Of a DNA stretch of 64,000 bases, positions 1 to 64,000 are shown piece by piece. Numbering within the stretch: the stretch's first letter is position 1; the number at the start of each line of letters is the position of its first letter. Under the pieces are notes generated by a model that was not told where the DNA came from, ran no database searches, and worked only from the letters and a program-made list of their open reading frames with translations. This DNA comes from Neopestalotiopsis rosae (Eukaryota > Ascomycota > Sordariomycetes > Amphisphaeriales > Sporocadaceae): contig JALGAS010000009.1 in the NCBI GenBank assembly GCA_023078685.1, forward strand, positions 2,170,001 to 2,234,000. The letters are read 5' to 3'. Position numbers and translations under genes: made by a program.

Positions 1-43
1 CCAGCATCAGGTTCGGCCGAACATATCGCGTCCAGAAGAAGAC

Positions 44-809
44 ATGCCTGCAGATAACCCTTCGTTCATTGCTTGCACCCCGGGCAACGCTTCGGTCAAA
101 TCATCCTACGGCGAAATTGTCCAGCGCATGGAGGGCGAGCTCGAAACACCCCTACTAGATGAACTATATCCGCATCCCTGGCTGGTGGCTCGAGAATCCG
201 GTGACAGCATAGATCCATTATCCATGCATCGAGTCAAGGGGAGAGAGGTTTTGGCGACCGAGGCGCCCTGCTTTCACCTTGTTTGGACGTCTACGACAAT
301 CTACGTCAAGCCAGCTCCATTTCGTCTTCTGAGCCATGAGTTCTGGAAGCAATGTCCACCGTCCAGGTATGGAGCTTCCCAATGTCACGCTTACCCGCCT
401 CAACTTGATTCAACACTTGAGGACCCTACGGCATTGGGATTTTTGGATCTTATACTTGGCTGATTCAATCGCGTCTCGATTTTGGCCTTGCCAAAGAAAA
501 CTTTCTGATCCCAGCTGAATTAGACTGGATTGTATGGTCTCGATTCTGCGATGCTATACGTTCTCGGCCTGGTTACATTGTGGCACGACGGTACCACTAT
601 AGACAATTGCGGCTCCGTCGCCTAAATTGACTTACCCTCTCTTCCCGAATGTGTTAGTTACTAGCAAATTGTGGTTTTGGTTGGCCCCCATAACTCTACA
701 CATGCTTTTAATGTATTCGAGGATTCATTTCGAACCGCCCCGCCTGCCAGCCTCTTGTACTTCTTCCTTGGGTCTGATAGTGTCAGTTAGAATTAAAGGC
801 AAGACATAA
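44..809 (+). CDS. DUF6601-like protein, interrupted by two single-base frameshifts
   Basis: The ATG at 44 opens a frame with the pattern of the fungal DUF6601 family: TPLLDELYPHPWLVARESG, then a run ending HLVWTSTTIYVKPAPFRLL. These are recalled family features, not a database match. The frame closes after ALGFLDLILG, but the next frame continues as SYTWLIQSRLDFGLAKENF, which fits the family. The join needs one extra T in the run at 440-444. A second shift, one T short at 627-628, carries the frame from LRLRRLN into TYPLFPNVLV. Both are minus-one changes in T runs. The last 85 bases overlap the 3' end of the opposing con-10 gene, so the true C-terminus may be earlier than 809. The function of the family is unknown. 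Good confidence in the gene, low confidence in the exact end. Confidence 0.6.
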
Positions 810-1153
810 GTGTATCAGCCACACAGACCTGTTAGCGAAGTTCCCCGGGTTCTCGCTGGCCGATGTAGATGAAGCTTTGCCTCCCTTCGATGCAATTTCA
901 TGCTACGAGTTCGGATCAGTCTTTGCAGATCACAAATAATGCATATATATATCACACACCTGCTTATCGGAATCCATGCTGGCAAATCCCCCAGAATGAC
1001 TGGCTTGACCGCCCTTGGACGCAATCTCTTTGACCTCTTCGGGGTCTCTGCCATACAAGTTAGCCTCCGCTGAAGAGCACATGGTTGGCCTTCGGGGTGT
1101 CTGAAATTATACCGATTGGCAAAATTGCCCGGGTTGTTCTCTTTGGTGGACAT
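725..1153 (-). CDS. con-10: Conidiation-specific protein Con-10 homologue (four exons, 83 aa)
   Basis: Four exons on the minus strand join in frame: 1153-1113, 1047-960, 902-829 and 773-725. The introns are 65, 57 and 55 bp, all GT...AG. The product starts MSTKENNPGNFANR, carries two KGG repeats (EIASKGGQAS and EIASKGGKAS), repeats NPGNFANR and ends PKEEVQEAGRRGGSK. This is the architecture of the Con-10/stress-induced KGG-repeat family, whose members are about 85 residues. They are small, hydrophilic proteins made during conidiation and desiccation or light stress. Every splice phase agrees and no frameshift is needed, so this gene appears intact. Its 3' end overlaps the tail of the convergent DUF6601-like gene. 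The exact cellular role is not known from sequence. Confidence 0.9.
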
Positions 1154-1184
1154 TTTGTTCGAAATTTTAAGAGCTTTTTCCTAG

Positions 1185-1440
1185 GTTGGAGAAAACTGCT
1201 AGTTATATGAATTGGTTGAATTTTTTATGTGCACTTCTTAGCAAGTATAGTATATGCGTTGGCCTAACTCAAATATATAATCAATCTGAATGTGCCCGAA
1301 GCACGATCTTGTTTGCTAATTGCATACACTACGATGCTGGCTTTGCTTTTCGCCAAAACGATTTGACGTAATAACATACTCAACGCCGCGTCACTCTGCG
1401 AAATGGAAGTATTATTTGACATTGGCATTCCCATTACTGA
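1185..1440. repeat. Dispersed duplicated segment, copy 1
   Basis: This stretch is closely similar to 25480-25700. Both contain CAAGTATAGTATATGCGTTGG, later GTGCCCGAAGCACGATCTTG (about 1291-1310 here), then the TTTGCTAAnTGCATACACTAC block, and both end near TTGACATTGGCATTC. The differences are scattered substitutions and short indels, as in an old duplication or a non-coding repeat family. No terminal inverted repeats or coding capacity were seen. Confidence 0.75.
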
Positions 1441-2839
1441 CGTAATGATCTGGCCATTTGAGCAAATACTTTTCTAGTGTGAATTTACCAGGGGTCACGT
1501 ATATGTAACGCAATCCATACGTGGGCATTTCGCTTGAGTGACCTACGAAGGCGGGACGGCGTCGTTTCCTTGGGGGTTAGTGCGCTAAATCCTGGCTGGC
1601 TTGGCGCCTCCCCGCCCTCCCCAACATCTTCTAATAACGCTGAGCCTGAACTTAATCCAACGTCTGAATCTGCTGTCGGCTCAGATGCAGTAGTCAGGTC
1701 GTGATCAAACTCGTTGAGTCCGCTTTGGAATGTGATAATGATGAAACAGCCATCAAATTCACGACAGTGCGAGGCACACGCTCGGCATTAGTCTAGCGTA
1801 ACATTTCAACCAAAGCCGTACTCTGAGTCTGATCAAGAAGCGACGAGACGCGACGACTTGGGAACGTTGTTTACCGTTACCTCGTAATCCAGCTTCTTTT
1901 TGATACCACCGAGACCAGTGTCATTCGAATCAGCATCGGACATCTGGCCTGCCGCAGTAGCATGAGAGTAGTTCTTCATCTCGACCTCATGGTCCGGGTC
2001 GTGGTTTGCAGTGACGATGTGCCTTTTTCGGCACGTATCAGGGAAGGGGGGCCTCGATTCAGGACCTGAACGACCAATATAACCGATCAGGTAATTCCAC
2101 AGAGGCCTCAACTCGCCACGAGCAAGCCACTGAAGGCATCGCGACCGAGTGTGCCTCGCCCAAAATGGCAATGTCCGAAATTGGTGCTTGACAAGCAACA
2201 CGATCCCTCTCGTGTCAAGCGAGCCGCTGGGAATCACGAGAGACCAAGCTGGGTATCTCTAATTGGGAATTTCTACATCGGGCAACATTATCAGCTTTTG
2301 TGGGCTAGATCATTCCAAGCCATTGACTTGCGTAATCAAGGAAGGCGCAAATGAAGTAGACTATCTGTTCTGAACCTTTTGTAGCAGCAGATGCCCTTGG
2401 TGAAACTTATCCGAAGGGCCTGCAAACCTTTCCTTGCAAAAGACTCCAGATTCACTACAGCTGCTGTTGCGACAAGGTACTTAATCTCATATGAACTCGC
2501 ACTCCCACATATTACTCCATTGAGAATTGTGACGGTGGATGGTTCTTTTATTTTTCTCTGTCTTCCTTGACCCGTTCTGCAAACACCTAAAGCTTTTTGG
2601 AATCGCCTCTCCTGTTACGTGCCGCCTCATCAAAGGGACTTTCGTCGGGTAGAAGTCAGGCGACGAGTGCTTGTAACCACCACAGAGACTGGGTAGTAGC
2701 GCTTCTTTTCGGACATGTTAGCTGTCAATGCTCGTGTCTGCAACATCGCTGACATACAATATCGTAGTCATGTCCCGGTAGTTTGGTAGACCAAACGCCG
2801 GGAATGTCAGGGTAGCTCCACGACATACACGCAATTCCG
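1441..2839. other. Stretch without a recognised gene
   Basis: The longest open frame, 1833-2237 on the minus strand (134 codons), starts at a GTG or TTG-type codon and resembles no family known to me. Its C-terminal part (DYEVTVNNVPKSSRLVAS) is hydrophilic and could be the tail of a degraded gene. Nothing else is supported. Confidence 0.4.
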
Positions 2840-3715
2840 GAAGAGTATCCCAGAACAGTATCCCAGAACAGTATCCCAGAACAGTATCCCAGAACAGTAT
2901 CCCAGAACAGAAGAATAACCCAACACAGAACAGTATCCCAATACAGGAGAGTATCCTGACCAAAAGAGTATCCCGGCACAGAAGAGTGTCCCAATACAGA
3001 AGAGTGTCCCAGTACAGAACAGCGTTCCACCACAGAACAGTATTCCAGAAGAGTATCCCAAAAGAATATCCCAGCACAGAAGTTATCCCAATACAGAAGA
3101 GTATCTCAACAACAACCACGCCTTCAACAGTCTAGAACGGACATCCTTCCGAAATACGACGATTGAATAGAACATAATGATCATTTCAAAACGGCACAAT
3201 CTCGACGTAGTCTTCTGCCCTGTATATCTGGGCAACTCTTCCGTGTTAGGATAATCTTCTTTATTGGGATACACTTCTGTGCCGGGATACTGTACTGTTC
3301 TGTGTTAGGATACAGAGACCATCAAAAGAATCATGTATTTCTATGACGATATCGAGTTTGTTTGCCCGGAATGTATCGGATATACTCCTCTGTGTTGGAT
3401 ACAGAGACCATCAAAGTTGGTTTCTTTTCTTTTCTCCTCTTCTCGTCTCTGAGCACGGACGAACCATATTTTGCGCTGACCTGTATGTACCCTAGCCAGA
3501 TCCACTTAGTATTGTCATTCAATGAGTAACTCCAGTCAGCCAAAATCGGCTCTGGTTGACAAACAATTTTCTACTGTCAGCTTGATTACTGTACAATACC
3601 TTTGGCTGGTCGAAGTACATACTCATTGATGACAATACCAAGTGGGTCTGGTTGATGTACATGAATGTCAGCGCCGGATATGGATCGTCCGTGCTCAAAG
3701 ACAAGAGAAGAGCGC
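2840..3715. repeat. Fold-back repeat element, copy A (minisatellite arms, core, terminal palindrome)
   Basis: The left arm at about 2845-3110 is a minisatellite of AGTATCCCAGAAC-type 13-18 bp units. A core at 3110-3235 contains CTTCCGAAATACGACGATTG. The right arm at 3235-3420 holds the same minisatellite inverted (TTCTGTGTTGGATAC). It is followed by a palindrome at 3451-3696 that begins GAGCACGGACGA and ends TCGTCCGTGCTC, with further partly paired flanks. The same modules recur at 45056-45425 and 48405-48990, and half of the palindrome at 23590-23790. The structure resembles fold-back elements, whose inverted arms are built of short tandem repeats. No transposase is encoded, so it would be non-autonomous if mobile. 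Long ORFs in it are repeat artefacts. Confidence 0.8.
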
Positions 3716-4348
3716 CAACAAGAAGAAGCCGCGTTCTCCCCTTCCCAATCCAGTCTGTCTCGTCATCCATAGTTGCGTCCACCACCGCCCCGGCTCCGAA
3801 TACCTCAAGTCCCCATTATCAGGAGTCGGTTCCCAATTTTCTCATTGCGGAGACTATCAGCGCCCAGCAGGATATATTTGTTTCTATTTCTTTGTCACTT
3901 CCGGATTCTTCTGTGTTGCTTCGTCCACTGCATTGCACTTGTCGCAGCTTTTCCAGTCTTTGCCGTACCCTACCATGCTACAGAATAAATCCAGGAGTTA
4001 CGACTGTTGGATCTTATCCTGGGTGGGGACCAAGGAATGTTACTGAGAGTGTGTTGCGACGTGCTCACGGGAACTGCTTGCGGTGTCAACTAGACGGACA
4101 TCAAAGTAACTTTGTTTCAAGTTTCTTCACTACAATCGGAAGTTAGAGACGCCATACTGCACAGACGGAGTCAAGGCTGCTCCTCGGCGCATTTTCTGAA
4201 GCCTGGGTGGGTTGGCTAATCCCATGTGTCTTCAGCACATGGGGGGTTCTTCTTTCTTGTTTTCCACCTTCTGTCCATTGATTTCTCCACTTTCAATTCT
4301 TGGGAGTACTGACGTCCTTAGTCTTTGTCTCTCGACGCAAGAACCGCA
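3716..4348. other. Intergenic stretch right of the fold-back element
   Basis: A frame at 3652-4146 runs out of the palindrome into this stretch but matches nothing I recognise. The sequence just before 4349 may hold the promoter of the next gene; no clear TATA box was seen. Confidence 0.3.
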
Positions 4349-5460
4349 ATGCCTATAACATCAACGTCCGCACACCTACGCCGCAGCGGCTGGGACATCA
4401 GAGAATGTTCTATCGATACAATACCAGTCAATCTGCGCATTGTCTATAGTCCGACCGAAAAGCTCGCCTACTTCCGCTTGCGTGCTGCTATCGATTTATC
4501 GACGAGTCCCTCGTTCCGTCACTTTTATCTGGATATTCCGCCCAACAAGATCCGACATCTGACATTGCGCTTGAAAGCTCCAAGATCAATTGACTTCCGC
4601 GTCTCTGCCACTACACTAATTGTACCCAAGTACCTTGAGACGCAGTCGATTACGAATACTGACCGCAGCATGCTTACCACTCTGTGGTCATTGACAGAAC
4701 GAAATACACTAGTTGTATAGCTGCCAGAGAATGTGGATGAGTTGTCACATCTTGCGGTCAAGGCGGACGTGTGGTGCAGACTGCCGACGATTTGTGTTTC
4801 ACGCCAGCCTAATCTTCCATAGTGGCATCGCCGGTCATTCCTCGAGCCTGCGCTCGGTCGAATCTCTCACCAATGACCAAAGACGACGAGTCTCCGCCAC
4901 CCACATACGTGGCTGCCGCATCACCCTCATCAGCGCCGCCACTATCACCTGTACTATCACCTATGCTCAATGGTAAGGATAGGAAACGGCCTCGCACAGA
5001 CTCATCCACGTCAGATTCATACCCGGACTATCGCGCATGGAAACATTTAGATCTCGCTGCAGGTGACCGCGAACGAATGATGGCAGAGCTGCTTCGTCGC
5101 GCAGAGCAAAGGGAGAGTGCCTGCAAAAAAGTTATGATCGACCTGGATGTGGAATTTGCGCGCGCGCAGGAGGTGATGGCTGAGTTCACAGAACTGAGCT
5201 TGAGCTCAAAAGCAGAAGGTAAAGCCGAAGCGTTGCACGAAGCCGGCGGCCAAGTTTCGTCGCCAGGGAAACAACAAGAACAGACAGGGCGATCACGGAT
5301 GTCCAATATCTTTGCATCTTCGTCAACAGTCACAAGCCCTAGGTCGCTCGCATCCGTCTCCTCTGATCTTTCGGGCCGTATTCAAGCTTATGTCGATAAA
5401 CAACTCGATCAGCTACGTGGAGAGCTTGCGGAGAATTTCGTCGACAATGAGTCAATGTAA
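4349..5460 (+). pseudogene. Broken coiled-coil protein gene (fungal conserved hypothetical)
   Basis: The ATG at 4349 opens a 124-codon N-terminal part containing IDTIPVNLRIVYSPTEKLAY and LDIPPNKIRHLTLRL. It is cut by TAG at 4718-4720, after which the same frame continues LPENVDELSHLAVKADVW. Near 4812-4824 the frame changes by minus one. The remainder (4822-5460, ATG at 4873) encodes a Pro/Ser-rich stretch (SPPPTYVAAASPSSAPP), a basic patch (DRKRPRTD) and a long charged helix that probably forms a coiled coil. The composition resembles widespread fungal proteins with a low-complexity linker and coiled coil. One nonsense and one frameshift suggest decay, though the frameshift could be a base-calling error. 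Function unknown. Confidence 0.5.
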
Positions 5461-5666
5461 ACAAGAATAATTTCTTGTCATCATGTATTTGTCTACAGTG
5501 TAACTATTCGAATCTTAGAATTTGTTTTTACGTAGCATCATCTGTTCGTCACCTCTGTCGATTTGTAGCAATACCTTTCGATGTTGGCTGCACATCTTCA
5601 ATTCTGACTACTGTTGAATCGGCGAAGACGACAGACATCTACTAAGAACAATGCGACTTCAGACAG

Positions 5667-5933
5667 TCACCGCTGCTTTCTCTTTTTCCTTGACTGTACA
5701 TAACGTACACGCAACCGACTTTCCTCTTCGTCCTTCTCCTCCTGCCAAGCTTTGACTGCGGCCGAGCTCACACTTTCCTGAGGCTCCAATGTCGCCTCCC
5801 ACCTGACAAGATACCAAGTATTCCCTCTGATCTGTTTCTCTCCGATGATCCAGCATGGATAATCCCGATTAGCTATGGCATCATTTATCTGTGCAATGGC
5901 ATCTATCTTACCAATAGTGGTAAGGTCACACAT
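5667..5933 (-). CDS. Small chromodomain-like protein
   Basis: The ATG at 5933 opens an 88-codon frame. Residues about 24-66 read CWIIGEKQIRGNTWYLVRWE and then TLEPQESVSSAAVKAWQEE, the order of a chromodomain: a beta strand with a YLVRW core, an acidic loop and a C-terminal helix. The usual GY..NTWEP segment is reduced to TLEPQE. The C-terminus is basic (SRKKRKQR), as in nuclear localisation signals. Chromodomains bind methylated histone tails, but the aromatic cage is not clear here. It lies just downstream of the dead MFS gene on the same strand. It could be a fragment. Confidence 0.4.
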   Translation of the reverse strand: MCDLTTIGKIDAIAQINDAIANRDYPCWIIGEKQIRGNTWYLVRWEATLEPQESVSSAAVKAWQEEKDEEESRLRVRYVQSRKKRKQR

Positions 5934-5940
5934 TACGTAC

Positions 5941-6701
5941 TTGTTTGCGAGCTAGAACTACTTGTAGGACCCTTGGACCCCAGCAGCGAACCTCGCCCAT
6001 AGCTGTTGGACTCAAATTGTGGACCGAAAACCCGCAAGCCGAAGGCATGAGAGACCTTAGCTCCGGCATTGCGGATGAAAACCTTGGTATCTCGAGTGTT
6101 TGTGCATTTGCGTTCAGTGGAGGGCCGGAGCAAGGGAGGCATGACCTGGCCATAAAAGCCCCAGACGATCCCTTGTGCAATGGGAGACTTCTGCGGGTGT
6201 GTGCACCGAATGTTATAGCAGAGAACACTTCAACTACTGTTAGCAGCGCAATTATTGACTAGATAGTAATATGACTTACAGGTGAAATAGAATTGCTGAC
6301 CCGAAAGCCATAAGCACACGACCGCAGACGAATGCGGATGAGTTCTTAGCAAGACCAGCTAACAAAGCCCCGAGCATGTTGACAACGCAGGCAGCAGAGC
6401 CCAACCACCTCAAGCTCGATAGGTTGACTTAGTCTCGAGCCATTGGCATCGCGGCGATCATGGCAAGTGGATAAGCAGTGTTAGTCAAGAACAACATTCC
6501 TGATAATCGGAACGTGTCTCGAATTGGCTGTTGAAGACTTGCGACATTGATGAGCTCGTAACCTGTCGAGTATCCTAGCATGCCATGTCCTTGTGATGTG
6601 GAGGATTTCCTACCGCGGACGAACGATAGCACCGAATTGCCAAGAGGCACTGCAAGCTTCATGTCAACAACTTCGTTTGCCGGGGCGAAATGGTTTGACA
6701 T
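5941..6701 (-). pseudogene. MFS sugar-transporter-like pseudogene (N-terminal half)
   Basis: The ATG at 6701 is followed by GYSTGYELINVASLQQP and then LFLTNTAYPLAMIAAMPMA. After an in-frame TAA comes LGSAACVVNMLGALLAGLAK with FVCGRVLMAFGSAI. This is the order of transmembrane helices 1-4 in fungal MFS hexose/lactose-permease-like transporters. The TAA sits where a Gln codon (CAA) is expected, a C-to-T change. A GTAAGT...CTAAC...TAG intron follows near 6282-6230. Beyond it the frames scramble and the sequence is lost before helix 6. The gene is truncated and non-functional. Confidence 0.6.
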
Positions 6702-7321
6702 ATCTCGTATGATGAAAAGATTTTTAAGGATGGTAAGTGTTGTAAAGGTGAGTGTGCTCCAGGAAGACGATGCAATGGTTCACAGGGAGACTTGAGGCCT
6801 ATTTATGCGTACCGCGTCAGTGAGTCCAATTGGAGTGTCTGATCGGCGATTGATTTCATGTACAGAAATCAGGTTGGGAGTGCCGGAAATACTTGCCGCC
6901 AACAAGATAACAAATTCTAAGCGCCCATTCCCCAAATATCTTGCAAAACCCTAGGACAAGTACTTTGTTCATACCATGTTCAGAACTATGGGGCTTTGTG
7001 CACACTGCTTGGCACGTTGGTGCAACTTCAAACTTTGAAAAGCGGGGAACTATGTCGACGCCCATGTAATGCAAATCCGTACATCTGGGTTACATGGGAT
7101 TGGGCGAGGAACGATACCTCCTTGCAGGATCATGGTTGTCTCGGTTGCGCACTAATATGTGATACGGGCGTGCGAAGGGTCTGAGCATCCTCAGGGATAC
7201 AAGTGACGATGAAGGGCCGATCATCCCATTGAACCAACAGTCACAAATAGCAACCGCAGGAACACAATCCATGCTAACTCTTCAGGATATTCCAAATGTT
7301 GAGATTATTACGACTCTAGCT
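6702..7321. other. Intergenic stretch
   Basis: Only short frames shared by both strands are present (for example 6856-7074 minus and 7229-7519 plus, the latter antisense to the F-box gene). Nothing is supported as a gene. Confidence 0.3.
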
Positions 7322-8607
7322 CTAACTGGTCGAATCGAAAGGCCATGGAAAGTTTCTTGCCTGGAGATAACAAGCCAAAAGGCGCCTCTGCTCCGAATCG
7401 CGTCTCAGATTCAAGAACAAAGAATCGCTCAAACTATGAATAAAACCATCTGCTTGCAGTTCAAGAGCCACACATTGGCATTTTACGTGTTCGAAAAACG
7501 TGTCCCATGTGCCAGCTAGTAGCGTGATATCTTGAATCTTGAGACGGCGCAATATGAAATGTCGCTCGATGAAATGCCTTAGATGAAAATCAGTAGCAGA
7601 TATGTTTCGGCAGTCCATCTCGCTCAACTGCGGCCAATGAACATTATGAAGTATCGTGTTTGTTTGGGAGCCCGAAGTACCAAGCTTGAGTAGGAGACTC
7701 CTTACGTTTGGAAAACGTCTTAAAAGTCAATTGATGGTTGCGGCGAAGCCGCAAACATAAGTAGCGAATCCATGCGCAGAATCTCGATATTTTTGGCTTG
7801 CGTACCGTCGTATGGTAGCAAATCCGTTGGATCCAAAGACCCTTTTAGCTTCAATTCTCGAATTCTTGGGAATTCGACAAGTACAGGTAGGGCCAATCGC
7901 ACACATGGTCCAACAGAGTCTTTGTACTGTGCAGACATATAGATCCGTCTTAGCAGTCCATGGTACTTGGTGTTTGCCGCTCGATTCATCCGCCATCGGA
8001 CATGGCCAATGGTAACTCGTTCCAATTTTGGAAGCAACGTCAAGATGTGTCTTATGACGCTTTGATCGACCTCAGCGTTCCGATGAGCTTCGTTCATGAT
8101 GAAAGTCCGATAATCCAGGAATGCCCGATCATAGTTGGATGTAGATTGATTGCAAGGAAAATACATCGGGTTGTTTTAGCAGAAAAGTAGAGGATGTGTC
8201 TCCCATGCTTCTCTTGTGCATATCGGCCATGTTGCGTGATTGATATGGATGCTTATGGTGTGCCGAGCAAATTCTGGATTGAGCTTCAAGAACTCAGTGA
8301 GTTCTTGAAGATGTTCAGATGTATTCAGTACTGCAATTTGACGGGCTTGTTGAGGGCGGGAAGCAGCCGCCCATGTTCGCCTGACCAATCGAAAGTTGGC
8401 CAAGTCACAGGCTGACTCGATTTCGGAGGCAATTGATGCCAGTATCTCGAATGGTAGAGTATTCCTGATATCTTGATGGCCACCTCTAATCTGCTGTACA
8501 AAAATAGCCCGTAATATAATGTTTATATAGAGACGCTCAATCACTGTGCCCGAAAGCTGTATTATGCTAAGCGCCCTACATGTAACAGAAAGCAGTACAA
8601 TATACAT
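7322..8607 (-). pseudogene. F-box protein with leucine-rich C-terminus, interrupted
   Basis: From the ATG at 8607 the frame reaches a typical fungal F-box, LPFEILASIASEIESACDLA followed by NFRLVRRTWAAASRP. F-box proteins select substrates for SCF ubiquitin ligases by binding Skp1. At 8178-8176 a TAA replaces an expected CAA, and the same frame continues YFPCNQSTSNYDRAFLDYR to 7720. There one T is missing (A run 7732-7735 on the plus strand). The next frame restores RRFPNVRSLLLKLGTSGS and continues to a stop at 7322. The C-terminal part has the Leu-spaced pattern common after fungal F-boxes. Substrate unknown. One nonsense plus one homopolymer shift: either decayed or partly mis-sequenced. Confidence 0.65.
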
Positions 8608-8747
8608 ATTCACATTTCCAATTGTCTAGCGGGCGTTTATTTTAGTTTATTCATGCTACATTTAGAAACAACAAGTCTCAATCCATCTAATCGTCCATAT
8701 CATTTGTCTGTCATGGGGATATCGTCGAGTTCCAACTCCTTTCCACA

Positions 8748-9173
8748 TTAATTAAGCCAAAGGGGCTGAATTGGGGTAGAATATCCAGTCATAGCTGTAG
8801 GGGTCGGTGGGCTGTCGGGACAAGACCGTTTCGTCTCTTTATCTAGTGCAGTAGACTTCTCCCATTTAGAAAAATTGCGCTTCCAGAGACGTTTTGTACG
8901 TACCAGCTTTTCTTTAGTCTCTCTGAGCCGTTCCTTAAGGATGCTAGCTGTCAAGTCTTCCACCGATGCTTTCAATCTGTCAAGCTCGGCTCTGAGATCT
9001 TTGAGTTGAGCCTTGGACTGCACGTATGCTTTGAACCAATGGGTAGATGTGGAACGGTAATGGGAGATAATTGCAGCTGTGTCATCGAAACGAATCAAGT
9101 GATACTGCCAAGCACCGGCCCAGCGCGGATCACAAGAGCATAGACCTCTGTTGTCATTGAACTGACCATCCAT
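8748..9173 (-). CDS. Hypothetical coiled-coil protein, 141 aa
   Basis: A single uninterrupted frame runs from ATG at 9173 to TAA. Residues 1-45 include a CSCD motif and aromatic residues. Residues about 46-110 are a long charged helix (LKDLRAELDRLKASVEDL) with heptad-like Leu spacing, so a coiled coil is likely. The tail is Ser/Pro-rich (CPDSPPTPTAMTGYS). There is no signal peptide or membrane segment. I do not recognise the family. The frame is complete and its composition looks coding. Confidence 0.5.
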   Translation of the reverse strand: MDGQFNDNRGLCSCDPRWAGAWQYHLIRFDDTAAIISHYRSTSTHWFKAYVQSKAQLKDLRAELDRLKASVEDLTASILKERLRETKEKLVRTKRLWKRNFSKWEKSTALDKETKRSCPDSPPTPTAMTGYSTPIQPLWLN

Positions 9174-9414
9174 TTTGTCGTTGCTGTTTTTCTTTTCAAA
9201 CTTATCGGGAAGTTTCTGGCTTGGATGGAAAGCAGATGAGAGATTGAGTATTAGGGGAATGAAATTGTTTCGAAACAGGTGCGACCGGGAAGTTATTTAA
9301 ATACTTATTATATTTATTACGAACAAAGAGCGGTAAAACTACATGAATATCCGAAGATCCGTATCTTGATTGTATGTCTCCTGGTCAGCCCTTGAAATGT
9401 GCCCAAACACAGAC

Positions 9415-9837
9415 TTAGGATGAAATGGTTCTTGTACCACACGCTCCAGTCAACACGCTTGTGACGGTTTCCATCATTGTAATGGTTGTAGCAATAGTCG
9501 CAGCAACGACAGCTGCAGTCGTTGTGTTGGCCTGGCTGGTTGTAGTTGCCATCGTCACAGATGTGCTCTCCGCGTTTGTTGGAAGGTGGCTTGTGTTTGA
9601 ACTGGGTTATCTCTCGGATCAGTTGGACCAACAACAACGCCGCTGGCGTTAGACGCTGTCAGGGTGGTCCAGCTATGGCCAGACGCATCTGTCAAGGTAC
9701 TGGTCGTATCATCAACCTTGTCAGTGGCAATTGTAGTAGCGTAGGTTGTCAGCAGGGACGTTGATACGCTCGTCAGGGTTTGAGACGATGTCGTCACGGT
9801 GACAAGAGTAGTTAGGGTTTGGACAACACGAGACATG
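9415..9837 (-). CDS. Ser/Thr-rich protein fragment (mucin-like), one frameshift
   Basis: The frame from about 9962 encodes TTLVTVTTSSQTLTSVSTSL and then TTYATTIATDKVDDTTSTL, typical of O-glycosylated fungal surface or stalk regions. The nearest ATG is at 9837 (MSRVVQ). The frame stops at AHL, but the neighbouring frame carries on in the same style: NAESTSVTMATTTSQANTTT then ATIATTITMMETVTSVLTG, ending at 9415. The join needs one extra T near 9583. No signal peptide is visible at this start, so the 5' exon is missing or unrecognised. Its 5' end abuts the truncated NLR fragment on the other strand. Confidence 0.45.
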
Positions 9838-9927
9838 CATCCAACTATCCCGGATCTGTTGGTCTCCATCGTAATATTCGATATCCCTTCATCGATTACT
9901 GCATTTGGAGCCCCACTGAAAGGATAG

Positions 9928-10641
9928 ACAGACAAGCAGACTGATATCTCAAAGACCAACAATCATTCCGAGGAGCTACGAAGTCTTGCTAAAGATGCTC
10001 GTCGTTTCCTTCTTCGGTATAAAGGAGGCGTCGAACTTGCTCCACTACAAACGTATACGTCAGCCCTGATTTTCAGCCCCACTAATAGCTTAGTCAAACA
10101 GCTATTCCATAAAGAGTCCCCTGGTTGGATAGAGTTAGCACCAAAGGCTGAGGCGGATTGGAGCGCTTGCTTGCAGACGCTCGAGGGCCATTCTGGCTAT
10201 GTTTACTCCGTGGCGCTCTCGCCCGACGGCCGCCGGCTGGCGTCCGGCTCCGGCGACAAGACCGTCAAGCTCTGGGACGCCGAGTCGGGCGCCTGCCTGC
10301 AGACGCTCGACGTTGACCGTGTTATTAGCTACCTCATATTCGACCCAGACCATCCCTCTCGACTTATGTCAAATGTAGGCGACATGAATTTCGATTCATC
10401 CTTTATCGATTTGGCTCCACTAAATAAAGTTAAATTTTCAAGCGACTATGGCCAAAACAGATATAGCATTAGTACTGATAATGTCTGGATTGTCGAAAAC
10501 GGTACTAATATGATTTGGTTACCACCAGAGTACCGTCCTTCAAACTCAAGAGTAGCAAGATCAATAATTGCAATTGGATGTGGATCGGGTCGTGTTTGGG
10601 TGACACGATTTGCTGGGATGGAGTTAGTTAAGCACAAATAG
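9928..10641 (+). pseudogene. C-terminal fragment of a NACHT/WD40 NLR with a single WD repeat left
   Basis: The open frame starts after a stop near 9927 with no start codon. It first carries the segment that precedes the WD array in fungal NWD proteins (DARRFLLRYKGGVELAPLQT, then TYTSALIFSPTNSLVKQLF). One WD40 unit follows: LEGHSGYVYSVALSPDGRRL to SGSGDKTVKLWDAESGACLQ. It ends with the conserved post-WD tail, including WLPPEYRPSNSRVARSI and GSGRVWVTRF, with TAG at 10639-10641. The NACHT domain and N-terminal effector are absent. Full-length relatives are STAND receptors in non-self recognition, with many near-identical WD units. The WD unit is much richer in G+C than its flanks. Confidence 0.8.
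10168..10310 (+). repeat. GC-rich WD40 unit with repeated edges
   Basis: TTGCAGACGCTCGAGGGCCA at about 10169 recurs as CTGCAGACGCTCGACG at about 10297, one WD unit apart. Such direct repeats are what remains after unequal exchange in an array of near-identical units. Confidence 0.6.
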
Positions 10642-11131
10642 TTTACGGTTGTGAGCGCCGGCAGAGGCAGCAGGTGGACGGACCTCAGGCGCTGACTGTG
10701 AGCGGCAAAGTCGATCCAATCGCCCCTCGAACAGTATGTTTTCTCTGAATTCGCTTGATTCTGAAAATGATATAGCTTTTGAGTCATCTCTATTATTTGG
10801 CTGGCAGTGGTATCCTTCGAGGTTTATCATATTAGGTACCTCTCGAATTTGATTTCACGAAGATGCTTTATAAGAAGAATACAAACATATGTTGGCGCAA
10901 GGGAGCACTCTGCGGGGCTGACACCTAGGAACCACGCCCCCCAATCAGCCACTAATGTCGGTTGCCAGCAAGGGCTGCTAAGATGTCAGACTGAAGAATG
11001 CTGTCGTTCTCAGCTAAGCAAGGTTTGTAGCTGACCATTGACTTGCCCTGCTATCTGGAAGAGATAAAAATCCAAGAAATTCTTCTTCCCACGCTCGTCA
11101 AGAAGCTGTTGGTTTTGTCAATTCATGGTTT
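10642..11131. other. Intergenic stretch
   Basis: Overlapping short frames on both strands (10446-10787 minus, 10807-11034 plus) show no family signature. Nothing supported. Confidence 0.3.
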
Positions 11132-11551
11132 CTAAGGGTAAGGCCTATGAGGTTCTCTCGCTGTCTGGGCGCTAGACGCCAACCTGTAATTAGCAAGTGG
11201 ACGGGCCTTAGGTGGCAGCTTGCAATAAGTGCAATGAATGCAAACGTGGCAGTCGTAGTAGTCAGCAATGACGGCAAGCCTAGCAAGCATCTCCAAGTTG
11301 ATGAATTCGGGAACACTTTGAGTACGACCATGAATGATGTTCATCAAGATCAACATTGCTTCGGCATGGTGAAAGAATTGGGAGCCATTCCGAAGGAGTA
11401 CTGTAGAGATCTTCTCTTATGGCTTATCGTTTCCGGGGCTTTTCCCCTAGAAACTCAATTTGAGATTGTAATGGCAGTTGCTTTGAAAGAGAGCAACGAG
11501 CCGATCCAGAACCTGGGTCTTCCAGTTCCGCCACGTATATTTGGTGAGTAA
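11132..11551 (+). pseudogene. BTB/POZ-domain gene fragment with an internal inversion
   Basis: On the minus strand 11356-11240 encodes MLILMNIIHGRTQSVPEFIN then LEMLARLAVIADYYDCH, the central part of fungal BTB/POZ proteins. The continuation expected next in that family, IPKEYCRDLLLWLIVSGAF to NEPIQNLGLPVPPRI, is on the plus strand at about 11385-11540. So adjacent parts of one protein lie head to head. Reversing about 11240-11380 would restore the usual order. BTB domains mediate dimerisation and Cullin-3 binding. The N-terminal half is not found. This is a dead remnant whose break is a small inversion rather than a stop codon. The family assignment is from remembered motif order. Confidence 0.6.
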
Positions 11552-12980
11552 TGAACGAGCATACCCCCTTCCTTCATAGCTGCTTGCAACTAGCGGGTCT
11601 TGATCCCGCTTTTTACTGACAGAACCTGAATTGCGGGGGAATCATTAACTTAACTCAGGTCTAGATAACTACCATACCGCCGCCATCTACATCTAGCCCG
11701 CAATAATCGAGGTGCGCCAGAGCTTTGAAACTACATAATCATAGCAGCCAGGTCACTTCTTTTGCGATGAGGATAGCGTGCATACTCAATATATTATCCT
11801 TCCAGCTTTGGGCATAAATATTAGAAAATAGTAATAGCCAAAACCACGGGTCTCAGTAGCCCAATGCATGCCACACTGAATGCCGAGTGCAACAGTCGCT
11901 CTCGCTTATCTTCACGACTGCAAAAAGCAATCTCCCAGCTCTGGGTGGCGTTGCGCTTGCCCCATACGTCTCCATGTTTGCCTTTTGGAGGTGCCATAGT
12001 GCTATGGGATAGACGATGCCGATTCAAAAGTGGTTTGCAAAGAGTACAGCAGTGGCCCGTGCACGAGACTTCAGTACTACGAGCTCGGCGAAACTTCTTT
12101 GGAAATTTGAGAGCATTACCGGAACAGGCGAACCAAGCACTGCGTATATATACTGTGAAAATAACTACTCGGAAGAGCAGTGGTCAAGATGACTTGAACG
12201 CATCAGCACAATCGAACCAAGATACTTTTTCGTCTCCATTTTCCGCCTCGGAGTATGGACGATCCATATTTGGTGCTAACATCTACTATGTGTACTATTT
12301 TGATCTTGCACGAGCCCAGTATTGTACAAGGTAGTGTGTCTTCTTCTTAGCCATTTTCCGGTGTAACTACAGCATTATAAATGTATTCAAAGGACAATGT
12401 GGATACAATACAAAAAGAGGGCCAGATTTTATTCAGTCACGCTTGTTCGTCCATCATTTGATTTTCATGGCGAAAACGAGCAGGTAACTAATAAGAAATT
12501 GCGGACTCAAGATCCAAAAGGAGAGAAATAGATCTGCTCCAAATGGTACGTATCCCACGGGACAGCCCAGATTTCCACGAAATTCAATGTATTACACTCC
12601 AGGTCAAATTGTGGACGTCGACTCGTCCCATACCATGCGGTTTTGCTTAGCCCCCTTCAAGCTGTCCATATATTGATCTTGAAGTACCGTTTCAAGGAAG
12701 GAATGGAGCAAACTACGATCAAAGACCATTATAGGATGTTCAAGATCCAGACCAAGGGCGGTCCAAAAAGCTTTTTCTGTCTTCAAAAGCCCTAAAAAGC
12801 TGAAAGGATCTGACGAGTTTGTCCATTTGCGCTCGTATTATCCTACGAAAACTTGGCGTCGAGTAACGGAATAATAAGGATTTGTTTTTCCGCAATCATG
12901 GTTATACACTATATATTCTATTGGGAGGCTTGCAGTAGCAATATTGTGATCAGACCTTGTTACATCTTTCCGTACTCTCC
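11552..12980. other. Stretch with only weak coding signals
   Basis: On the minus strand 12836-12604 is open and reads like a C-terminal exon (PFSFLGLLKTEKAFWTALGL ... SLKGAKQNRMVWDESTSTI), but it has no start and no recognised family. A minus frame at 11821-12027 contains MAPPKGKHGDVWGKRN. The plus frame 11864-12334 is unrecognised. I support none of these as a gene. Confidence 0.3.
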
Positions 12981-15956
12981 ATGGCTCAATGCAAGCATTC
13001 TGATTGGCTACGTCTGATACGTCACGAATGTGGTTCCCAGCCTGAAGTCACGGACAGACTGGAGGAAGTTGTATGCCAGCTTCACTGTCCAAATCAGACT
13101 TCTCCTGGTATAGCCCTATTCATTGGAGACGAAAACAAGAATGATGCTCTGCTGGAATTCGGGATACAAAAGTGTCCTTCTGAAAGAAGACACCCAGGCT
13201 GGCGGGCTCAAGTCCATCATTCTGAATTTCTGGGACCTACTGGGAAGTCAGTGCCTCTCGTTATTTTCAATACTGGAGCGTCCACAAAATTGCAACCGGG
13301 CAGGCTGAACAATACACCAAGATGCCATGAGACGCGAAACTACGAGATGACACCAACCATCGGCGAGAAAAGGCCGGTAGATGTGATCGATCACGTATAT
13401 TGCCGCTTGCTGTTCCCATTCGTCGATGTCGTATGTATTTTTGTGAACGACATTGGAGGCTTGAATCACTTGGCTTCTCGGCTCCGGGCATGGCTCAGGT
13501 ATGGTCGAGCAACAACTGCTCAAAGCGGATTGAGGCTGTTCCTGATCTTTGACGAGCTTAAAGACGGTATGGAAGTATCGATCCGTGAGATCTTGACAGC
13601 AGACGCCAAAGGAATGATACCGCCAGTGTTTCAGGACTATCATGTCTTTGATCTTGCACGTCCACCTCAGCAGACAAGGAGATCATCCCAAGAGACGCCA
13701 CAGAGAAGACTTCACAACGAACTGACAAGGTGTCTCGTTTCGGCGCAGCGCAATCGTACCAGAAACGGAGAGCGTTTCTCAGCACAACACCTTTCCAAAT
13801 TTCTTCAGTACGCTATGGATGAGCTTGTTAATGTGGATAGGAGCCCTCTAGATCTTGTACGCATGTCCAGAATGATGCATCCCGTTTCTCCCGATCTGAG
13901 TTCGTATCTCAATGCTTTTCTCCAAGAGGTAAAATCGGCCGAAGATGTGGAGATATTCGCAATTCCGATGATCATCTCCAGCTTCATTCTAGACCAGTAC
14001 CCGCCTAACATGCATCGTAAGTCTCTCGTCAGACGCATATTCGGGAGGAGTAATTAACACGAACAGCCTTCCGCCCTGAACAAGTCTTTCGTGTACTCTA
14101 TCATGATGCCTGCCAACGTTTGCTCCAGAAAGGTCAACGAGGTCCGCAGAGAACGATCGGCTACAATATTCCCACAAACTTCACGGAGCTTGCTGAGGAG
14201 GAGATGATCAAGCAATATAAACAATACAGGAGATCGATGTCGGCTGTTACACATCACCGAACCATGATGAACTGCTTTCGGCATAAGTGGGCTCAGATAC
14301 GCTCCGACGACGTATGTTTGTGTTGCTTGCGACGGCGACCGCAGTATTGCTTGCCCTGTAGTCATAGTCTGTGTGAGAACTGTGTTCAGGTGTTTGGCAA
14401 GAACGAGGACGATATGCCTTGGACATTCGTCGTGGGAACGTGTCCTCTCTGCAGTCAAGAAAATAGCAGGGCAATCATTGGTGTCAAGCCGCCGACGGCG
14501 AGCATCCGGCTCCTCAGTATTGATGGTGGAGGAACGCGGGGCCGAGCGCCACTTGCATTTCTTCAGACACTTCAGGACCGACTACAGCTCCCAACGCCGG
14601 TGCAACACAATTTTGACTTCATATATGGCACCAGCTCTGGTGCAATCATAACTGCTGTGTTATATGCGCTGGATTGGAACATCGAGGAATGTACCGAGTA
14701 CTTCGATATGTTCGCGCGTGTAGCTTTCCAGCCGCGGTGGTGGTGGTTGAAGGTGCCGTTCTTGTCTGCCGTCTTACAGATGGTGGCTTCCCTGCTGGCC
14801 GACAGCCGATACTCGAGCAAGAACCTAGAAACAATCTTGCAAGATGTCTTGGGGACACGCAGTCTTATGGATTGTACTAGCGGGGCAGCTCGAGGCACCA
14901 AACTTGGAATTACGGTGACTACCATCCGCGACGCACGTGCCTATGTCTTCACAAGCTATAATGGTGCTGGAGAGCAACGGCATGATACAGGTATTCCCCA
15001 GTTTCTTTTCATTTCTTCTCCTCTGTTTCACTTTCTTCCTATCGCTTCTCTTCTCCGTCCTATATCTCTCTATGAAGCGCCATGTTAACATATCATTCAA
15101 GACTACCAGGTGCTGTACCCGAAGAACGGCCTAAGCCGAATCCCGCTGTGGGAAATGTAGGATGATATTGCAATCACAATCACAAAAAGTAAAAGTAAAA
15201 GGCTGATATCCTTGTAGCGTGCGGTGTAGCACAGCTGCTCCTTAGTAGGTGAAAGGAACCGCTGTTGTTTTGATATTACATTCACACTGAGTCTTCAGTC
15301 AAGCTGACGTTTGGTAGCTATTTCAAGGTGAAACACATTCCAGGCGTAGGAACATTTCAGGACGGTGGTCTGATGTTCAATAATCCTGCATCCATCGCTG
15401 TACGGGAAGTAGCAGCTCTGTTCCCCGATGCATCGGAACCCGGACTCGTCGTATCCTTGGGAACGGGCTCGTCGAGGCCATCGAACCCCCCTCCGGCCAC
15501 GAACGAGAGACATTTTCTTCGGGATTCATTTCCTGCCCGCGTCTATCGGGCGTTTTGGAGTAGCGGGGATTCGAAGAGAGTGTGGCAACAGCTTGTTGAC
15601 CATACTAAAGATGACCCCAGCAATGTCTTGTTTCGTTTCGATGTCGAGTACGACGGACGTGCTCCAGCCTGGATAGTGTTGCGGAGATGGAAGATATCGG
15701 TCGTCTCGCGCGCGAAACTATCCAGGATTCCCCGATGCTATCGAAACTGGTTAGCGCTGTCGTCATTGGTGGCGATACCGGTACCGGTCTCGATGGCGTT
15801 AGTGCCACGGACTTGGAGCTACAAGATCTCGAGGCTGCCAGGATCATTGACCGCGACGGTGGCGAGCGTACCGATCCCGCCAGGAATGTCATTTTCAAGA
15901 GGACGGAGGTCAAGGTCCAGATTGTGGACGCCAAGGACCACCACCACGACAGATGA
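12981..15956 (+). CDS. RING-finger patatin-like phospholipase (five exons, one frameshift near the 3' end)
   Basis: Exons 12981-14016, 14067-14990, 15102-15156, 15218-15244 and 15318-15956 join in phase; exon 4 is only 27 nt. Residues about 90-340 form an N-terminal domain shared with fungal patatin proteins (HVYCRLLFPFVDVVCIFVND). Residues 429-474 are a RING-type zinc finger (CLCC ... CLPCSHSLCENC ... CPLC). The patatin domain follows with DGGGTRG (oxyanion loop, 498-504), GTSSG (nucleophile Ser, about 535) and DGG (catalytic Asp 696). Both catalytic residues are present, so lipid acyl hydrolase activity is plausible. After DGRAP the frame shifts by minus one at the CC run 15668-15669; the next frame (LDSVAEMEDIGRLARETIQD) reads on to 15956. 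Patatin domains are common effectors in fungal NLR and allorecognition proteins. Confidence 0.85.
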
Positions 15957-17710
15957 GGCGCCTCATTGTTATATTTCCTACTTACTCTTCTCTTGCTGTC
16001 TCAGCGGGCTCGAGCACCAATCTTGGCAATACGTCATAACGGCACATACAGGGAGATTTGGGGATCAAGTTCAACCCGAAAAAAAATAAAAATCTTTCCT
16101 GCATTTTCAGGATACCACTGCTGTTATCCTGATGGTTCAATTTGTCCTGCTGTGCGGAGCACTGGACCATAGATCTCTGCTTACTGACATTGGTTACTAT
16201 ACGTTCCAACGGGAAGAACTATATCATTTCTGTACTTAGTGACCATTCGAACAATAGTTTCCGATTCATTATTAGGCTGCAGGCAAGGGGCGACCAAGAC
16301 AACTTTTGGATCTGCTTCAGAGCTCAATCAGATCCGGTTTGGATCAAATTGAACACAGATAAGACACCTCTGTAAGACTACAGCGCCAGTTTTGTTCATC
16401 AAGGGCAAAGTGAGTTTCGGCTCCATCTTCACAGGTCTAGCTGTGTAGCTAAGAGCGCGATTTATCGGCGCGTTGTGGCAATACGCCTTTGCGATAATAG
16501 CTGACTCGGGATCTCAAGATATTTACTTAGCTGAGGCTAACCGCTGACGAATGCCCTCCAGCCCGAGTCCATAGGGACATACTAAAATACAGCACCCTCA
16601 CTGTTCTTACAGAAGTCACCGACCCTACCGGCGACGTCCTGAAATATACCAATGTCAATGATACCGACAATAAGCCGAGGCTATCATATTTCCCTGAGAC
16701 GCTGCTAAAAAGTCACCATGGTGTAGAAACCTTTCCTCTTTTCACATGACCGGCGAAATGGAAAATTGAAGGCGAGAATTTTACATGTGCCGCTTCGATC
16801 AGAGCCGCTCCTGAGGTTGGTAAACAAATTCATTCAGTACATACTACTCTGCAGCCAGTGTAAAGGGTTCTGGTATCGGTGACTCCATTGCTTTCAAGCG
16901 CGTTTACGTAGCGCCAAATAGAATCGAAGAGCTTTCCCCCCTTATTTTTCAATTGTTTCAGGGGGAATAATAATAAATTTCTTTTTTCCCGAATTGTTGC
17001 TTCTCTCCATCAAACGCTGGCCAGAATGGCTAAGTCGCAGGTGCGTAATTGAGTTAGCGGTGTGGGGTTGAAATAGAAGTGTAAAAATGAACGCAATCGC
17101 AGCGGGGTCAAGCTTGTGAATTGTGCCGGGTCGTTAGAGATGAGATTTTGCTATGTATCAAGTATATACTGCAGATAGTGAACGACGTCCTAACAGAATG
17201 ATCAGTATGCAGAGTACTAATTCACTTGCTTGCCATGGCCCTCTTCATACTTGGTTGCATTTCATAGCCTTCATTTCGTGGAAGGTCCCCAGCATCATGC
17301 CATGCTGCATCCCGGAATCGCTAAAACCTGATCCAATCTATCTCTGATTGCCTCTTCGTCAAGTGCTGCTCGATACTTCTTTTCCTGGCTATGGTTGGTG
17401 GATTGCTGAGGGGTCCACGCATATCCTTCCGCGCTATGTGAGAGAAGTCAAGTGTGTGGTTCGAATCCGGTACTGACTGTTCCGCCTTGGCTGCAAAGGT
17501 AATTGTGTATAAGAGATTTGAAAAGTTTCGCCAGCTGCAAAGTAGCTGGCGCCGGCTATGCAGCTGCAGGTGGTGTGGGGTGCGTTTCGCCAACGAGACC
17601 GGGGGCAACCCCCTGCACGCGCACGCGCATACTTCTCAAAGTCCGTCATGAACGGCATTCCATTGTCCTGTCTTCCACTCCCACTCTGATCCACGCTTTA
17701 CGGATACATC
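15957..17710. other. Intergenic stretch with two possible exon relics
   Basis: The plus-strand piece 16205-16375 (NGKNYIISVLSDHSNNSFRF) and the piece at about 16600-16750 (LTVLTEVTDPTGDVLKYTNV) read like coding sequence but join to nothing recognisable. The rest shows no gene. A GGTTCGAATCC motif at 17457 was tested as a tRNA B box and rejected. Confidence 0.3.
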
Positions 17711-19382
17711 ATGTCTACTGTCGCAACTAGTAGTGGTGTTGTCGCCAAATCACAAGTTGTATGTTCGCTTGTCGCACGTGAGGTTCTGACACTGACTTGG
17801 TCTAGTTTGGACTAGATCTAGGTACTACCAATTGCTGCGTTGCTATTTTCGAAAACGGCACTGCACGGACTCTTGAAGACGGTTACAATCAACGAATCTT
17901 TCCTTCGACGGTCAGCATTCAAGGCGATGTGTGGCACATAGGTCAGCACCAGGTCACAGACATTCGCGACGATTGCACTTTTATCCACGGCACCAAGCGC
18001 GTAATCGGGCGCGACACGACTGATGGAAGACTCGAGTCCGATATTAAATCATTAGAACTCCCATTCGAGCTAGATGAGGATGGCAAACCCTTCTGCCGAG
18101 CTGCCGGGCATAATATCTTTCCTGAAGAAGTCATTGCTTTGCTCTTTCTTAAAGCGCAGGCAGTTGTGCGAGAAGCGCTTGGCTGCGATGTATACGATTG
18201 TGTTGTTGGCGTTCCCGCATATTTACAGAAACACAGCGGCAGGGGATTCTCGATGGTGCTCGGATTGCCGGCTTGAACGTTGTGCGACTGATCAATGAAC
18301 CAACGGCCATCGCCGTCGCTTACCTACATAATGTGAACGCCAGCGAGGATGGCATCTACGACATCGCCGACCTTGGAGGCGGCACTTTCGACCATTCTAG
18401 GGTCAGCCTGACCAGTAGCCGAGAAGGAAAGACGCTCGTCGTCGAAGCTACTCGGGGAGACAATATGTTAGGCGGCTATGATTTTACCCAAGTGATGGTG
18501 AGCGCATTTGAAGAGCTGCTAGAGCAAGGGTTTGAAACGGACGAACTTTGGAGTGCCTGCGAAACGGCCAAAACAAAAATCAAACCAGGTGATAAATCTA
18601 TCAAGATTCGTGTGGCCGGTAAGCTGCACAGTCTTGATATGACGGCATACAGGGCGGCCTGCAAGCCTTTGCGTAAGAAGATTCGTTCGATTCTCAAGGA
18701 GATCGTGGACAAAAAGTCTGACTCTGCCACGCTCAAGAGTCTGATACTTGCAGGAGGGTCAAGTCTCTTGCCCTTTTTAGGGGAAGACATTGCAGCAATG
18801 TTCAGCGGCGTCAAGCTCAGTCGTCGTTTACCCTCAGCCGAGGTAGTAGCTCAAGGCTGTGCGATCGCTTCCAGCAATTCTATTGTCATCACTGATATAT
18901 TGAGTCGCAGTATTGGGATTGAGATTCAGGAGAAGGAACGATCGAACTTGATGTCATTCCTGCTGGACCAGGACACCCCACTCCCAGCAAGCTATACGGA
19001 GACGTTTACGGCACGAGATCCAGAAAAGACTGAGATCAGGCTATACGAAGGCCAACACAAAATTGCTTCTAGCAATATTCTCCTCGGCCAATTCTATGTT
19101 CTTGCCCATCGTGGAGACAATATTGAAGTTCGTATCCAAATACACAGCGACTCGACCGTAGCTTTGAGTGCAACGTCCTCCGACGGGACGGGAGCCCTTA
19201 AGGTCATAAGAAAGACCCGATTCAGCGAAGATGACTTCCGAAATATGGCAGCGAGGACGCGGCAGAGGTTCCTGTCAACTAGAGCCGTAGGCGAGAGTCA
19301 AAAACGCAAACAGCTTGCCGTTGAAGAACAAGCTCAATTAAGCAAGCGCAACAAGTTTTTTGCTACCACTCTAGGTAGCTAA
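17711..19382 (+). CDS. Hsp70-like ATPase lacking the lid, one frameshift
   Basis: The ATG at 17711 begins a 48-bp first exon; the intron 17759-17805 (GTATGT...CTGAC...TAG) leads into FGLDLGTTNCCVAIF, the phosphate-1 loop of Hsp70. VGVPAYL then breaks; one base earlier the frame reads TETQRQGILDGARIAGLNVV, LINEPTAIAVAY and DLGGGTFD (phosphate 2). The T run at 18222-18224 is one T short of the family's Tyr-Phe. An adenosine-motif equivalent (LILAGGSSLLPFLGEDI) is present. The substrate-binding part is short and the protein is about 541 residues, against about 640 in canonical Hsp70, so the helical lid is missing. It ends with a basic, Gln-rich tail. Divergent cytosolic Hsp70s of this kind are common in fungal accessory genomes. 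Confidence 0.85.
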
Positions 19383-19429
19383 TCAATAAAACACAGCGCA
19401 TGTCTCACCTCAGCGACACGCAATCTTAT

Positions 19430-19945
19430 CCTTGATCACTCAAGTTCAGACCAGTTCCCACATAACTACCTGGGCAGACTGGTTCCTCTGAATATTTGGG
19501 GCATCTTGCGTGGGCAGGAGCCTCAACATGCTCTGGTGAAGCAGTCTTGCACGCTTGGGCATTCCAAGAGCAAACGGAGGCCAACCAGACTGACAAGCGA
19601 GCAATCTGCGTCAATTGCTACTAATTGAAGCATAAGGCGCCTGGAGAAGCAGCTTCGGCACCTCCCAGCAAAAAGTGACGAACGTCGCGAAACACGCAGG
19701 AAGATTCGAAGTGAAAAAGAACGGCTTAAGAGGATGTGTTTACGGAGTACCAGAGACAAATGGACAGATGAACAAGCTGTAAGCGACATCGAGAAACAGA
19801 TCAACGGCCACACGTCCTGTGACAGCGCAGAAAAACCGCCGCTGTCACTCGGCCTCCAGCTCAAGCAAAGCTCCTCGCAGCGCTGACTGCGCCAGATGAT
19901 GGTACTCTCGAGGGTTATTACCGAAGAACGCCTAATCGTTATCAG
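19430..19945 (+). pseudogene. DUF3435 (FluG-domain / tyrosine-recombinase-like) relic
   Basis: The plus strand holds NYLGRLVPLNIWGILRGQEP. It is followed by RRLEKQLRHLPAKSDERRET and RRKIRSEKERLKRMCLRSTR with DKWTDEQAVSDIEKQINGH. In a shifted frame comes KLLAALTAPDDGTLEGYYRR. This order of motifs (an Arg/Lys-rich helix, then the W..EQAV.DIE.Q pattern) is what I recall for the C-terminal half of fungal DUF3435 proteins, the family that also contains Starship captain recombinases. Stops and shifts break it, and the N-terminal catalytic half is absent. Most DUF3435 copies in fungal genomes are dead fragments, so this alone does not show a Starship. Confidence 0.5.
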
Positions 19946-20909
19946 TCTCGTGGTCTGTGGCTAATTACATGATCGTTTCCATTCGAATCTTCGTTCCCCG
20001 TTATTTCCGTGAAGTAAGTGCTACTTCCCATCCAGGCACTGGCCTTACAGAGCGCCTCTCCACACAGGTATATATCTTTGACCATACAATCACTGTTGGA
20101 TGTGAACAACTCAACTAATACAACAACTATTGTACCATACCCATTATGCCTTTTTCACAATATCAAATATGATCATCTGAACATCGTCGAACAGAAGGGT
20201 TGAGTTGAAATTGAATTAGTTTGAAATCTTGGAAATACGCAGGCTTCATCGTATTAACTTACTACCGCCCTTTATCTGCACGATGGTTAACGTTCAGACT
20301 TGAATCAATTATATCGACCACTTGAACACAAGGGATCCAGTGAAAAAGGTTTTTCTTGATGCGAAATAAATTACAAGATAAGTTATACCATTTGGAACAA
20401 AACTTTTACCTGGCGATTTATGGCCTTATAAAATGGCATGAAGATGGACGACAAGACGATTGATGCCTTGCGAGCTAAGAGAGTTGCTCTTTGTTATGGG
20501 CGAAAATTGCTAAACCAATTGGGCCAAGAGCCAAGGTGCCAAGACGCCTCACCAAATAGATTATTGACAAAAGCCAAGGCCAATGGCGGCTGACTACTGG
20601 CAGCAGAGGGATCTGCTGCGCCACTCGACTTGTGTGGTTTATTATTAGCGGACACTCGCTTGGTAAGATCCTAGCATCCTTGTAGAGTCATGCATAGGCA
20701 AGAAGGCGAACAGGGCGGTGTGACGAAATTAGAAGCCAAGATCTGGAACATGGCAGAATCCAACGCAACGTCCATAACGCTGATCCTTCATTCAAATATG
20801 AAGGCGGGCTTGGCCTATATTATAAATCCTTGTTCCTGTCGAGTCGCCATGCTCGAAAGCTCCGCGAAATGACAAATTATAGTTTCAGCCATTACCTGCT
20901 CGGATCCCT
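19946..20909. other. Intergenic stretch upstream of the HET gene
   Basis: No coding frame is supported. A TATA-like ATATTATAAATCC lies at about 20817, roughly 90 bases before the HET start codon, and is the best promoter candidate. Confidence 0.35.
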
Positions 20910-22844
20910 ATGAATGATTACCAATACGACCCTCTCCCGGGCGGAAATTACATCAGAACGGCGACGATTCTGCCCGGGAAAGCAGAAGATGGCATTGTCA
21001 TCGAACTCGCAATCGTGCCTTTCGCCGATTCTGATCCAGTCAATTACGAGGCTTTATCCTATGCGTGGGGCTCACCCGACCCATATGTTGACGCGGAAAT
21101 TCGACATATAAATGATAACCTCCCCGGGCAACAGAACAATGGACGAAAAATAGGATTAAGTAAAAATCTCGCCATAGCCTTATACGATCTTCGTCGAAGT
21201 AATGATCAACGGACAATGTGGATTGATGCTCTATGCATCAACCAAAGCAGCCACGAAGAAAAAGCAGTCCAGGTTTCTAAAATTGGCGATATTTTCAAGC
21301 GCGCAGTTCATGTCGTCGCTTATATCGGCCCACAAACAGACCAAAGTACCGAAATGATGGAATACCTGGAGCATCTTGGGAAGAATGTGGTGATCAACTG
21401 GACAACACGTAGATTGAATGTCGAGGCCATGCGGCAAACGTGGCATGGTATGCGCCTGGTTGATGATAATGGCGATCTCTTGATAAACATCCCTCTCCAG
21501 GATAAAACGTACCAACTTTTTACTCGACCTTGGTTTAAAAGGCTATGGATCAGGCAAGAGATTGTGCTAAGCAAAAATAAGGCTACGTTCATGTGCGGCC
21601 ACTGTGGAGTGTCCTCACAAGATTTCCTTCGCGCTTGGACTTCTCTGTACCTTCACTTTTCGCAAACCGACAGTCTACAGCCTCAGTACCTACCGGACCT
21701 ATGGCGCACCTCATTGTGGCTTGATGAGAATCGCGAACCATCAATCCGTAACCTGAGAGATTCCTTTGCAGGGTTGGAATGTTTAGATCCACGTGATCGC
21801 TTATTTGCAGTTCTGGAATTACTGCCCAAAGCTGAGAAGAGGCTGATCAGCGTGAATTACGAGAAGCAGCCGGGGGAATTATACAAAGATGCTACACTTG
21901 CATGGATTCAAGCCTACAGTGACTTATCCATCTTACAAGAATGCGAGCTTCAGAACGGGTGGGCTCCTACCTGGGTACCAAACTGGGCCGCAGATTCCCA
22001 ACTTATGCCGATGATGATTATGGCATCAAAGACCTCTCGGCTGGCAGCAATCCTGGACCTAAGTCAGGCGACCAAGGGAGCTTTGAGAGTTGTTGGAACC
22101 GAAATTAGCACGATTGAAGATCTACGCCCCTCGGAAATATACCCAGATTCGACCAATTTGATGGGTAAACTCCATGATCTGCTGGACGGACTTCAACTCG
22201 AAGGTGATTACATTGCGGGAGGGACTTTAATCGAAGCTTATGCGACGAATTTCGCTCATGGAAAGTTTGAAACAACTACCAAGCCGGAAAGCTCCGAGTG
22301 TTCTTCACTTGACGAAATGTCAAGGTTCATACGGTTGGCGTGTTCGGCATTCCCTCCTCAAAAGGATTCATCACTTGAGCAAGGGTCGGTACTTGACGTA
22401 CGGATGTTTTGTGTCAATCGACAACTACTCAGGGGCAGCAATGGCTACATTGGAATGGCGCCCCCCGCGGCACGTGTAGGAGATCATGTGTACAGCGTCG
22501 TAGGCTGCGATTGCCCTTTGGTCTTACGAGACGCAGGTGAGGGGATGCAAGTGGTTGGCCAGTGTTTTCTAAGCGGCGCCATGGAAAAGCAAGCAATCTT
22601 GGGTCCTCTGCCCACAGAAGTTGAAGCAATCTATGTAAGAGACCAAGCAAAAGGCTACCAATTGGGCTTTAGAGACCGTCAGACGAAAGATATCACAATG
22701 GATGATCCGCGTCTGTCCACGTTGCCGCTAACTGACGAGGAAAGAGAGCGTCTCCATAATTCATCAAGTGATGATGGATTCGAAATTTCTTTTGACACAT
22801 TGCACCAATTCAAATCGGCGGTCCAATGGCTGGAACTTGTATAG
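20910..22844 (+). CDS. Heterokaryon-incompatibility (HET) domain protein, 644 aa
   Basis: A single intact exon runs from ATG at 20910 to TAG. The HET domain is clear in three blocks: NYEALSYAWGSPD (residues 45-57), WIDALCINQSSHEEKAVQVS (104-123) continuing to VVAYIG, and RPWFKRLWIRQEIVLSK (about 206-222). The C-terminal half (DRLFAVLELLPKAEKRLISV, later EGMQVVGQCFLSG) matches the extended region usual in stand-alone fungal HET proteins. HET domains are TIR-like and trigger cell death when incompatible strains fuse. It is the only large uninterrupted gene in this part of the window. It lies close to other allorecognition-type genes, but a specific partner cannot be named. Confidence 0.95.
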   Translation: MNDYQYDPLPGGNYIRTATILPGKAEDGIVIELAIVPFADSDPVNYEALSYAWGSPDPYVDAEIRHINDNLPGQQNNGRKIGLSKNLAIALYDLRRSNDQRTMWIDALCINQSSHEEKAVQVSKIGDIFKRAVHVVAYIGPQTDQSTEMMEYLEHLGKNVVINWTTRRLNVEAMRQTWHGMRLVDDNGDLLINIPLQDKTYQLFTRPWFKRLWIRQEIVLSKNKATFMCGHCGVSSQDFLRAWTSLYLHFSQTDSLQPQYLPDLWRTSLWLDENREPSIRNLRDSFAGLECLDPRDRLFAVLELLPKAEKRLISVNYEKQPGELYKDATLAWIQAYSDLSILQECELQNGWAPTWVPNWAADSQLMPMMIMASKTSRLAAILDLSQATKGALRVVGTEISTIEDLRPSEIYPDSTNLMGKLHDLLDGLQLEGDYIAGGTLIEAYATNFAHGKFETTTKPESSECSSLDEMSRFIRLACSAFPPQKDSSLEQGSVLDVRMFCVNRQLLRGSNGYIGMAPPAARVGDHVYSVVGCDCPLVLRDAGEGMQVVGQCFLSGAMEKQAILGPLPTEVEAIYVRDQAKGYQLGFRDRQTKDITMDDPRLSTLPLTDEERERLHNSSSDDGFEISFDTLHQFKSAVQWLELV

Positions 22845-23589
22845 AGGAACTATTATACGTGCATCTTGGATGGCGGTACTTGTCGCTGAGCTCTCTGTGG
22901 ATGTGGTGGAAGATTGGACTTGCTACGGCGATCGCAACGATATCCACTGTATGCAATGCAGGAAGTGTACTTGCTAGAGAAAGCGCGTTCACTTTCTTAT
23001 TTTCCAGAGGGCAAGAGGTATCTTGATCGCTACGGATTCGGAGCCTAACTCCGCGGACGTGTAAGCGTCGCCGTTTTGGCTGGTCTAGGGTGGGTTGGTT
23101 GCGAGAGATTAACTCACCGTACAGACTTAGAACGATAGCTGTCGAGAAGGGGTTCGTTCGGCCGATACACCAGAAGACAGGAAAGAAGCATAATATCGAA
23201 GAGGGGGGGAGTTAGTCGGTTATTAGGGCTAATATGCGCTGCAAAGAATGTCCACCCATTTTTCCATTTTGGAACGTGTGCGCCCAACGCGAACCAATTA
23301 CCAGATTATGCCGAGACTCTAAGGAGTCGGTCAGCCACAACTGGCCATTTGAACTAGTGTTTCCTTCAATCATGAGACGACAATACATACATGTCGAGCA
23401 GAACGACATAGTCTCTCATGATAAGATTCGCATTCATTCAGGATGTATTGTTCCCCGCTGCCATTAACGAATAAATTGCCGAAAATCCATGTCGAACGAC
23501 CATGCACAGTAATATGGAACCAACCTATCCCGGTCCTTAAGAGCAAACTTCATGTTCGATTCGCGGGTTGTCAGACATAGAAAGGATGT
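22845..23589. other. Intergenic stretch
   Basis: Frames here are short and present on both strands; none has a recognisable motif. Confidence 0.3.
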
Positions 23590-23790
23590 ACAGAGACCAT
23601 TAAAATTAGTTAGCTCCTTGTTTTGACGCTCTTCTCTTGTCTTTGAGCACGGATGGTCCATATTCTGCGCTGACCTATATGTACCTCAGCCAGACCCACT
23701 TAGTACTGTCATCGATGAGTACTTCAGTCAGCCAACACCGGCTCTGGCCCAAAGTATTGTTGGAGCTGACAATACTAATTGCTCGTCATC
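23590..23790. repeat. Fold-back repeat, half copy D
   Basis: ACAGAGACCATTAAAATTAG leads into GAGCACGGATGGTCCATATT at 23645 and continues to CAGCCAACACCGGCTCTGG. This matches one arm of the palindromes at 3451-3696 and 48756-48990. The other arm and the minisatellite are missing. Confidence 0.7.
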
Positions 23791-24720
23791 CCTTTCACAA
23801 CAAGCATTCCTGCCATCCTGGAATGTACGGTGTTCTCGAAATAAACAGCATAGTATATGCTCCAACTAGGGAACCTGCATTCTACCATACGTTCCTCACG
23901 CGTTTTGCGATAAAAGGTTCTCCGTCCCAATATCTTTCCGTAATGTAGAATCATTCATCCCAAATGTCATCTATCCGAGCATACTTGTGTATCGATTTCT
24001 AACGAAATTTCCAGCTCGAAGCCACATCGTTGAGAAAATAAGTCTGCATAATCTTGAATGATTTTGTTAACTGGTGTTCGCACGCATTTCAATACCGCAG
24101 GTAGCAATAGCAACGATGAGAACAACTTGTTCGTCAAAAAGCCGTGGAAGCCGCAGAGACCTATCGAACGAAATGGAGAGTCAAAAACTTGCACCGCCTT
24201 AGAATGTCGTTTCCGAATGGAGATCTCGAGAGTTTAATAATTCCGGTTGAAGCCGTTCGCTCAGTTTGAGACTCAGGAAAGCAGGCCCACCCCCCGTGGC
24301 ACTATGCCACTTCACCGGCCAACGTCCATATCCATAAACAGCTTCATAGGCCAGGATACGAGACCGACTCCAAAGTTCGGCTTTTCTACTTGCCGATGCA
24401 TTGGACACCCTCGTCTCATGCGTAATCGTCCTGTGGCAGGGCATGCTCCATGACTCATGGTCTTCCACCAATGGCTGTTCACATGTTCCCGAGAGGTTGT
24501 GCGCTCGCCGGGTGATGGCGACATCCTGTGTGATTGAGCCGGTAATTAGCTTGGCTGATAAATCCATGTTCCATCAAACGGATCTTGACGATCGTGGCTA
24601 TGTTCGAGAAACATCACGTGCTTCGAATGAGTTTTGGTACATATAAACAGAGCCATCGCTCACATTTCTTCTGACTCTTAGCTTTCTACCTATCCTACCC
24701 AGTATTCGAGGATTCTCATA
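23791..24720. other. Stretch without a recognised gene
   Basis: A minus-strand frame at 24199-24567 (122 codons, ATG start) matches no family and is opposed by open plus-strand frames; it may be chance. ACATATAAAC at about 24648 is a TATA-like signal some 70 bases before the next start codon. Confidence 0.3.
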
Positions 24721-25461
24721 ATGCCACGAAAAACCTTCAAGAAATCTATTGGTGGCAAGGCACCCCTGCTGCCCATCATAAAAATACCAGACGGCATTCT
24801 CAAGCGATCGGCACGAGATTCCGACAACCCAAATAAGACATCTGTCGGCATATCTATTCACCGATACAACTGGGCATGGCATTTCAATGATGGTAGAACC
24901 CTATGCGGAGCCGAGATTTCTCATCAAGCCGTCATCGATAGACTCCTTGCTCTCCTTGCATTTGAGGTTAGAAATGTGATTCTTACCTTGCAAGGTCTTG
25001 AGGAGCTCTTCAAATCTATATCGTCGGCGAAAGATGAGGACCGAGATCAGTCGATCAATGACGGGCTTCAAAACATTGTGAAGCATGGAGGGGGCTCCGC
25101 GACAGAAAAGCTCATACATGATAAGGATTGCCATATTGTTGCCAATGTCGACTTCATCGGGGAATTGCCAGAGAACGCTCACAGTATTCTCATTAATCGG
25201 ACTCATATGATATGGAAGGCTGAAACGGCCACATCCTGGATTGGTCTGGCTCAAGATGGCTCAGATCTTTGTTCAACCATTCGAAGAATGATCGGCGTTC
25301 ACTGCGAAAACAATGTTCGTCGCTTGATAGGCATCGACGCAAGTAGCGAGGATAAAACAGTCCAAGAGAGACATCTACGACGGAAAGAAGTAACGATCCG
25401 TCAGGAAAAGCGAACGCAACTGCGACGATCAGAGCGTCTACGTCAATTGGGGTCAATTTAA
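24721..25461 (+). CDS. Hypothetical protein with histone-H3-tail-like N-terminus, 246 aa
   Basis: An intact single exon. Residues 2-15 read PRKTFKKSIGGKAP. Against the histone H3 tail, KS-GGKAP matches K9, S10, G12, G13, K14, A15 and P16, with Ile for T11. The body (residues about 40-200) has mixed helix and strand character (VIDRLLALLAFEVRNVILTL) and no family I recognise. The C-terminus is very basic (RRKEVTIRQEKRTQLRRSER), suggesting nuclear or nucleic-acid association. A TATA-like ACATATAAAC lies about 70 bases upstream. The duplicated segment begins right after its stop. The tail could mimic H3 for a chromatin reader or modifier; that is inference. Confidence 0.6.
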   Translation: MPRKTFKKSIGGKAPLLPIIKIPDGILKRSARDSDNPNKTSVGISIHRYNWAWHFNDGRTLCGAEISHQAVIDRLLALLAFEVRNVILTLQGLEELFKSISSAKDEDRDQSINDGLQNIVKHGGGSATEKLIHDKDCHIVANVDFIGELPENAHSILINRTHMIWKAETATSWIGLAQDGSDLCSTIRRMIGVHCENNVRRLIGIDASSEDKTVQERHLRRKEVTIRQEKRTQLRRSERLRQLGSI

Positions 25462-25479
25462 GGGGGATCAGATGTTATA

Positions 25480-25700
25480 TGATTTGGTTAGGTTTTGTAT
25501 GCGCACTTCTTGACAAGTATAGTATATGCGTTGGCATAACTCATGTATATAATCAATTAGACGTGCCCGAAGCACGATCTTGTTTGCTAACTGCATACAC
25601 TACCATGTTGCCTTTGCTTTTCGCCCAAAATGACTTGGCGTAATGACACTCTCGACGGCACGTCACCATGTTGACATTGGCATTCGTAGTACTAGCGTAA
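25480..25700. repeat. Dispersed duplicated segment, copy 2
   Basis: Closely similar to 1185-1440, with shared blocks CAAGTATAGTATATGCGTTGG and GTGCCCGAAGCACGATCTTG. It lies directly downstream of the H3-tail-like gene; copy 1 lies beside the con-10 start. Confidence 0.75.
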
Positions 25701-26102
25701 GGTTTCTATTCGTCCGCCCAGGACCAGTTCCTTTGCTGATGTCATAGTTTGACTCGGATTTTCGTGTTGATGCTGCCAACACTGGCCATGGCGTTTTCTG
25801 AGACCTCAAGCACTTGCTCCAATACAAGCGCTTTCTACTTGGAGGATTTCGCAAAGCGTCTACCCATCAAAGTGTCCAATTCGGTTGTTTCACAGCGTCA
25901 AGAACTTAGTGAAGATAACGAAAGTCTGAGACAGTAGGTTACTGGTTTATCCAACTCTTGGACCACGATAAGCAGCATGTTAGTGGTGCCGGCGACATCT
26001 TCATTCACTGAACTCGAATACTAATCTTAGCAGAAAGGCTACATTCCCACCCACCCAGTGCAGGCTAGCTAGGACAAAGCCTCTCACAACATAGCATTAT
26101 CT

Positions 26103-26177
26103 CCTTCTCGAAACTGTCCTTCTCGAAACTGTCCTTCTCGAAACTGTCCTTCTCGAAACTGTCCTTCTGGAAAAGTG
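26103..26177. repeat. 15-bp tandem repeat
   Basis: TCCTTCTCGAAACTG is repeated about five times in perfect or near-perfect register. On the minus strand one frame reads it as FEKDS repeats. It lies just 3' of the broken Cys-rich gene. Confidence 0.9.
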
Positions 26178-26225
26178 TCTGTGGGTGCTTCTCTGAGCCT
26201 GTGTTCAAGGACAGTGGCATACGAG

Positions 26226-26760
26226 TCATGCAGGCCATTGTTCGTTTTGTATGTCGATGACACGGCGTCTCCTGGTGCCCGCATTCTTGCATGTCCGACA
26301 TACTTTTCGCCTTGATTCTGACAGACATTTATTGCAATTTGCTCGATCTTGAAAACATTCCTGGCATTTCAATTTCGGCCGGCAATTTGGACACATCTTC
26401 GTGCCCTTGATTCCGCTCTGGATCTTCGACAATTGCCGCCCTACTTCCTCATAACCTTCAAGATCTTTCCGCTTGTGTCGCCATGATCCTAGTGTCAAAC
26501 ATAACCCGATTGCTTTATTTAGGCAACCTTAATCGCCACAACTTAGTTTCTTGATTGCATCTTCCAGAAGAAGTTCGGCTTGGCAAAAATCTCCACGGTC
26601 GTGGTACGAGGTGGCGACAATCTTGATAGCAATGCCAAAGGCCATTGTCTTGATTGACCACACGGGGCTCTGTGAGAAACAGGATTCTGTAGATCCAAGA
26701 ACATCGCGAGCTGATTCTTCGCCCCGGAGCCTCTACTCTGGCCCCCGTGAAACATCGAGT
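26226..26760 (-). pseudogene. Broken gene with helical repeat-like part and Cys-rich C-terminus
   Basis: The upstream part, open from about 26760 without a clear start, reads TMAFGIAIKIVATSYHDRGD then FCQAELLLEDAIKKLSCGD, resembling one helical (TPR-like) repeat. A TAA follows, and the same frame resumes with RRQLSKIQSGIKGTK-like basic sequence and a zinc-ribbon-like array: CPNC, CQEC, CNKC and CRTC at regular spacing (residues about 36-70 of the last frame). A 40-55 bp intron could remove the stop, but I see no convincing donor. The Cys pairs suggest metal binding. I do not recognise the family. Confidence 0.35.
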
Positions 26761-28358
26761 CGAGAAAATGATGGATCGAGTAGAAAAGCCTCTCCTGAGG
26801 TCTATACCGCAGAAACACGGGTTGTGTTTAGATCGTCGTGTTGTAACGAATTCCAATCAGTGGTATTATTTTCCCATCTATACGAGTGGGTGTCCTTTTT
26901 TTTGATGGCCGTCACCCGTAGGCTTCTTCGTTATGTTATTCCCGTTGCGGCGGTCGTTTCTTTTTGAACATCTTTGGAAAGTTGACTCTGGCTGTGGGAG
27001 ACTTCGCTATTAGTATTTGATGGGAGAAAACGGTGGATGATCTTGTAGATGTTGCCACCAAAAGATATATTCTACACAGTGTTTGCAATTAAAGGGTGTA
27101 ATGGCCCCTAGGGCAACGCCACCATGCGTAGTGAGAGGGCAGTGATCATGGCCATACCTCTCCAGCTTCCACCCCGCTGGGCGAGCGCGTACCCATATTG
27201 TTGTTTATGATTCGTTGGCTGCGCAAGATCGCTGTTATGGTGTAGATTTTATGGGACAATCGCGACAGGATCAAGACTGATCCGTGGGCCGTTAACTAAA
27301 GTATCGGAGGTAAACCATGACTACTTGGTATCCAAGTCTCAGCTTTGTATCTTACATACCCTTATCTATCAAATATAACATCGCACCTGACTTTCTATTG
27401 ATCCGATCACCGTGATAATTGCAGCTTAAACGATTGGACTCACTAGTATGTATTTATAGGACTTCTGGTCTAATGTATTAATATCAGATTACATTAAGCC
27501 AGGCGATCAGCCTGCGTGGGCTTGCTGTCAGCTATAACGGTAAAAATGCACACGTGGTAGCTCGAGATTGCGGACCCGTGTTACGGTAGATACTGTATGC
27601 CCACGGGACAGGACAGTGTATACCATGACAGGTAGTCCGGGCCGTGACAAGGTGCAACCATGGACGTGATGTTTAGCCCAATTGAACAGCTCAAAAAAAA
27701 AAAAAAAAAAGTTCTTGTGACTGGCTCGACTGTAGATTTTTGCTAAAAGATAAGAAGGAAGCTAATTACAAAAAGGTTACGGCATTTTAGTGTTTTGCGA
27801 TCTTATTGTGCGCAAGGTCAAACCGGCCTCGAATGAACTCTGGATCTTTCACACACGGCCCACGAATAGTCATGTTTACGAACGAATAATACTAACATTG
27901 TATGCTGTAATTATCTCTCAACGAAGTCAGATGCTAAATTCTTAGCGACGCGTGATGCGTTGCGGTCAGCTCGCTATTTCTTCAGCCGGACTTAGAAAGA
28001 GATTCTTCGGAATCCAGCTTAGTGATCCCTTGAAAAATTATTTGTTTTTCTAATTTTAAAGTATTTTAAAGAGAATGCAAGATATCGCGCTGTGAATGTT
28101 GACTGTCACGGCGCGCTTGTAGCGTTTTGCGAGAAGCTTTGTACATCAATGTGGCATGTCGAATACTACGTTATAGGTCTACTTATTATATACTGGGCCA
28201 TTAGATTTACCTGATTTTGATGTGAGTTGAATGCATGTAGGATTGTTTCTGTGATGGTGAAGTTAAGATATCGAAGTCCGCATTTTGCTGATTGGCGTGC
28301 CTGTCCATTGGATGTCGACCAATTTCTTTGCCTTTTTCTTCATACTCTGACTGTGCGC
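26761..28358. other. AT-rich stretch without a recognised gene
   Basis: No supported frame. It contains an A18 homopolymer at 27693-27710. Otherwise nothing was seen. Confidence 0.4.
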
Positions 28359-28985
28359 TTACGAGCTGTCCTTGATTAAGATGTAAACAATGCTGCCATC
28401 TGCCTCTACAGCATGGATTATGACATCTGGCCCCCAATTTCCAAAAGTATCTGGTCCTTCAGGTCCATTTTTCCCATCCACACACTCAGCATACTCGAGG
28501 AACTTCTGCGGCCCGGAGTGGCCGCCTTCCAGAGCCGCATGAACGTGAGCCCGGGCCGACTTCCGCGTGAGATGCTGGCTCTTAATCTCGCTGTGTACCT
28601 CGTAGCCCGCTACCTTGCTTCCTGACCTGGGGCGTACCACGATGCGAAGGACGTAGTACAGGGGTATGTTGATGCGGCCGTTGCGATCGCCTTCGAGCCT
28701 GTTGACATTGGGAATTGTTTCGACCTCCACGGTCGTCAAGTCGTTAACCGGTCCTTTGACACAGGCGGCCCCAGCCCAATCTCCTCCGCAAATAGGCCTA
28801 TCGATGTCGAAGATATCAGAGACGTTAACTTTGTAGGAGTTGTGGAACATGATGTCATCCGCAATGGCCCTGGCTATCTCGAGGTCCGCCACAGTTGTGA
28901 CTATGCTGATTGCGCAAGCATCGTTGATCTGATAATTTAGGTCGGTCAATGTTACCTTGACCACATATAACTGATCATGAATCAT
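28359..28985 (-). CDS. Hypothetical protein, 208 aa
   Basis: One intact frame from ATG at 28985 to stop. There is no signal peptide or membrane helix. Notable segments are CGGDWAGAACVKGPVNDLTT, a strand-rich centre (IPLYYVLRIVVRPRSGSKV) and GPDTFGNWGPDVIIHAVEAD near the C-terminus. Composition and length argue for a real gene, but I do not recognise the family. The flanks contain no other gene for several hundred bases. Confidence 0.55.
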   Translation of the reverse strand: MIHDQLYVVKVTLTDLNYQINDACAISIVTTVADLEIARAIADDIMFHNSYKVNVSDIFDIDRPICGGDWAGAACVKGPVNDLTTVEVETIPNVNRLEGDRNGRINIPLYYVLRIVVRPRSGSKVAGYEVHSEIKSQHLTRKSARAHVHAALEGGHSGPQKFLEYAECVDGKNGPEGPDTFGNWGPDVIIHAVEADGSIVYILIKDSS

Positions 28986-29813
28986 AATTATTAATATGCT
29001 GGTGGTATAATGTGACGTGGCTCACTTGCTGGCTGACCCCTTGGGATAATAATAACCTTTTATATATTGTGAGCTACTCTGAAACTAACTCTAGTTATCG
29101 TATGATTTTTATGCGTAAGTAGCTTATGTGGATGCTCATCGGGCGCTGATCATACGAGTAATCGATAGAGATGTTCATCCAAGTACTCGACGGTCCGTCT
29201 GCCTAGTCGCAAATATCATGTAGCCAAGGATTCGTCGAATCTCCCAGACACCCCGAACCTGTACTACTCTCTTCAGACTTCTCTAGTATGGATTGTCCGG
29301 TATAGAGTTTATTCTACTGCACATATCCGATGACAATGAGTGGAGCACTGCAAGCGACAGGCGCTGATGGTGGGGTACAGAGGTTAGTCAAATCTTTAAT
29401 TCATGTTGGAGCGTTAAAGACATGAGAGCCGCGTGAGAACTATGAGTGACCTATAATTGCCGTTTGAGCCCTGTTACTGCATTTTATTTGACAGAGCCTG
29501 AGCGCGATTACTGGGAAAGGTCATCGTTGTCGAGAGATATCAAGTGCCAACGACAAAGCTGAATCTCGAGCTCGTACCAATGAGAGTTCTACATAGTGTT
29601 GGATTTATTTATAGACAAATTGGAGAGTGTAAAATTATCAGAAAAACTATCATAGCTCCAGTTACCATAACGAGCGACCCAATATTGAGAAACATGACGA
29701 TAAGTGACCGCCTCGAATGTACCCATGTCCCAACATATAATTTGGATATTGCGATACCCTCTTGCATTGATATATTGCGAAGCCTATTTGGTATGACCCT
29801 GGGTATTATTTAT
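28986..29813. other. Intergenic stretch
   Basis: The frame at 29544-29936 on the plus strand is largely antisense to the RING-H2 gene and is not supported. Nothing else was seen. Confidence 0.3.
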
Positions 29814-30470
29814 TTAAACAGAAGCCACTCTAACTTGGTTGGCAGTTCGTGTAGCAGTCTCCAGTGGCCGAGAAACAGTTGCTTGATTCTCTGGCAAAAT
29901 ACCATGACGACATACAGGACACGAACCATGCCTTAAGAGAATCCATTCTTCGAGACACTCTGCATGAAAGATATGATTGCATCTCAGATGGTAGATTATA
30001 GTATTTCCTTTGAGGACTTCCAAACAGATTGTGCTAACCACACGTATCAGCTTATTTTGAGTCGGTCGAGGATGCTATGAGAAAAACAAACCACAGAGGG
30101 GAATTGAATTCACCGTCAAACCTTGCTGTCATTCCACATTCAAACTCTGGTAGAGCCAAAAGGGATGCTGCACTACGAAGTGCCTCGAGCCTTGCATCTT
30201 TCTTCGACTTTGCCTCGCGAGCCTGCCTCACCTTCTTGTGGCGATGGACACAGTACGTGGCAGAAATTCTAGACCGATTAGGAAGAAAATCATAAAATTG
30301 CAAACGAACTTCGTCGACATCACTTACATCAAGAAGTATAGCCCTACAATACTAAGAAAGAAGCCCAGAGTAAATTTTAGTGCTTCTGACGGTGGTAGCC
30401 CCTCCTTGTCCTCATTCGTTTGATTCATCCTGACCACGTGCGTGGCTTCCATTACTCTTGGGATCGGCAT
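29814..30470 (-). CDS. RING-H2 transmembrane E3 ubiquitin ligase-like protein (three exons, 169 aa)
   Basis: Exons 30470-30328, 30268-30122 and 30033-29814 splice in phase; both introns (59 and 88 bp) have GT...AG ends. The N-terminus (MPIPRVMEATHVV) is followed by one membrane helix (ALKFTLGFFLSIVGLYFLI, residues about 29-47), then a basic cytosolic linker (HRHKKVRQAREAKSKKDARL). The RING-H2 domain has ICLEVL, CNHIFHAECLEEWILL and CPVC, with the His-His pair intact. Membrane RING-H2 proteins of this size act as E3 ligases in endomembrane quality control. No frameshift is needed, so the gene appears functional. The second intron was chosen because it joins GMTA to STICLEVL in frame. Confidence 0.8.
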
Positions 30471-31749
30471 AATGGTCGGCAAAAATACAATGAGATGTAC
30501 AGGCACAGGCTTGATTTGTATGCGCTTGACTGGCTTGGAAAACAGTTCCAAAAATCGGAAGAGACCTTCCAACAAGATTCAGGCATAACTTTTCATCCTG
30601 TAATGCTATCCTCAATCAGGTTCGTCGAGATTATGTTACAAGACAATGATCTTATATGCAGGACAATGTCCCGAGGCAGCTCGTTATAGCTATCTCTGCC
30701 GTTGCTCAAAACATCAGTTCCCTCGGGAAAGTTCCCCAGTAATTCACAAATCTGGCGGTTCTGATATCATGTCTGGTGCCATTATCATATGATATATTGC
30801 ACGAATAGTTATTTACACTTGCTTGAACGAAAGCTTAATGTACACTGAGCAAATCTTAATCACATAATCGTCACGGCGAGTTCCGTGCATTTATTCGTCC
30901 GGAGTGTGGAGCCGAGATCGCTATTATGTAATAAGCAGCGTGAATCTAACTGGCTTAGATGCGTGCTAGGGTTCTTGGCGAGAAAACCACGTTGAGTACC
31001 CCTGACATAGTTTCCGCCGCGCGATTTTTGCTTCGACAACCTAATTCAATTCTGAGAGGTGAGGTGTAGGAAGGGCGGCCGGGAAGCGACCTAGTTCTCA
31101 TATCCAATTCTCAACGATGGACCTCGACGGGAATTTTGAAACTAACGGTGGGGAAGGACTTGTACTAGTAGTACCATCTTGCTTGTAAAGTAAGCCCAAA
31201 AGAAATAGGGAATAAATTAGATCAGCTATGAACATTGCTTGATTATATGTGTACTGAATAAGTTACGAAATCCTCGTATGATCCGAGTTAGATGTCGCAC
31301 AATTCTCATTTGACCATGCTACCTTGAAAGTTCATTCCGAGGGCTACAGATTGCATTCGGGAAACAAATTCTAGCCCAGGGAAGCCACGCTGTGTCGGGA
31401 CTCTGGCATGATCACTATAGTGGCGTAATTCCTAATACTAAGCGCGGCGCTAAACAAAGGTAGCTTTTGCAGTAGAGATGTTGCGCATGATAAAACACAC
31501 CATGAGATGCCTTCCGAAGGTGGCCATACTCGAGCAATATATTCACATTCTGCATGTACTATTACAACATGGCTCGATCTCGAATTAGTGTCTATTAGCA
31601 CTCGTTAAGTAGGTTATCATCGCTGGCAGATAAGGCTTCTACCCCAGTACTAGTTATATAGAATACTCTGATTCCCATGATTAGGAGGACTTTCCAGTAC
31701 TAGCTCAATATGTGAATGTTAACACTGAACTAATAACCCTCTGATACCC
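30471..31749. other. Intergenic stretch
   Basis: No convincing frame. The minus frame 31371-31601 and short plus frames have no recognisable motif. Confidence 0.35.
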
Positions 31750-32306
31750 ATGTCAGCTCCAGACCCTGGAACTACGGCATTCGTATATCTTTAACCCGCA
31801 CATCGCTACTCGACGACGTACATTGGACGATCGTTCCCAGAAACACATTGGCCCATGGAAAACTTTCGTCATAAGTTCTCTGACGCTGTCCATCATATCT
31901 CTCAAACCCGCACACAGATATTAGCGAGACAGCCAAGAAATACTACATTGATGTGGAGCTGCCCGGTTTGGCGGGAAAGGACGAGGTCTCGCTCAAATGG
32001 ACCAACCCGAAGACGTTGTTGGTCGAGGCAAATCTGCCGAGGCCGCAGATCTCGGAGGAGCTTGCCGAGCAAGAACAGCCAATCATACCCCACGACAACC
32101 TGAAGCGACCTCAGAACGAGGTCCACCTACTGACCAAGGAGCGGCACGTCGGCAAATTCTCGCGGGCGTATAGTTTTGACCTTGACTTTCCACACCACAG
32201 GGTCGAGGCTACGGTGAGGCATGGGTTGCTCCGGCTGGTCCTAGCCAAGCCCGAAGATGAGTTCAAGAAGGATAAGGAGGTCCCGATACTGTTGGGAGAA
32301 CTTTGA
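31750..32306 (+). CDS. Small heat-shock protein (Hsp20/alpha-crystallin), frame interrupted at the N-terminus
   Basis: The alpha-crystallin domain is clear: DISETAKKYYIDVELPGLAG, KDEVSLKWTNPKTLLVEAN, KERHVGKFSRAYSFDLDF and GLLRLVLAKPEDE, ending at 32306. This order fits the fungal Hsp30-type family, ATP-independent chaperones that hold unfolded proteins. The N-terminal part (HWPMENFRHKFSDAVHHIS) lies in the frame one base later; one base is missing near the A3C3 run at 31904-31909. Further upstream, ATG at 31750 is in frame but separated by a TAA at about 31792. The first exon is therefore unsure: either a missed intron or real damage. Confidence 0.7.
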
Positions 32307-33395
32307 TGATAAGTTACGTTGGAACAAACATTTGACGTAAGGGATTGCTTGAGTCTCTCGCTGTCCGTGAGTACAACAACTCCACTACGTTGCGGGAAAA
32401 TCTTGAAGATCTGTGCGATTGTATAAGACAAAAAAGGGAAAAAAAAAGTTCCCGAAGAACTAGCAACGGCGAATTAAAAGCATTCATAATCTCGACTGTC
32501 CACAGATATGCCGTGCAGACTGATAGAATCTCGTCTCAAGCCCACGTCGAACCCTCGCGATTATGCTGATCTTTAGGGTTCTTGCATACCACTGCAGAAT
32601 TTTTTTCCGGAGGGATGCACGTTGTGTAGAAGTCTTCCCGAATTACTCCCCCACCCAAATCTTGGGGGCCTGCATTGTGATAAGTAGGTTGCGCCTTCCC
32701 GTCTACCCATTTCTCGCCTTCCCGTCTATACCCTCGTGCCACCAAATGCACCGCGATGGACATTTTCTTTCCTCCTAAATCGTTGTTCTTATGTTAAAAT
32801 AATACATCTACAGCGGCTTTTTGTCATCGAGAAATTGGCTGGGGCTTTGCCGCCGTAACGCCCAGCTGGTTGATATAAACAACCGTTATGCTTGGGTGCG
32901 GGTATCGAGATCGACGTCCATGTCTTCTGTAGGAGCACTGAGAGGGGCGAAGGGAGGGTGGGGGCGGGACGCTTTGGTTCGCTTGGGGAAACGACCCCAT
33001 ACACAACGGCAGCAACCATTCGCCCTCATGCCAGAACTGGACACCGGGCAAGCTGACCTAGTTGATGAGCAAGCCAATACGCTGAACTCAAAACTGGAAT
33101 TTTGGAGACACTTGCAGAAAGCTTGCCACGTTTTTGGAGCTGGCTCCAAGCTTTCAGCCCAAAAGAAATCCAAAGCTACGGGGCACCATCGAAGATCGTG
33201 CTAGGTTAGATTGGTTCCGTACCCCACTTTAGATGACTGACAGTAGGACAGGCGATATGGGCATATGAAAATAGCCCGGGGAACTGCCCAAGGTCACTCC
33301 GGCATGTGAACGCAGTGCTGGTTGATAACCTTTAGTTAGCAGATCAGTTCGAAATAATCAATTTTTGTCCCCAGAACGTGAATCAGGGCAAAGTT
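32307..33395. other. Stretch with small unassigned frames
   Basis: Besides the small minus ORF at 32536-32763, both strands are open between 32789 and 33204 (127 codons plus, 95 minus) with no family signal, so neither is called. A TTTTGTCCCCAG acceptor-like site lies just before 33376. Confidence 0.3.
32536..32763 (-). CDS. Small hypothetical protein, 75 aa
   Basis: ATG at 32763, complete to stop. Begins MSIAVHLVARGYRREGEKW and has a Gly-rich centre (GPQDLGGGVIRED). No family recognised and no signal peptide. It could be chance. Confidence 0.25.
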   Translation of the reverse strand: MSIAVHLVARGYRREGEKWVDGKAQPTYHNAGPQDLGGGVIREDFYTTCIPPEKNSAVVCKNPKDQHNREGSTWA

Positions 33396-34322
33396 ATGGC
33401 GCATGATTTTTACCATGGTGCCAATGGACATTCCTCTTCACCGTCACTCACGAATCCATTTTCGCCAGGCAGGTATTTTACATTGCCCCAGCCATCTTGT
33501 TCGTCTGCAGCCCGCGGGCATGCTGGAGTGCCCGGTTTTGGCCATATTGAACCGAACCGATTTCCTGGTCGACAAGATGCTGAGTTCGATGTCTTCGAAT
33601 GGTACCCACGGTTCCAATCCTGTCTCAGGTACTTTCAGGACTATGCACAATTCAACGGTCCTGTTCAAGCTCTCGCCGCATTTGCGAATATCCGACTACC
33701 CTACCAGCGATCTCATCACCTCGTGCTGCCTTCAGGCTCGGCAAGCTCTTTTTCGGCAATTCATTCATTACCAACACGGACCGGTGATGTTATACCACAG
33801 CCAAGTTCAGGAAGCTTCGCAACTTTGACTCCGTACATCAGGCATCTCGTGGTGACAGGTTTCGACTCCCCGGAAGTTCTCCATGGGTTTTTCGGGGACA
33901 ATTGGGTGGCGGGAGTAAGTCCGTTGCACGAAATTGAGCGCCAAAATTCTCTTTTTGCAGCAAAGAGTGTTTGCTGGTTAGACGTCGGGCGTCACTATGA
34001 CGAGCTCGATGGACAGACTGTGCCCTTTCTCCAGCCTTTACAGCGCTCGACGGAGGAGATCATTAATGCTGAGTCATACTGGAGCCAGTGGTTGGCATTC
34101 GAGCAAAGTTGGCCTAAAGAGCATCAAGTCGCTCACAGGCCTGGCGGCAGTCATTCTAATTTCCGAGATCTAAGCTGCACGGTAGTACAGCTGGGTCTCT
34201 TTAGTGGTATCTTCACCAAGCGCTCTACTGTCAAGTTACTTAAAGGCAGTACGATAGATGAATTGCAGAAAATTGGAGTGATAACTATGCAACGCAAGAT
34301 TACCTGTGATTATTCCCTCTGA
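33396..34322 (+). CDS. Conserved fungal hypothetical protein (HGFFGD family)
   Basis: I chose the first in-frame ATG, at 33396 (MAHDFYHGANGHSS), because the open frame only reaches upstream to a splice-acceptor-like CCCCAG. After a Ser/Pro-rich N-terminus come FDVFEWYPRFQSCLRYFQDY, FATLTPYIRHLVVTGFDSPE, VLHGFFGDNWVAGVSPLHEI, ERQNSLFAAKSVCWLDVG and NAESYWSQWLAFEQSW. I recognise this order from a widespread ascomycete family of unknown function whose members usually end near the WLA segment. The last 60 residues here are unlike it and may be read-through past a missed intron or stop. No enzyme motif is visible. Confidence 0.6.
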   Translation: MAHDFYHGANGHSSSPSLTNPFSPGRYFTLPQPSCSSAARGHAGVPGFGHIEPNRFPGRQDAEFDVFEWYPRFQSCLRYFQDYAQFNGPVQALAAFANIRLPYQRSHHLVLPSGSASSFSAIHSLPTRTGDVIPQPSSGSFATLTPYIRHLVVTGFDSPEVLHGFFGDNWVAGVSPLHEIERQNSLFAAKSVCWLDVGRHYDELDGQTVPFLQPLQRSTEEIINAESYWSQWLAFEQSWPKEHQVAHRPGGSHSNFRDLSCTVVQLGLFSGIFTKRSTVKLLKGSTIDELQKIGVITMQRKITCDYSL

Positions 34323-34557
34323 TCTATAGCCTCCGAATCCTTCATATTGCTTAACCCACTGAGCTCTCATACCGCCATGTCTTTCGCTATATGTCTTCAG
34401 CCTTTGCCACAGTCTGCAGGGTAATTCTCCCCACTGCAGGATTCAGCCTATACCAAGTATGGTAGGTCTACCAAAACGTGTACTTATCAACTCCAAAACA
34501 TAAACAGATTCCATCGGTGACAGCTAGTCAGCCAATTGCATGACAAACTTTTATTGC

Positions 34558-35190
34558 TCATACAGCCCGTTGTTGCCTCATCGGTTGTAGAAGCAATTTG
34601 TTATAAACAACATAGCCTACCAAGGAAACCAGTAAACATGAACCTTCTGCACTGACAGCTGCAATGGCAATGGCGGACCATGCGCCATCATGTGCCGAGT
34701 ATACATTCAGCAGTGTGTTACCCAATCCCAGGAGCGAGTTCGAAAGTACAGGCCTATGTACCTGTGAGTTAACAGTATCAATCAAGATCTGAGGATTGAA
34801 TCTAGATTTCACGCACATAACTATGCGATTCAGAACCCATATGTAGCTTTGTTTCCAGATCCACCATACATAACCCAGCGCTGCTATGGACATGAAGAAC
34901 AACATGCAGGCAATGACGAGTAAGGGCGGATTCTTCAGAGCTTTGAGCGCAGGCTCGTTGCTCTGCAGTGCACTGCTGATGACTTCAGATCGACTGATAG
35001 AAGTGAATGTCGAGGGCAACACCAGAAACCCGGCCAACAAGGACCAGCTCAATGCCGTACAAGCTGCCGCGTAGTACCATGGTACGGCCTGGTCGTTTTC
35101 GATGAGCATCTTGATGTACTGTGCCGATTTCTCCCGTTGGGCTCTTAGGCGTTCTGTTAGCCGTCGGCGAGAATCTCTGCTGGAATTCAT
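34558..35190 (-). CDS. Four-helix membrane protein, 210 aa
   Basis: Intact single exon with ATG at 35190. A basic N-terminus (RDSRRRLTERLRAQREKSAQ) is followed by four hydrophobic segments: about residues 43-62 (AACTALSWSLLAGFLVLP), 88-110 (LLVIACMLFFMSIAALGYVW), 150-165 and 170-198 (AIAIAAVSAEGSCLLVSLVG). The 2+2 helix arrangement with a cytosolic basic tail resembles small fungal membrane proteins of unknown function often found near HET genes. Transport or enzyme motifs were not seen. Confidence 0.65.
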   Translation of the reverse strand: MNSSRDSRRRLTERLRAQREKSAQYIKMLIENDQAVPWYYAAACTALSWSLLAGFLVLPSTFTSISRSEVISSALQSNEPALKALKNPPLLVIACMLFFMSIAALGYVWWIWKQSYIWVLNRIVMCVKSRFNPQILIDTVNSQVHRPVLSNSLLGLGNTLLNVYSAHDGAWSAIAIAAVSAEGSCLLVSLVGYVVYNKLLLQPMRQQRAV

Positions 35191-36022
35191 CGTAGTTGAT
35201 TGATGTACGACAGGTCAGGAACGTTTCTGGGATGATAAGTTTCGGTATTATACTGGAATTGCCAAGAAGATTCGTATGTCCATAATACGATCACGACTGG
35301 GTGCATAGAGGACAATTCGACTTCCGCCTAGATAACAAAGATTCTAACAGGTGCTAAGGTCAAACCGCTATAGAAGACTAGAGTAGAGGATCCCGGTAAA
35401 GGCCCCGTTCTGTCCCTCCTAATCTCGTAAAAATCATAAAGTAACACTACCCTTCCTCGGTGTCCGCCTATACTCCCTCGAGGTGTACTCACCACCGTCA
35501 TGGTAGTATATTAGTATTGTACGTTAGTTACTCATATCTCATTTGAGATAAGCATGCTGAGTCTGGCGTTATACACAGCGGGTAACCCTGATCCGAAAGT
35601 CGACTTATAAACATACAACTTGTTCACCAAATCCCGTGCGATCCGTCCTCGTAAGGGTGAATGGGCGAAACGTGGCTCACTGTCACCAATGCCCTGAGGG
35701 TAACCAATCGCATGAACGGAGCAAGACACAGTGCTGTTATTAGACAGCCAGGCAGGCTCCGGACAGGCATATAACTCATATCGAGCACGGAACACAGGCG
35801 GAAATTGAAACCGGCGGTAAGAGAGATTCAACTGAGATCCTAACACCGGAATCGACACGACGCGACAGCAGGCAGGGAATACTCACCAAACGGTATCGAA
35901 GTTCAACCAATCGAGATCATATGCTTACGATGGTACGGGAGCTAACGTTCAGAAGATGTGCAAAGAGCTCTACTATATGTCGATAAAAATACGAAATCCC
36001 ATCGCTAATCAACAAAGCTCAC
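35191..36022. other. Stretch with one possible exon
   Basis: A minus-strand frame at 35858-35532, possibly preceded by an intron (GTGAGT at 35886 to TAG at about 35842), encodes GSQLNLSYRRFQFPPVFRAR and a Cys-containing stretch. No start codon joins it and no family is recognised. Confidence 0.3.
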
Positions 36023-36232
36023 AGTGATCATTTGGAACGATGACATGTGCTCAGAATGCTGGGACCGCCTCCTGCTGGAGGCAGAGGAGCAGGCGGAGAG
36101 GGACCGCCAGGCCGACGAAGAGTACGAGAAGATGGCCGCGGCGTCGGCCTGCTCGCGGAGCTGGTCCGATGTTACTTTCAGCACCAGGCGGTCTTGATGG
36201 CTACGGCGGAGAAATCAAGAGATTCGCCCTAG
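36023..36232 (+). pseudogene. GC-rich coding exon fragment with CxxC and charged helix
   Basis: One frame reads DDMCSECWDRLLLEAEEQAE then RDRQADEEYEKMAAA. The frame one base earlier continues GLLAELVRCYFQHQAVLMAT to a stop at 36232. A minus-one shift near 36139 joins them. The first part looks like a short zinc knuckle plus a coiled coil. The fragment has far higher G+C than its surroundings, and a splice-acceptor-like CTCACAG lies at its left edge. The rest of the gene is not visible. Confidence 0.4.
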
Positions 36233-36499
36233 AGAAGGGGAAATTCGCTCCTGTGTCGAAAATGTGCTTTTCGGCCAGATTTCACTAATTATCGGTATCT
36301 ACTTTCTGGAGACGTATCGGCTAGTTTGATGACCACTAGGATCCGAAAGGCTAGCTGAGAGGTCCAATGTTGAGGCTTCAAAGCGCATCCATATTGTGGT
36401 GGCAGCTGTACATTTGTAAGTCTCTAATTGATATGATGCTCCTTCAAACAGTGCTTCTAGCGTGTATGATCGGCTTCAATGTCGTAGAGGTTTTTTTTT

Positions 36500-36530
<31 letters not shown>

Positions 36531-36742
36531 GGGGGGGCTCTACGTAGTAGGCGTCAAATGACTTCTGAGAGAAATAGTAATAGACTGTAATGATGGACGC
36601 GGTCGCTGCCGGCCTTGCAGGAAATGGCCAAGATGGGTAGCCTCATAGGGCTGCCTATAAATCGATTTTCGTGTTGCTTGCTTCCGGGAAAAAACAAATG
36701 TCATGAAAATTCATGTTGATGTCGGTCTCGGGACCGGTGCAG
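36233..36742. other. Stretch around a T19-G28 homopolymer
   Basis: No gene. The compound homopolymer occupies 36491-36537. The frame that reads through it (poly-Phe, poly-Gly) is an artefact. Confidence 0.5.
36491..36537. repeat. T19-G28 homopolymer tract
   Basis: Nineteen T are followed directly by about twenty-eight G. Such a G run can form quadruplexes and stall polymerases, and its stated length is unlikely to be exact. Confidence 0.9.
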
Positions 36743-37192
36743 CTAAGTACCCTTGGTGTTGTCGCCCTTGGTATTGCTCCAGTAGCGGGACCTCGCATCA
36801 TCGGCTGCCTTGTCGTTCTGGAAGCGGTGCTGGAAGTAGTTGAATACGGCGAACTCGTCTCGCGTCATGACATACGAGTCCGGGTATGACTGCACCTTGT
36901 TCCATATCGAAGCAATGGCGTTCTCCAGAATGTTGCTGATAGTACCGTCCATGGCGCCGTCGGGACTCTCTCGCGCAATCTCCAAAGCCTGGGCAACTTG
37001 GTGGCTCGAGACGTTGTTGCCGAATGGGGCTCCATAGTTGCCAGCAGAGGTGTGGTGGTGGTGGTGATGTCTGTCGTGGTGTTGCGGAGGCATGCTAAGG
37101 ACGTCGTGAACGGTAAGTGCCGATGTAGATGATAGTCGGTAGTTCATGTAGTAGGAGTGGGGTTGGACTTCCTGAGGGTTGACGAGAAGCAT
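36743..37192 (-). CDS. Conserved His-rich fungal protein, 149 aa
   Basis: I chose the ATG at 37192 (MLLVNPQEVQPHSYYMNYRL); the open frame upstream has only a GTG. A poly-His stretch lies at about residues 42-47. The C-terminal domain (ILENAIASIWNKVQSYPDSY, then VMTRDEFAVFNYFQHRF) is one I recognise from a very common ascomycete family of unknown function. The gene is intact. A TATA-like TTTATATATG lies about 35 bases upstream at 37228, well placed for a promoter. Confidence 0.75.
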   Translation of the reverse strand: MLLVNPQEVQPHSYYMNYRLSSTSALTVHDVLSMPPQHHDRHHHHHHTSAGNYGAPFGNNVSSHQVAQALEIARESPDGAMDGTISNILENAIASIWNKVQSYPDSYVMTRDEFAVFNYFQHRFQNDKAADDARSRYWSNTKGDNTKGT

Positions 37193-37226
37193 TGTTATTG
37201 ACTGATGGTCGAACACGACGAGGCTC

Positions 37227-37236
37227 TTTATATATG
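37227..37236 (-). promoter_or_regulatory. TATA-like box of the His-rich gene
   Basis: CTTTATATATG on the plus strand lies about 35-45 bases before the start codon at 37192; on the minus strand it reads CATATATAAAG. Confidence 0.45.
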
Positions 37237-38344
37237 TGGGTTTATGATGTACGGATGTGTAAGTGCGGCGGCTGTCCTTTATTTATACACCGACCGTATA
37301 CAACTACGGCATTCAGTAGTCAGAGTCTGGATCCGGTACTGTGCTGCTGCTCCTGAATGGGCTGGTGTCTGGGGAAGGTAGTCTGGTGGTGATATGAGAT
37401 CTGAACGGATCTTGAACTCCAGTTCGGAATCAATACGTACGTAAATAATGCCTGAAGGTGGTATGGTTGGGCTGCGTATATGAGCTTGTACTGTCTTATC
37501 TCCTTGTCGAGGCAATGTACCCCAAAGTGAACAAAATGTTGTTGTTGTATTGTTTGTCGAACCAAGAATTGGCCGGTGATATCCTGTTTCTATGATTGGC
37601 AATGCACGGGTTGTTTGCTTTGCTGGAAGGCGAGGGATAGGCTAAGTGTGGTTTGGTTCGATAGAGGGTGGAAGTGTTTCCATGAACGGGATCGCGAAAG
37701 ACTTTTAATACAAGAAAGTAGTATGCAGGGCCACAGCGGTCGTCCTCTCCGTTTTCTCAACTCTCTACTACTACATACGACTAATACCACAACGGGCCAC
37801 CCACAACGCTAAACTAGGGCGGAGATCTCGTCCGGGACTTTGCTGCTGCTATGATGTGAAGGAATGTAAGAGGTACATTCAGGCCCGGCGTCCAGTGTAG
37901 CATGGAGTAGTAGTCAGAGACGATTACCTATTCTGCACTACTCATTTACACGACCCGCAACTCATTCCGGCCTGCGCAGCGGCTCGCGGACGTGTTTGGC
38001 TTCCCGACTAGAAGTCTTCGGTGCACGGCCCAGACTTCTGGGTTGGCTTGATCCACTCATAGCCATGACCCTAGTCTCTCTCACTTTTTTGGCTGGCGCC
38101 TCGCTGGGCCAATGGCCCCATCCATGACGGTATTGCACTGCAGCAAATAGCATGTAGCCAGCTACTTGCAATATATCAAAATCTCTCCTGCTGTGCTCAA
38201 ACTGTATTGTCTGTACTATTATTCGGGAAGACCAAAAAATTGTATCACGGAGGCCCTGCTGATTTCGGTTATGTTTTATTCTACAGAGACAATTATTGAG
38301 GAAGTGGTTGATTCGAGACGCGTGGTTGGAGAACTAGCCGACGC
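37237..38344. other. Intergenic stretch
   Basis: Short frames on both strands only; nothing recognised. Confidence 0.3.
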
Positions 38345-38455
38345 GTGACGAGACGCACCACGCGTGTCCTAACGCCCACTGCGGCGGCGGCGAGACCTTC
38401 GAGGAGAGCGACGTTTGGAATCACGACAGGTACAAAGGGACGTTGAAGCACTGCA
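38345..38455 (+). pseudogene. Possible C2H2 zinc-finger fragment
   Basis: The plus strand reads HACPNAHCGGGETFEESDVW then NHDRYKGTLKHC. The C-x4-C and H...H spacing is like a degenerate fungal C2H2 finger. The piece is locally GC-rich, with no start codon or partner exon. Confidence 0.25.
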
Positions 38456-39727
38456 CAATTTCACCAATACATGTGCATCGATGACATTGCTGCTACAGAA
38501 CATTTCACGGCGTTGGCTTGTAGGACAACTGGATCAGTCAATATTTTCACTAACATTTACGGTAGGTCAGTTAGATTAATGTAAGTATCCATAGCAAACA
38601 AGCACAAACACAATCGGGCTTGAGTTTCGTTGGCAGGAAATTGTTGAAACCCTTAATTGATTAATTTTGAATTGGTTTCGGATACTGGTGGTATACTCTC
38701 CAGATAAAAACACCGTGTTAGTGCCGGGACGAAGTATCCTCCCACCTAACCACGTTCCTGGGATGTATATAATATAATACATGAAATCAGTTGGTTGATT
38801 TAATTACAATTGTACACATGCCGCTAACAGCCAAAATCTTTTGTGCCATACTTCATTATTCGGAGTCCTATCGAATTGAAAATATCCAGAGCAGTCAGCT
38901 TGCTGCTTGAAAACTTGTTTGCTATCAACGCCCTCGTGGATGGGAGCGTGTATGAACCGATCACTTTTGTGTTGTCATCATAATTCATCATGAGCCTTGA
39001 TGTCATCTCATTAGCGTAATAGGTCTATGCCGTAACTTAATAGTTTATGGGGTCCCCGACTCCGAGCATGACCTCGGAATTGACACACGGCTAAATGTGT
39101 GGTTTGAGTGTGCCAAATTCCGATACTGAGGGAGGTTGGCCTCCCCATATCCCATGTCGGGTAGGATGCCAGGCTTGGCGACGACTGGATCGAAAATAGT
39201 GCGGCAGGGTCTAATTCGTCGGGTATCGTGCTCGCATAAAAGTGGTTGTAGGAGGTAGAATATCGCATTGGTTATCGCTTAGCTTGCTTAATTTATGTAG
39301 AGGTTCTTCAGTCGATGCTGGGAGTGTCTTTTAGGTACAGAGCCGTCTACTGTCGTCGCTTGTGTTGCCTTCTCGTTGCAATGAAGGCAACTCAGCTGCA
39401 GGTAGCATTCTTTGTTGCTTGTCGAAGGCCGCATTGATGTGGTGCCTCCAGCTTTGGTACGTCGTTACTAACCAATTTCTCCCTGTACCCCTCAAATCAA
39501 GACATGATAGATAGTGAGGGTGGAGAGGTGTGGCACTGTCAATAATGGAGTGAAAAGGATGGTCACTTTCTGGCTACTAGCAGGGAATGCTACTTGTGCC
39601 CTTCTTCTAGAATGCTCCTTTCTTCACTCATTGCACTACCAACTAGCTCTGTTATCAGTCAACAAATGTCAGCAGCCAGAATACTACCAGTCACCAAATC
39701 AAAAACATGTTTGTTATCATCATGAAT
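38456..39727. other. Intergenic stretch
   Basis: A minus ORF at 39011-39268 (85 codons, ATG) begins MRYSTSYNHFYASTIPDELD but matches nothing known to me. The rest is empty. Confidence 0.3.
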
Positions 39728-40985
39728 CTACTTGTACACTTTATTACTTGCCAACGCTGACTCGGTATTCCCTTCGGCGTGATCTCTGGACAAGGACACT
39801 TCGACTGTCCTCACGATGTCCGACAATTCGATTAGGTCAGGCCTGCTGCATTCGAGTTGTCCATAACTGACGGTGATCGAGGGCTGCCTCATCGAGCCGG
39901 CTGCAGTCGAGGTGTTTGCTCCTGCGCCTGGCCTCAGTCTCGACATAGACTGGCCGTCCGTCTTGATATAGCCGCGCGAGGGTAAACACGGGGATGATCT
40001 CGAGCGCCCGGCAGTTGTCGATATGCCGAAGAATCGGAGAAAGCCTCTCAGCATCGGTCTCAGTGTCGCGATAGAGGTCGCGATAATGCCGACACCTGGC
40101 TCGACTGTGCTCCAAATGGCGAAATTTGTGATGGAGTGTACTTGGCAATTACTTAGAATGATTTGCGGCTATTTGTGATTAAACTCACAAAGAAAGTCTT
40201 GCCCGTTGAGCATATCTTTGACATAGAAGCATCACACAATCGTCGCTGTACTTCCACTAGAAGAACTGTGTCAGCTGGGGTGGTCCTGTTTCGAAAGGAT
40301 AGTGACGGGCATGGAAGCAAAGCCGAGGATACTCATGGCTATGAGTCTTGATCTCTTGTTCATGTTGAGAGACCAGACGATAAACATTGGTAAGATACCA
40401 AAACACCAGTCGGCAATGCAGTTGATGACGGATGCGACGTAGGTGGTGATGGCGACAGGGTTGTTCTCCAAGCATTTACCGGTGGTGCCCGGCGCCTCCT
40501 CCCAGAATGTGCTGATTGGCCTGCATTGGAAGGACGACGAACAGGTAGGCAGTTACAAAGACGACACTGCCAACCATGAGGATACGGAGGAACCAGATGT
40601 GAGACTTGATGACCGAGAGGCGAATCAGGAACCAGCCGACGGCAACATACTATCTGCCACCGCGTACTCTTAGTGCATTAGTGTTAGCCTCAGGCTTAAA
40701 TCCTTTCTATGCCTGCCGCTGCCCCAATACCATCCGCCTATTGGACGGAAAGATACGATGTGAAAAGAGCCTGCAGATAACAAGTAAATTCCAGTACATC
40801 TTTACATGCAATCCTCGACGGTGAGTCTCCTTCACCTGTGTGATGATCAACAAGATATCATCGAGTCCGAAGGCCTTGGTCAAAACTGTGCGCACATAGA
40901 TTCGAAGCGGTACCACGAGCCAGCTAAGGGTGAGAAATGTGACTGCAACAGCGAGCACGCCCCCACTACGATTATCTTCGGTCAT
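39728..40985 (-). pseudogene. Pth11-like (rhodopsin-fold) membrane receptor pseudogene
   Basis: The ATG at 40985 begins VAVTFLTLSWLVVPLRIYVR then TVLTKAFGLDDILLIITQ, the first helices of the fungal Pth11-like integral membrane family. After an intron come IRLSVIKSHIWFLRILMVGS and VFVTAYLFVV. A one-base insertion at 40532-40533 follows, then QCRPISTFWEEAPGTTGKCL and ASVINCIADWCFGILPMFIV. A later piece reads ATIV-stop-CFYVKDMLNGQDFL, where TGA replaces an expected CGA. The last exon (FAIWSTVEPGVGIIATSIAT and LRPMLRGFLRFF) continues to a stop at 39728. The family acts as putative surface receptors. Several stops and shifts make it non-functional, though nearly the whole length is preserved. Confidence 0.75.
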
Positions 40986-43651
40986 CTCTTTTTCGCAATA
41001 TCAAGACGACCAAACAGCATGTCGACGAGTGTTGGATAGTGCGAAACCAGAATGTTGGCGAGGGCCGAAACTTGGTGGATATTTACAGATTTAGTCGTGT
41101 TGAATTGGGGAAAACTGAGATTTTTTTTTTTTTTTTTGGGAACAAGCAATCCTCCAGCCACGGCTGCAGAACGCTCATAATGGTCCCTCGCTGGGTGTCA
41201 ACAAATCGTGGTGCTCCACCGAACTGTAATTGGGCTCATCAAAGATCCAGCGACGATTTAGTGGCCACTTGGAAAGGCCTGTCGATTGTGTGGTCTATGT
41301 CGCGCAAGACGATCAGGGGGTACCTATGGGTACGCTGTTTGTCCCCGAGAGCTCCCGATTCGAACAGAGAAACCCCGGCAAGCCGAGGCCAGGCAGTGCC
41401 TGACGCAGTACCTGCAGCTGCCGATCGCGCCCCGCTGCAGGGTCGCATTTTATGATAAAAGGACTAGCTCAAGGCAAATGCGCAATTCTTTTAGGACCGG
41501 GAATAGAGTTCACTAATGGGTTTTAGAAGATTCGTAGCGATTCGTAGCTAATTCGTAGCTGGTCAATGTTACCCCTGAAGCTGGACCGACGACGGCAAGC
41601 ACACTGCTAACGAGTCATGCATGTCCAAAACTAACCGAAAATTAGTCAGAATTAATGGCCGAACAATCAGAACGCTTGCGAAAATCGAAGATGTTGTCAG
41701 CAATAATTTCAAGGTACTGGACAGGATAGATCGACCTGGACTCAAGCCGCCCGGTAACAAACAAATCATCGAAAGTCTGATTCTTGGAAGACTTGTTGAG
41801 GCACAAGAGGTTATGTAAGAGCTGACAGATATCAGTGATCAGGCGGACATACTACCGAAGAAAGATGTGACCATCTTTTGTATTGTGGGTGTCAATGAAC
41901 CTCTTGTATGCCTTTCGAGCAGAGTGATCTTGATCATTCTCCCGATATAAGTCTGCTACAAATTTGCTTCATCACCTTTTTCGAGCCTGTTGTCGCCCAT
42001 AGTGTTTATCTGCCTGCTGTCGAGAATCAAAGACGTTCTTTGGACAAATGGTTTCGCGCGCTTGCCGGTAATGCTGAGGCCATGATACTTTTGTGCTTAA
42101 CACACTCACTTTACCACAGTTCTCGTAATCACGTGCCATAGCCGTTTTAAGTCTGACATCGTGGTCCTCTCAAATAAATACCACCTGACTCAAAACTTCT
42201 GCCTTGGGAACATCCTGCATTCTGCCTTGAGTTTACAGTAGTTTTGTAAAGATAATGAAACCTACTACAGACCCTGGTGTGACAACTCTGTATTTCCGAA
42301 TTTACCACTTGAGTACAATCCAGCTCCATGTTTTCCTTTAACACGAAACTATGTTGGGCACGTTTTCAAGCTTTTGGCAGAATTGGGTCATTATTATGGG
42401 CTTAAATCGGGATACTATATCGAACAACATGGCAGGCAGCGATCAGCTGGTGCAACTAAAAGTCGTTGTCTAGTGGCTCGAAGCGAGGTCGCTATCCCGT
42501 CCTCACCAATTCTCACTTTCGAAGCACAAGGCCGGTCACCCATCTATGTCGTTGATCTTCTTCGTAGGTATTGTTGCGTCATATAGTTTCGATAACGTTG
42601 GAAATTCTTACTGCGGCGATCAAAATTTCAGAGTAAAATATAGGCAATCCGGACTCTTTCCATACTGGCCATCGGCTGTCGTGCTTAGACTGAAAGTGAT
42701 CAGTGACAACATCTGCGTTCCACTGCCGAGTGGGCGCCAGGGGACAGAATGAAGGACGTAACTTTGCGCTTCAGTATTCAGCCGCCTTTCTCTTCTAGCT
42801 AAGTGATTACGTAGCACAGCGCGTGATAGGCACGGCCTTAGCCGTGGCCTGATGCACAAAGATATACCGAGTCGCATAAGTCTCAGATCGTCCGGCCTAC
42901 CAACTCATCGAAGGCAATTGTTCTCGTGTGATCGTCGCAAAGGTGTAGGCTCAATTAGGCAATTGCCATAGCAGAAAATTCCGTAGCAAAAAGTTATCCA
43001 AAGCGGAAGTTGTGATACTCATGCAGTACAGCACCATGCTATCCTTCTTCTTTTTTTGACTCGCCTGAGTACCCAAATCCCCGCTCAGGTTCAACGATGC
43101 GACTAGATGCAAAATTAGAAACGTCATGATCCTATTTTGGCTTTTGAACGCCTGTACATTCGTGTCGAGGGTCGCCGAAGTCATCAAGATATTCATAGGT
43201 GGGAGAAAATACCACAGTCTTGATACTTAACACACAACAAACCAGCACAATACATTTATCCAGTTTTCGATGGCTCCACTTCTCTATTTTCGGAGTCTCC
43301 CAAGTTATATCCTTCCAGAAGTGAATCCACTTTAACCCTTGTGGTATTAATAGAGCCCCTGTTCACAACTTCCTGTGAGGCTGGGCGCTCTTTACCGCTT
43401 ACAGTCATGGACGAGATATTTCGTTTTCGGTATAGCATCCTCTAGAGCGTTCGCCTGGGGCATGTCGAAAGGATACTAGAATCTCGATGCTGCAAGACCT
43501 TTCACGAGCTGGATCAGGACATTTAAATTCAGAATCTAAATAGATAGTTATAGCGTTACACAAATGGTAGATCTCTTCGATTCGGAGTTTTCTTCACATA
43601 CCACTGCCTCTCTTCAATCATCTAGACAAGACATTCCCAAGCATCGACACA
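40986..43651. other. Long gene-poor stretch
   Basis: Contains a T17 run at 41121-41137, a short ATTCGTAGC triplet repeat near 41528-41560, and a 65-codon plus ORF at 41621-41818 (MSKTNRKLVRINGRTIRTLA) that could be a real small protein but matches nothing. No recognised gene. Confidence 0.35.
41121..41140. repeat. T17-GGG homopolymer tract
   Basis: Seventeen T directly followed by GGG, similar in kind to the T19-G28 tract at 36491. Confidence 0.85.
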
Positions 43652-44048
43652 ATGCCTGATGCCAATCCATTGCAGTTTACAAGGACCGACTCTGTTCCGG
43701 CATACAGTGCGTTCAGAGGTGACTTATCCGAAATGTTATGGTTGAGCCTAACTAACATATCGTCGAGGAGTCGAAGAGTATGGCGACGATACAAACGAAT
43801 CAGACCCGTCAGAAAGATCTACAGACGGCTCCGACGATGGCGAAAGCCTCGCAGATTTCGTTGCCGATGACACGGAGACGACCGTTTCGGAGGACAGCGG
43901 CGATGGCGAAAGCCTTTCCTATGGCAAAGAAAGCACTGATGCAATGGATGATTTAGAGATGATGAAAGATGCACTCGAGAGTCTAGAAATCACTTGCATC
44001 AAGTTGCGAAATGTGGCTGAGAGACTGGAAGGGATGCGACTACATTAG
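43652..44048 (+). CDS. Small acidic coiled-coil protein (two exons, 115 aa)
   Basis: Exon 43652-43718 and exon 43768-44048 join in phase across a 49-bp intron (GTGACT...CTAAC...GAG). The product begins MPDANPLQFTRTDSVPAYSA, has a strongly acidic, Ser-rich centre (DESDPSERSTDGSDDGES-like) and ends in a heptad helix (LEMMKDALESLEITCIKLRN). It has no signal peptide. I do not recognise the family; the acidic stretch plus coiled coil suggests a partner-binding or chromatin-associated protein. The intron was chosen because it removes the only stop and keeps phase. Confidence 0.5.
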
Positions 44049-45055
44049 AATGCTGACAGTTGTGTAATGGAGTACGAATGGCAGCGCTATATCTAGATAC
44101 GTTTTCCCATAAGATATTGTCGCCCTATCATTCACAAAGCTGGATTGTATTGAATGGGAGCCCTGGATACTTGCCAGACTTGAGAGTCACATGGGTTCGA
44201 TTAGACGTGCAATCACTTTCGGTTTCAACGATTCGGTTGACATCAATGCTAGTATAAAATGTGTTCAGGCAGCGCCAACTATTGTAGGTTTGCATCTACA
44301 GTATCTGGTCTCGTTGGCTCCGTACAGACGTTCCTTCGTTTATGTGGAGACTGGGAACACTCTTTCAGGGAACAAGCCAGAGATGTGTGTGGAGTACATA
44401 GGCACCAACCAAAATTTGTATTGAGAGAACGCTCGAGAGCGAAGTGGTCACGTACTGACACTTCCCCTTACCCGTCGTGTATTTTACACGACAATCGCAC
44501 CTCGCCGGAAACTATTCGGATCCTGTTGTCAAAGTCTCTAGTGCATCGCCAGCAGATATATACAATATAGTTATCGAAACGCACAGTGGTGACTCACCCC
44601 CTCCCAGTGTACGTCTGCTCGTTGAAGCCTCCACCCAAACCGGCCTGACTCTGAATAGCACTCATTCCCACGCAAATCATGACGTCCAGTCGGTCTGCGA
44701 GGCCCAGCACAGCTTGCTATGCGCGCTTTGCTGGCAGCGGCGTCTTTTGACTAGGACTAAGATAGGCGTGTCCGTACCCTTGTGAAGAAACAATTTTATA
44801 AATGGCTTCTTGCTTTGGGAATTGAGAAGTAACTCACAAATATTGACATAACAATTAACACAACCTGCTCAAGTCCCCGAGATCTATTTACCTTCAATCT
44901 AGCAGACATGACCTGATCCGGTAGATAGTGACGATGAATGAGCTCGTACGAAAAGTAGTCGCCCTGGCATAGGGAAACCGGGTAGTTTCAACACAACCAT
45001 GCAAAAGTTTAATCTAGTGATCATGTTAACACCTTACAGTACCACCAAGTTTTTC
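44049..45055. other. Intergenic stretch
   Basis: Overlapping short frames (44191-44785) without recognisable motifs. Confidence 0.3.
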
Positions 45056-45425
45056 AGAAGGACATCCCAGAACAGTATCCCAACGCAGAAGACATCTCAC
45101 CACAGAAGAGTATCCAACACGCAAGCAGAAGTATATCCTAGAGGAGTATCCCGGTACAGGACAGTAGTCCAGCATGACAGAGTGCCCCATCAGAGAAGAT
45201 AATTCCAATACAGTAGAGTATCTTGACAAAACTACTCCACCTCTAACGGTGTAGAATGGACATACTTCCGAAATACGACGATTGAATAGAACATAATGAT
45301 CATTTCAGAGTGGCACAATTCCGACGTAGTGTTCTGTCCTGATGATCGGCGGGGAGGAGGGGGGGGGGGGGGGGGGGGGGGGGTCCCCTAGATGGGATAC
45401 ACTTCTGTGGTGGGACACTCTTCTG
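45056..45425. repeat. Fold-back repeat element, copy B
   Basis: A left minisatellite arm (45056-45230; AGTATCCCAACGCAGAAG-like units) is followed by a core at 45235-45345 nearly identical to copy A (CTTCCGAAATACGACGATTG then ATAGAACATAATGATCATTT), a G25 run at 45359-45383 and a short inverted minisatellite (GGGATACACTTCTGTG). The terminal palindrome of copies A and C is absent. Confidence 0.8.
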
Positions 45426-46423
45426 TGTCTCTGTGTTGCTGCCAAATACATCCGTCAACCCCCTGCTATCTACTGCATGATCCAGATACCACATAAAGCA
45501 TCACCACCTACCTATATTTTGGTTCCACTGCAGGACCATGGCAACAGAGTCAATTGTCCATTCCGGTGCAGAAGTCTCCCGTCTGTCCGTGTTTCTTGCC
45601 CAACTACTGCAGCATGCATCGACCAAATCCTTCGTTAATTACTTTACGAAGTAGCTAAATGAGTCTGGTCAAGAGTTACGACTGACCAGCGAAAAGGCCA
45701 AGCGCGTTCGGTAAATCACTTCTGGATGCTTTCAAATCTTTGCCGGGTCATGATACCAGTTAGACTGACAGGGCACGCACATTCTACGAGGCTCCACTAC
45801 CATAGACATGGACAGAGTATGACCGGGTTGAGCACAAGAGACGGAGGAACTCGCGTCCGTCCGCTTCTCATGTTTTGACTACATAAGCGAAGAAACACTA
45901 AACAGCCATTTTCCAGCATGGGCCCATAACTACTGACCGAATTCTCTATGTGAAGGGGGAAAAAAACGGCACTTCCATTGATGTAAATTGACTTCCAGTC
46001 GCATACCCAATACTGTTGAATCGTTCGTGGCCATGTGATGCCAGAGATTTTATCACCTTCGTGAAACACGCCAGGTCGAGCGAGCTTCATATGAGCTTCA
46101 TATGGAAAGGCATTGCAGTGATCAGATTATTCTGTTGATCGTAGCTTTCTACATAAAACTTCGTACTATATGTCGAGCTTAGTTTCTCTCTTGTAGCGAA
46201 AGTCTGAAAAGTCGCACTATTCATTAGATCAGAACCTAGAAAATCTAAAACGAAAGTCTATCGTCCTAGATTCATACTAATTCGCCGACAAATCAATGCT
46301 TCTATACATATACAACGTCCACTGAACAATGGCATATGGAATATCGACGGTTTAATCGAAGTTCTCCTTGAATCTGCTCTGTGTCGTGGTGCTGATCATG
46401 GAACGTCTGACCCATGACTTTAA
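45426..46423. other. Stretch without a recognised gene
   Basis: A minus ORF at 45797-46090 (97 codons, ATG; RPGVFHEGDKISGITWPRTI) is complete but unassigned. GCTTCATATGA is repeated in tandem at about 46085-46102. Confidence 0.3.
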
Positions 46424-47266
46424 GCGTATTTATGTGGGGGTGCAGCTGATGAGGCGGGCGAATATGCTCGCACCGAAATTCCCTTTCATCCATTCTATGC
46501 GACTGCTGCGGAATCCGAGGTAGTCCCTCGATTTCTATTCCGTATTTTCTCTAGAGCTTCTGCTGGGAATGATGATCAGGACTGGATGCGATCTGAGGCT
46601 ACCATACATGGCAACACGACAAATATAATCGATGCTGAGGAATCGCATGTGGCCATGGCCCTGAATGAGCACCTTCGATGGTCTACATCAAGATCATTCC
46701 CCGATCCATTCATCTCGTGGACGACTTCACTACTCTCCGCTATTCAATATTCAATATACAAACATAGGACAGAGGGTACAGAGTTGAAGGACATTCATCT
46801 TGCTGTTATTGATACGATATTGTTCCCAGACGAAACATTTGTACGGGATTTAACTCTTATGAAGAGATTTGAAGATTCTGTGCCAAACAGTCATATGATC
46901 AAAATCGGCGGCCAATCCAAACGCTGGAGTGATCGCGGACTTCGAGATTTTCGAGATTTTCGCAGTAAGAAACATACAACACTATCCGGAAGTTACTACT
47001 TTGGCGAGTATCTCGCTCGAGGACAACTTTGCATCAAGAATCGCTCATCGGTTATGCAATGCGACAAAATTGTCAACGAGAACCTATATCAATTGGAGCC
47101 GCAATTCGAGTCTGCCTTGAGTTCGAGGGAAATTCAATGGGCTCATGCAGTGATTGCACTTCGCGAAGCTTTCTACGGAAGCGACGATCGTCCAGCAATT
47201 GAACAGCGCGAGATCGTGGCTGCCACGCTAGTCTCCCTCAATTTTCCAGTCGATATCACATCATGA
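46424..47266 (+). CDS. DUF7587-like fungal protein, 5' end unresolved
   Basis: The frame is open from 46424, with its first ATG at 46586 (MRSEATIHGNTT). Conserved sequence starts earlier, however: VVPRFLFRIFSRASAG lies before that ATG, so a 5' exon or an upstream start is missing. The body reads EHLRWSTSRSFPDPFISWTT, LLSAIQYSIYKHRTEGTELK, IHLAVIDTILFPDETFVRDL and SYYFGEYLARGQLCIKNRSS. I recognise this order from fungal proteins annotated as DUF7587, of unknown biochemical role. No frameshift lies in the 840-base frame. Alternative: another family with the same FRVFS...SWTSS...YFGEYLS signature. Confidence 0.6.
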   Translation, partial: AYLCGGAADEAGEYARTEIPFHPFYATAAESEVVPRFLFRIFSRASAGNDDQDWMRSEATIHGNTTNIIDAEESHVAMALNEHLRWSTSRSFPDPFISWTTSLLSAIQYSIYKHRTEGTELKDIHLAVIDTILFPDETFVRDLTLMKRFEDSVPNSHMIKIGGQSKRWSDRGLRDFRDFRSKKHTTLSGSYYFGEYLARGQLCIKNRSSVMQCDKIVNENLYQLEPQFESALSSREIQWAHAVIALREAFYGSDDRPAIEQREIVAATLVSLNFPVDITS

Positions 47267-48404
47267 TGATGGCAAGCCTATTAGCGCTTCGTCCACGCCA
47301 AGCCACGAACACCGGGTTTATCGATCGCATCATCAATATTTATGCTGGTACGGGAATGCTTCAATCTCTAGTTATGGTCTGATCATGTAACATGATAACA
47401 CAATATTTAGATGTGGCTAGAAGAAATTGACAAAGCATACATCCGCCGACTACACAAGGAAATTGCCGCCTTGCGGAAAACCTTGAGAGGACGAAAGGAT
47501 ACGTAAAATGTCATCATCATGTCCCGTGCCGACGCGATACTTCCGATAGGGTTGAAGCCTTTAGATCTCGAGCTAGAAGCAATCGTGTTACACAGTATCG
47601 TCTGCTTATATTGTAAAATCAAGCTGCTATGGTTGTTAATGATACGCAATGTGGATAGAATGTATTGCAGTACTCGATGATTCATTTTATAATCCGTCCA
47701 AATCTACATATTCCTCATAGACCTAGCTATTCCGTTGCAACACATCCCACCTTATTGTGGCTAGTAAGATACCTATGTCGAGTATTTCAATCTCTGGGAA
47801 TATGGAAATGAAGAATTAAGCGATACACATTTATATGAGAATCAACGGCGCGGTCAGCTTGTGAACCATGCATTCAACATTTCTTATAACAGTGATGGAG
47901 GCCGATGCGTCCAACCATTAATGAACAATTTATTCGGGGAAATCCCTGATTCGCGTAGGGAAGATAATGTATACGCAGTGATGATAGCCCTGTGACTTTC
48001 CATGTGCGGTTTTATTTCATGTGCGCATCGCATGTGGCTTGTATAGACACAAGAAAAGGTACAACCGAAGTCAAAGGGTACAAAATTGTGGCGCTAACCT
48101 GAAGTGCCAAACGTCCCGCACAGGCTACAGCGGAACTGGAAAGGACTGAAGGCCATTACCGGAAATGGCACTGCAAGGAGGGAAAATAGTTCTTTTTCTC
48201 TTTTTAATTTTAAAAGTCTTGGAAAGGACCAATGCATATTTTTTCGTAGCCGAATACGGCCATCAGACCCGCATCGACCACATCACGATTTTGTGGTTGT
48301 TGCTGCATTTACAGTCCAAATTCCAAGAAAGAGGCATTGTAGACTCTGCGGACGAAGGAGCATTCGATTAGATACTTGCAGTGGATAGCTGCCATCATAA
48401 TTAT
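47267..48404. other. Intergenic stretch
   Basis: Open frames at 48104-48388 and 48165-48371 overlap and carry no family motif. Nothing supported. Confidence 0.3.
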
Positions 48405-48990
48405 AGAACAGTATCCTGGCACAGAACAGTATCCCATTACAGAAAAGTACTACGGCACAGAAAAGTATTCATCACAGAAGAGACATAGAATAGTGTCCTA
48501 CAACAGAAGTGTATCCCAACACAGAAGTATATCCCACCACAAAAGCATATCCCACCACAGAAGAGTAGCCTAGATAAACAGGACAGAATACTACGTCGAG
48601 ATCGTGCCACTCTGAAATAATCATTACTAATGTTCTATTTAATCGTCGTATTTCGGAAGGATGTCCGCTCTAGACTGTTGGAGGTGGAGTAGTTGTTGTC
48701 GAGATACAGGGACAATCAAAATCGGCTTCTCCTTGTTGTCCACATCTCGTCTTTTGAGCACGGACGATCCATATCTGGCGCTGACATTCATGTACATCAG
48801 CCAGAACCACTTGATATTGTCATCAATGAGTACTTCGGCGAGTCAAAGGTACAGTAATCAAACTGACAATAAAAAATTGCTTGTCGACCAGAGCCGATTT
48901 TGGCTGGCTGAAGTACCCAAGCATGACAGTACTAAGTATGTCCGGCTGAGGTACATATAGGTCGGCGCAAAATACGGGTCGTCCGTGCTC
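48405..48990. repeat. Fold-back repeat element, copy C (core inverted)
   Basis: A minisatellite arm (48405-48575) in the same orientation as copy A is followed by the core in reverse complement (AATCGTCGTATTTCGGAAGG at about 48645). The terminal palindrome at 48756-48990 begins GAGCACGGACGATCC and ends GTCGTCCGTGCTC. Relative to copy A the core is flipped while the palindrome keeps its orientation. Confidence 0.8.
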
Positions 48991-49167
48991 GAATAATCTA
49001 TAGTACTCGGATTATATCTTTGTGCACGATCCATACCAGGGCGCCATATTCAATTCCGAGCCAGGATACGGGAGCGTTCTAACGGCTATATATGGGTAAT
49101 ATTCCGTGAATGGTTTCCGACGCTGGAAACTACAATCTATTTATGTTCCATACATACTGGATTGTTT

Positions 49168-49487
49168 CATTGTATGATACATATTGAAGAGCTCTTCGCA
49201 GCCATCTCTCGAGGCGCTTTACACAATGGGCAATGCTTTTGACTGACATCGCTCTCATGGAAAGACGCAGTCTCTTCGAGGCATTCATAACACAAAATGT
49301 GCTTGCACTTTTTCCACAAATCCATTGTAAACCTTTTCGATCATATTTGCGGCACCATTCGTCTTCTTTATTTGGTGAATTGGAACGATTCCGGAGGACT
49401 TACGAAACGCATCTGTGCGGCGAGTGTGGTTGTTGGGCTTCTTTCACTTTTCTGGAGCGGCGCCGGCAGCTTGACGTTGGCACTCAT
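49168..49487 (-). CDS. Small RING-finger protein, one frameshift
   Basis: The ATG at 49487 gives MSANVKLPAPLQKSERSPTT, then a probable GTAAGT intron. The next exon reads EDEWCRKYDRKGLQWICGK. One A is missing in the run at 49309-49313, after which the frame continues KCKHILCYECLEETASFHES and KHCPLCKAPRE to a stop at 49168. Combined, this is a C3HC4-like RING (C-x-x-C pairs and a CxH), typical of E3 ubiquitin ligases. The exact exon 1-2 junction is not settled. It lies immediately beside fold-back copy C. Confidence 0.5.
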
Positions 49488-50617
49488 TGAGGTTGTTTGA
49501 CCTGGCTAAGACCGTCGTGTAGAGGTTAATAGTGTATCTCGTATCTTTCTCTATGAGTCTTCACTACACTAAATCTTACAAGCAACATCTCGAAGCTGCT
49601 GAATCTTTGCAACGATTATAGAACACTATTGTCCTTATCTTGTCACAACCTGGTTTCTAGCTGTACGATCAGAATTTGTTACCTGAGATTTGTCGGGGGA
49701 AAAAATAGAACGAGTGTGGCAGTATGAAAAGTTAGCAAATCTGCAGTTGGTGTGAACTGGAATAAGAATTGCCTAGAGCATTCCTTTGGCTTTACTCGAC
49801 TAGAAGTAGGTTCTGAAGTGTAGCTCTTCCAGAAAAATAGGAACGGATTCGAAACACGGGAGCCGAAACCACCAAGTAATATGGCTTATAAAGTACTGTA
49901 AGATCATGGTACATTCAGAAGCTCTAGCTATGCGAGAACTCCTTGTTCTCCGTCTCAATCCCTTCGATCCATTTCCACTCGTTCGTCACACCGGCCGGAT
50001 GATACTAGAGACGAGAAGCCTTTCTCAGTCTGCCATGCACACCATTGGACTAGTGTATTGCCATTGTTCGGATACCAGTGTGCACTGATCCACTTTTGTG
50101 GGTATCCTTTTTCCCGTGCTTGGGTTCTTGTAGTAAATGCAACCATCGTCGTTCTTATCCCACCAAGCTACTACTGAATATATCGGAAGAGACGTCGATG
50201 AACTTGCGTTGTCATGTACCGTAAGATCTTGAAGAGCTCCTGAAAGTGGATCGGTGTCTCCAGACAATGAGCGATGGTGATAAGAGGTGAAGTGAGATCC
50301 CTTTGATAGGTGATTTGCGATTGTTGAGATTGGTCTACACTGAGTTCATCAGCAGTACTGTAGGTAATTCCTGCTGATCATTCCACATCAATTCCTCCCA
50401 AGTTGGAACTGGATTCGACGCCTCCGTCTCTGTGCCGTAAAAGCCATCTGGCGGGGCCGCTGGGTGGCTCGTGCACCTTTTGAGATCAACAAAGCGGTGC
50501 ACATTGCCATATGAATCTTGGTGCGTACCGCCAGTGCATCTTTCCCATGTTTGCTGACATTTTGTCGTAATTTTTGTTTTTCTGTTATAGTCTTTGCCGG
50601 GACATTTAGAAGCCTTG
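49488..50617. other. Stretch with possible small minus-strand genes
   Basis: Minus ORF 50267-50025 (80 codons; IYSVVAWWDKNDDGCIYYKN) and the adjoining frame (YPQKWISAHWYPNNGNTLVQ) may be one gene joined by a one-base shift. Minus ORF 50745-50335 (Cys-containing) is antisense to the next gene. Neither is recognised. Confidence 0.3.
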
Positions 50618-50641
50618 ATGATATTATATGAACAGCCACAT

Positions 50642-51547
50642 ATGAGCGAAGATTGTTCAGATTGGACGACAGATTTGGATGGGGCGAAGTCGGCAAATAA
50701 CAGCCCTCGAAAAGGCGATGGAATTCTGTGGCAGACAAGTAGCACGTTGTTTCAAGAAATGGTTCCAGGCAGTACCGGCAGGGTTAGCTCACATCCGACA
50801 CGGGCCACGAATAACGACAACCCCTCAAAGATTCAGATCGTAGATCAGATTGGCAATGGTGGAGCCAGTCCTGTGGTCAGCATCCAGCTTATTTCTCATG
50901 AACAAGATGCTGAACGTAAGTACGCCGACACTGGAGAAGATGGAGCGATGCAGAATTCGCCTCCACGCGCAGACCAGTCTCTCTTTCCTCGAATCTGCGT
51001 AACAAATCAGGCCTTCGCTCGGGTGCCACCAAAAGATGACGCCCACCTAAGTCGAGCGGTCAGTATATCAGACCAGCTTGAGGACTGTGGAATAAACAAA
51101 TACACTAGCCAAGAACCTCTTGGTACATATGCAGGTAGAAGAGAACAGCTCGCTGCTTCATTAAGGTGAGAAATATGACTTTTTGATTCAACAGAGCTTA
51201 CCAGGCACAGAACAAGCGAGACGATGCAGAGTGGAGGTGGTCTTCGTAATCAGGAGCCTCTGGCGTATCCGACCAGACCTACATTAGTGCAACGGGAGAA
51301 GGCTAGTTCTCTTAACATCTCGGACAAATTCAGCACGACTAGACGAGACATAGAGAAGAGTACTGCACAAGAGCAGCAAAATAGCGCTACCCTCACGCAG
51401 AAAAGGATAGGTATTCAGTCATTATTGAATGAAGTGCCTACAGCTACACAATACACCAACACCGCTCAAGCTGACCTGCCCACGCCCTTAGGAAAGGAGA
51501 GCGAAAGGCAACCTCAGGACGGCGACGGTTCCCCGGGAGGATTTTGA
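50642..51547 (+). CDS. Disordered hypothetical protein (two exons)
   Basis: I prefer the ATG at 50642 (MSEDCSDWTTDLDGAKSANN); an alternative ATG lies at 50618. Exon 1 ends at 51165 before GTGAGA and exon 2 starts at 51205 after TTACCAG, keeping phase and removing the TGA at 51167. The protein is rich in Ser, Gln and charged residues with no membrane segment or signal peptide, and is probably disordered. It ends QPQDGDGSPGGF. I do not recognise the family. Antisense frames are also open, which lowers confidence. Confidence 0.45.
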
Positions 51548-51608
51548 TTAGTTAAGCATACAGACACATACAGACCCGGAATATGCGCTTTGCGTCCTCG
51601 ATATTTCG

Positions 51609-51946
51609 ATGGCTTCATGTGTAGCTGAGATTGCGAAAGATATCGTCTTCCACGACCGCAGAAAGAGCCTTCTTAAGCCACTTTTTAGACTGCATGAAAA
51701 TGGAACACGGGTTGAAAGGGACACTCCGACATGCGCGCTCAGTCTGTCAAGTTCCGAAGTAAATGTTACAGACTTGCCAAAGAGCTGCAGAGTCAAATTA
51801 TATACGGGTTTCTTGAAAATTAGTATGTGTCAACAAAACTCGCCATGTCATTAGATTTATTCTAATCAGAAAAGATTCCGAAAGTTCAAGATTTACGTAG
51901 TAGGCGTGTAGCACTTGCAACAAGAACTACTCCATTCTATCATTAA
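51609..51946 (+). CDS. Small two-exon hypothetical protein, about 96 aa
   Basis: ATG at 51609 (MASCVAEIAKDIVFHDRRKS). Exon 1 ends at 51822 before a canonical GTATGT; the acceptor TTCTAATCAG at 51869 returns to a frame ending at 51946 (QDLRSRRVALATRTTPFYH). Phase agrees and both splice signals are strong. No family recognised. Confidence 0.35.
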
Positions 51947-52550
51947 CCATTCTTTGATGAAAACTCAGAACGCCTGGTCACCAGTAAGTTCCATGATCAT
52001 AGCGTCGACGACGAGCATCTGACTGCATCCGATCCTAGGAAACTACAATTCTCCTGGTGAGGCAGCTACTACAAATATATAGAAACGCATATTTGGCTCG
52101 ATACTGATTCCTTGCTCAGCACACAGTGCCTATTCTTGATCTGCCAGCGAGGTCGGCCAAATCATGTTTTGGAGCAAGCTGAATACCTACCGTTTGTTTC
52201 GAGAAGATTCCGTTTCTGAATGCTGAGATCGGACCTGAAAAGTGGAGCTTATCACCGTACCCCGGCCGGATGCCTCTACGCCGACACCTAGGCGCCGATA
52301 GTCACCTTAATGCAGTTTGACCCAGCTCCGGAATACGAGCTTGACTACTTATTCATCTAAAAGCTGCCCTGTGGGACCTATGCAAACTTGTTGTCATGTT
52401 TGCCATGTTGCAAATAAATAGCGAGTGATACGCCAACTACAACCATCGGCATTTCTTTCCTCTTTAATACCTGCTCGTAACTTTATCATTAGCTTCGGAA
52501 AGGTGTGCATAGTATCGAATCATCATATATCTCTCGGTTGACTTGAGAAC
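51947..52550. other. Intergenic stretch
   Basis: No supported frame between these two small genes. Confidence 0.3.
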
Positions 52551-53358
52551 ATGGCAATACCGTCACCTCAACGACCTCGACTCGGTCCCAACGCTCATTC
52601 TCGAAGGTTTCAACGGCTTCCTAATGTACGTGCTGCACTCCGTGGGCCGGACTCGCGACTTAATACGACTGCCTCTGCGAGGATACCGGTCAATACATCG
52701 ACTTCCATGCCCGCCAGCATGCAGCTCCATCCGCAGAATATGATAGAACCACATCAAGAAAACACCAACGACCGAGATGAGCAAGGAACAGATTTACCAG
52801 TGACGGAAATATCTCATCTGTATGTCGGTAGTCTCTCATACAAACCCACTCGACGTCAACTAACCAAGCCCGAGTCAAACTGAGGTCATGAAACTCAGAG
52901 AACATATCAAAGGAGAGATGGACCATATGTCATCAAAGCTGGACAGCATCTTGTCAGACGTATCGCAATTAATGACCGAGTAAGTGTAGATTATGTTTGT
53001 ATGAGTGTACTTCGCTAATGAGTGTATCAAAAGGGTTAAAAGCACGTAAGTGACAGCTCAGATTGCTCGAGTATCGAAGTTGCGAACAAAAAGACTGATA
53101 GAATCTATGGGCATAGGAGACAAGAGGTCGACGAGTAGTAAGTAACAGCCCGATGTTTCTCGAAATTTCTCATACTTCCATTTACTGACGATTTTCTGAA
53201 GCTTTCAGCATCACAGGACCGACACAGAGTTATTCATTTCCTTGTTAAAAGAGGCGGTTGAACTAGACGAGATGCAGTACGACTCGAACGAGGTACAACC
53301 AGAACAAGAAGGTTTCATGGACCCAGCACTGTTTGAACAGGGCACGTTGCACAATTGA
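52551..53358 (+). CDS. Five-exon coiled-coil protein with 12- and 21-nt micro-exons (189 aa)
   Basis: Exons 52551-52819, 52869-52979, 53034-53045, 53117-53137 and 53202-53358 join in phase; all four introns interrupt codons after the second base. The donors are GTATGT or GTAAGT. The product has a basic, Pro/Arg-rich N-terminus (MAIPSPQRPRLGPNAHSRRF), a helical segment (EVMKLREHIKGEMDHMSSKL), the micro-exon residues EVKST and RQEVDEY, and a C-terminal helix (ELFISLLKEAVELDEMQYDS). A frame further on (53333-53551, MSSTQFSEDVENKRNELYVE) may be another exon. No known family. Consistent phase across four introns makes chance unlikely. Confidence 0.6.
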
Positions 53359-53806
53359 CCATGAAATACCAGCGTTGGGCTGTTGTCGGATGTCGAGTAC
53401 TCAGTTCTCAGAAGATGTTGAGAACAAGCGAAACGAGCTGTATGTGGAGTTTGCACTGAAAAGCAAGTTTGCAAAGCAGTCAAAGGATCTTCTCCAGAAT
53501 TTGAGGCTTTCGTCTCGGCTAGGAGATGCGGATATCAGCATAGTGCAGTAGCGATTGTTTGGTTTGAAGCCTCACTATGCAGTTTGGAGCTCGATCTTCG
53601 CTATTGTCAAAATATCTACTACTACGATATCGCATTTTGTCAGCCCCGTGACGACTCCGAGTAATAACCTACCAGTTTTCGCCAAATGCATGTTTGTACG
53701 TAATGTAAGTAATTCATGAAGATTCTAACTATAATCTAGAACACCTCTTAAATGCAGCTTGCAATTCGCTGCTCGGCATGCAGTCTGCGTGTCTGCTCAC
53801 GACATA
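53359..53806. other. Stretch with a possible extra exon
   Basis: The plus frame to 53551 is helical (FALKSKFAKQSKDLLQNLRL) and could belong to the upstream gene if an intron removes its stop at 53356-53358. The rest is empty. Confidence 0.3.
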
Positions 53807-55007
53807 TCAGCCGTGAACCTTCCAAGGTCTCCCACAATGGTGGCAGTTTAGACCACACAATTTCTTGAGCTTCGACAATTCAGGACATTTGCTTCTACCA
53901 AGAGTCTTCCACCTTGGACACAAAGTTTGGAAGGCTTCTGTTCTCATGTCTTGTTGATCTGAGCGCAATGCCATGGTCAGCGCTTCAAAAAGCGGTATAT
54001 CCCCATCCCTTCCCATCTTGAACGCTGCAGAGTGGAGGTCCCACACGGCTGCCAACACTCCCAGACAAGAGGCTGTCGTATATTCAAAACCTGGCACGAC
54101 GCCACCGCGTAAAGTCAATGTCGCGTGCAGGCAACCTGGTGGCAGCTTGATGGCCACGTCGTCAGTCGTGATCAGAAAGACTCCTCTCTCAAGCTTCTCG
54201 TGAAGCCGGATGAAAATATCGTTTTGAGCGCATTCCTTAGCATATAATCGACGATTCTCGTCAGTTAGAGGGTATGTTGCCCAAAGCTTAACGCAGCCGC
54301 CGTGCGATGTCGTGATGACATGCTTGCCGTGGTCTGGAGATAGATTAGCAGATGGTCTAGCTCCGCGGAATGTTTCCTTACCAATATGTAAATCGACGAA
54401 TGTGTACTTAGGCGTGACGTTAATGCTAGTCAAGATGTCATTGTCCACATAGTATGGATGCGTCCCGATGAACCTCTCCGGCATCCTCATCTGGGCGACG
54501 CAAGTACTCATATTGGTAGCATAATAAGTCGATGAAGCATCTGGATCCCGAAGCTGTTGTAAGACTTTGATGAAAGGTGCATCATCGCAAGGAAAATGTG
54601 GTCTGCCCCGAACGTAGACTTTTGTTTCTCTTTTATCGAACTCATGAATAAGTTCGTTGAGCAGGTCGTCATAGGCAGGTTTCTTGACCCAACATTCGCT
54701 CGCGGGATAGAGAGCAGGGGCATCCTGGAAGAGATCTTGCCACAGATGAACAGCTTCCGGTGCTGGAAGGGGTTGTGAGTCCTTCTGACCGACGGATCGC
54801 AGAGCGAAACGCCGCCGTCAAGGGCGCCAACGGCCCCTGCGATATGTTAAGGACCTCCTCCATGAGACCTTCTGGCTCGAGTTCTTGTTTCACTTCTTGC
54901 GAATGGCGTTAAATATGCCGGCCCCAGTTGCTTCTGCCTACCTCTTCGACTCGTTTGGCGCAATAAGGACAGATGTCAGGCCATTTTATCTTTCCTCCTT
55001 TCGGCAT
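53807..55007 (-). pseudogene. C2H2 zinc finger - JmjC-like (cupin) protein, interrupted
   Basis: ATG at 55007 begins MPKGGKIKWPDICPYCAKRV and completes a C2H2 finger (CPYC ... RHI-stop-RH), where a TAA interrupts the His pair. The same frame goes on with QELEPEGLMEEVLNISQG. Another frame then carries LWQDLFQDAPALYPASECWV and LLNELIHEFDKRETKVYVRG into the intact last 234 codons: KYTFVDLHIGKE, SHGGCVKLWATYPLTDENRR and LPPGCLHATLTLRGGVVPGF. This is the order I recall for fungal JmjC-like proteins. His in DLHIG and in CLHAT would be metal ligands, but the usual Asp/Glu partner is uncertain. It is possibly a demethylase-fold protein and is damaged upstream. Confidence 0.65.
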
Positions 55008-55090
55008 TCTGCAGGGGACGAAGAATAGGGTACTCAACAGCTGTGGAAGACAGGGCTACAAATACCAAATGCTTATGCGTGAGAAGATGA

Positions 55091-55165
55091 GGACGGGTGA
55101 CGATGGGTGACGATGGGTGACGATGAGAGAGGATGGGGGAGGATGGGAGAGGATAGGTCAGGATG
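55091..55165. repeat. GGATGGGTGAC-type short tandem repeat
   Basis: GATGGGTGAC and GGATGGGAGA units are repeated about seven times with drift. G-rich on the plus strand. Confidence 0.8.
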
Positions 55166-56119
55166 GCTAGAGCAGTGACCCCGCGCCGAGCCGCTAGGCA
55201 AAGATGGATCGGTGCACCAGCTGGCTGCCAACTGCCGCTGAAGTTGAGATGGTATTTCGATCAAGCCCATACTGATGACCCAAGGTTATCCCAAGAAAAA
55301 TTGAAATGTAACCCAAATAGTACTGTCTCACAAACAACTGTGATCCTTTTGTTTCGGACTCTAGCTCAATTTCTGGGATCAAGACTGTCCGTTTCATCCT
55401 CGTGAGGTACGAGACAAGTGGCCGATTGAGGATCCGCATTCAGGCACCTTCGGAGAAGATGACGGTACAACGGATTCTGGAGGTAATGGTTTTTACGACT
55501 ATGATTCAGACTGGTCTTACTAAGATCATATTAGGCGAAAGTTAGTGATCGCAACCAAATGTATGCGCTGGAATCAGCACAGATGTAGCCCGGGTGGAAT
55601 CAAGCGAACACATTTTTGAGGCTGGCATCACATTATTAGGTCAGTCATTCGAATTGTCCGTACCATATCTGCTTGGCAGGTGGATAAGGCGCCCGCAGGC
55701 TGAAGATATTGCGCGCATGATCCCCGACTTTCTGGTTGTAGAGTGTCAAGTCAACGGTGCTAGTCCCTTGGGCTCAGGTCAGGGTAGCATTAGCAACGGG
55801 TTTGGTCTGGCCGATATGGGTCTCATGACCTTATTCCACTGTGCTGATGATTGCTTCCGATTCGGCAGGGACTTGTCATTTGCCACAGCAGATAGGTACG
55901 GCAGTGCGCATGATTTATCCCCAGGATAGTATGCATTGGTTACTGTGCAGATACTTCCAAAGTACAGAGAGGGTTCAAATGAATATGGAAGTGAATACGG
56001 TGCACAATTGTCTCCAGGAGACTGCTTTCGTGCTACAAGAGCTAGACTTGAAGCTCGTGCTATATACTTGGGGTCTATTGTGATTCTTCTCAATGGATTT
56101 TCCAAAATAAAAGGCAAAG
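55166..56119. other. Stretch without a supported gene
   Basis: A plus frame at 55594-55929 (FELSVPYLLGRWIRRPQAED) and a longer minus frame at 55779-56252 overlap; the latter runs into the truncated JmjC-type copy in a wrong frame. Neither is called. Confidence 0.3.
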
Positions 56120-56275
56120 AGAAAACATGTCGGCATTGTTTATATTCTGGACATTCTTTTCTCTTTGTAGAACTCATAATCAAGTTCATTGAGTAGGTCG
56201 TCATAGGCAGGCGTTTTGAGACATTCGCTCTCGGGGTAGAGGGCAGGGGCATCCTGGCTGAGATCTTGCCACAGA
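56120..56275 (-). pseudogene. Truncated second copy of the C2H2-JmjC gene segment
   Basis: The minus strand reads WQDLSQDAPALYPESECLKT then PAYDDLLNELDYEFYKEKR, matching residues encoded at about 54610-54760 in the neighbouring gene (WQDLFQDAPALYPASECWVK and PAYDDLLNELIHEF). Both ends are lost. It lies in the same orientation about 1.5 kb away, so a partial tandem duplication is likely. Confidence 0.75.
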
Positions 56276-56724
56276 CGTGGCGCTCAAGTAAATCCTGCTT
56301 CGCAGAAGCGGAAGCCGTTTTCGCTATTCATTGTGACTATACAACACACTTGCTGGAATTCTTCACAGGGCTAGAATGCTAATCAACGTGGGAATTAAAT
56401 TGCCACTAGACTGATTTCTGCATATTAACATATTTGACCTGTTGTAGGAAACAAAACCATCGTGCACAAAATCATCCCATCATTGAGTAGCAAGCCTTTT
56501 GTACACCTAGAGCTTGGAACCATCTGGCCCGATTTCTATCCCCGAGGCAAGATAATTGATGTACTTGCTATCCGGTCTCAAAGTCCCATATATGTGATGC
56601 ACGACAGGAACTGGGAGACTACCATACCCAAAGCTCACCCCTTTCGGGTCAGAACCGAATGTCAGACCTGGAGGTTCACGCCTGATGGGACGTGCAAATA
56701 TGGATGATGTCTGGAGTATTTCCT
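56276..56724. other. Intergenic stretch
   Basis: A plus frame at 56462-56707 is unassigned. Nothing else was seen. Confidence 0.3.
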
Positions 56725-56904
56725 AGAGAAGCGTGTAGAGAAGTGTGTAGAGAAGTGTGTAGAGAAGTGTGTAGAGAAGTGTGTAGAGAAGTGTGTAGAG
56801 AAGTGTGTAGAGAAGTGTGTAGAGAAGTGTGTAGAGAAGTGTGTAGAGAAGTGTGTAGAGAAGTGTGTAGAGAAGTGTGTAGAGAAGTGTGTAGAGAAGT
56901 GTCT
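56725..56904. repeat. 12-bp minisatellite, 15 units
   Basis: AGAGAAGTGTGT is repeated about 15 times; the first unit has C for T and the last is altered. Read on the plus strand it gives REVC repeats. The middle units are identical, so the array is young or homogenised. Confidence 0.95.
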
Positions 56905-57181
56905 GTCGCAGGATATGGCTAGATATTTTATAGCTAATCAGTACCCTGAAGAATGCCGCAACATGTCTACAATATATTTAGTAATTACGATGGTTTGTAT
57001 CAGTAAAGCCGAAGCCAGCGCCTACAGGGAGTCTGAAGGCCAAGTCCGATCAAACACGGCCCAAGTCCACGAGAGAGCTAGAGTCTATGCTGCCTGTTGT
57101 GTAGGGCATGCAAGTTTGCGTTCAGGGACAGCAAACTTCATCCATTCCCATAGATCCCTTGGCTTGTGGGCCTAAAATCCG

Positions 57182-57795
57182 TCAGCCGAAGAATGTGGGT
57201 TTAAGCTCGCTCCAGTCTTCCGGACTCAGACCGTGCTCTCTATAATGCCTGTTCCTTTGAGCCAGGTGAGCCAGGTAAGGGTGGGAACAACAATAGTGGT
57301 TTCTTCTGGAAGTCCAAGTTTTGTTTACGATCGGCGAGAACGGCAAGACTGCCTCTATTGGTAGGAAAAGTGATGACCTGGCGACACGGCTTAGCTGCAT
57401 CGTAAATACAGCGTGATCAGGATGAACCCTCTGGCAGCCTCCATGTCCATGCTACAAGCAAGAATGCCATTCTACCTGGATTGTTAGCCTTTAAATCTCG
57501 GATCAGATGTTTGTTCACTTGAAATCCGAGTAGACCCGGAATCGCTTTCTGTAAAATGCGACCTGACTCACGTCTTTTGCCATGGATTGCACGGTCTTGA
57601 TTTAACCATTCTTCTTGTGGGTTTGGGTATGCTCAAAAAGTCGCCATGGGACCCACTATACACGAGTTCCGAACTCTCACATTGATCAATCCGCTGCTGT
57701 ACGTCTCGTGTATGCTCCATGCATGAGTATGTGTTTTTGAAATCACTCGAAATGAACTGGGGGCCCTCCTGAACATTGGACTGAGACGCTGACAT
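57182..57795 (-). CDS. Possible two-exon gene, unassigned
   Basis: ATG at 57795 begins MSASQSNVQEGPQFISSDFK and runs to CNPWQK, where GTGAGT (about 57572) starts an intron that could end at GGCTAACAATCCAG. Downstream, the frame ending at 57182 reads VHPDHAVFTMQLSRVARSSL and finishes HGLSPEDWSELKPTFFG, which looks coding. The exact acceptor is unclear because the best one leaves an in-frame TAG. No family recognised. It could be a broken gene. Confidence 0.35.
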
Positions 57796-58432
57796 AAGCG
57801 TCTCCTGTTATTGAGTCACTAGTTGTATTACTTGAGTCGTTTGGCTGTCCATATGTGCATTGTGAATCAGGGCGTGGTATGGATGTGCGCAATCTTTGTT
57901 ATTGCTACGCACTTGAAGTTCTTTCCCAAACAATAACTACCGCCTTGACTTGTCCTCCGGCAAGTTGCCTCCTTTATCAGCTAATGATGAAATGTGTCCT
58001 GTTCGAAAAGCGCTGGGTCGTCGTGTTCCATGATAGGTGAGGAATATATCATCTTTCGTAACTGCTAAATGGACAAGGAAGACGGTTGTTCATGGTGCAC
58101 TTCACTCTGACATTACTCTCATATATGTTTGCCAGAAAATCCGTTAACGGATAATGACGTGATCATAGGGGCGCATAATGACGCTTGCGTGTGCATCTAA
58201 AATCATAGGTGATCTTCGTATGTCTGAGAAGCGATATTTGGCAATTGTTGAGGAACTGTAATGGGTGAGGAATTTCATCGTGTCTCAATCATATATAAAA
58301 ATGTACTGCATACATACCACACACAATGCACTGTGAGTATTGTTTAGTCTATCACATATACTCGGATTTCGATTTCTTTCGAGCATCTAAGACCTCGTCT
58401 CCCAGACTTCACCCAATTTCAAAGCATTTTAA
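57796..58432. other. Intergenic stretch
   Basis: No supported gene; the frame at 58326-58706 is the shadow of the chromodomain-like gene. Confidence 0.3.
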
Positions 58433-58771
58433 ATGGCTTCTTCGACAACAACTGATAACGTGCAGCGAGGTGAAAAAGTCGGAGCTACCTGGTCAAACCA
58501 TGTGGTCGTATCCCATGCTTTGTGCACATACAAATTGTCCGACACGGTTCTATATGGCATCCTTGCTCGGAATCAAGACCCGTTCTGGCATTCAAGCGAT
58601 GAACTGTTGTGGGTTCATCGTACAGGTACAGATCTGTCGGTCTGGCAAGACATCCACCGACGGCCCACCACCAATTACTGTCTTGAACACGATGTCGAAG
58701 CCATAATTGGACATTATGAGTTCGATGACGGCCGATTATTCTACGCCGTGAGGTGGACCGAGTACAGCTAG
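58433..58771 (+). CDS. Small protein ending in a truncated chromodomain, 112 aa
   Basis: ATG at 58433 (MASSTTTDNVQRGEKVGATW). Residues about 84-112 read EHDVEAIIGHYEFDDGRLFY then AVRWTEYS, the first two strands of a chromodomain (usual pattern: Y.VE.I..HR....G...YLV+W.GY). The frame stops at TAG exactly where SSN-like sequence would continue the domain; the next codons read SSNSIC. The third strand and C-terminal helix are therefore lost, or a stop or missed intron interrupts them. The N-terminal half (YKLSDTVLYGILARNQDPFW) is not recognised. Confidence 0.5.
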   Translation: MASSTTTDNVQRGEKVGATWSNHVVVSHALCTYKLSDTVLYGILARNQDPFWHSSDELLWVHRTGTDLSVWQDIHRRPTTNYCLEHDVEAIIGHYEFDDGRLFYAVRWTEYS

Positions 58772-59208
58772 TCTTCTAATTCGATATGCTGATTCATGCA
58801 ATGGTTTAAGTATGTATGTGCACCACGAATACTGTGATGTATTGATGGGAGAAAATGGACGTGCGAACCGTGCACTGCCGTTTTCAGATCTACCTCCCAA
58901 GAAATGCCAGAAATGGAGTATTTTCACAATATCTCGAATGAGTGGATATGTGTGATGTTTCCAATTCCGGCACTTCGAATCGAGCTACTTTTGGGCAAGA
59001 CTTGCGACTGGCCAGTCTCTTGAAAACAAAAGCGTCATAAATGGAGCTAGATATATTAGGAATAAGGGATCGCGAACATTCCCCAATCGCTGCAGGACCG
59101 GCAAGGACTGGGAACTTGTATGTATTGCAGCACCCATATTTCGAGCAAAACCCAACAATTTCATATTTTCACATCAAATTCTGACACGACCGCATCCGCT
59201 TAGTTGCC
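58772..59208. other. Intergenic stretch
   Basis: No supported frame. Confidence 0.3.
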
Positions 59209-59790
59209 ATGTGGTCTATTCTGAGAGCTCCACGGCTATTAGAATCAAACAAAAAGACGGCACAACCTGGTGAAGAAGAGGATGGTATACACCAATCGGT
59301 AACAAAGGATCTTCCCTCTTACCAAAATCGATATAGCTACTGTATCTACAGGGACATGCTGATTCACGTGCCTCTTAGCCAGCATCTTGTCGATCGCTTG
59401 ACACAGGCAACGACCGATGTTATGCCTATAGATGCCTGCTTCGATACATCAGTACGACCAATAGGCTCAGCCACACCTCCGCCGCTGAGCTGCTTCATCG
59501 ACCACGTGGTATACCGACTTCAAATATCGCCTATCATATTACTATCGGCCACTGTGTATCTCGATCGTTTGAAGTCCAAGATACAATCTCATAAGAAAAT
59601 TTTAAAGTGCACTGCATATCGAATTTTCCCTGGCAGTTGTACTCATCGCCTCGAATGTCTTTGTGGCTGGTCAGGCTTCTGTGCATGTCTGGAGACGCTG
59701 TCTGTGGCATCGATTTCACTTATGAGCTACCTCACTCAACGAGATCGAGGTTTTCACAGCAGGGATACATTGGCCATAGGTGCATTGGTT
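59209..59790 (+). pseudogene. Pho85-type cyclin, interrupted
   Basis: ATG at 59209. Residues about 84-135 carry the cyclin-fold start: PPPLSCFIDHVVYRLQISPI then ILLSATVYLDRLKSKIQ, as in fungal Pcl-type cyclins that activate Pho85. After TAYRIF an extra C in the run 59628-59630 shifts the frame; the other frame continues LAVVLIASNVFVAGQASVHV. It stops at TGA, where CGA would restore RATSLNEIEVFTAGIHW, the next cyclin helix. The C-terminal end of the domain is absent. This looks like a decaying cyclin gene. Confidence 0.6.
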
Positions 59791-59870
59791 CGAGGTTGAG
59801 ACTTGTTTGCGGACAAGCATTTTATCCGGCTACGAAACATGGAGCAACTCAACAGGGGACGTGAGAGATA

Positions 59871-59880
59871 TAAGTAGAAG
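59871..59880 (+). promoter_or_regulatory. TATA-like site upstream of the 59982 gene
   Basis: GATATAAGTAG lies about 110 bases before the start codon at 59982, in a pyrimidine-rich leader (TTCTTTCGTCTTCTC). Confidence 0.35.
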
Positions 59881-59981
59881 CTCCCTCTGGCAGCGTGGAA
59901 TCGTTCTTTCGTCTTCTCTAAGTTTTACTTTCTTGACATTTCCCGCCTCTTAACAAGCTACCGAACACCAACACTCACGCC

Positions 59982-61215
59982 ATGTTCACCCAGATTGGCC
60001 TCTTGGATAGCCTCACGGCTCGAGGGCATCACGAATCTTTATCCCATGGAATCAAACCATTTTCCGCCTTCGAGAGCTCTCGAGACGATAGGTCTCGAGA
60101 ATATCTGACACCGTTGTATCCTACGACGTATAGCTTGAGCGGGAGCAACACAGAGACAGTGTCAGCCATGAACACTCCCACGGTCTCAAATGAGAGACCC
60201 CCAGGCAAGGACTTCATTCGAAAGACTCGCGTCATTGATTACCCAGGCATCACGACCAAATCAACAACCCATTATCACTATCCACTACACGCTACGTTCC
60301 GCAGGATGAAGCGGTTCTCAGATGTCAAAGTACAACCACACGAAGTGCTGCGCCCGATAGGGCAGCCTCATTTCATGCTCTGCTCAGAGGATTGGCTCAA
60401 GGAGACTGAAGGATCGGACGAACTGGAGGCTTTGAGGCCCGTTCATGTAGACAGGAATCCTTCTGTCGTGCTCGAAGATGATTTTCGAGATAGCGACACC
60501 GATGTGAAGGCATTCCACGAGAATGACGGTTTCTGGGACTTCTACAGCTCGGACAGCATTACCGAAGATGCGGGCATCGGTAGTAGCCACCACGAAAACG
60601 ATATTTTCGAGAGAAACGCAAGGAAGGGAAAAATCCTCAACAAGCTCCGGGTAAGGAGAAGTATACAGAATCTCGACGAGGATGAGGCCTTTCAAAAGGA
60701 CTTGCCGGTCTCGAACAGAGATCCAATCTTACGATGTCCCAAGCTGCGAAAGGCTGACTGCGATCGAAGAATCAGGCGGAGCACAAGGAAGGGGAGCCGC
60801 AACGCTAGAAGATGTCGGTCGCATTCCAGTCGGAATGGAAGTGTACGTTATAAGGACGTCCCCCTTCGTTATGGTCGTCAATCGCCTGCAGCGTATCCTT
60901 GTAGAAGGGGAGTCGATTTCTACAGAATTGATTTGGAGCAATCGCGCAAAGGTCTGGCACGACTTGAAAGACTCGCGGAAGACAAATACTGTGGATTTAC
61001 TCAAACCTGAGCTCCGGGCGTTTCTCGGTGTCATTGTTCTCGTCAATGGAGACGGAAAACCTCCCACATTTCACTGGGAAGAAGCGACGCAGATGTTCTC
61101 TTGCGTAGACGAGATAACACAAGAGACCGCTGGCATTTCAGAAGATGTGCTTCGAAAGGTGATAAGCGGCGAAGACCTAAGCATTACAATTGACTGGAAG
61201 GAAATGTCAGAATGA
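59982..61215 (+). CDS. Two-exon hypothetical protein, 387 aa
   Basis: ATG at 59982 (MFTQIGLLDSLTARGHHESL). Exon 59982-60650 ends before GTAAGG; exon 60721-61215 follows CAGAG. The 70-bp intron joins NKLR to IQSYDVPSCERLTAIEE in phase and avoids the poor-quality Arg-rich frame (RRIRRSTRKGSRNARR) that unspliced reading would give. The N-terminal half is acidic and Ser-rich (SDSITEDAGIGSSHHENDIF). The C-terminal domain (GRIPVGMEVYVIRTSPFVMV, ELRAFLGVIVLVNGDGKPPT) is globular. No family recognised. A minus-one or plus-one error is an alternative to the intron. Confidence 0.55.
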
Positions 61216-64000
61216 CGCACTGACAAACAACGGCTGGGTCAAACGAATAATTTCTGAGCCAGTTCGAGGTGTTGATAGAACTAGGAGTTGATCGGAAGTG
61301 TACTTAAAACTTTAAATTGTCAAAACTCTAAATTGGATAACTATATCTAAGTGAAATTGGTTCGCCTGTGTGACATGGATCGAGTAATTCTAGTCGTAAT
61401 TTGATAATGAATTGACAATAGTAGCGGATCAGGACCAAGCCAGCAGACTTTGGGTAATTGAATCGTAGACTAGGTAAGCTTTTTTGTATGTTGACCTTGG
61501 TCAGATACTGTTGACCCTTTCCAGATAATGGCAAACACATTTTCACCTCCTATGAGACAAAACATGTTCCTCACAGGCCCTTGACGAGCTTCCTTAAAGA
61601 TATGCAAGCTTAAACTATTTGAGTGGCGAAATGAGACGGTTTGTCTAAAGCAGCGTGGCCGCCTGGCGATATTTCCAGAAGTAATCCATAGAGGCATTAC
61701 CTTAGACCTAATAACTTTCTGCCGGAGGACCCAAGACTAACAATTCCATTTCTTGTCCAGAGTTGTTTCGTAGGGCTGAGTCAGAGTGCTTCAAGTCACC
61801 CCTCCTCATAATGTATTCTTGTCATAAATACAACAATGGACGCTCAAGATCGCCTGTAACCAGTGTGACTCAGGTAGTAAATTTCCATGCCGCTGCTAGG
61901 ACTGCCGAGAATTCAGCTCCATATATCGCAGGAAGCGATACAGCCCTTTTGAACACCACGCAAGGTCGCACCAGAGCGTCAACACTAGTGGGCAGGAGGA
62001 AGATGGACGGGCGGAAGTTGAATCACTTTGGAGATCACTTGAATTGAGCTCGAGGCGTTTCGTTTCGTCCCTCATCTCTTGTCGAAAATGGTCTCAACTG
62101 ACAGTTCTTGCTTGCACAATATACAAGAGTATCTCATACGGCAACCGTTTCAATCCTACGAGTCCCGCGACTTCTACTTTGGGGTGAGAATGCGAGTCGT
62201 GAATGAGACTTGGGCCTTCGGAGGTTCGGCTCTGGCATGCAACGGGAGGATTAAGGGTGGATGTCAAGTGGACGTACTCAGTGAAGCCATCCTCGGAATC
62301 CGGTATGGTAGTTTGCGATGTACTGCCAATTGAAACTGGAGACATCTCTCCCATTCCTTCGCGACCAACTCTTCGATAGTGCTCCCAAGAAAATACGAAG
62401 ACTAGACCTGAAAACGATACGAAGGTGAGTTCGGTTGAAGTAGCAAGGCAAAGCTTGCATTGCGAGTTGAGCCATATCAGTGCGGAGATCTTGCCCAATG
62501 GCTCTTATCCCTTTGACAACGGAAAGTATATTATTTTAGAGTTTGCAGGTTTTCCACTTTTTTAACAAACCAAAATGCAAGTTTGAATGGCTTCTTACAG
62601 GGCGATTTGTGTTGTGCAAAGCTGCTACTCACGTTCTCTCGCGTATGTTTTAACCAGCCATGGGATCTTGCGCTGGTGGGTCTTATCCGGGGTCTCGATT
62701 GCCCAGTGGAAGGACAACACGCATCCGCTGGACCCTCCTGACGAATACTGAAAGCTACGCCGGATCAGGATGTCAGTCTGACTGACATCCGCATTGGGCG
62801 CGTCGACATTGCCAAAGGTTATAGTACCCGGTCATTGTACCCATGGTTTTGGGGGCGCTTAGGGTAGCCCCAGCTTGTACAGTATGACGACCAGTCGGAT
62901 CCGGACCAACCGTACAAAGTTGCTCACTCTGAGCTTGCAGTCACCCTGAAGGACTAAAAATGTCCTTGTCCAATGCTAAGGCAGTGCTACGTCAGTCTGG
63001 GTTGAAAATGAGATTTCTCAGCATCGGTCAGCCCTCTGTAATTGTGCTGGTCGAGACCTTGGTTTGATAAGCTTTACAAATCGGCACCGTTGTGGGGTTA
63101 GCCGACCGCGCTGGTTCTCCACTAAAACTGGTCTTTACACAGGAGACCCTTTTGAACGAGGTTCTTCCTTTGCTTAAGCGCAATATCTGTATTCTTAACT
63201 GCAATGACATGGTGTTTTGAATTTCATTCAGTTCCTCCATTTGACCTTTCTATGTACCGAAGTGTCAATTGTCGCGAATAGCATAATTTCAGGGATTGAC
63301 TGGCTACTGCTCTCATTGCTGCTGGAGGCGGGGTAGCTCGCTGGAACAAATGGCAGATCTACATGCTTTGTCTCGAAACAATGTGTAAGAACATGTCATT
63401 GGAGCCACAAGTTCTTATATCATTACCTGCCAGTCCATACCTGACTATATTCATTTAATTGATCTTCCGGATGCCGGGAGCATCAGTGCCTGTGCCGAAA
63501 AGATACAGGTGTAAGACATCCAGCCTGGTCAGTGTTCTATGGCTGTGAATGTCGCAAACCTTTATGTGGTCGCTCCATGGCGTACAATCTTCCAAGTCGT
63601 ACAGATAGATCTCTGAATCTATTGTAGACAGCAGATATCTACTCTAGTTAGATGGTACTCTAGATATACAGGTTTGAGTCGCGGCGCGTCACAACGCAAA
63701 ATAATGCCCAAGTGCTCCATCATGCCCCGCCCTAACGAAATGCTGGACGAAAGCCATTCAACTGGCTTCATGATGCTGCGAGTGCCCCCATGTATCATGT
63801 CGGAATCTTGGACAAGGCCACGAAATAACATGACTAGATAGTGCTTATGACCAAGATGCCAATGATCCAGAAAACCGTATATAGTTCTTCGCCGGCAACC
63901 TGCCACGCCCAGAATGATCTCAGCTCCTTCACAGAGGTCAATACCACTTGTAGGCGCAACTCAAGGCGGCCGCCTATTAGTTCTACGCGGCCGCTTCAGA
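61216..64000. other. Gene-poor right end
   Basis: Unassigned frames include 61763-62047 plus (ATG at 61811, MYSCHKYNNGRSRSPVTSVT), 62094-62498 minus and 63619-63906 minus. None carries a recognised motif. The minus frame near 62150 ends LKRLPYEILLYIVQ, which faintly recalls an F-box start but is too short to call. Confidence 0.35.

Follow-up and report, generated by a model that had tools for sequence, protein, structure and literature searches.

A TA-target MITE and a foldback-like repeat with minisatellite arms in two blocks of the Neopestalotiopsis rosae genome

The repeats in the studied window of Neopestalotiopsis rosae, a 64,000-nucleotide stretch of DNA (C17:2170001-2234000) from a genome of 53.77 Mb in 17 contigs, belong to two separate families. 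We read them, with a probability of about 0.68, as two nested families, a younger non-autonomous TA-target MITE of ~330 bp and an older foldback-like repeat composed of a core and two arms. The core family would have had its start in a non-autonomous DNA transposon of the foldback type. The copies seen today would have multiplied largely within segmental duplications, with recombination in the arms reshuffling them, and the MITEs may then have jumped into TA sites, including some within the arms. C1 and C17 are the contig labels of this analysis, and labels of the type L001-L062 denote compared genomic loci, which were picked for holding these repeats. The genome-wide search that the initial annotation had called for, with the core and the palindrome end, was positive for both: there were 41 matches to the core motif and 64 to the MITE end, together with 423 to the minisatellite unit, and the same three patterns read backward gave 0 matches each. 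Minisatellites match easily, which is the point in favour of chance or low-complexity similarity, but these counts against 0 for the backward patterns refute that explanation, and we give it practically no weight.

The palindrome as an independent MITE

The palindrome is an independent MITE of ~330 bp, separate from the core family. The compared loci contained 46 matches to it, 29 of them near full length, and both ends were recognised in 19 copies. Of these two-ended copies, 18 measured 328-333 bp, and they are near-palindromic; TA was present on both sides in 17, the exceptions being those of L051 and L053. The termini are mostly of a left type, TACAGAGACCATCAAAATTGG, and a right type, TACAGAGACAATCAAAATCGG. 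In ten of the 29 near-full-length matches one end or the other was not recognisable, and some of these have a common different right flank. An exact empty site was found at a TA inside the minisatellite, which is occupied by the MITE in L047 and free in L041 and L044, with flanks 85-94% alike; the junctions of L047 read ...GGATA/CAGAGAC...GTCTCTG/TACTCTTCTG, whereas L041 reads GGATACTCTTCTG uninterrupted. Another MITE lies in the left arm of L005 and is absent from L036, where the flanks are ~98% alike on both sides and the junction is not base-exact because the array length differs too. The candidate empty sites compared for L056 lacked the expected TA, and their reading is ambiguous. In one comparison set the palindrome occurred without a detected minisatellite in 9 of 20 loci. 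The substitutions among the 19 copies had no RIP bias (170 C>T plus G>A, 164 T>C plus A>G).

In the window, the initial annotation had described a palindrome of ~240 bp in copies A and C; it is present in both, but it is longer than described (~330 bp with TA ends) and belongs to the separate MITE. In copy A the palindrome match (3451-3697) belongs to a MITE (3402..3732, plus strand) that sits at a TA outward of the right arm and has a degenerate 3' terminus, and a stray MITE-terminus fragment (repeat D5, 3313..3327, plus strand) also adjoins TA. The MITE of copy C (48707..48992, minus strand) sits at a TA beside the core, has lost its distal terminus and shares an identical insertion point with L004 and L012; its longest and best palindrome match is on the minus strand at 48755-48990. 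The half palindrome near 23590-23790 was confirmed as a truncated MITE copy (23591..23747, plus strand, match 23645-23747, 3' limit approximate). The outer limits of the two MITEs, the position of the stray fragment and the 5' end of the truncated copy were read from the sequence. A Tc1/mariner-type transposase presumably moves this MITE, and DDE_3 transposase genes occur in the same genomic blocks. As candidate parents of the MITE, the 2 DDE_3 elements examined (L061 and L062) had no support: paired MITE-like termini were absent, and the only matches stood singly, with as many as 3 mismatches.

The core-and-arms family and its orientation

The core-and-arms repeat is a separate, older, foldback-like family, in which a core of ~108 bp lies between inverted arms of 13/18-bp minisatellite units. 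Fifty cores were examined, including the 3 of the window, and 35 of them were aligned, with a mean column identity of 87%. After exclusion of 7 degenerate cores (at most 78% identity to the majority), the substitution spectrum was not RIP-like, with C>T plus G>A accounting for 118 of 424 substitutions. Where a copy retains both arms, these face outward and are inverted, whichever orientation the core has, and in some copies they extend past the minisatellite as more inverted repeat (L029, and copies with A-type flanks on both sides). The core as an RNA was rejected: for the 35 cores, RNAalifold predicted 6 pairs at -1.7 kcal/mol, and Rfam at gathering thresholds had no match in the window. An apparent swap of the core between the near-identical flanks of L005 and L036 (86%) was an alignment artefact, since pairwise alignment gave 93-95% in two windows.

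The minisatellite and the conserved core are common to copies A, B and C as first described, and the inverted arms of A and B are also present. Copy A has a left arm of 13- and 18-bp units (2834..3111, plus strand), a core (3111..3218, plus strand) and an inverted right arm (3219..3313, minus strand). The inner part of an A-type outer arm (2767..2825, plus strand) lies to its left, preceded by block F (2285..2765, plus strand), a dispersed repeat that falls inside an insertion or deletion by which L029 and L002 differ; the F matches of L021 and L035 may be low-complexity. Copy B has a left arm at 45048..45231 and a core at 45230..45337, both on the plus strand, and a remnant of the right arm (45393..45427, minus strand) after a G-run at 45351-45383. 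In copy C the core (48583..48694, minus strand) is accompanied on its right side by a minisatellite arm (48405..48571, plus strand) and by part of flank type C (48350..48404, minus strand, a stretch delimited by reading the letters).

Target duplications where the minisatellite arms end were no more frequent than in mismatched pairs among the 34 testable copies of 50, a 9-mer with one mismatch being found in 1 of 34 copies while 0.97 were expected; this test covered the ends of the minisatellite arms, inward of the longer outer arms that some copies have. Because no target duplication is detectable at the arm ends, transposition of the core family is unproven. Empty sites had also been suggested as a check, and among paralogues the MITE has its exact one at TA, but no clean empty site for the core element was seen in the 8 junctions inspected of 99 candidate pairs differing by an insertion or deletion. 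Two of these junctions were around the core: the better one, L027 against L037, has long flanks around a 925-bp gap, with a weak overlap of at most 5 bp and no convincing duplication, and L034 against L012 was ambiguous. The idea that the A arm ends sharply at TCTGCTTC was rejected, because composite flanks beyond it are common to several copies and by eye no duplication is there in L029. MULE had 5 genome matches, 0 of them in the two blocks described below, the nearest being at C17:1.37 Mb. The proposal of a fold-back family is supported for dispersed copies with inverted tandem-repeat arms and a conserved core, and has no support for the palindrome as a part or for defined ends and target duplications.

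The initial annotation treated all these parts as one composite fold-back element whose core inverts by recombination between the arms, and in copy C it saw a reversed core beside an unreversed palindrome. The core of copy C does lie on the minus strand, but the best palindrome match does so too, and the asymmetric flank C is on the usual side of the core, as in 16/16 cases; copy C is best explained as a whole copy in the other orientation, not as a core flip. The MITEs of A and C lie on opposite core sides because they are separate insertions. Core orientation mainly records the way in which a copy lies, because the inverted arms look alike either way. Each copy was turned so that the core reads forward, and flank C was taken within 750 bp. 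Flank C then lay to the right of the core in every one of the 16 adjacent cases, among them window copy C; flank D was on the right in 3/3, and flank B lay on the left in 13 copies and on the right in three others, L001, L003 and L011. Because many of the copies are in part duplicates of one another, these counts do not stand for separate events. Two other placements of flank C were on the left, one in L007 (facing inward, 504 bp away) and one at the L004 core 2536, where the flank is that of an adjacent core at 2016. The reversed-B copies look like one event multiplied, with the left flanks of L001 and L003 96.5% identical and L001 and L011 84% identical over ~1 kb. Flank A, with 17 placements on the left, 12 on the right and 4 facing inward, occurs on both core sides because A is itself inverted. 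A core in both orientations between identical unique flanks, the mark of an invertible segment, was not found: flanks C (16:0) and D (3:0) speak against it, and flank B (13:3), window copy A versus L002 and 4 of the opposite pairs given below point the other way.

The inverted arms, the 3 of 16 copies with flank B on the right, block F and the all-pairs comparison could be cited in favour of an inverting core. The same F-arm junction is found on one side of the core in window copy A and on the other side in L002, and both flanks had the same relative orientation in 31 pairs and the opposite one in 13, i.e., 13 of 44 comparisons. Block F, however, lies inside an insertion/deletion difference and was set aside as a decisive orientation marker, and 9 of the 13 opposite pairs are either the two cores of one locus (4) or involve L026 (5 more), which holds neighbouring opposed cores. 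The remaining 4 are L005-L035, window A-L009, L001-L009 and L003-L035; the similar pairs L004-L012, L038-L039 and L005-L036 have one relative orientation each. Together with the one-sided flanks C and D, the kinship of the 3 reversed-B copies, and the TA-flanked ends and exact empty site that the palindrome has of its own, this makes a composite invertible element very improbable. Because of the F-arm junction and the 13 opposite pairs, it is possible or even likely that a few copies underwent relative inversion long ago.

Duplication, flank shuffling and confinement to two blocks

A limited set of sequences (A, B-E, C, D and F) recurs outside the arms. Seven of eight left × right combinations were present among the 17 copies with both flanks typed (A-A' 3, A-B' 3, A-C 1, A-D 2, B-C 6, B-D 1, B-A' 1), or six of eight without the degenerate core L037_6244; the single B-A' combination belongs to a degenerate core. 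In a filtered pair comparison, one flank only was common to 121 pairs and both flanks to 18. This pattern of sharing fits recombination in the arms, which would make the arms the shuffler; blastn alignments break at arrays of unequal length, and the apparent breakpoints in the arms are therefore inflated. The sampled loci, chosen for holding the repeats, are duplication mosaics with identities of ~77 to 99.5%, such as L038/L039 (98.4% over 5375 bp), L020/L049 (99.5% over 3201 bp) and window positions 12390-15034 (96.6% to L041). The 100% match of L012 and L021 was discarded as a duplication because these loci overlap by 801 bp and the match is the same DNA.

Both repeats are confined to two blocks of the genome, which was an unexpected result. 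With the block limits drawn from the core and MITE matches themselves, the 41 core motif matches are all located in C1:1.44-2.78 Mb or C17:1.43-3.16 Mb. For the MITE end, 63 of the 64 matches are in C1:1.48-2.78 or C17:1.46-3.21 Mb, the other being at C1:7.04 Mb. The two blocks are duplication-rich and comprise ~3.1 of 53.8 Mb, or 5.8% of the genome. The 100 listed of the 423 minisatellite matches, among them every one of the 64 with no more than one mismatch, are all in the blocks, and so are 12 of the 14 DDE_3 transposases above the cut-off and 15 of 21 DUF7587 matches. HET domains (4 of 150 scored matches, from 350 candidates) and DDE_1 (7 of 31 matches) are not confined in this way, and the search was therefore not biased to these contigs. 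The window itself contains a gene for a HET protein with 86% identity to a Pestalotiopsis fici protein, and open frames with matches to patatin, Hsp70, WD40 and DUF7587; a recent foreign origin of the blocks had no support from the single gene checked, that of the HET protein. When transposase rows at the same position were merged by hand, matches with RIP-like stops (internal TAA or TAG) numbered 0 of 17 places in the blocks and 19 of 32 outside (Fisher P 2.6e-5). One transposase match in the blocks has two TGA stops.

The core-and-arms repeat could also never have been a transposon, being instead a minisatellite module of a segmentally duplicating region that owes its spread solely to duplication, to conversion and to break repair at the arrays. 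The lack of target duplications at the arm ends, the strong segmental duplication, the combinatorial flanks and the confinement to two blocks all favour this explanation. It is opposed by the inverted tandem-repeat arms around a middle domain, which is the foldback plan, and by window copy B and L040, where the sequence adjoining the arms has few or no matches among the compared loci (a subset of the blocks), and on balance we consider it possible but the less probable account. A further proposal is that the inverted arms of minisatellite units serve as joints for recombination, by which cassettes (core, C, A, B-E and D) are exchanged and amplified. In this way the arms would make a 3-Mb duplicated compartment, split between two contigs, grow, and this compartment would escape RIP and host mobile elements of its own as well as expanded gene families; this proposal is speculative and we regard it as unlikely. 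The reading as a younger MITE nested in an older foldback-like family is the preferred one. With the near-exclusive confinement of both repeats and the absence of RIP-like transposase stops in the blocks, ideas on the origin and growth of such compartments can be tested here.

Comparison with known systems

The mimp (miniature impala) elements of Fusarium have a TA target and a Tc1/mariner partner, and their termini differ from those of the ~330-bp MITE found here. Like this MITE, mimp is a small non-autonomous inverted-repeat element, and the excerpted accounts describe it on accessory chromosomes (PMC3599309, PMC5579170, PMC11856433). The core family resembles Tm1, a Mutator/foldback family of root-knot nematodes, in the excerpt of its description: in one group the Tm1 elements are ~1 kb long and show no obvious coding potential, and the arms are mostly 13-15-bp tandem repeats in variable number around a conserved middle (PMC3169594). 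The Tm1 arm unit CGATTCAGTATCCGC (PMC3169594) has CAGTATCC in common with the unit here, a likeness seen by eye only. In contrast to the core family, for which none of these features was found, Tm1 is described there as having 9-bp target duplications, 7-bp terminal motifs and empty sites, and some of its members encode a putative transposase (PMC3169594). Tetris, and FB and Galileo as cited there, likewise have tandem repeats in inverted arms and a non-coding middle domain, and Tetris also has modular rearranged copies and local amplification; unlike the repeat here, Tetris in this partial account has 220-bp units, 8-10-bp target duplications and three recognisable complete copies (PMC4079207).

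In the core family, as in FB, Tm1, Galileo and Tetris, a middle domain lies between inverted arms built from short tandem repeats, and the defined termini and target-site duplication of these elements were not found at the ends of its minisatellite arms. Because the target-duplication test failed, it is not filed as a foldback member and is only built like one. A literature search limited to titles and the beginnings of abstracts found no fungal foldback family with tandem-repeat or minisatellite arms, and within the same limits it found nothing on such a family in the literature on Pestalotiopsis repeats. Foldback elements with tandem-repeat arms have been described, in the sources as far as excerpted, from animals and plants, and a fungal foldback-like family would widen this range.

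Repeats, transposases and duplications in two blocks

The two repeat families, the ~330-bp MITE with TA at its ends and the ~108-bp core between inverted 13/18-bp minisatellite arms, had almost all of their matches in C1:1.44-2.78 Mb and C17:1.43-3.21 Mb, two contig regions whose limits were drawn from repeat matches. These blocks also held 12 of the 14 DDE_3 transposase matches above the cut-off and 15/21 DUF7587 rows, and segmental duplications were abundant in the loci sampled from them.

Duplicated segments and a presence/absence difference at single loci

At locus L035, positions 577-1481 and 5131-6035 are an inverted duplicate of a RING-finger gene segment (99.8% identity) with a core copy between them, and relatives are present in L024, L038 and L039. 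The patatin region of the window (12390-15034) is 96.6% identical to L041 (C17:2502300-2508300). Locus L043 carries a 2062-bp segment at 5568-7631, which is absent from the corresponding window site, 50049-50050.

Simple and tandem repeats of the window

Within copy B of the core family, a G run of 33 bp (45351-45383, 87% match) is flanked by the core on one side and the right arm on the other; a second G run spans 28 bp (36510-36537). A 12-bp unit is tandemly repeated at 56724-56902 (14.9 copies, 99% match).

RIP-like stops in transposases

Among genome-wide transposase matches, TAA/TAG occurred at 0 of 17 places inside the blocks versus 19 of 32 outside. This distribution suggests that the blocks may have been spared by RIP, or that RIP may be older than the blocks.
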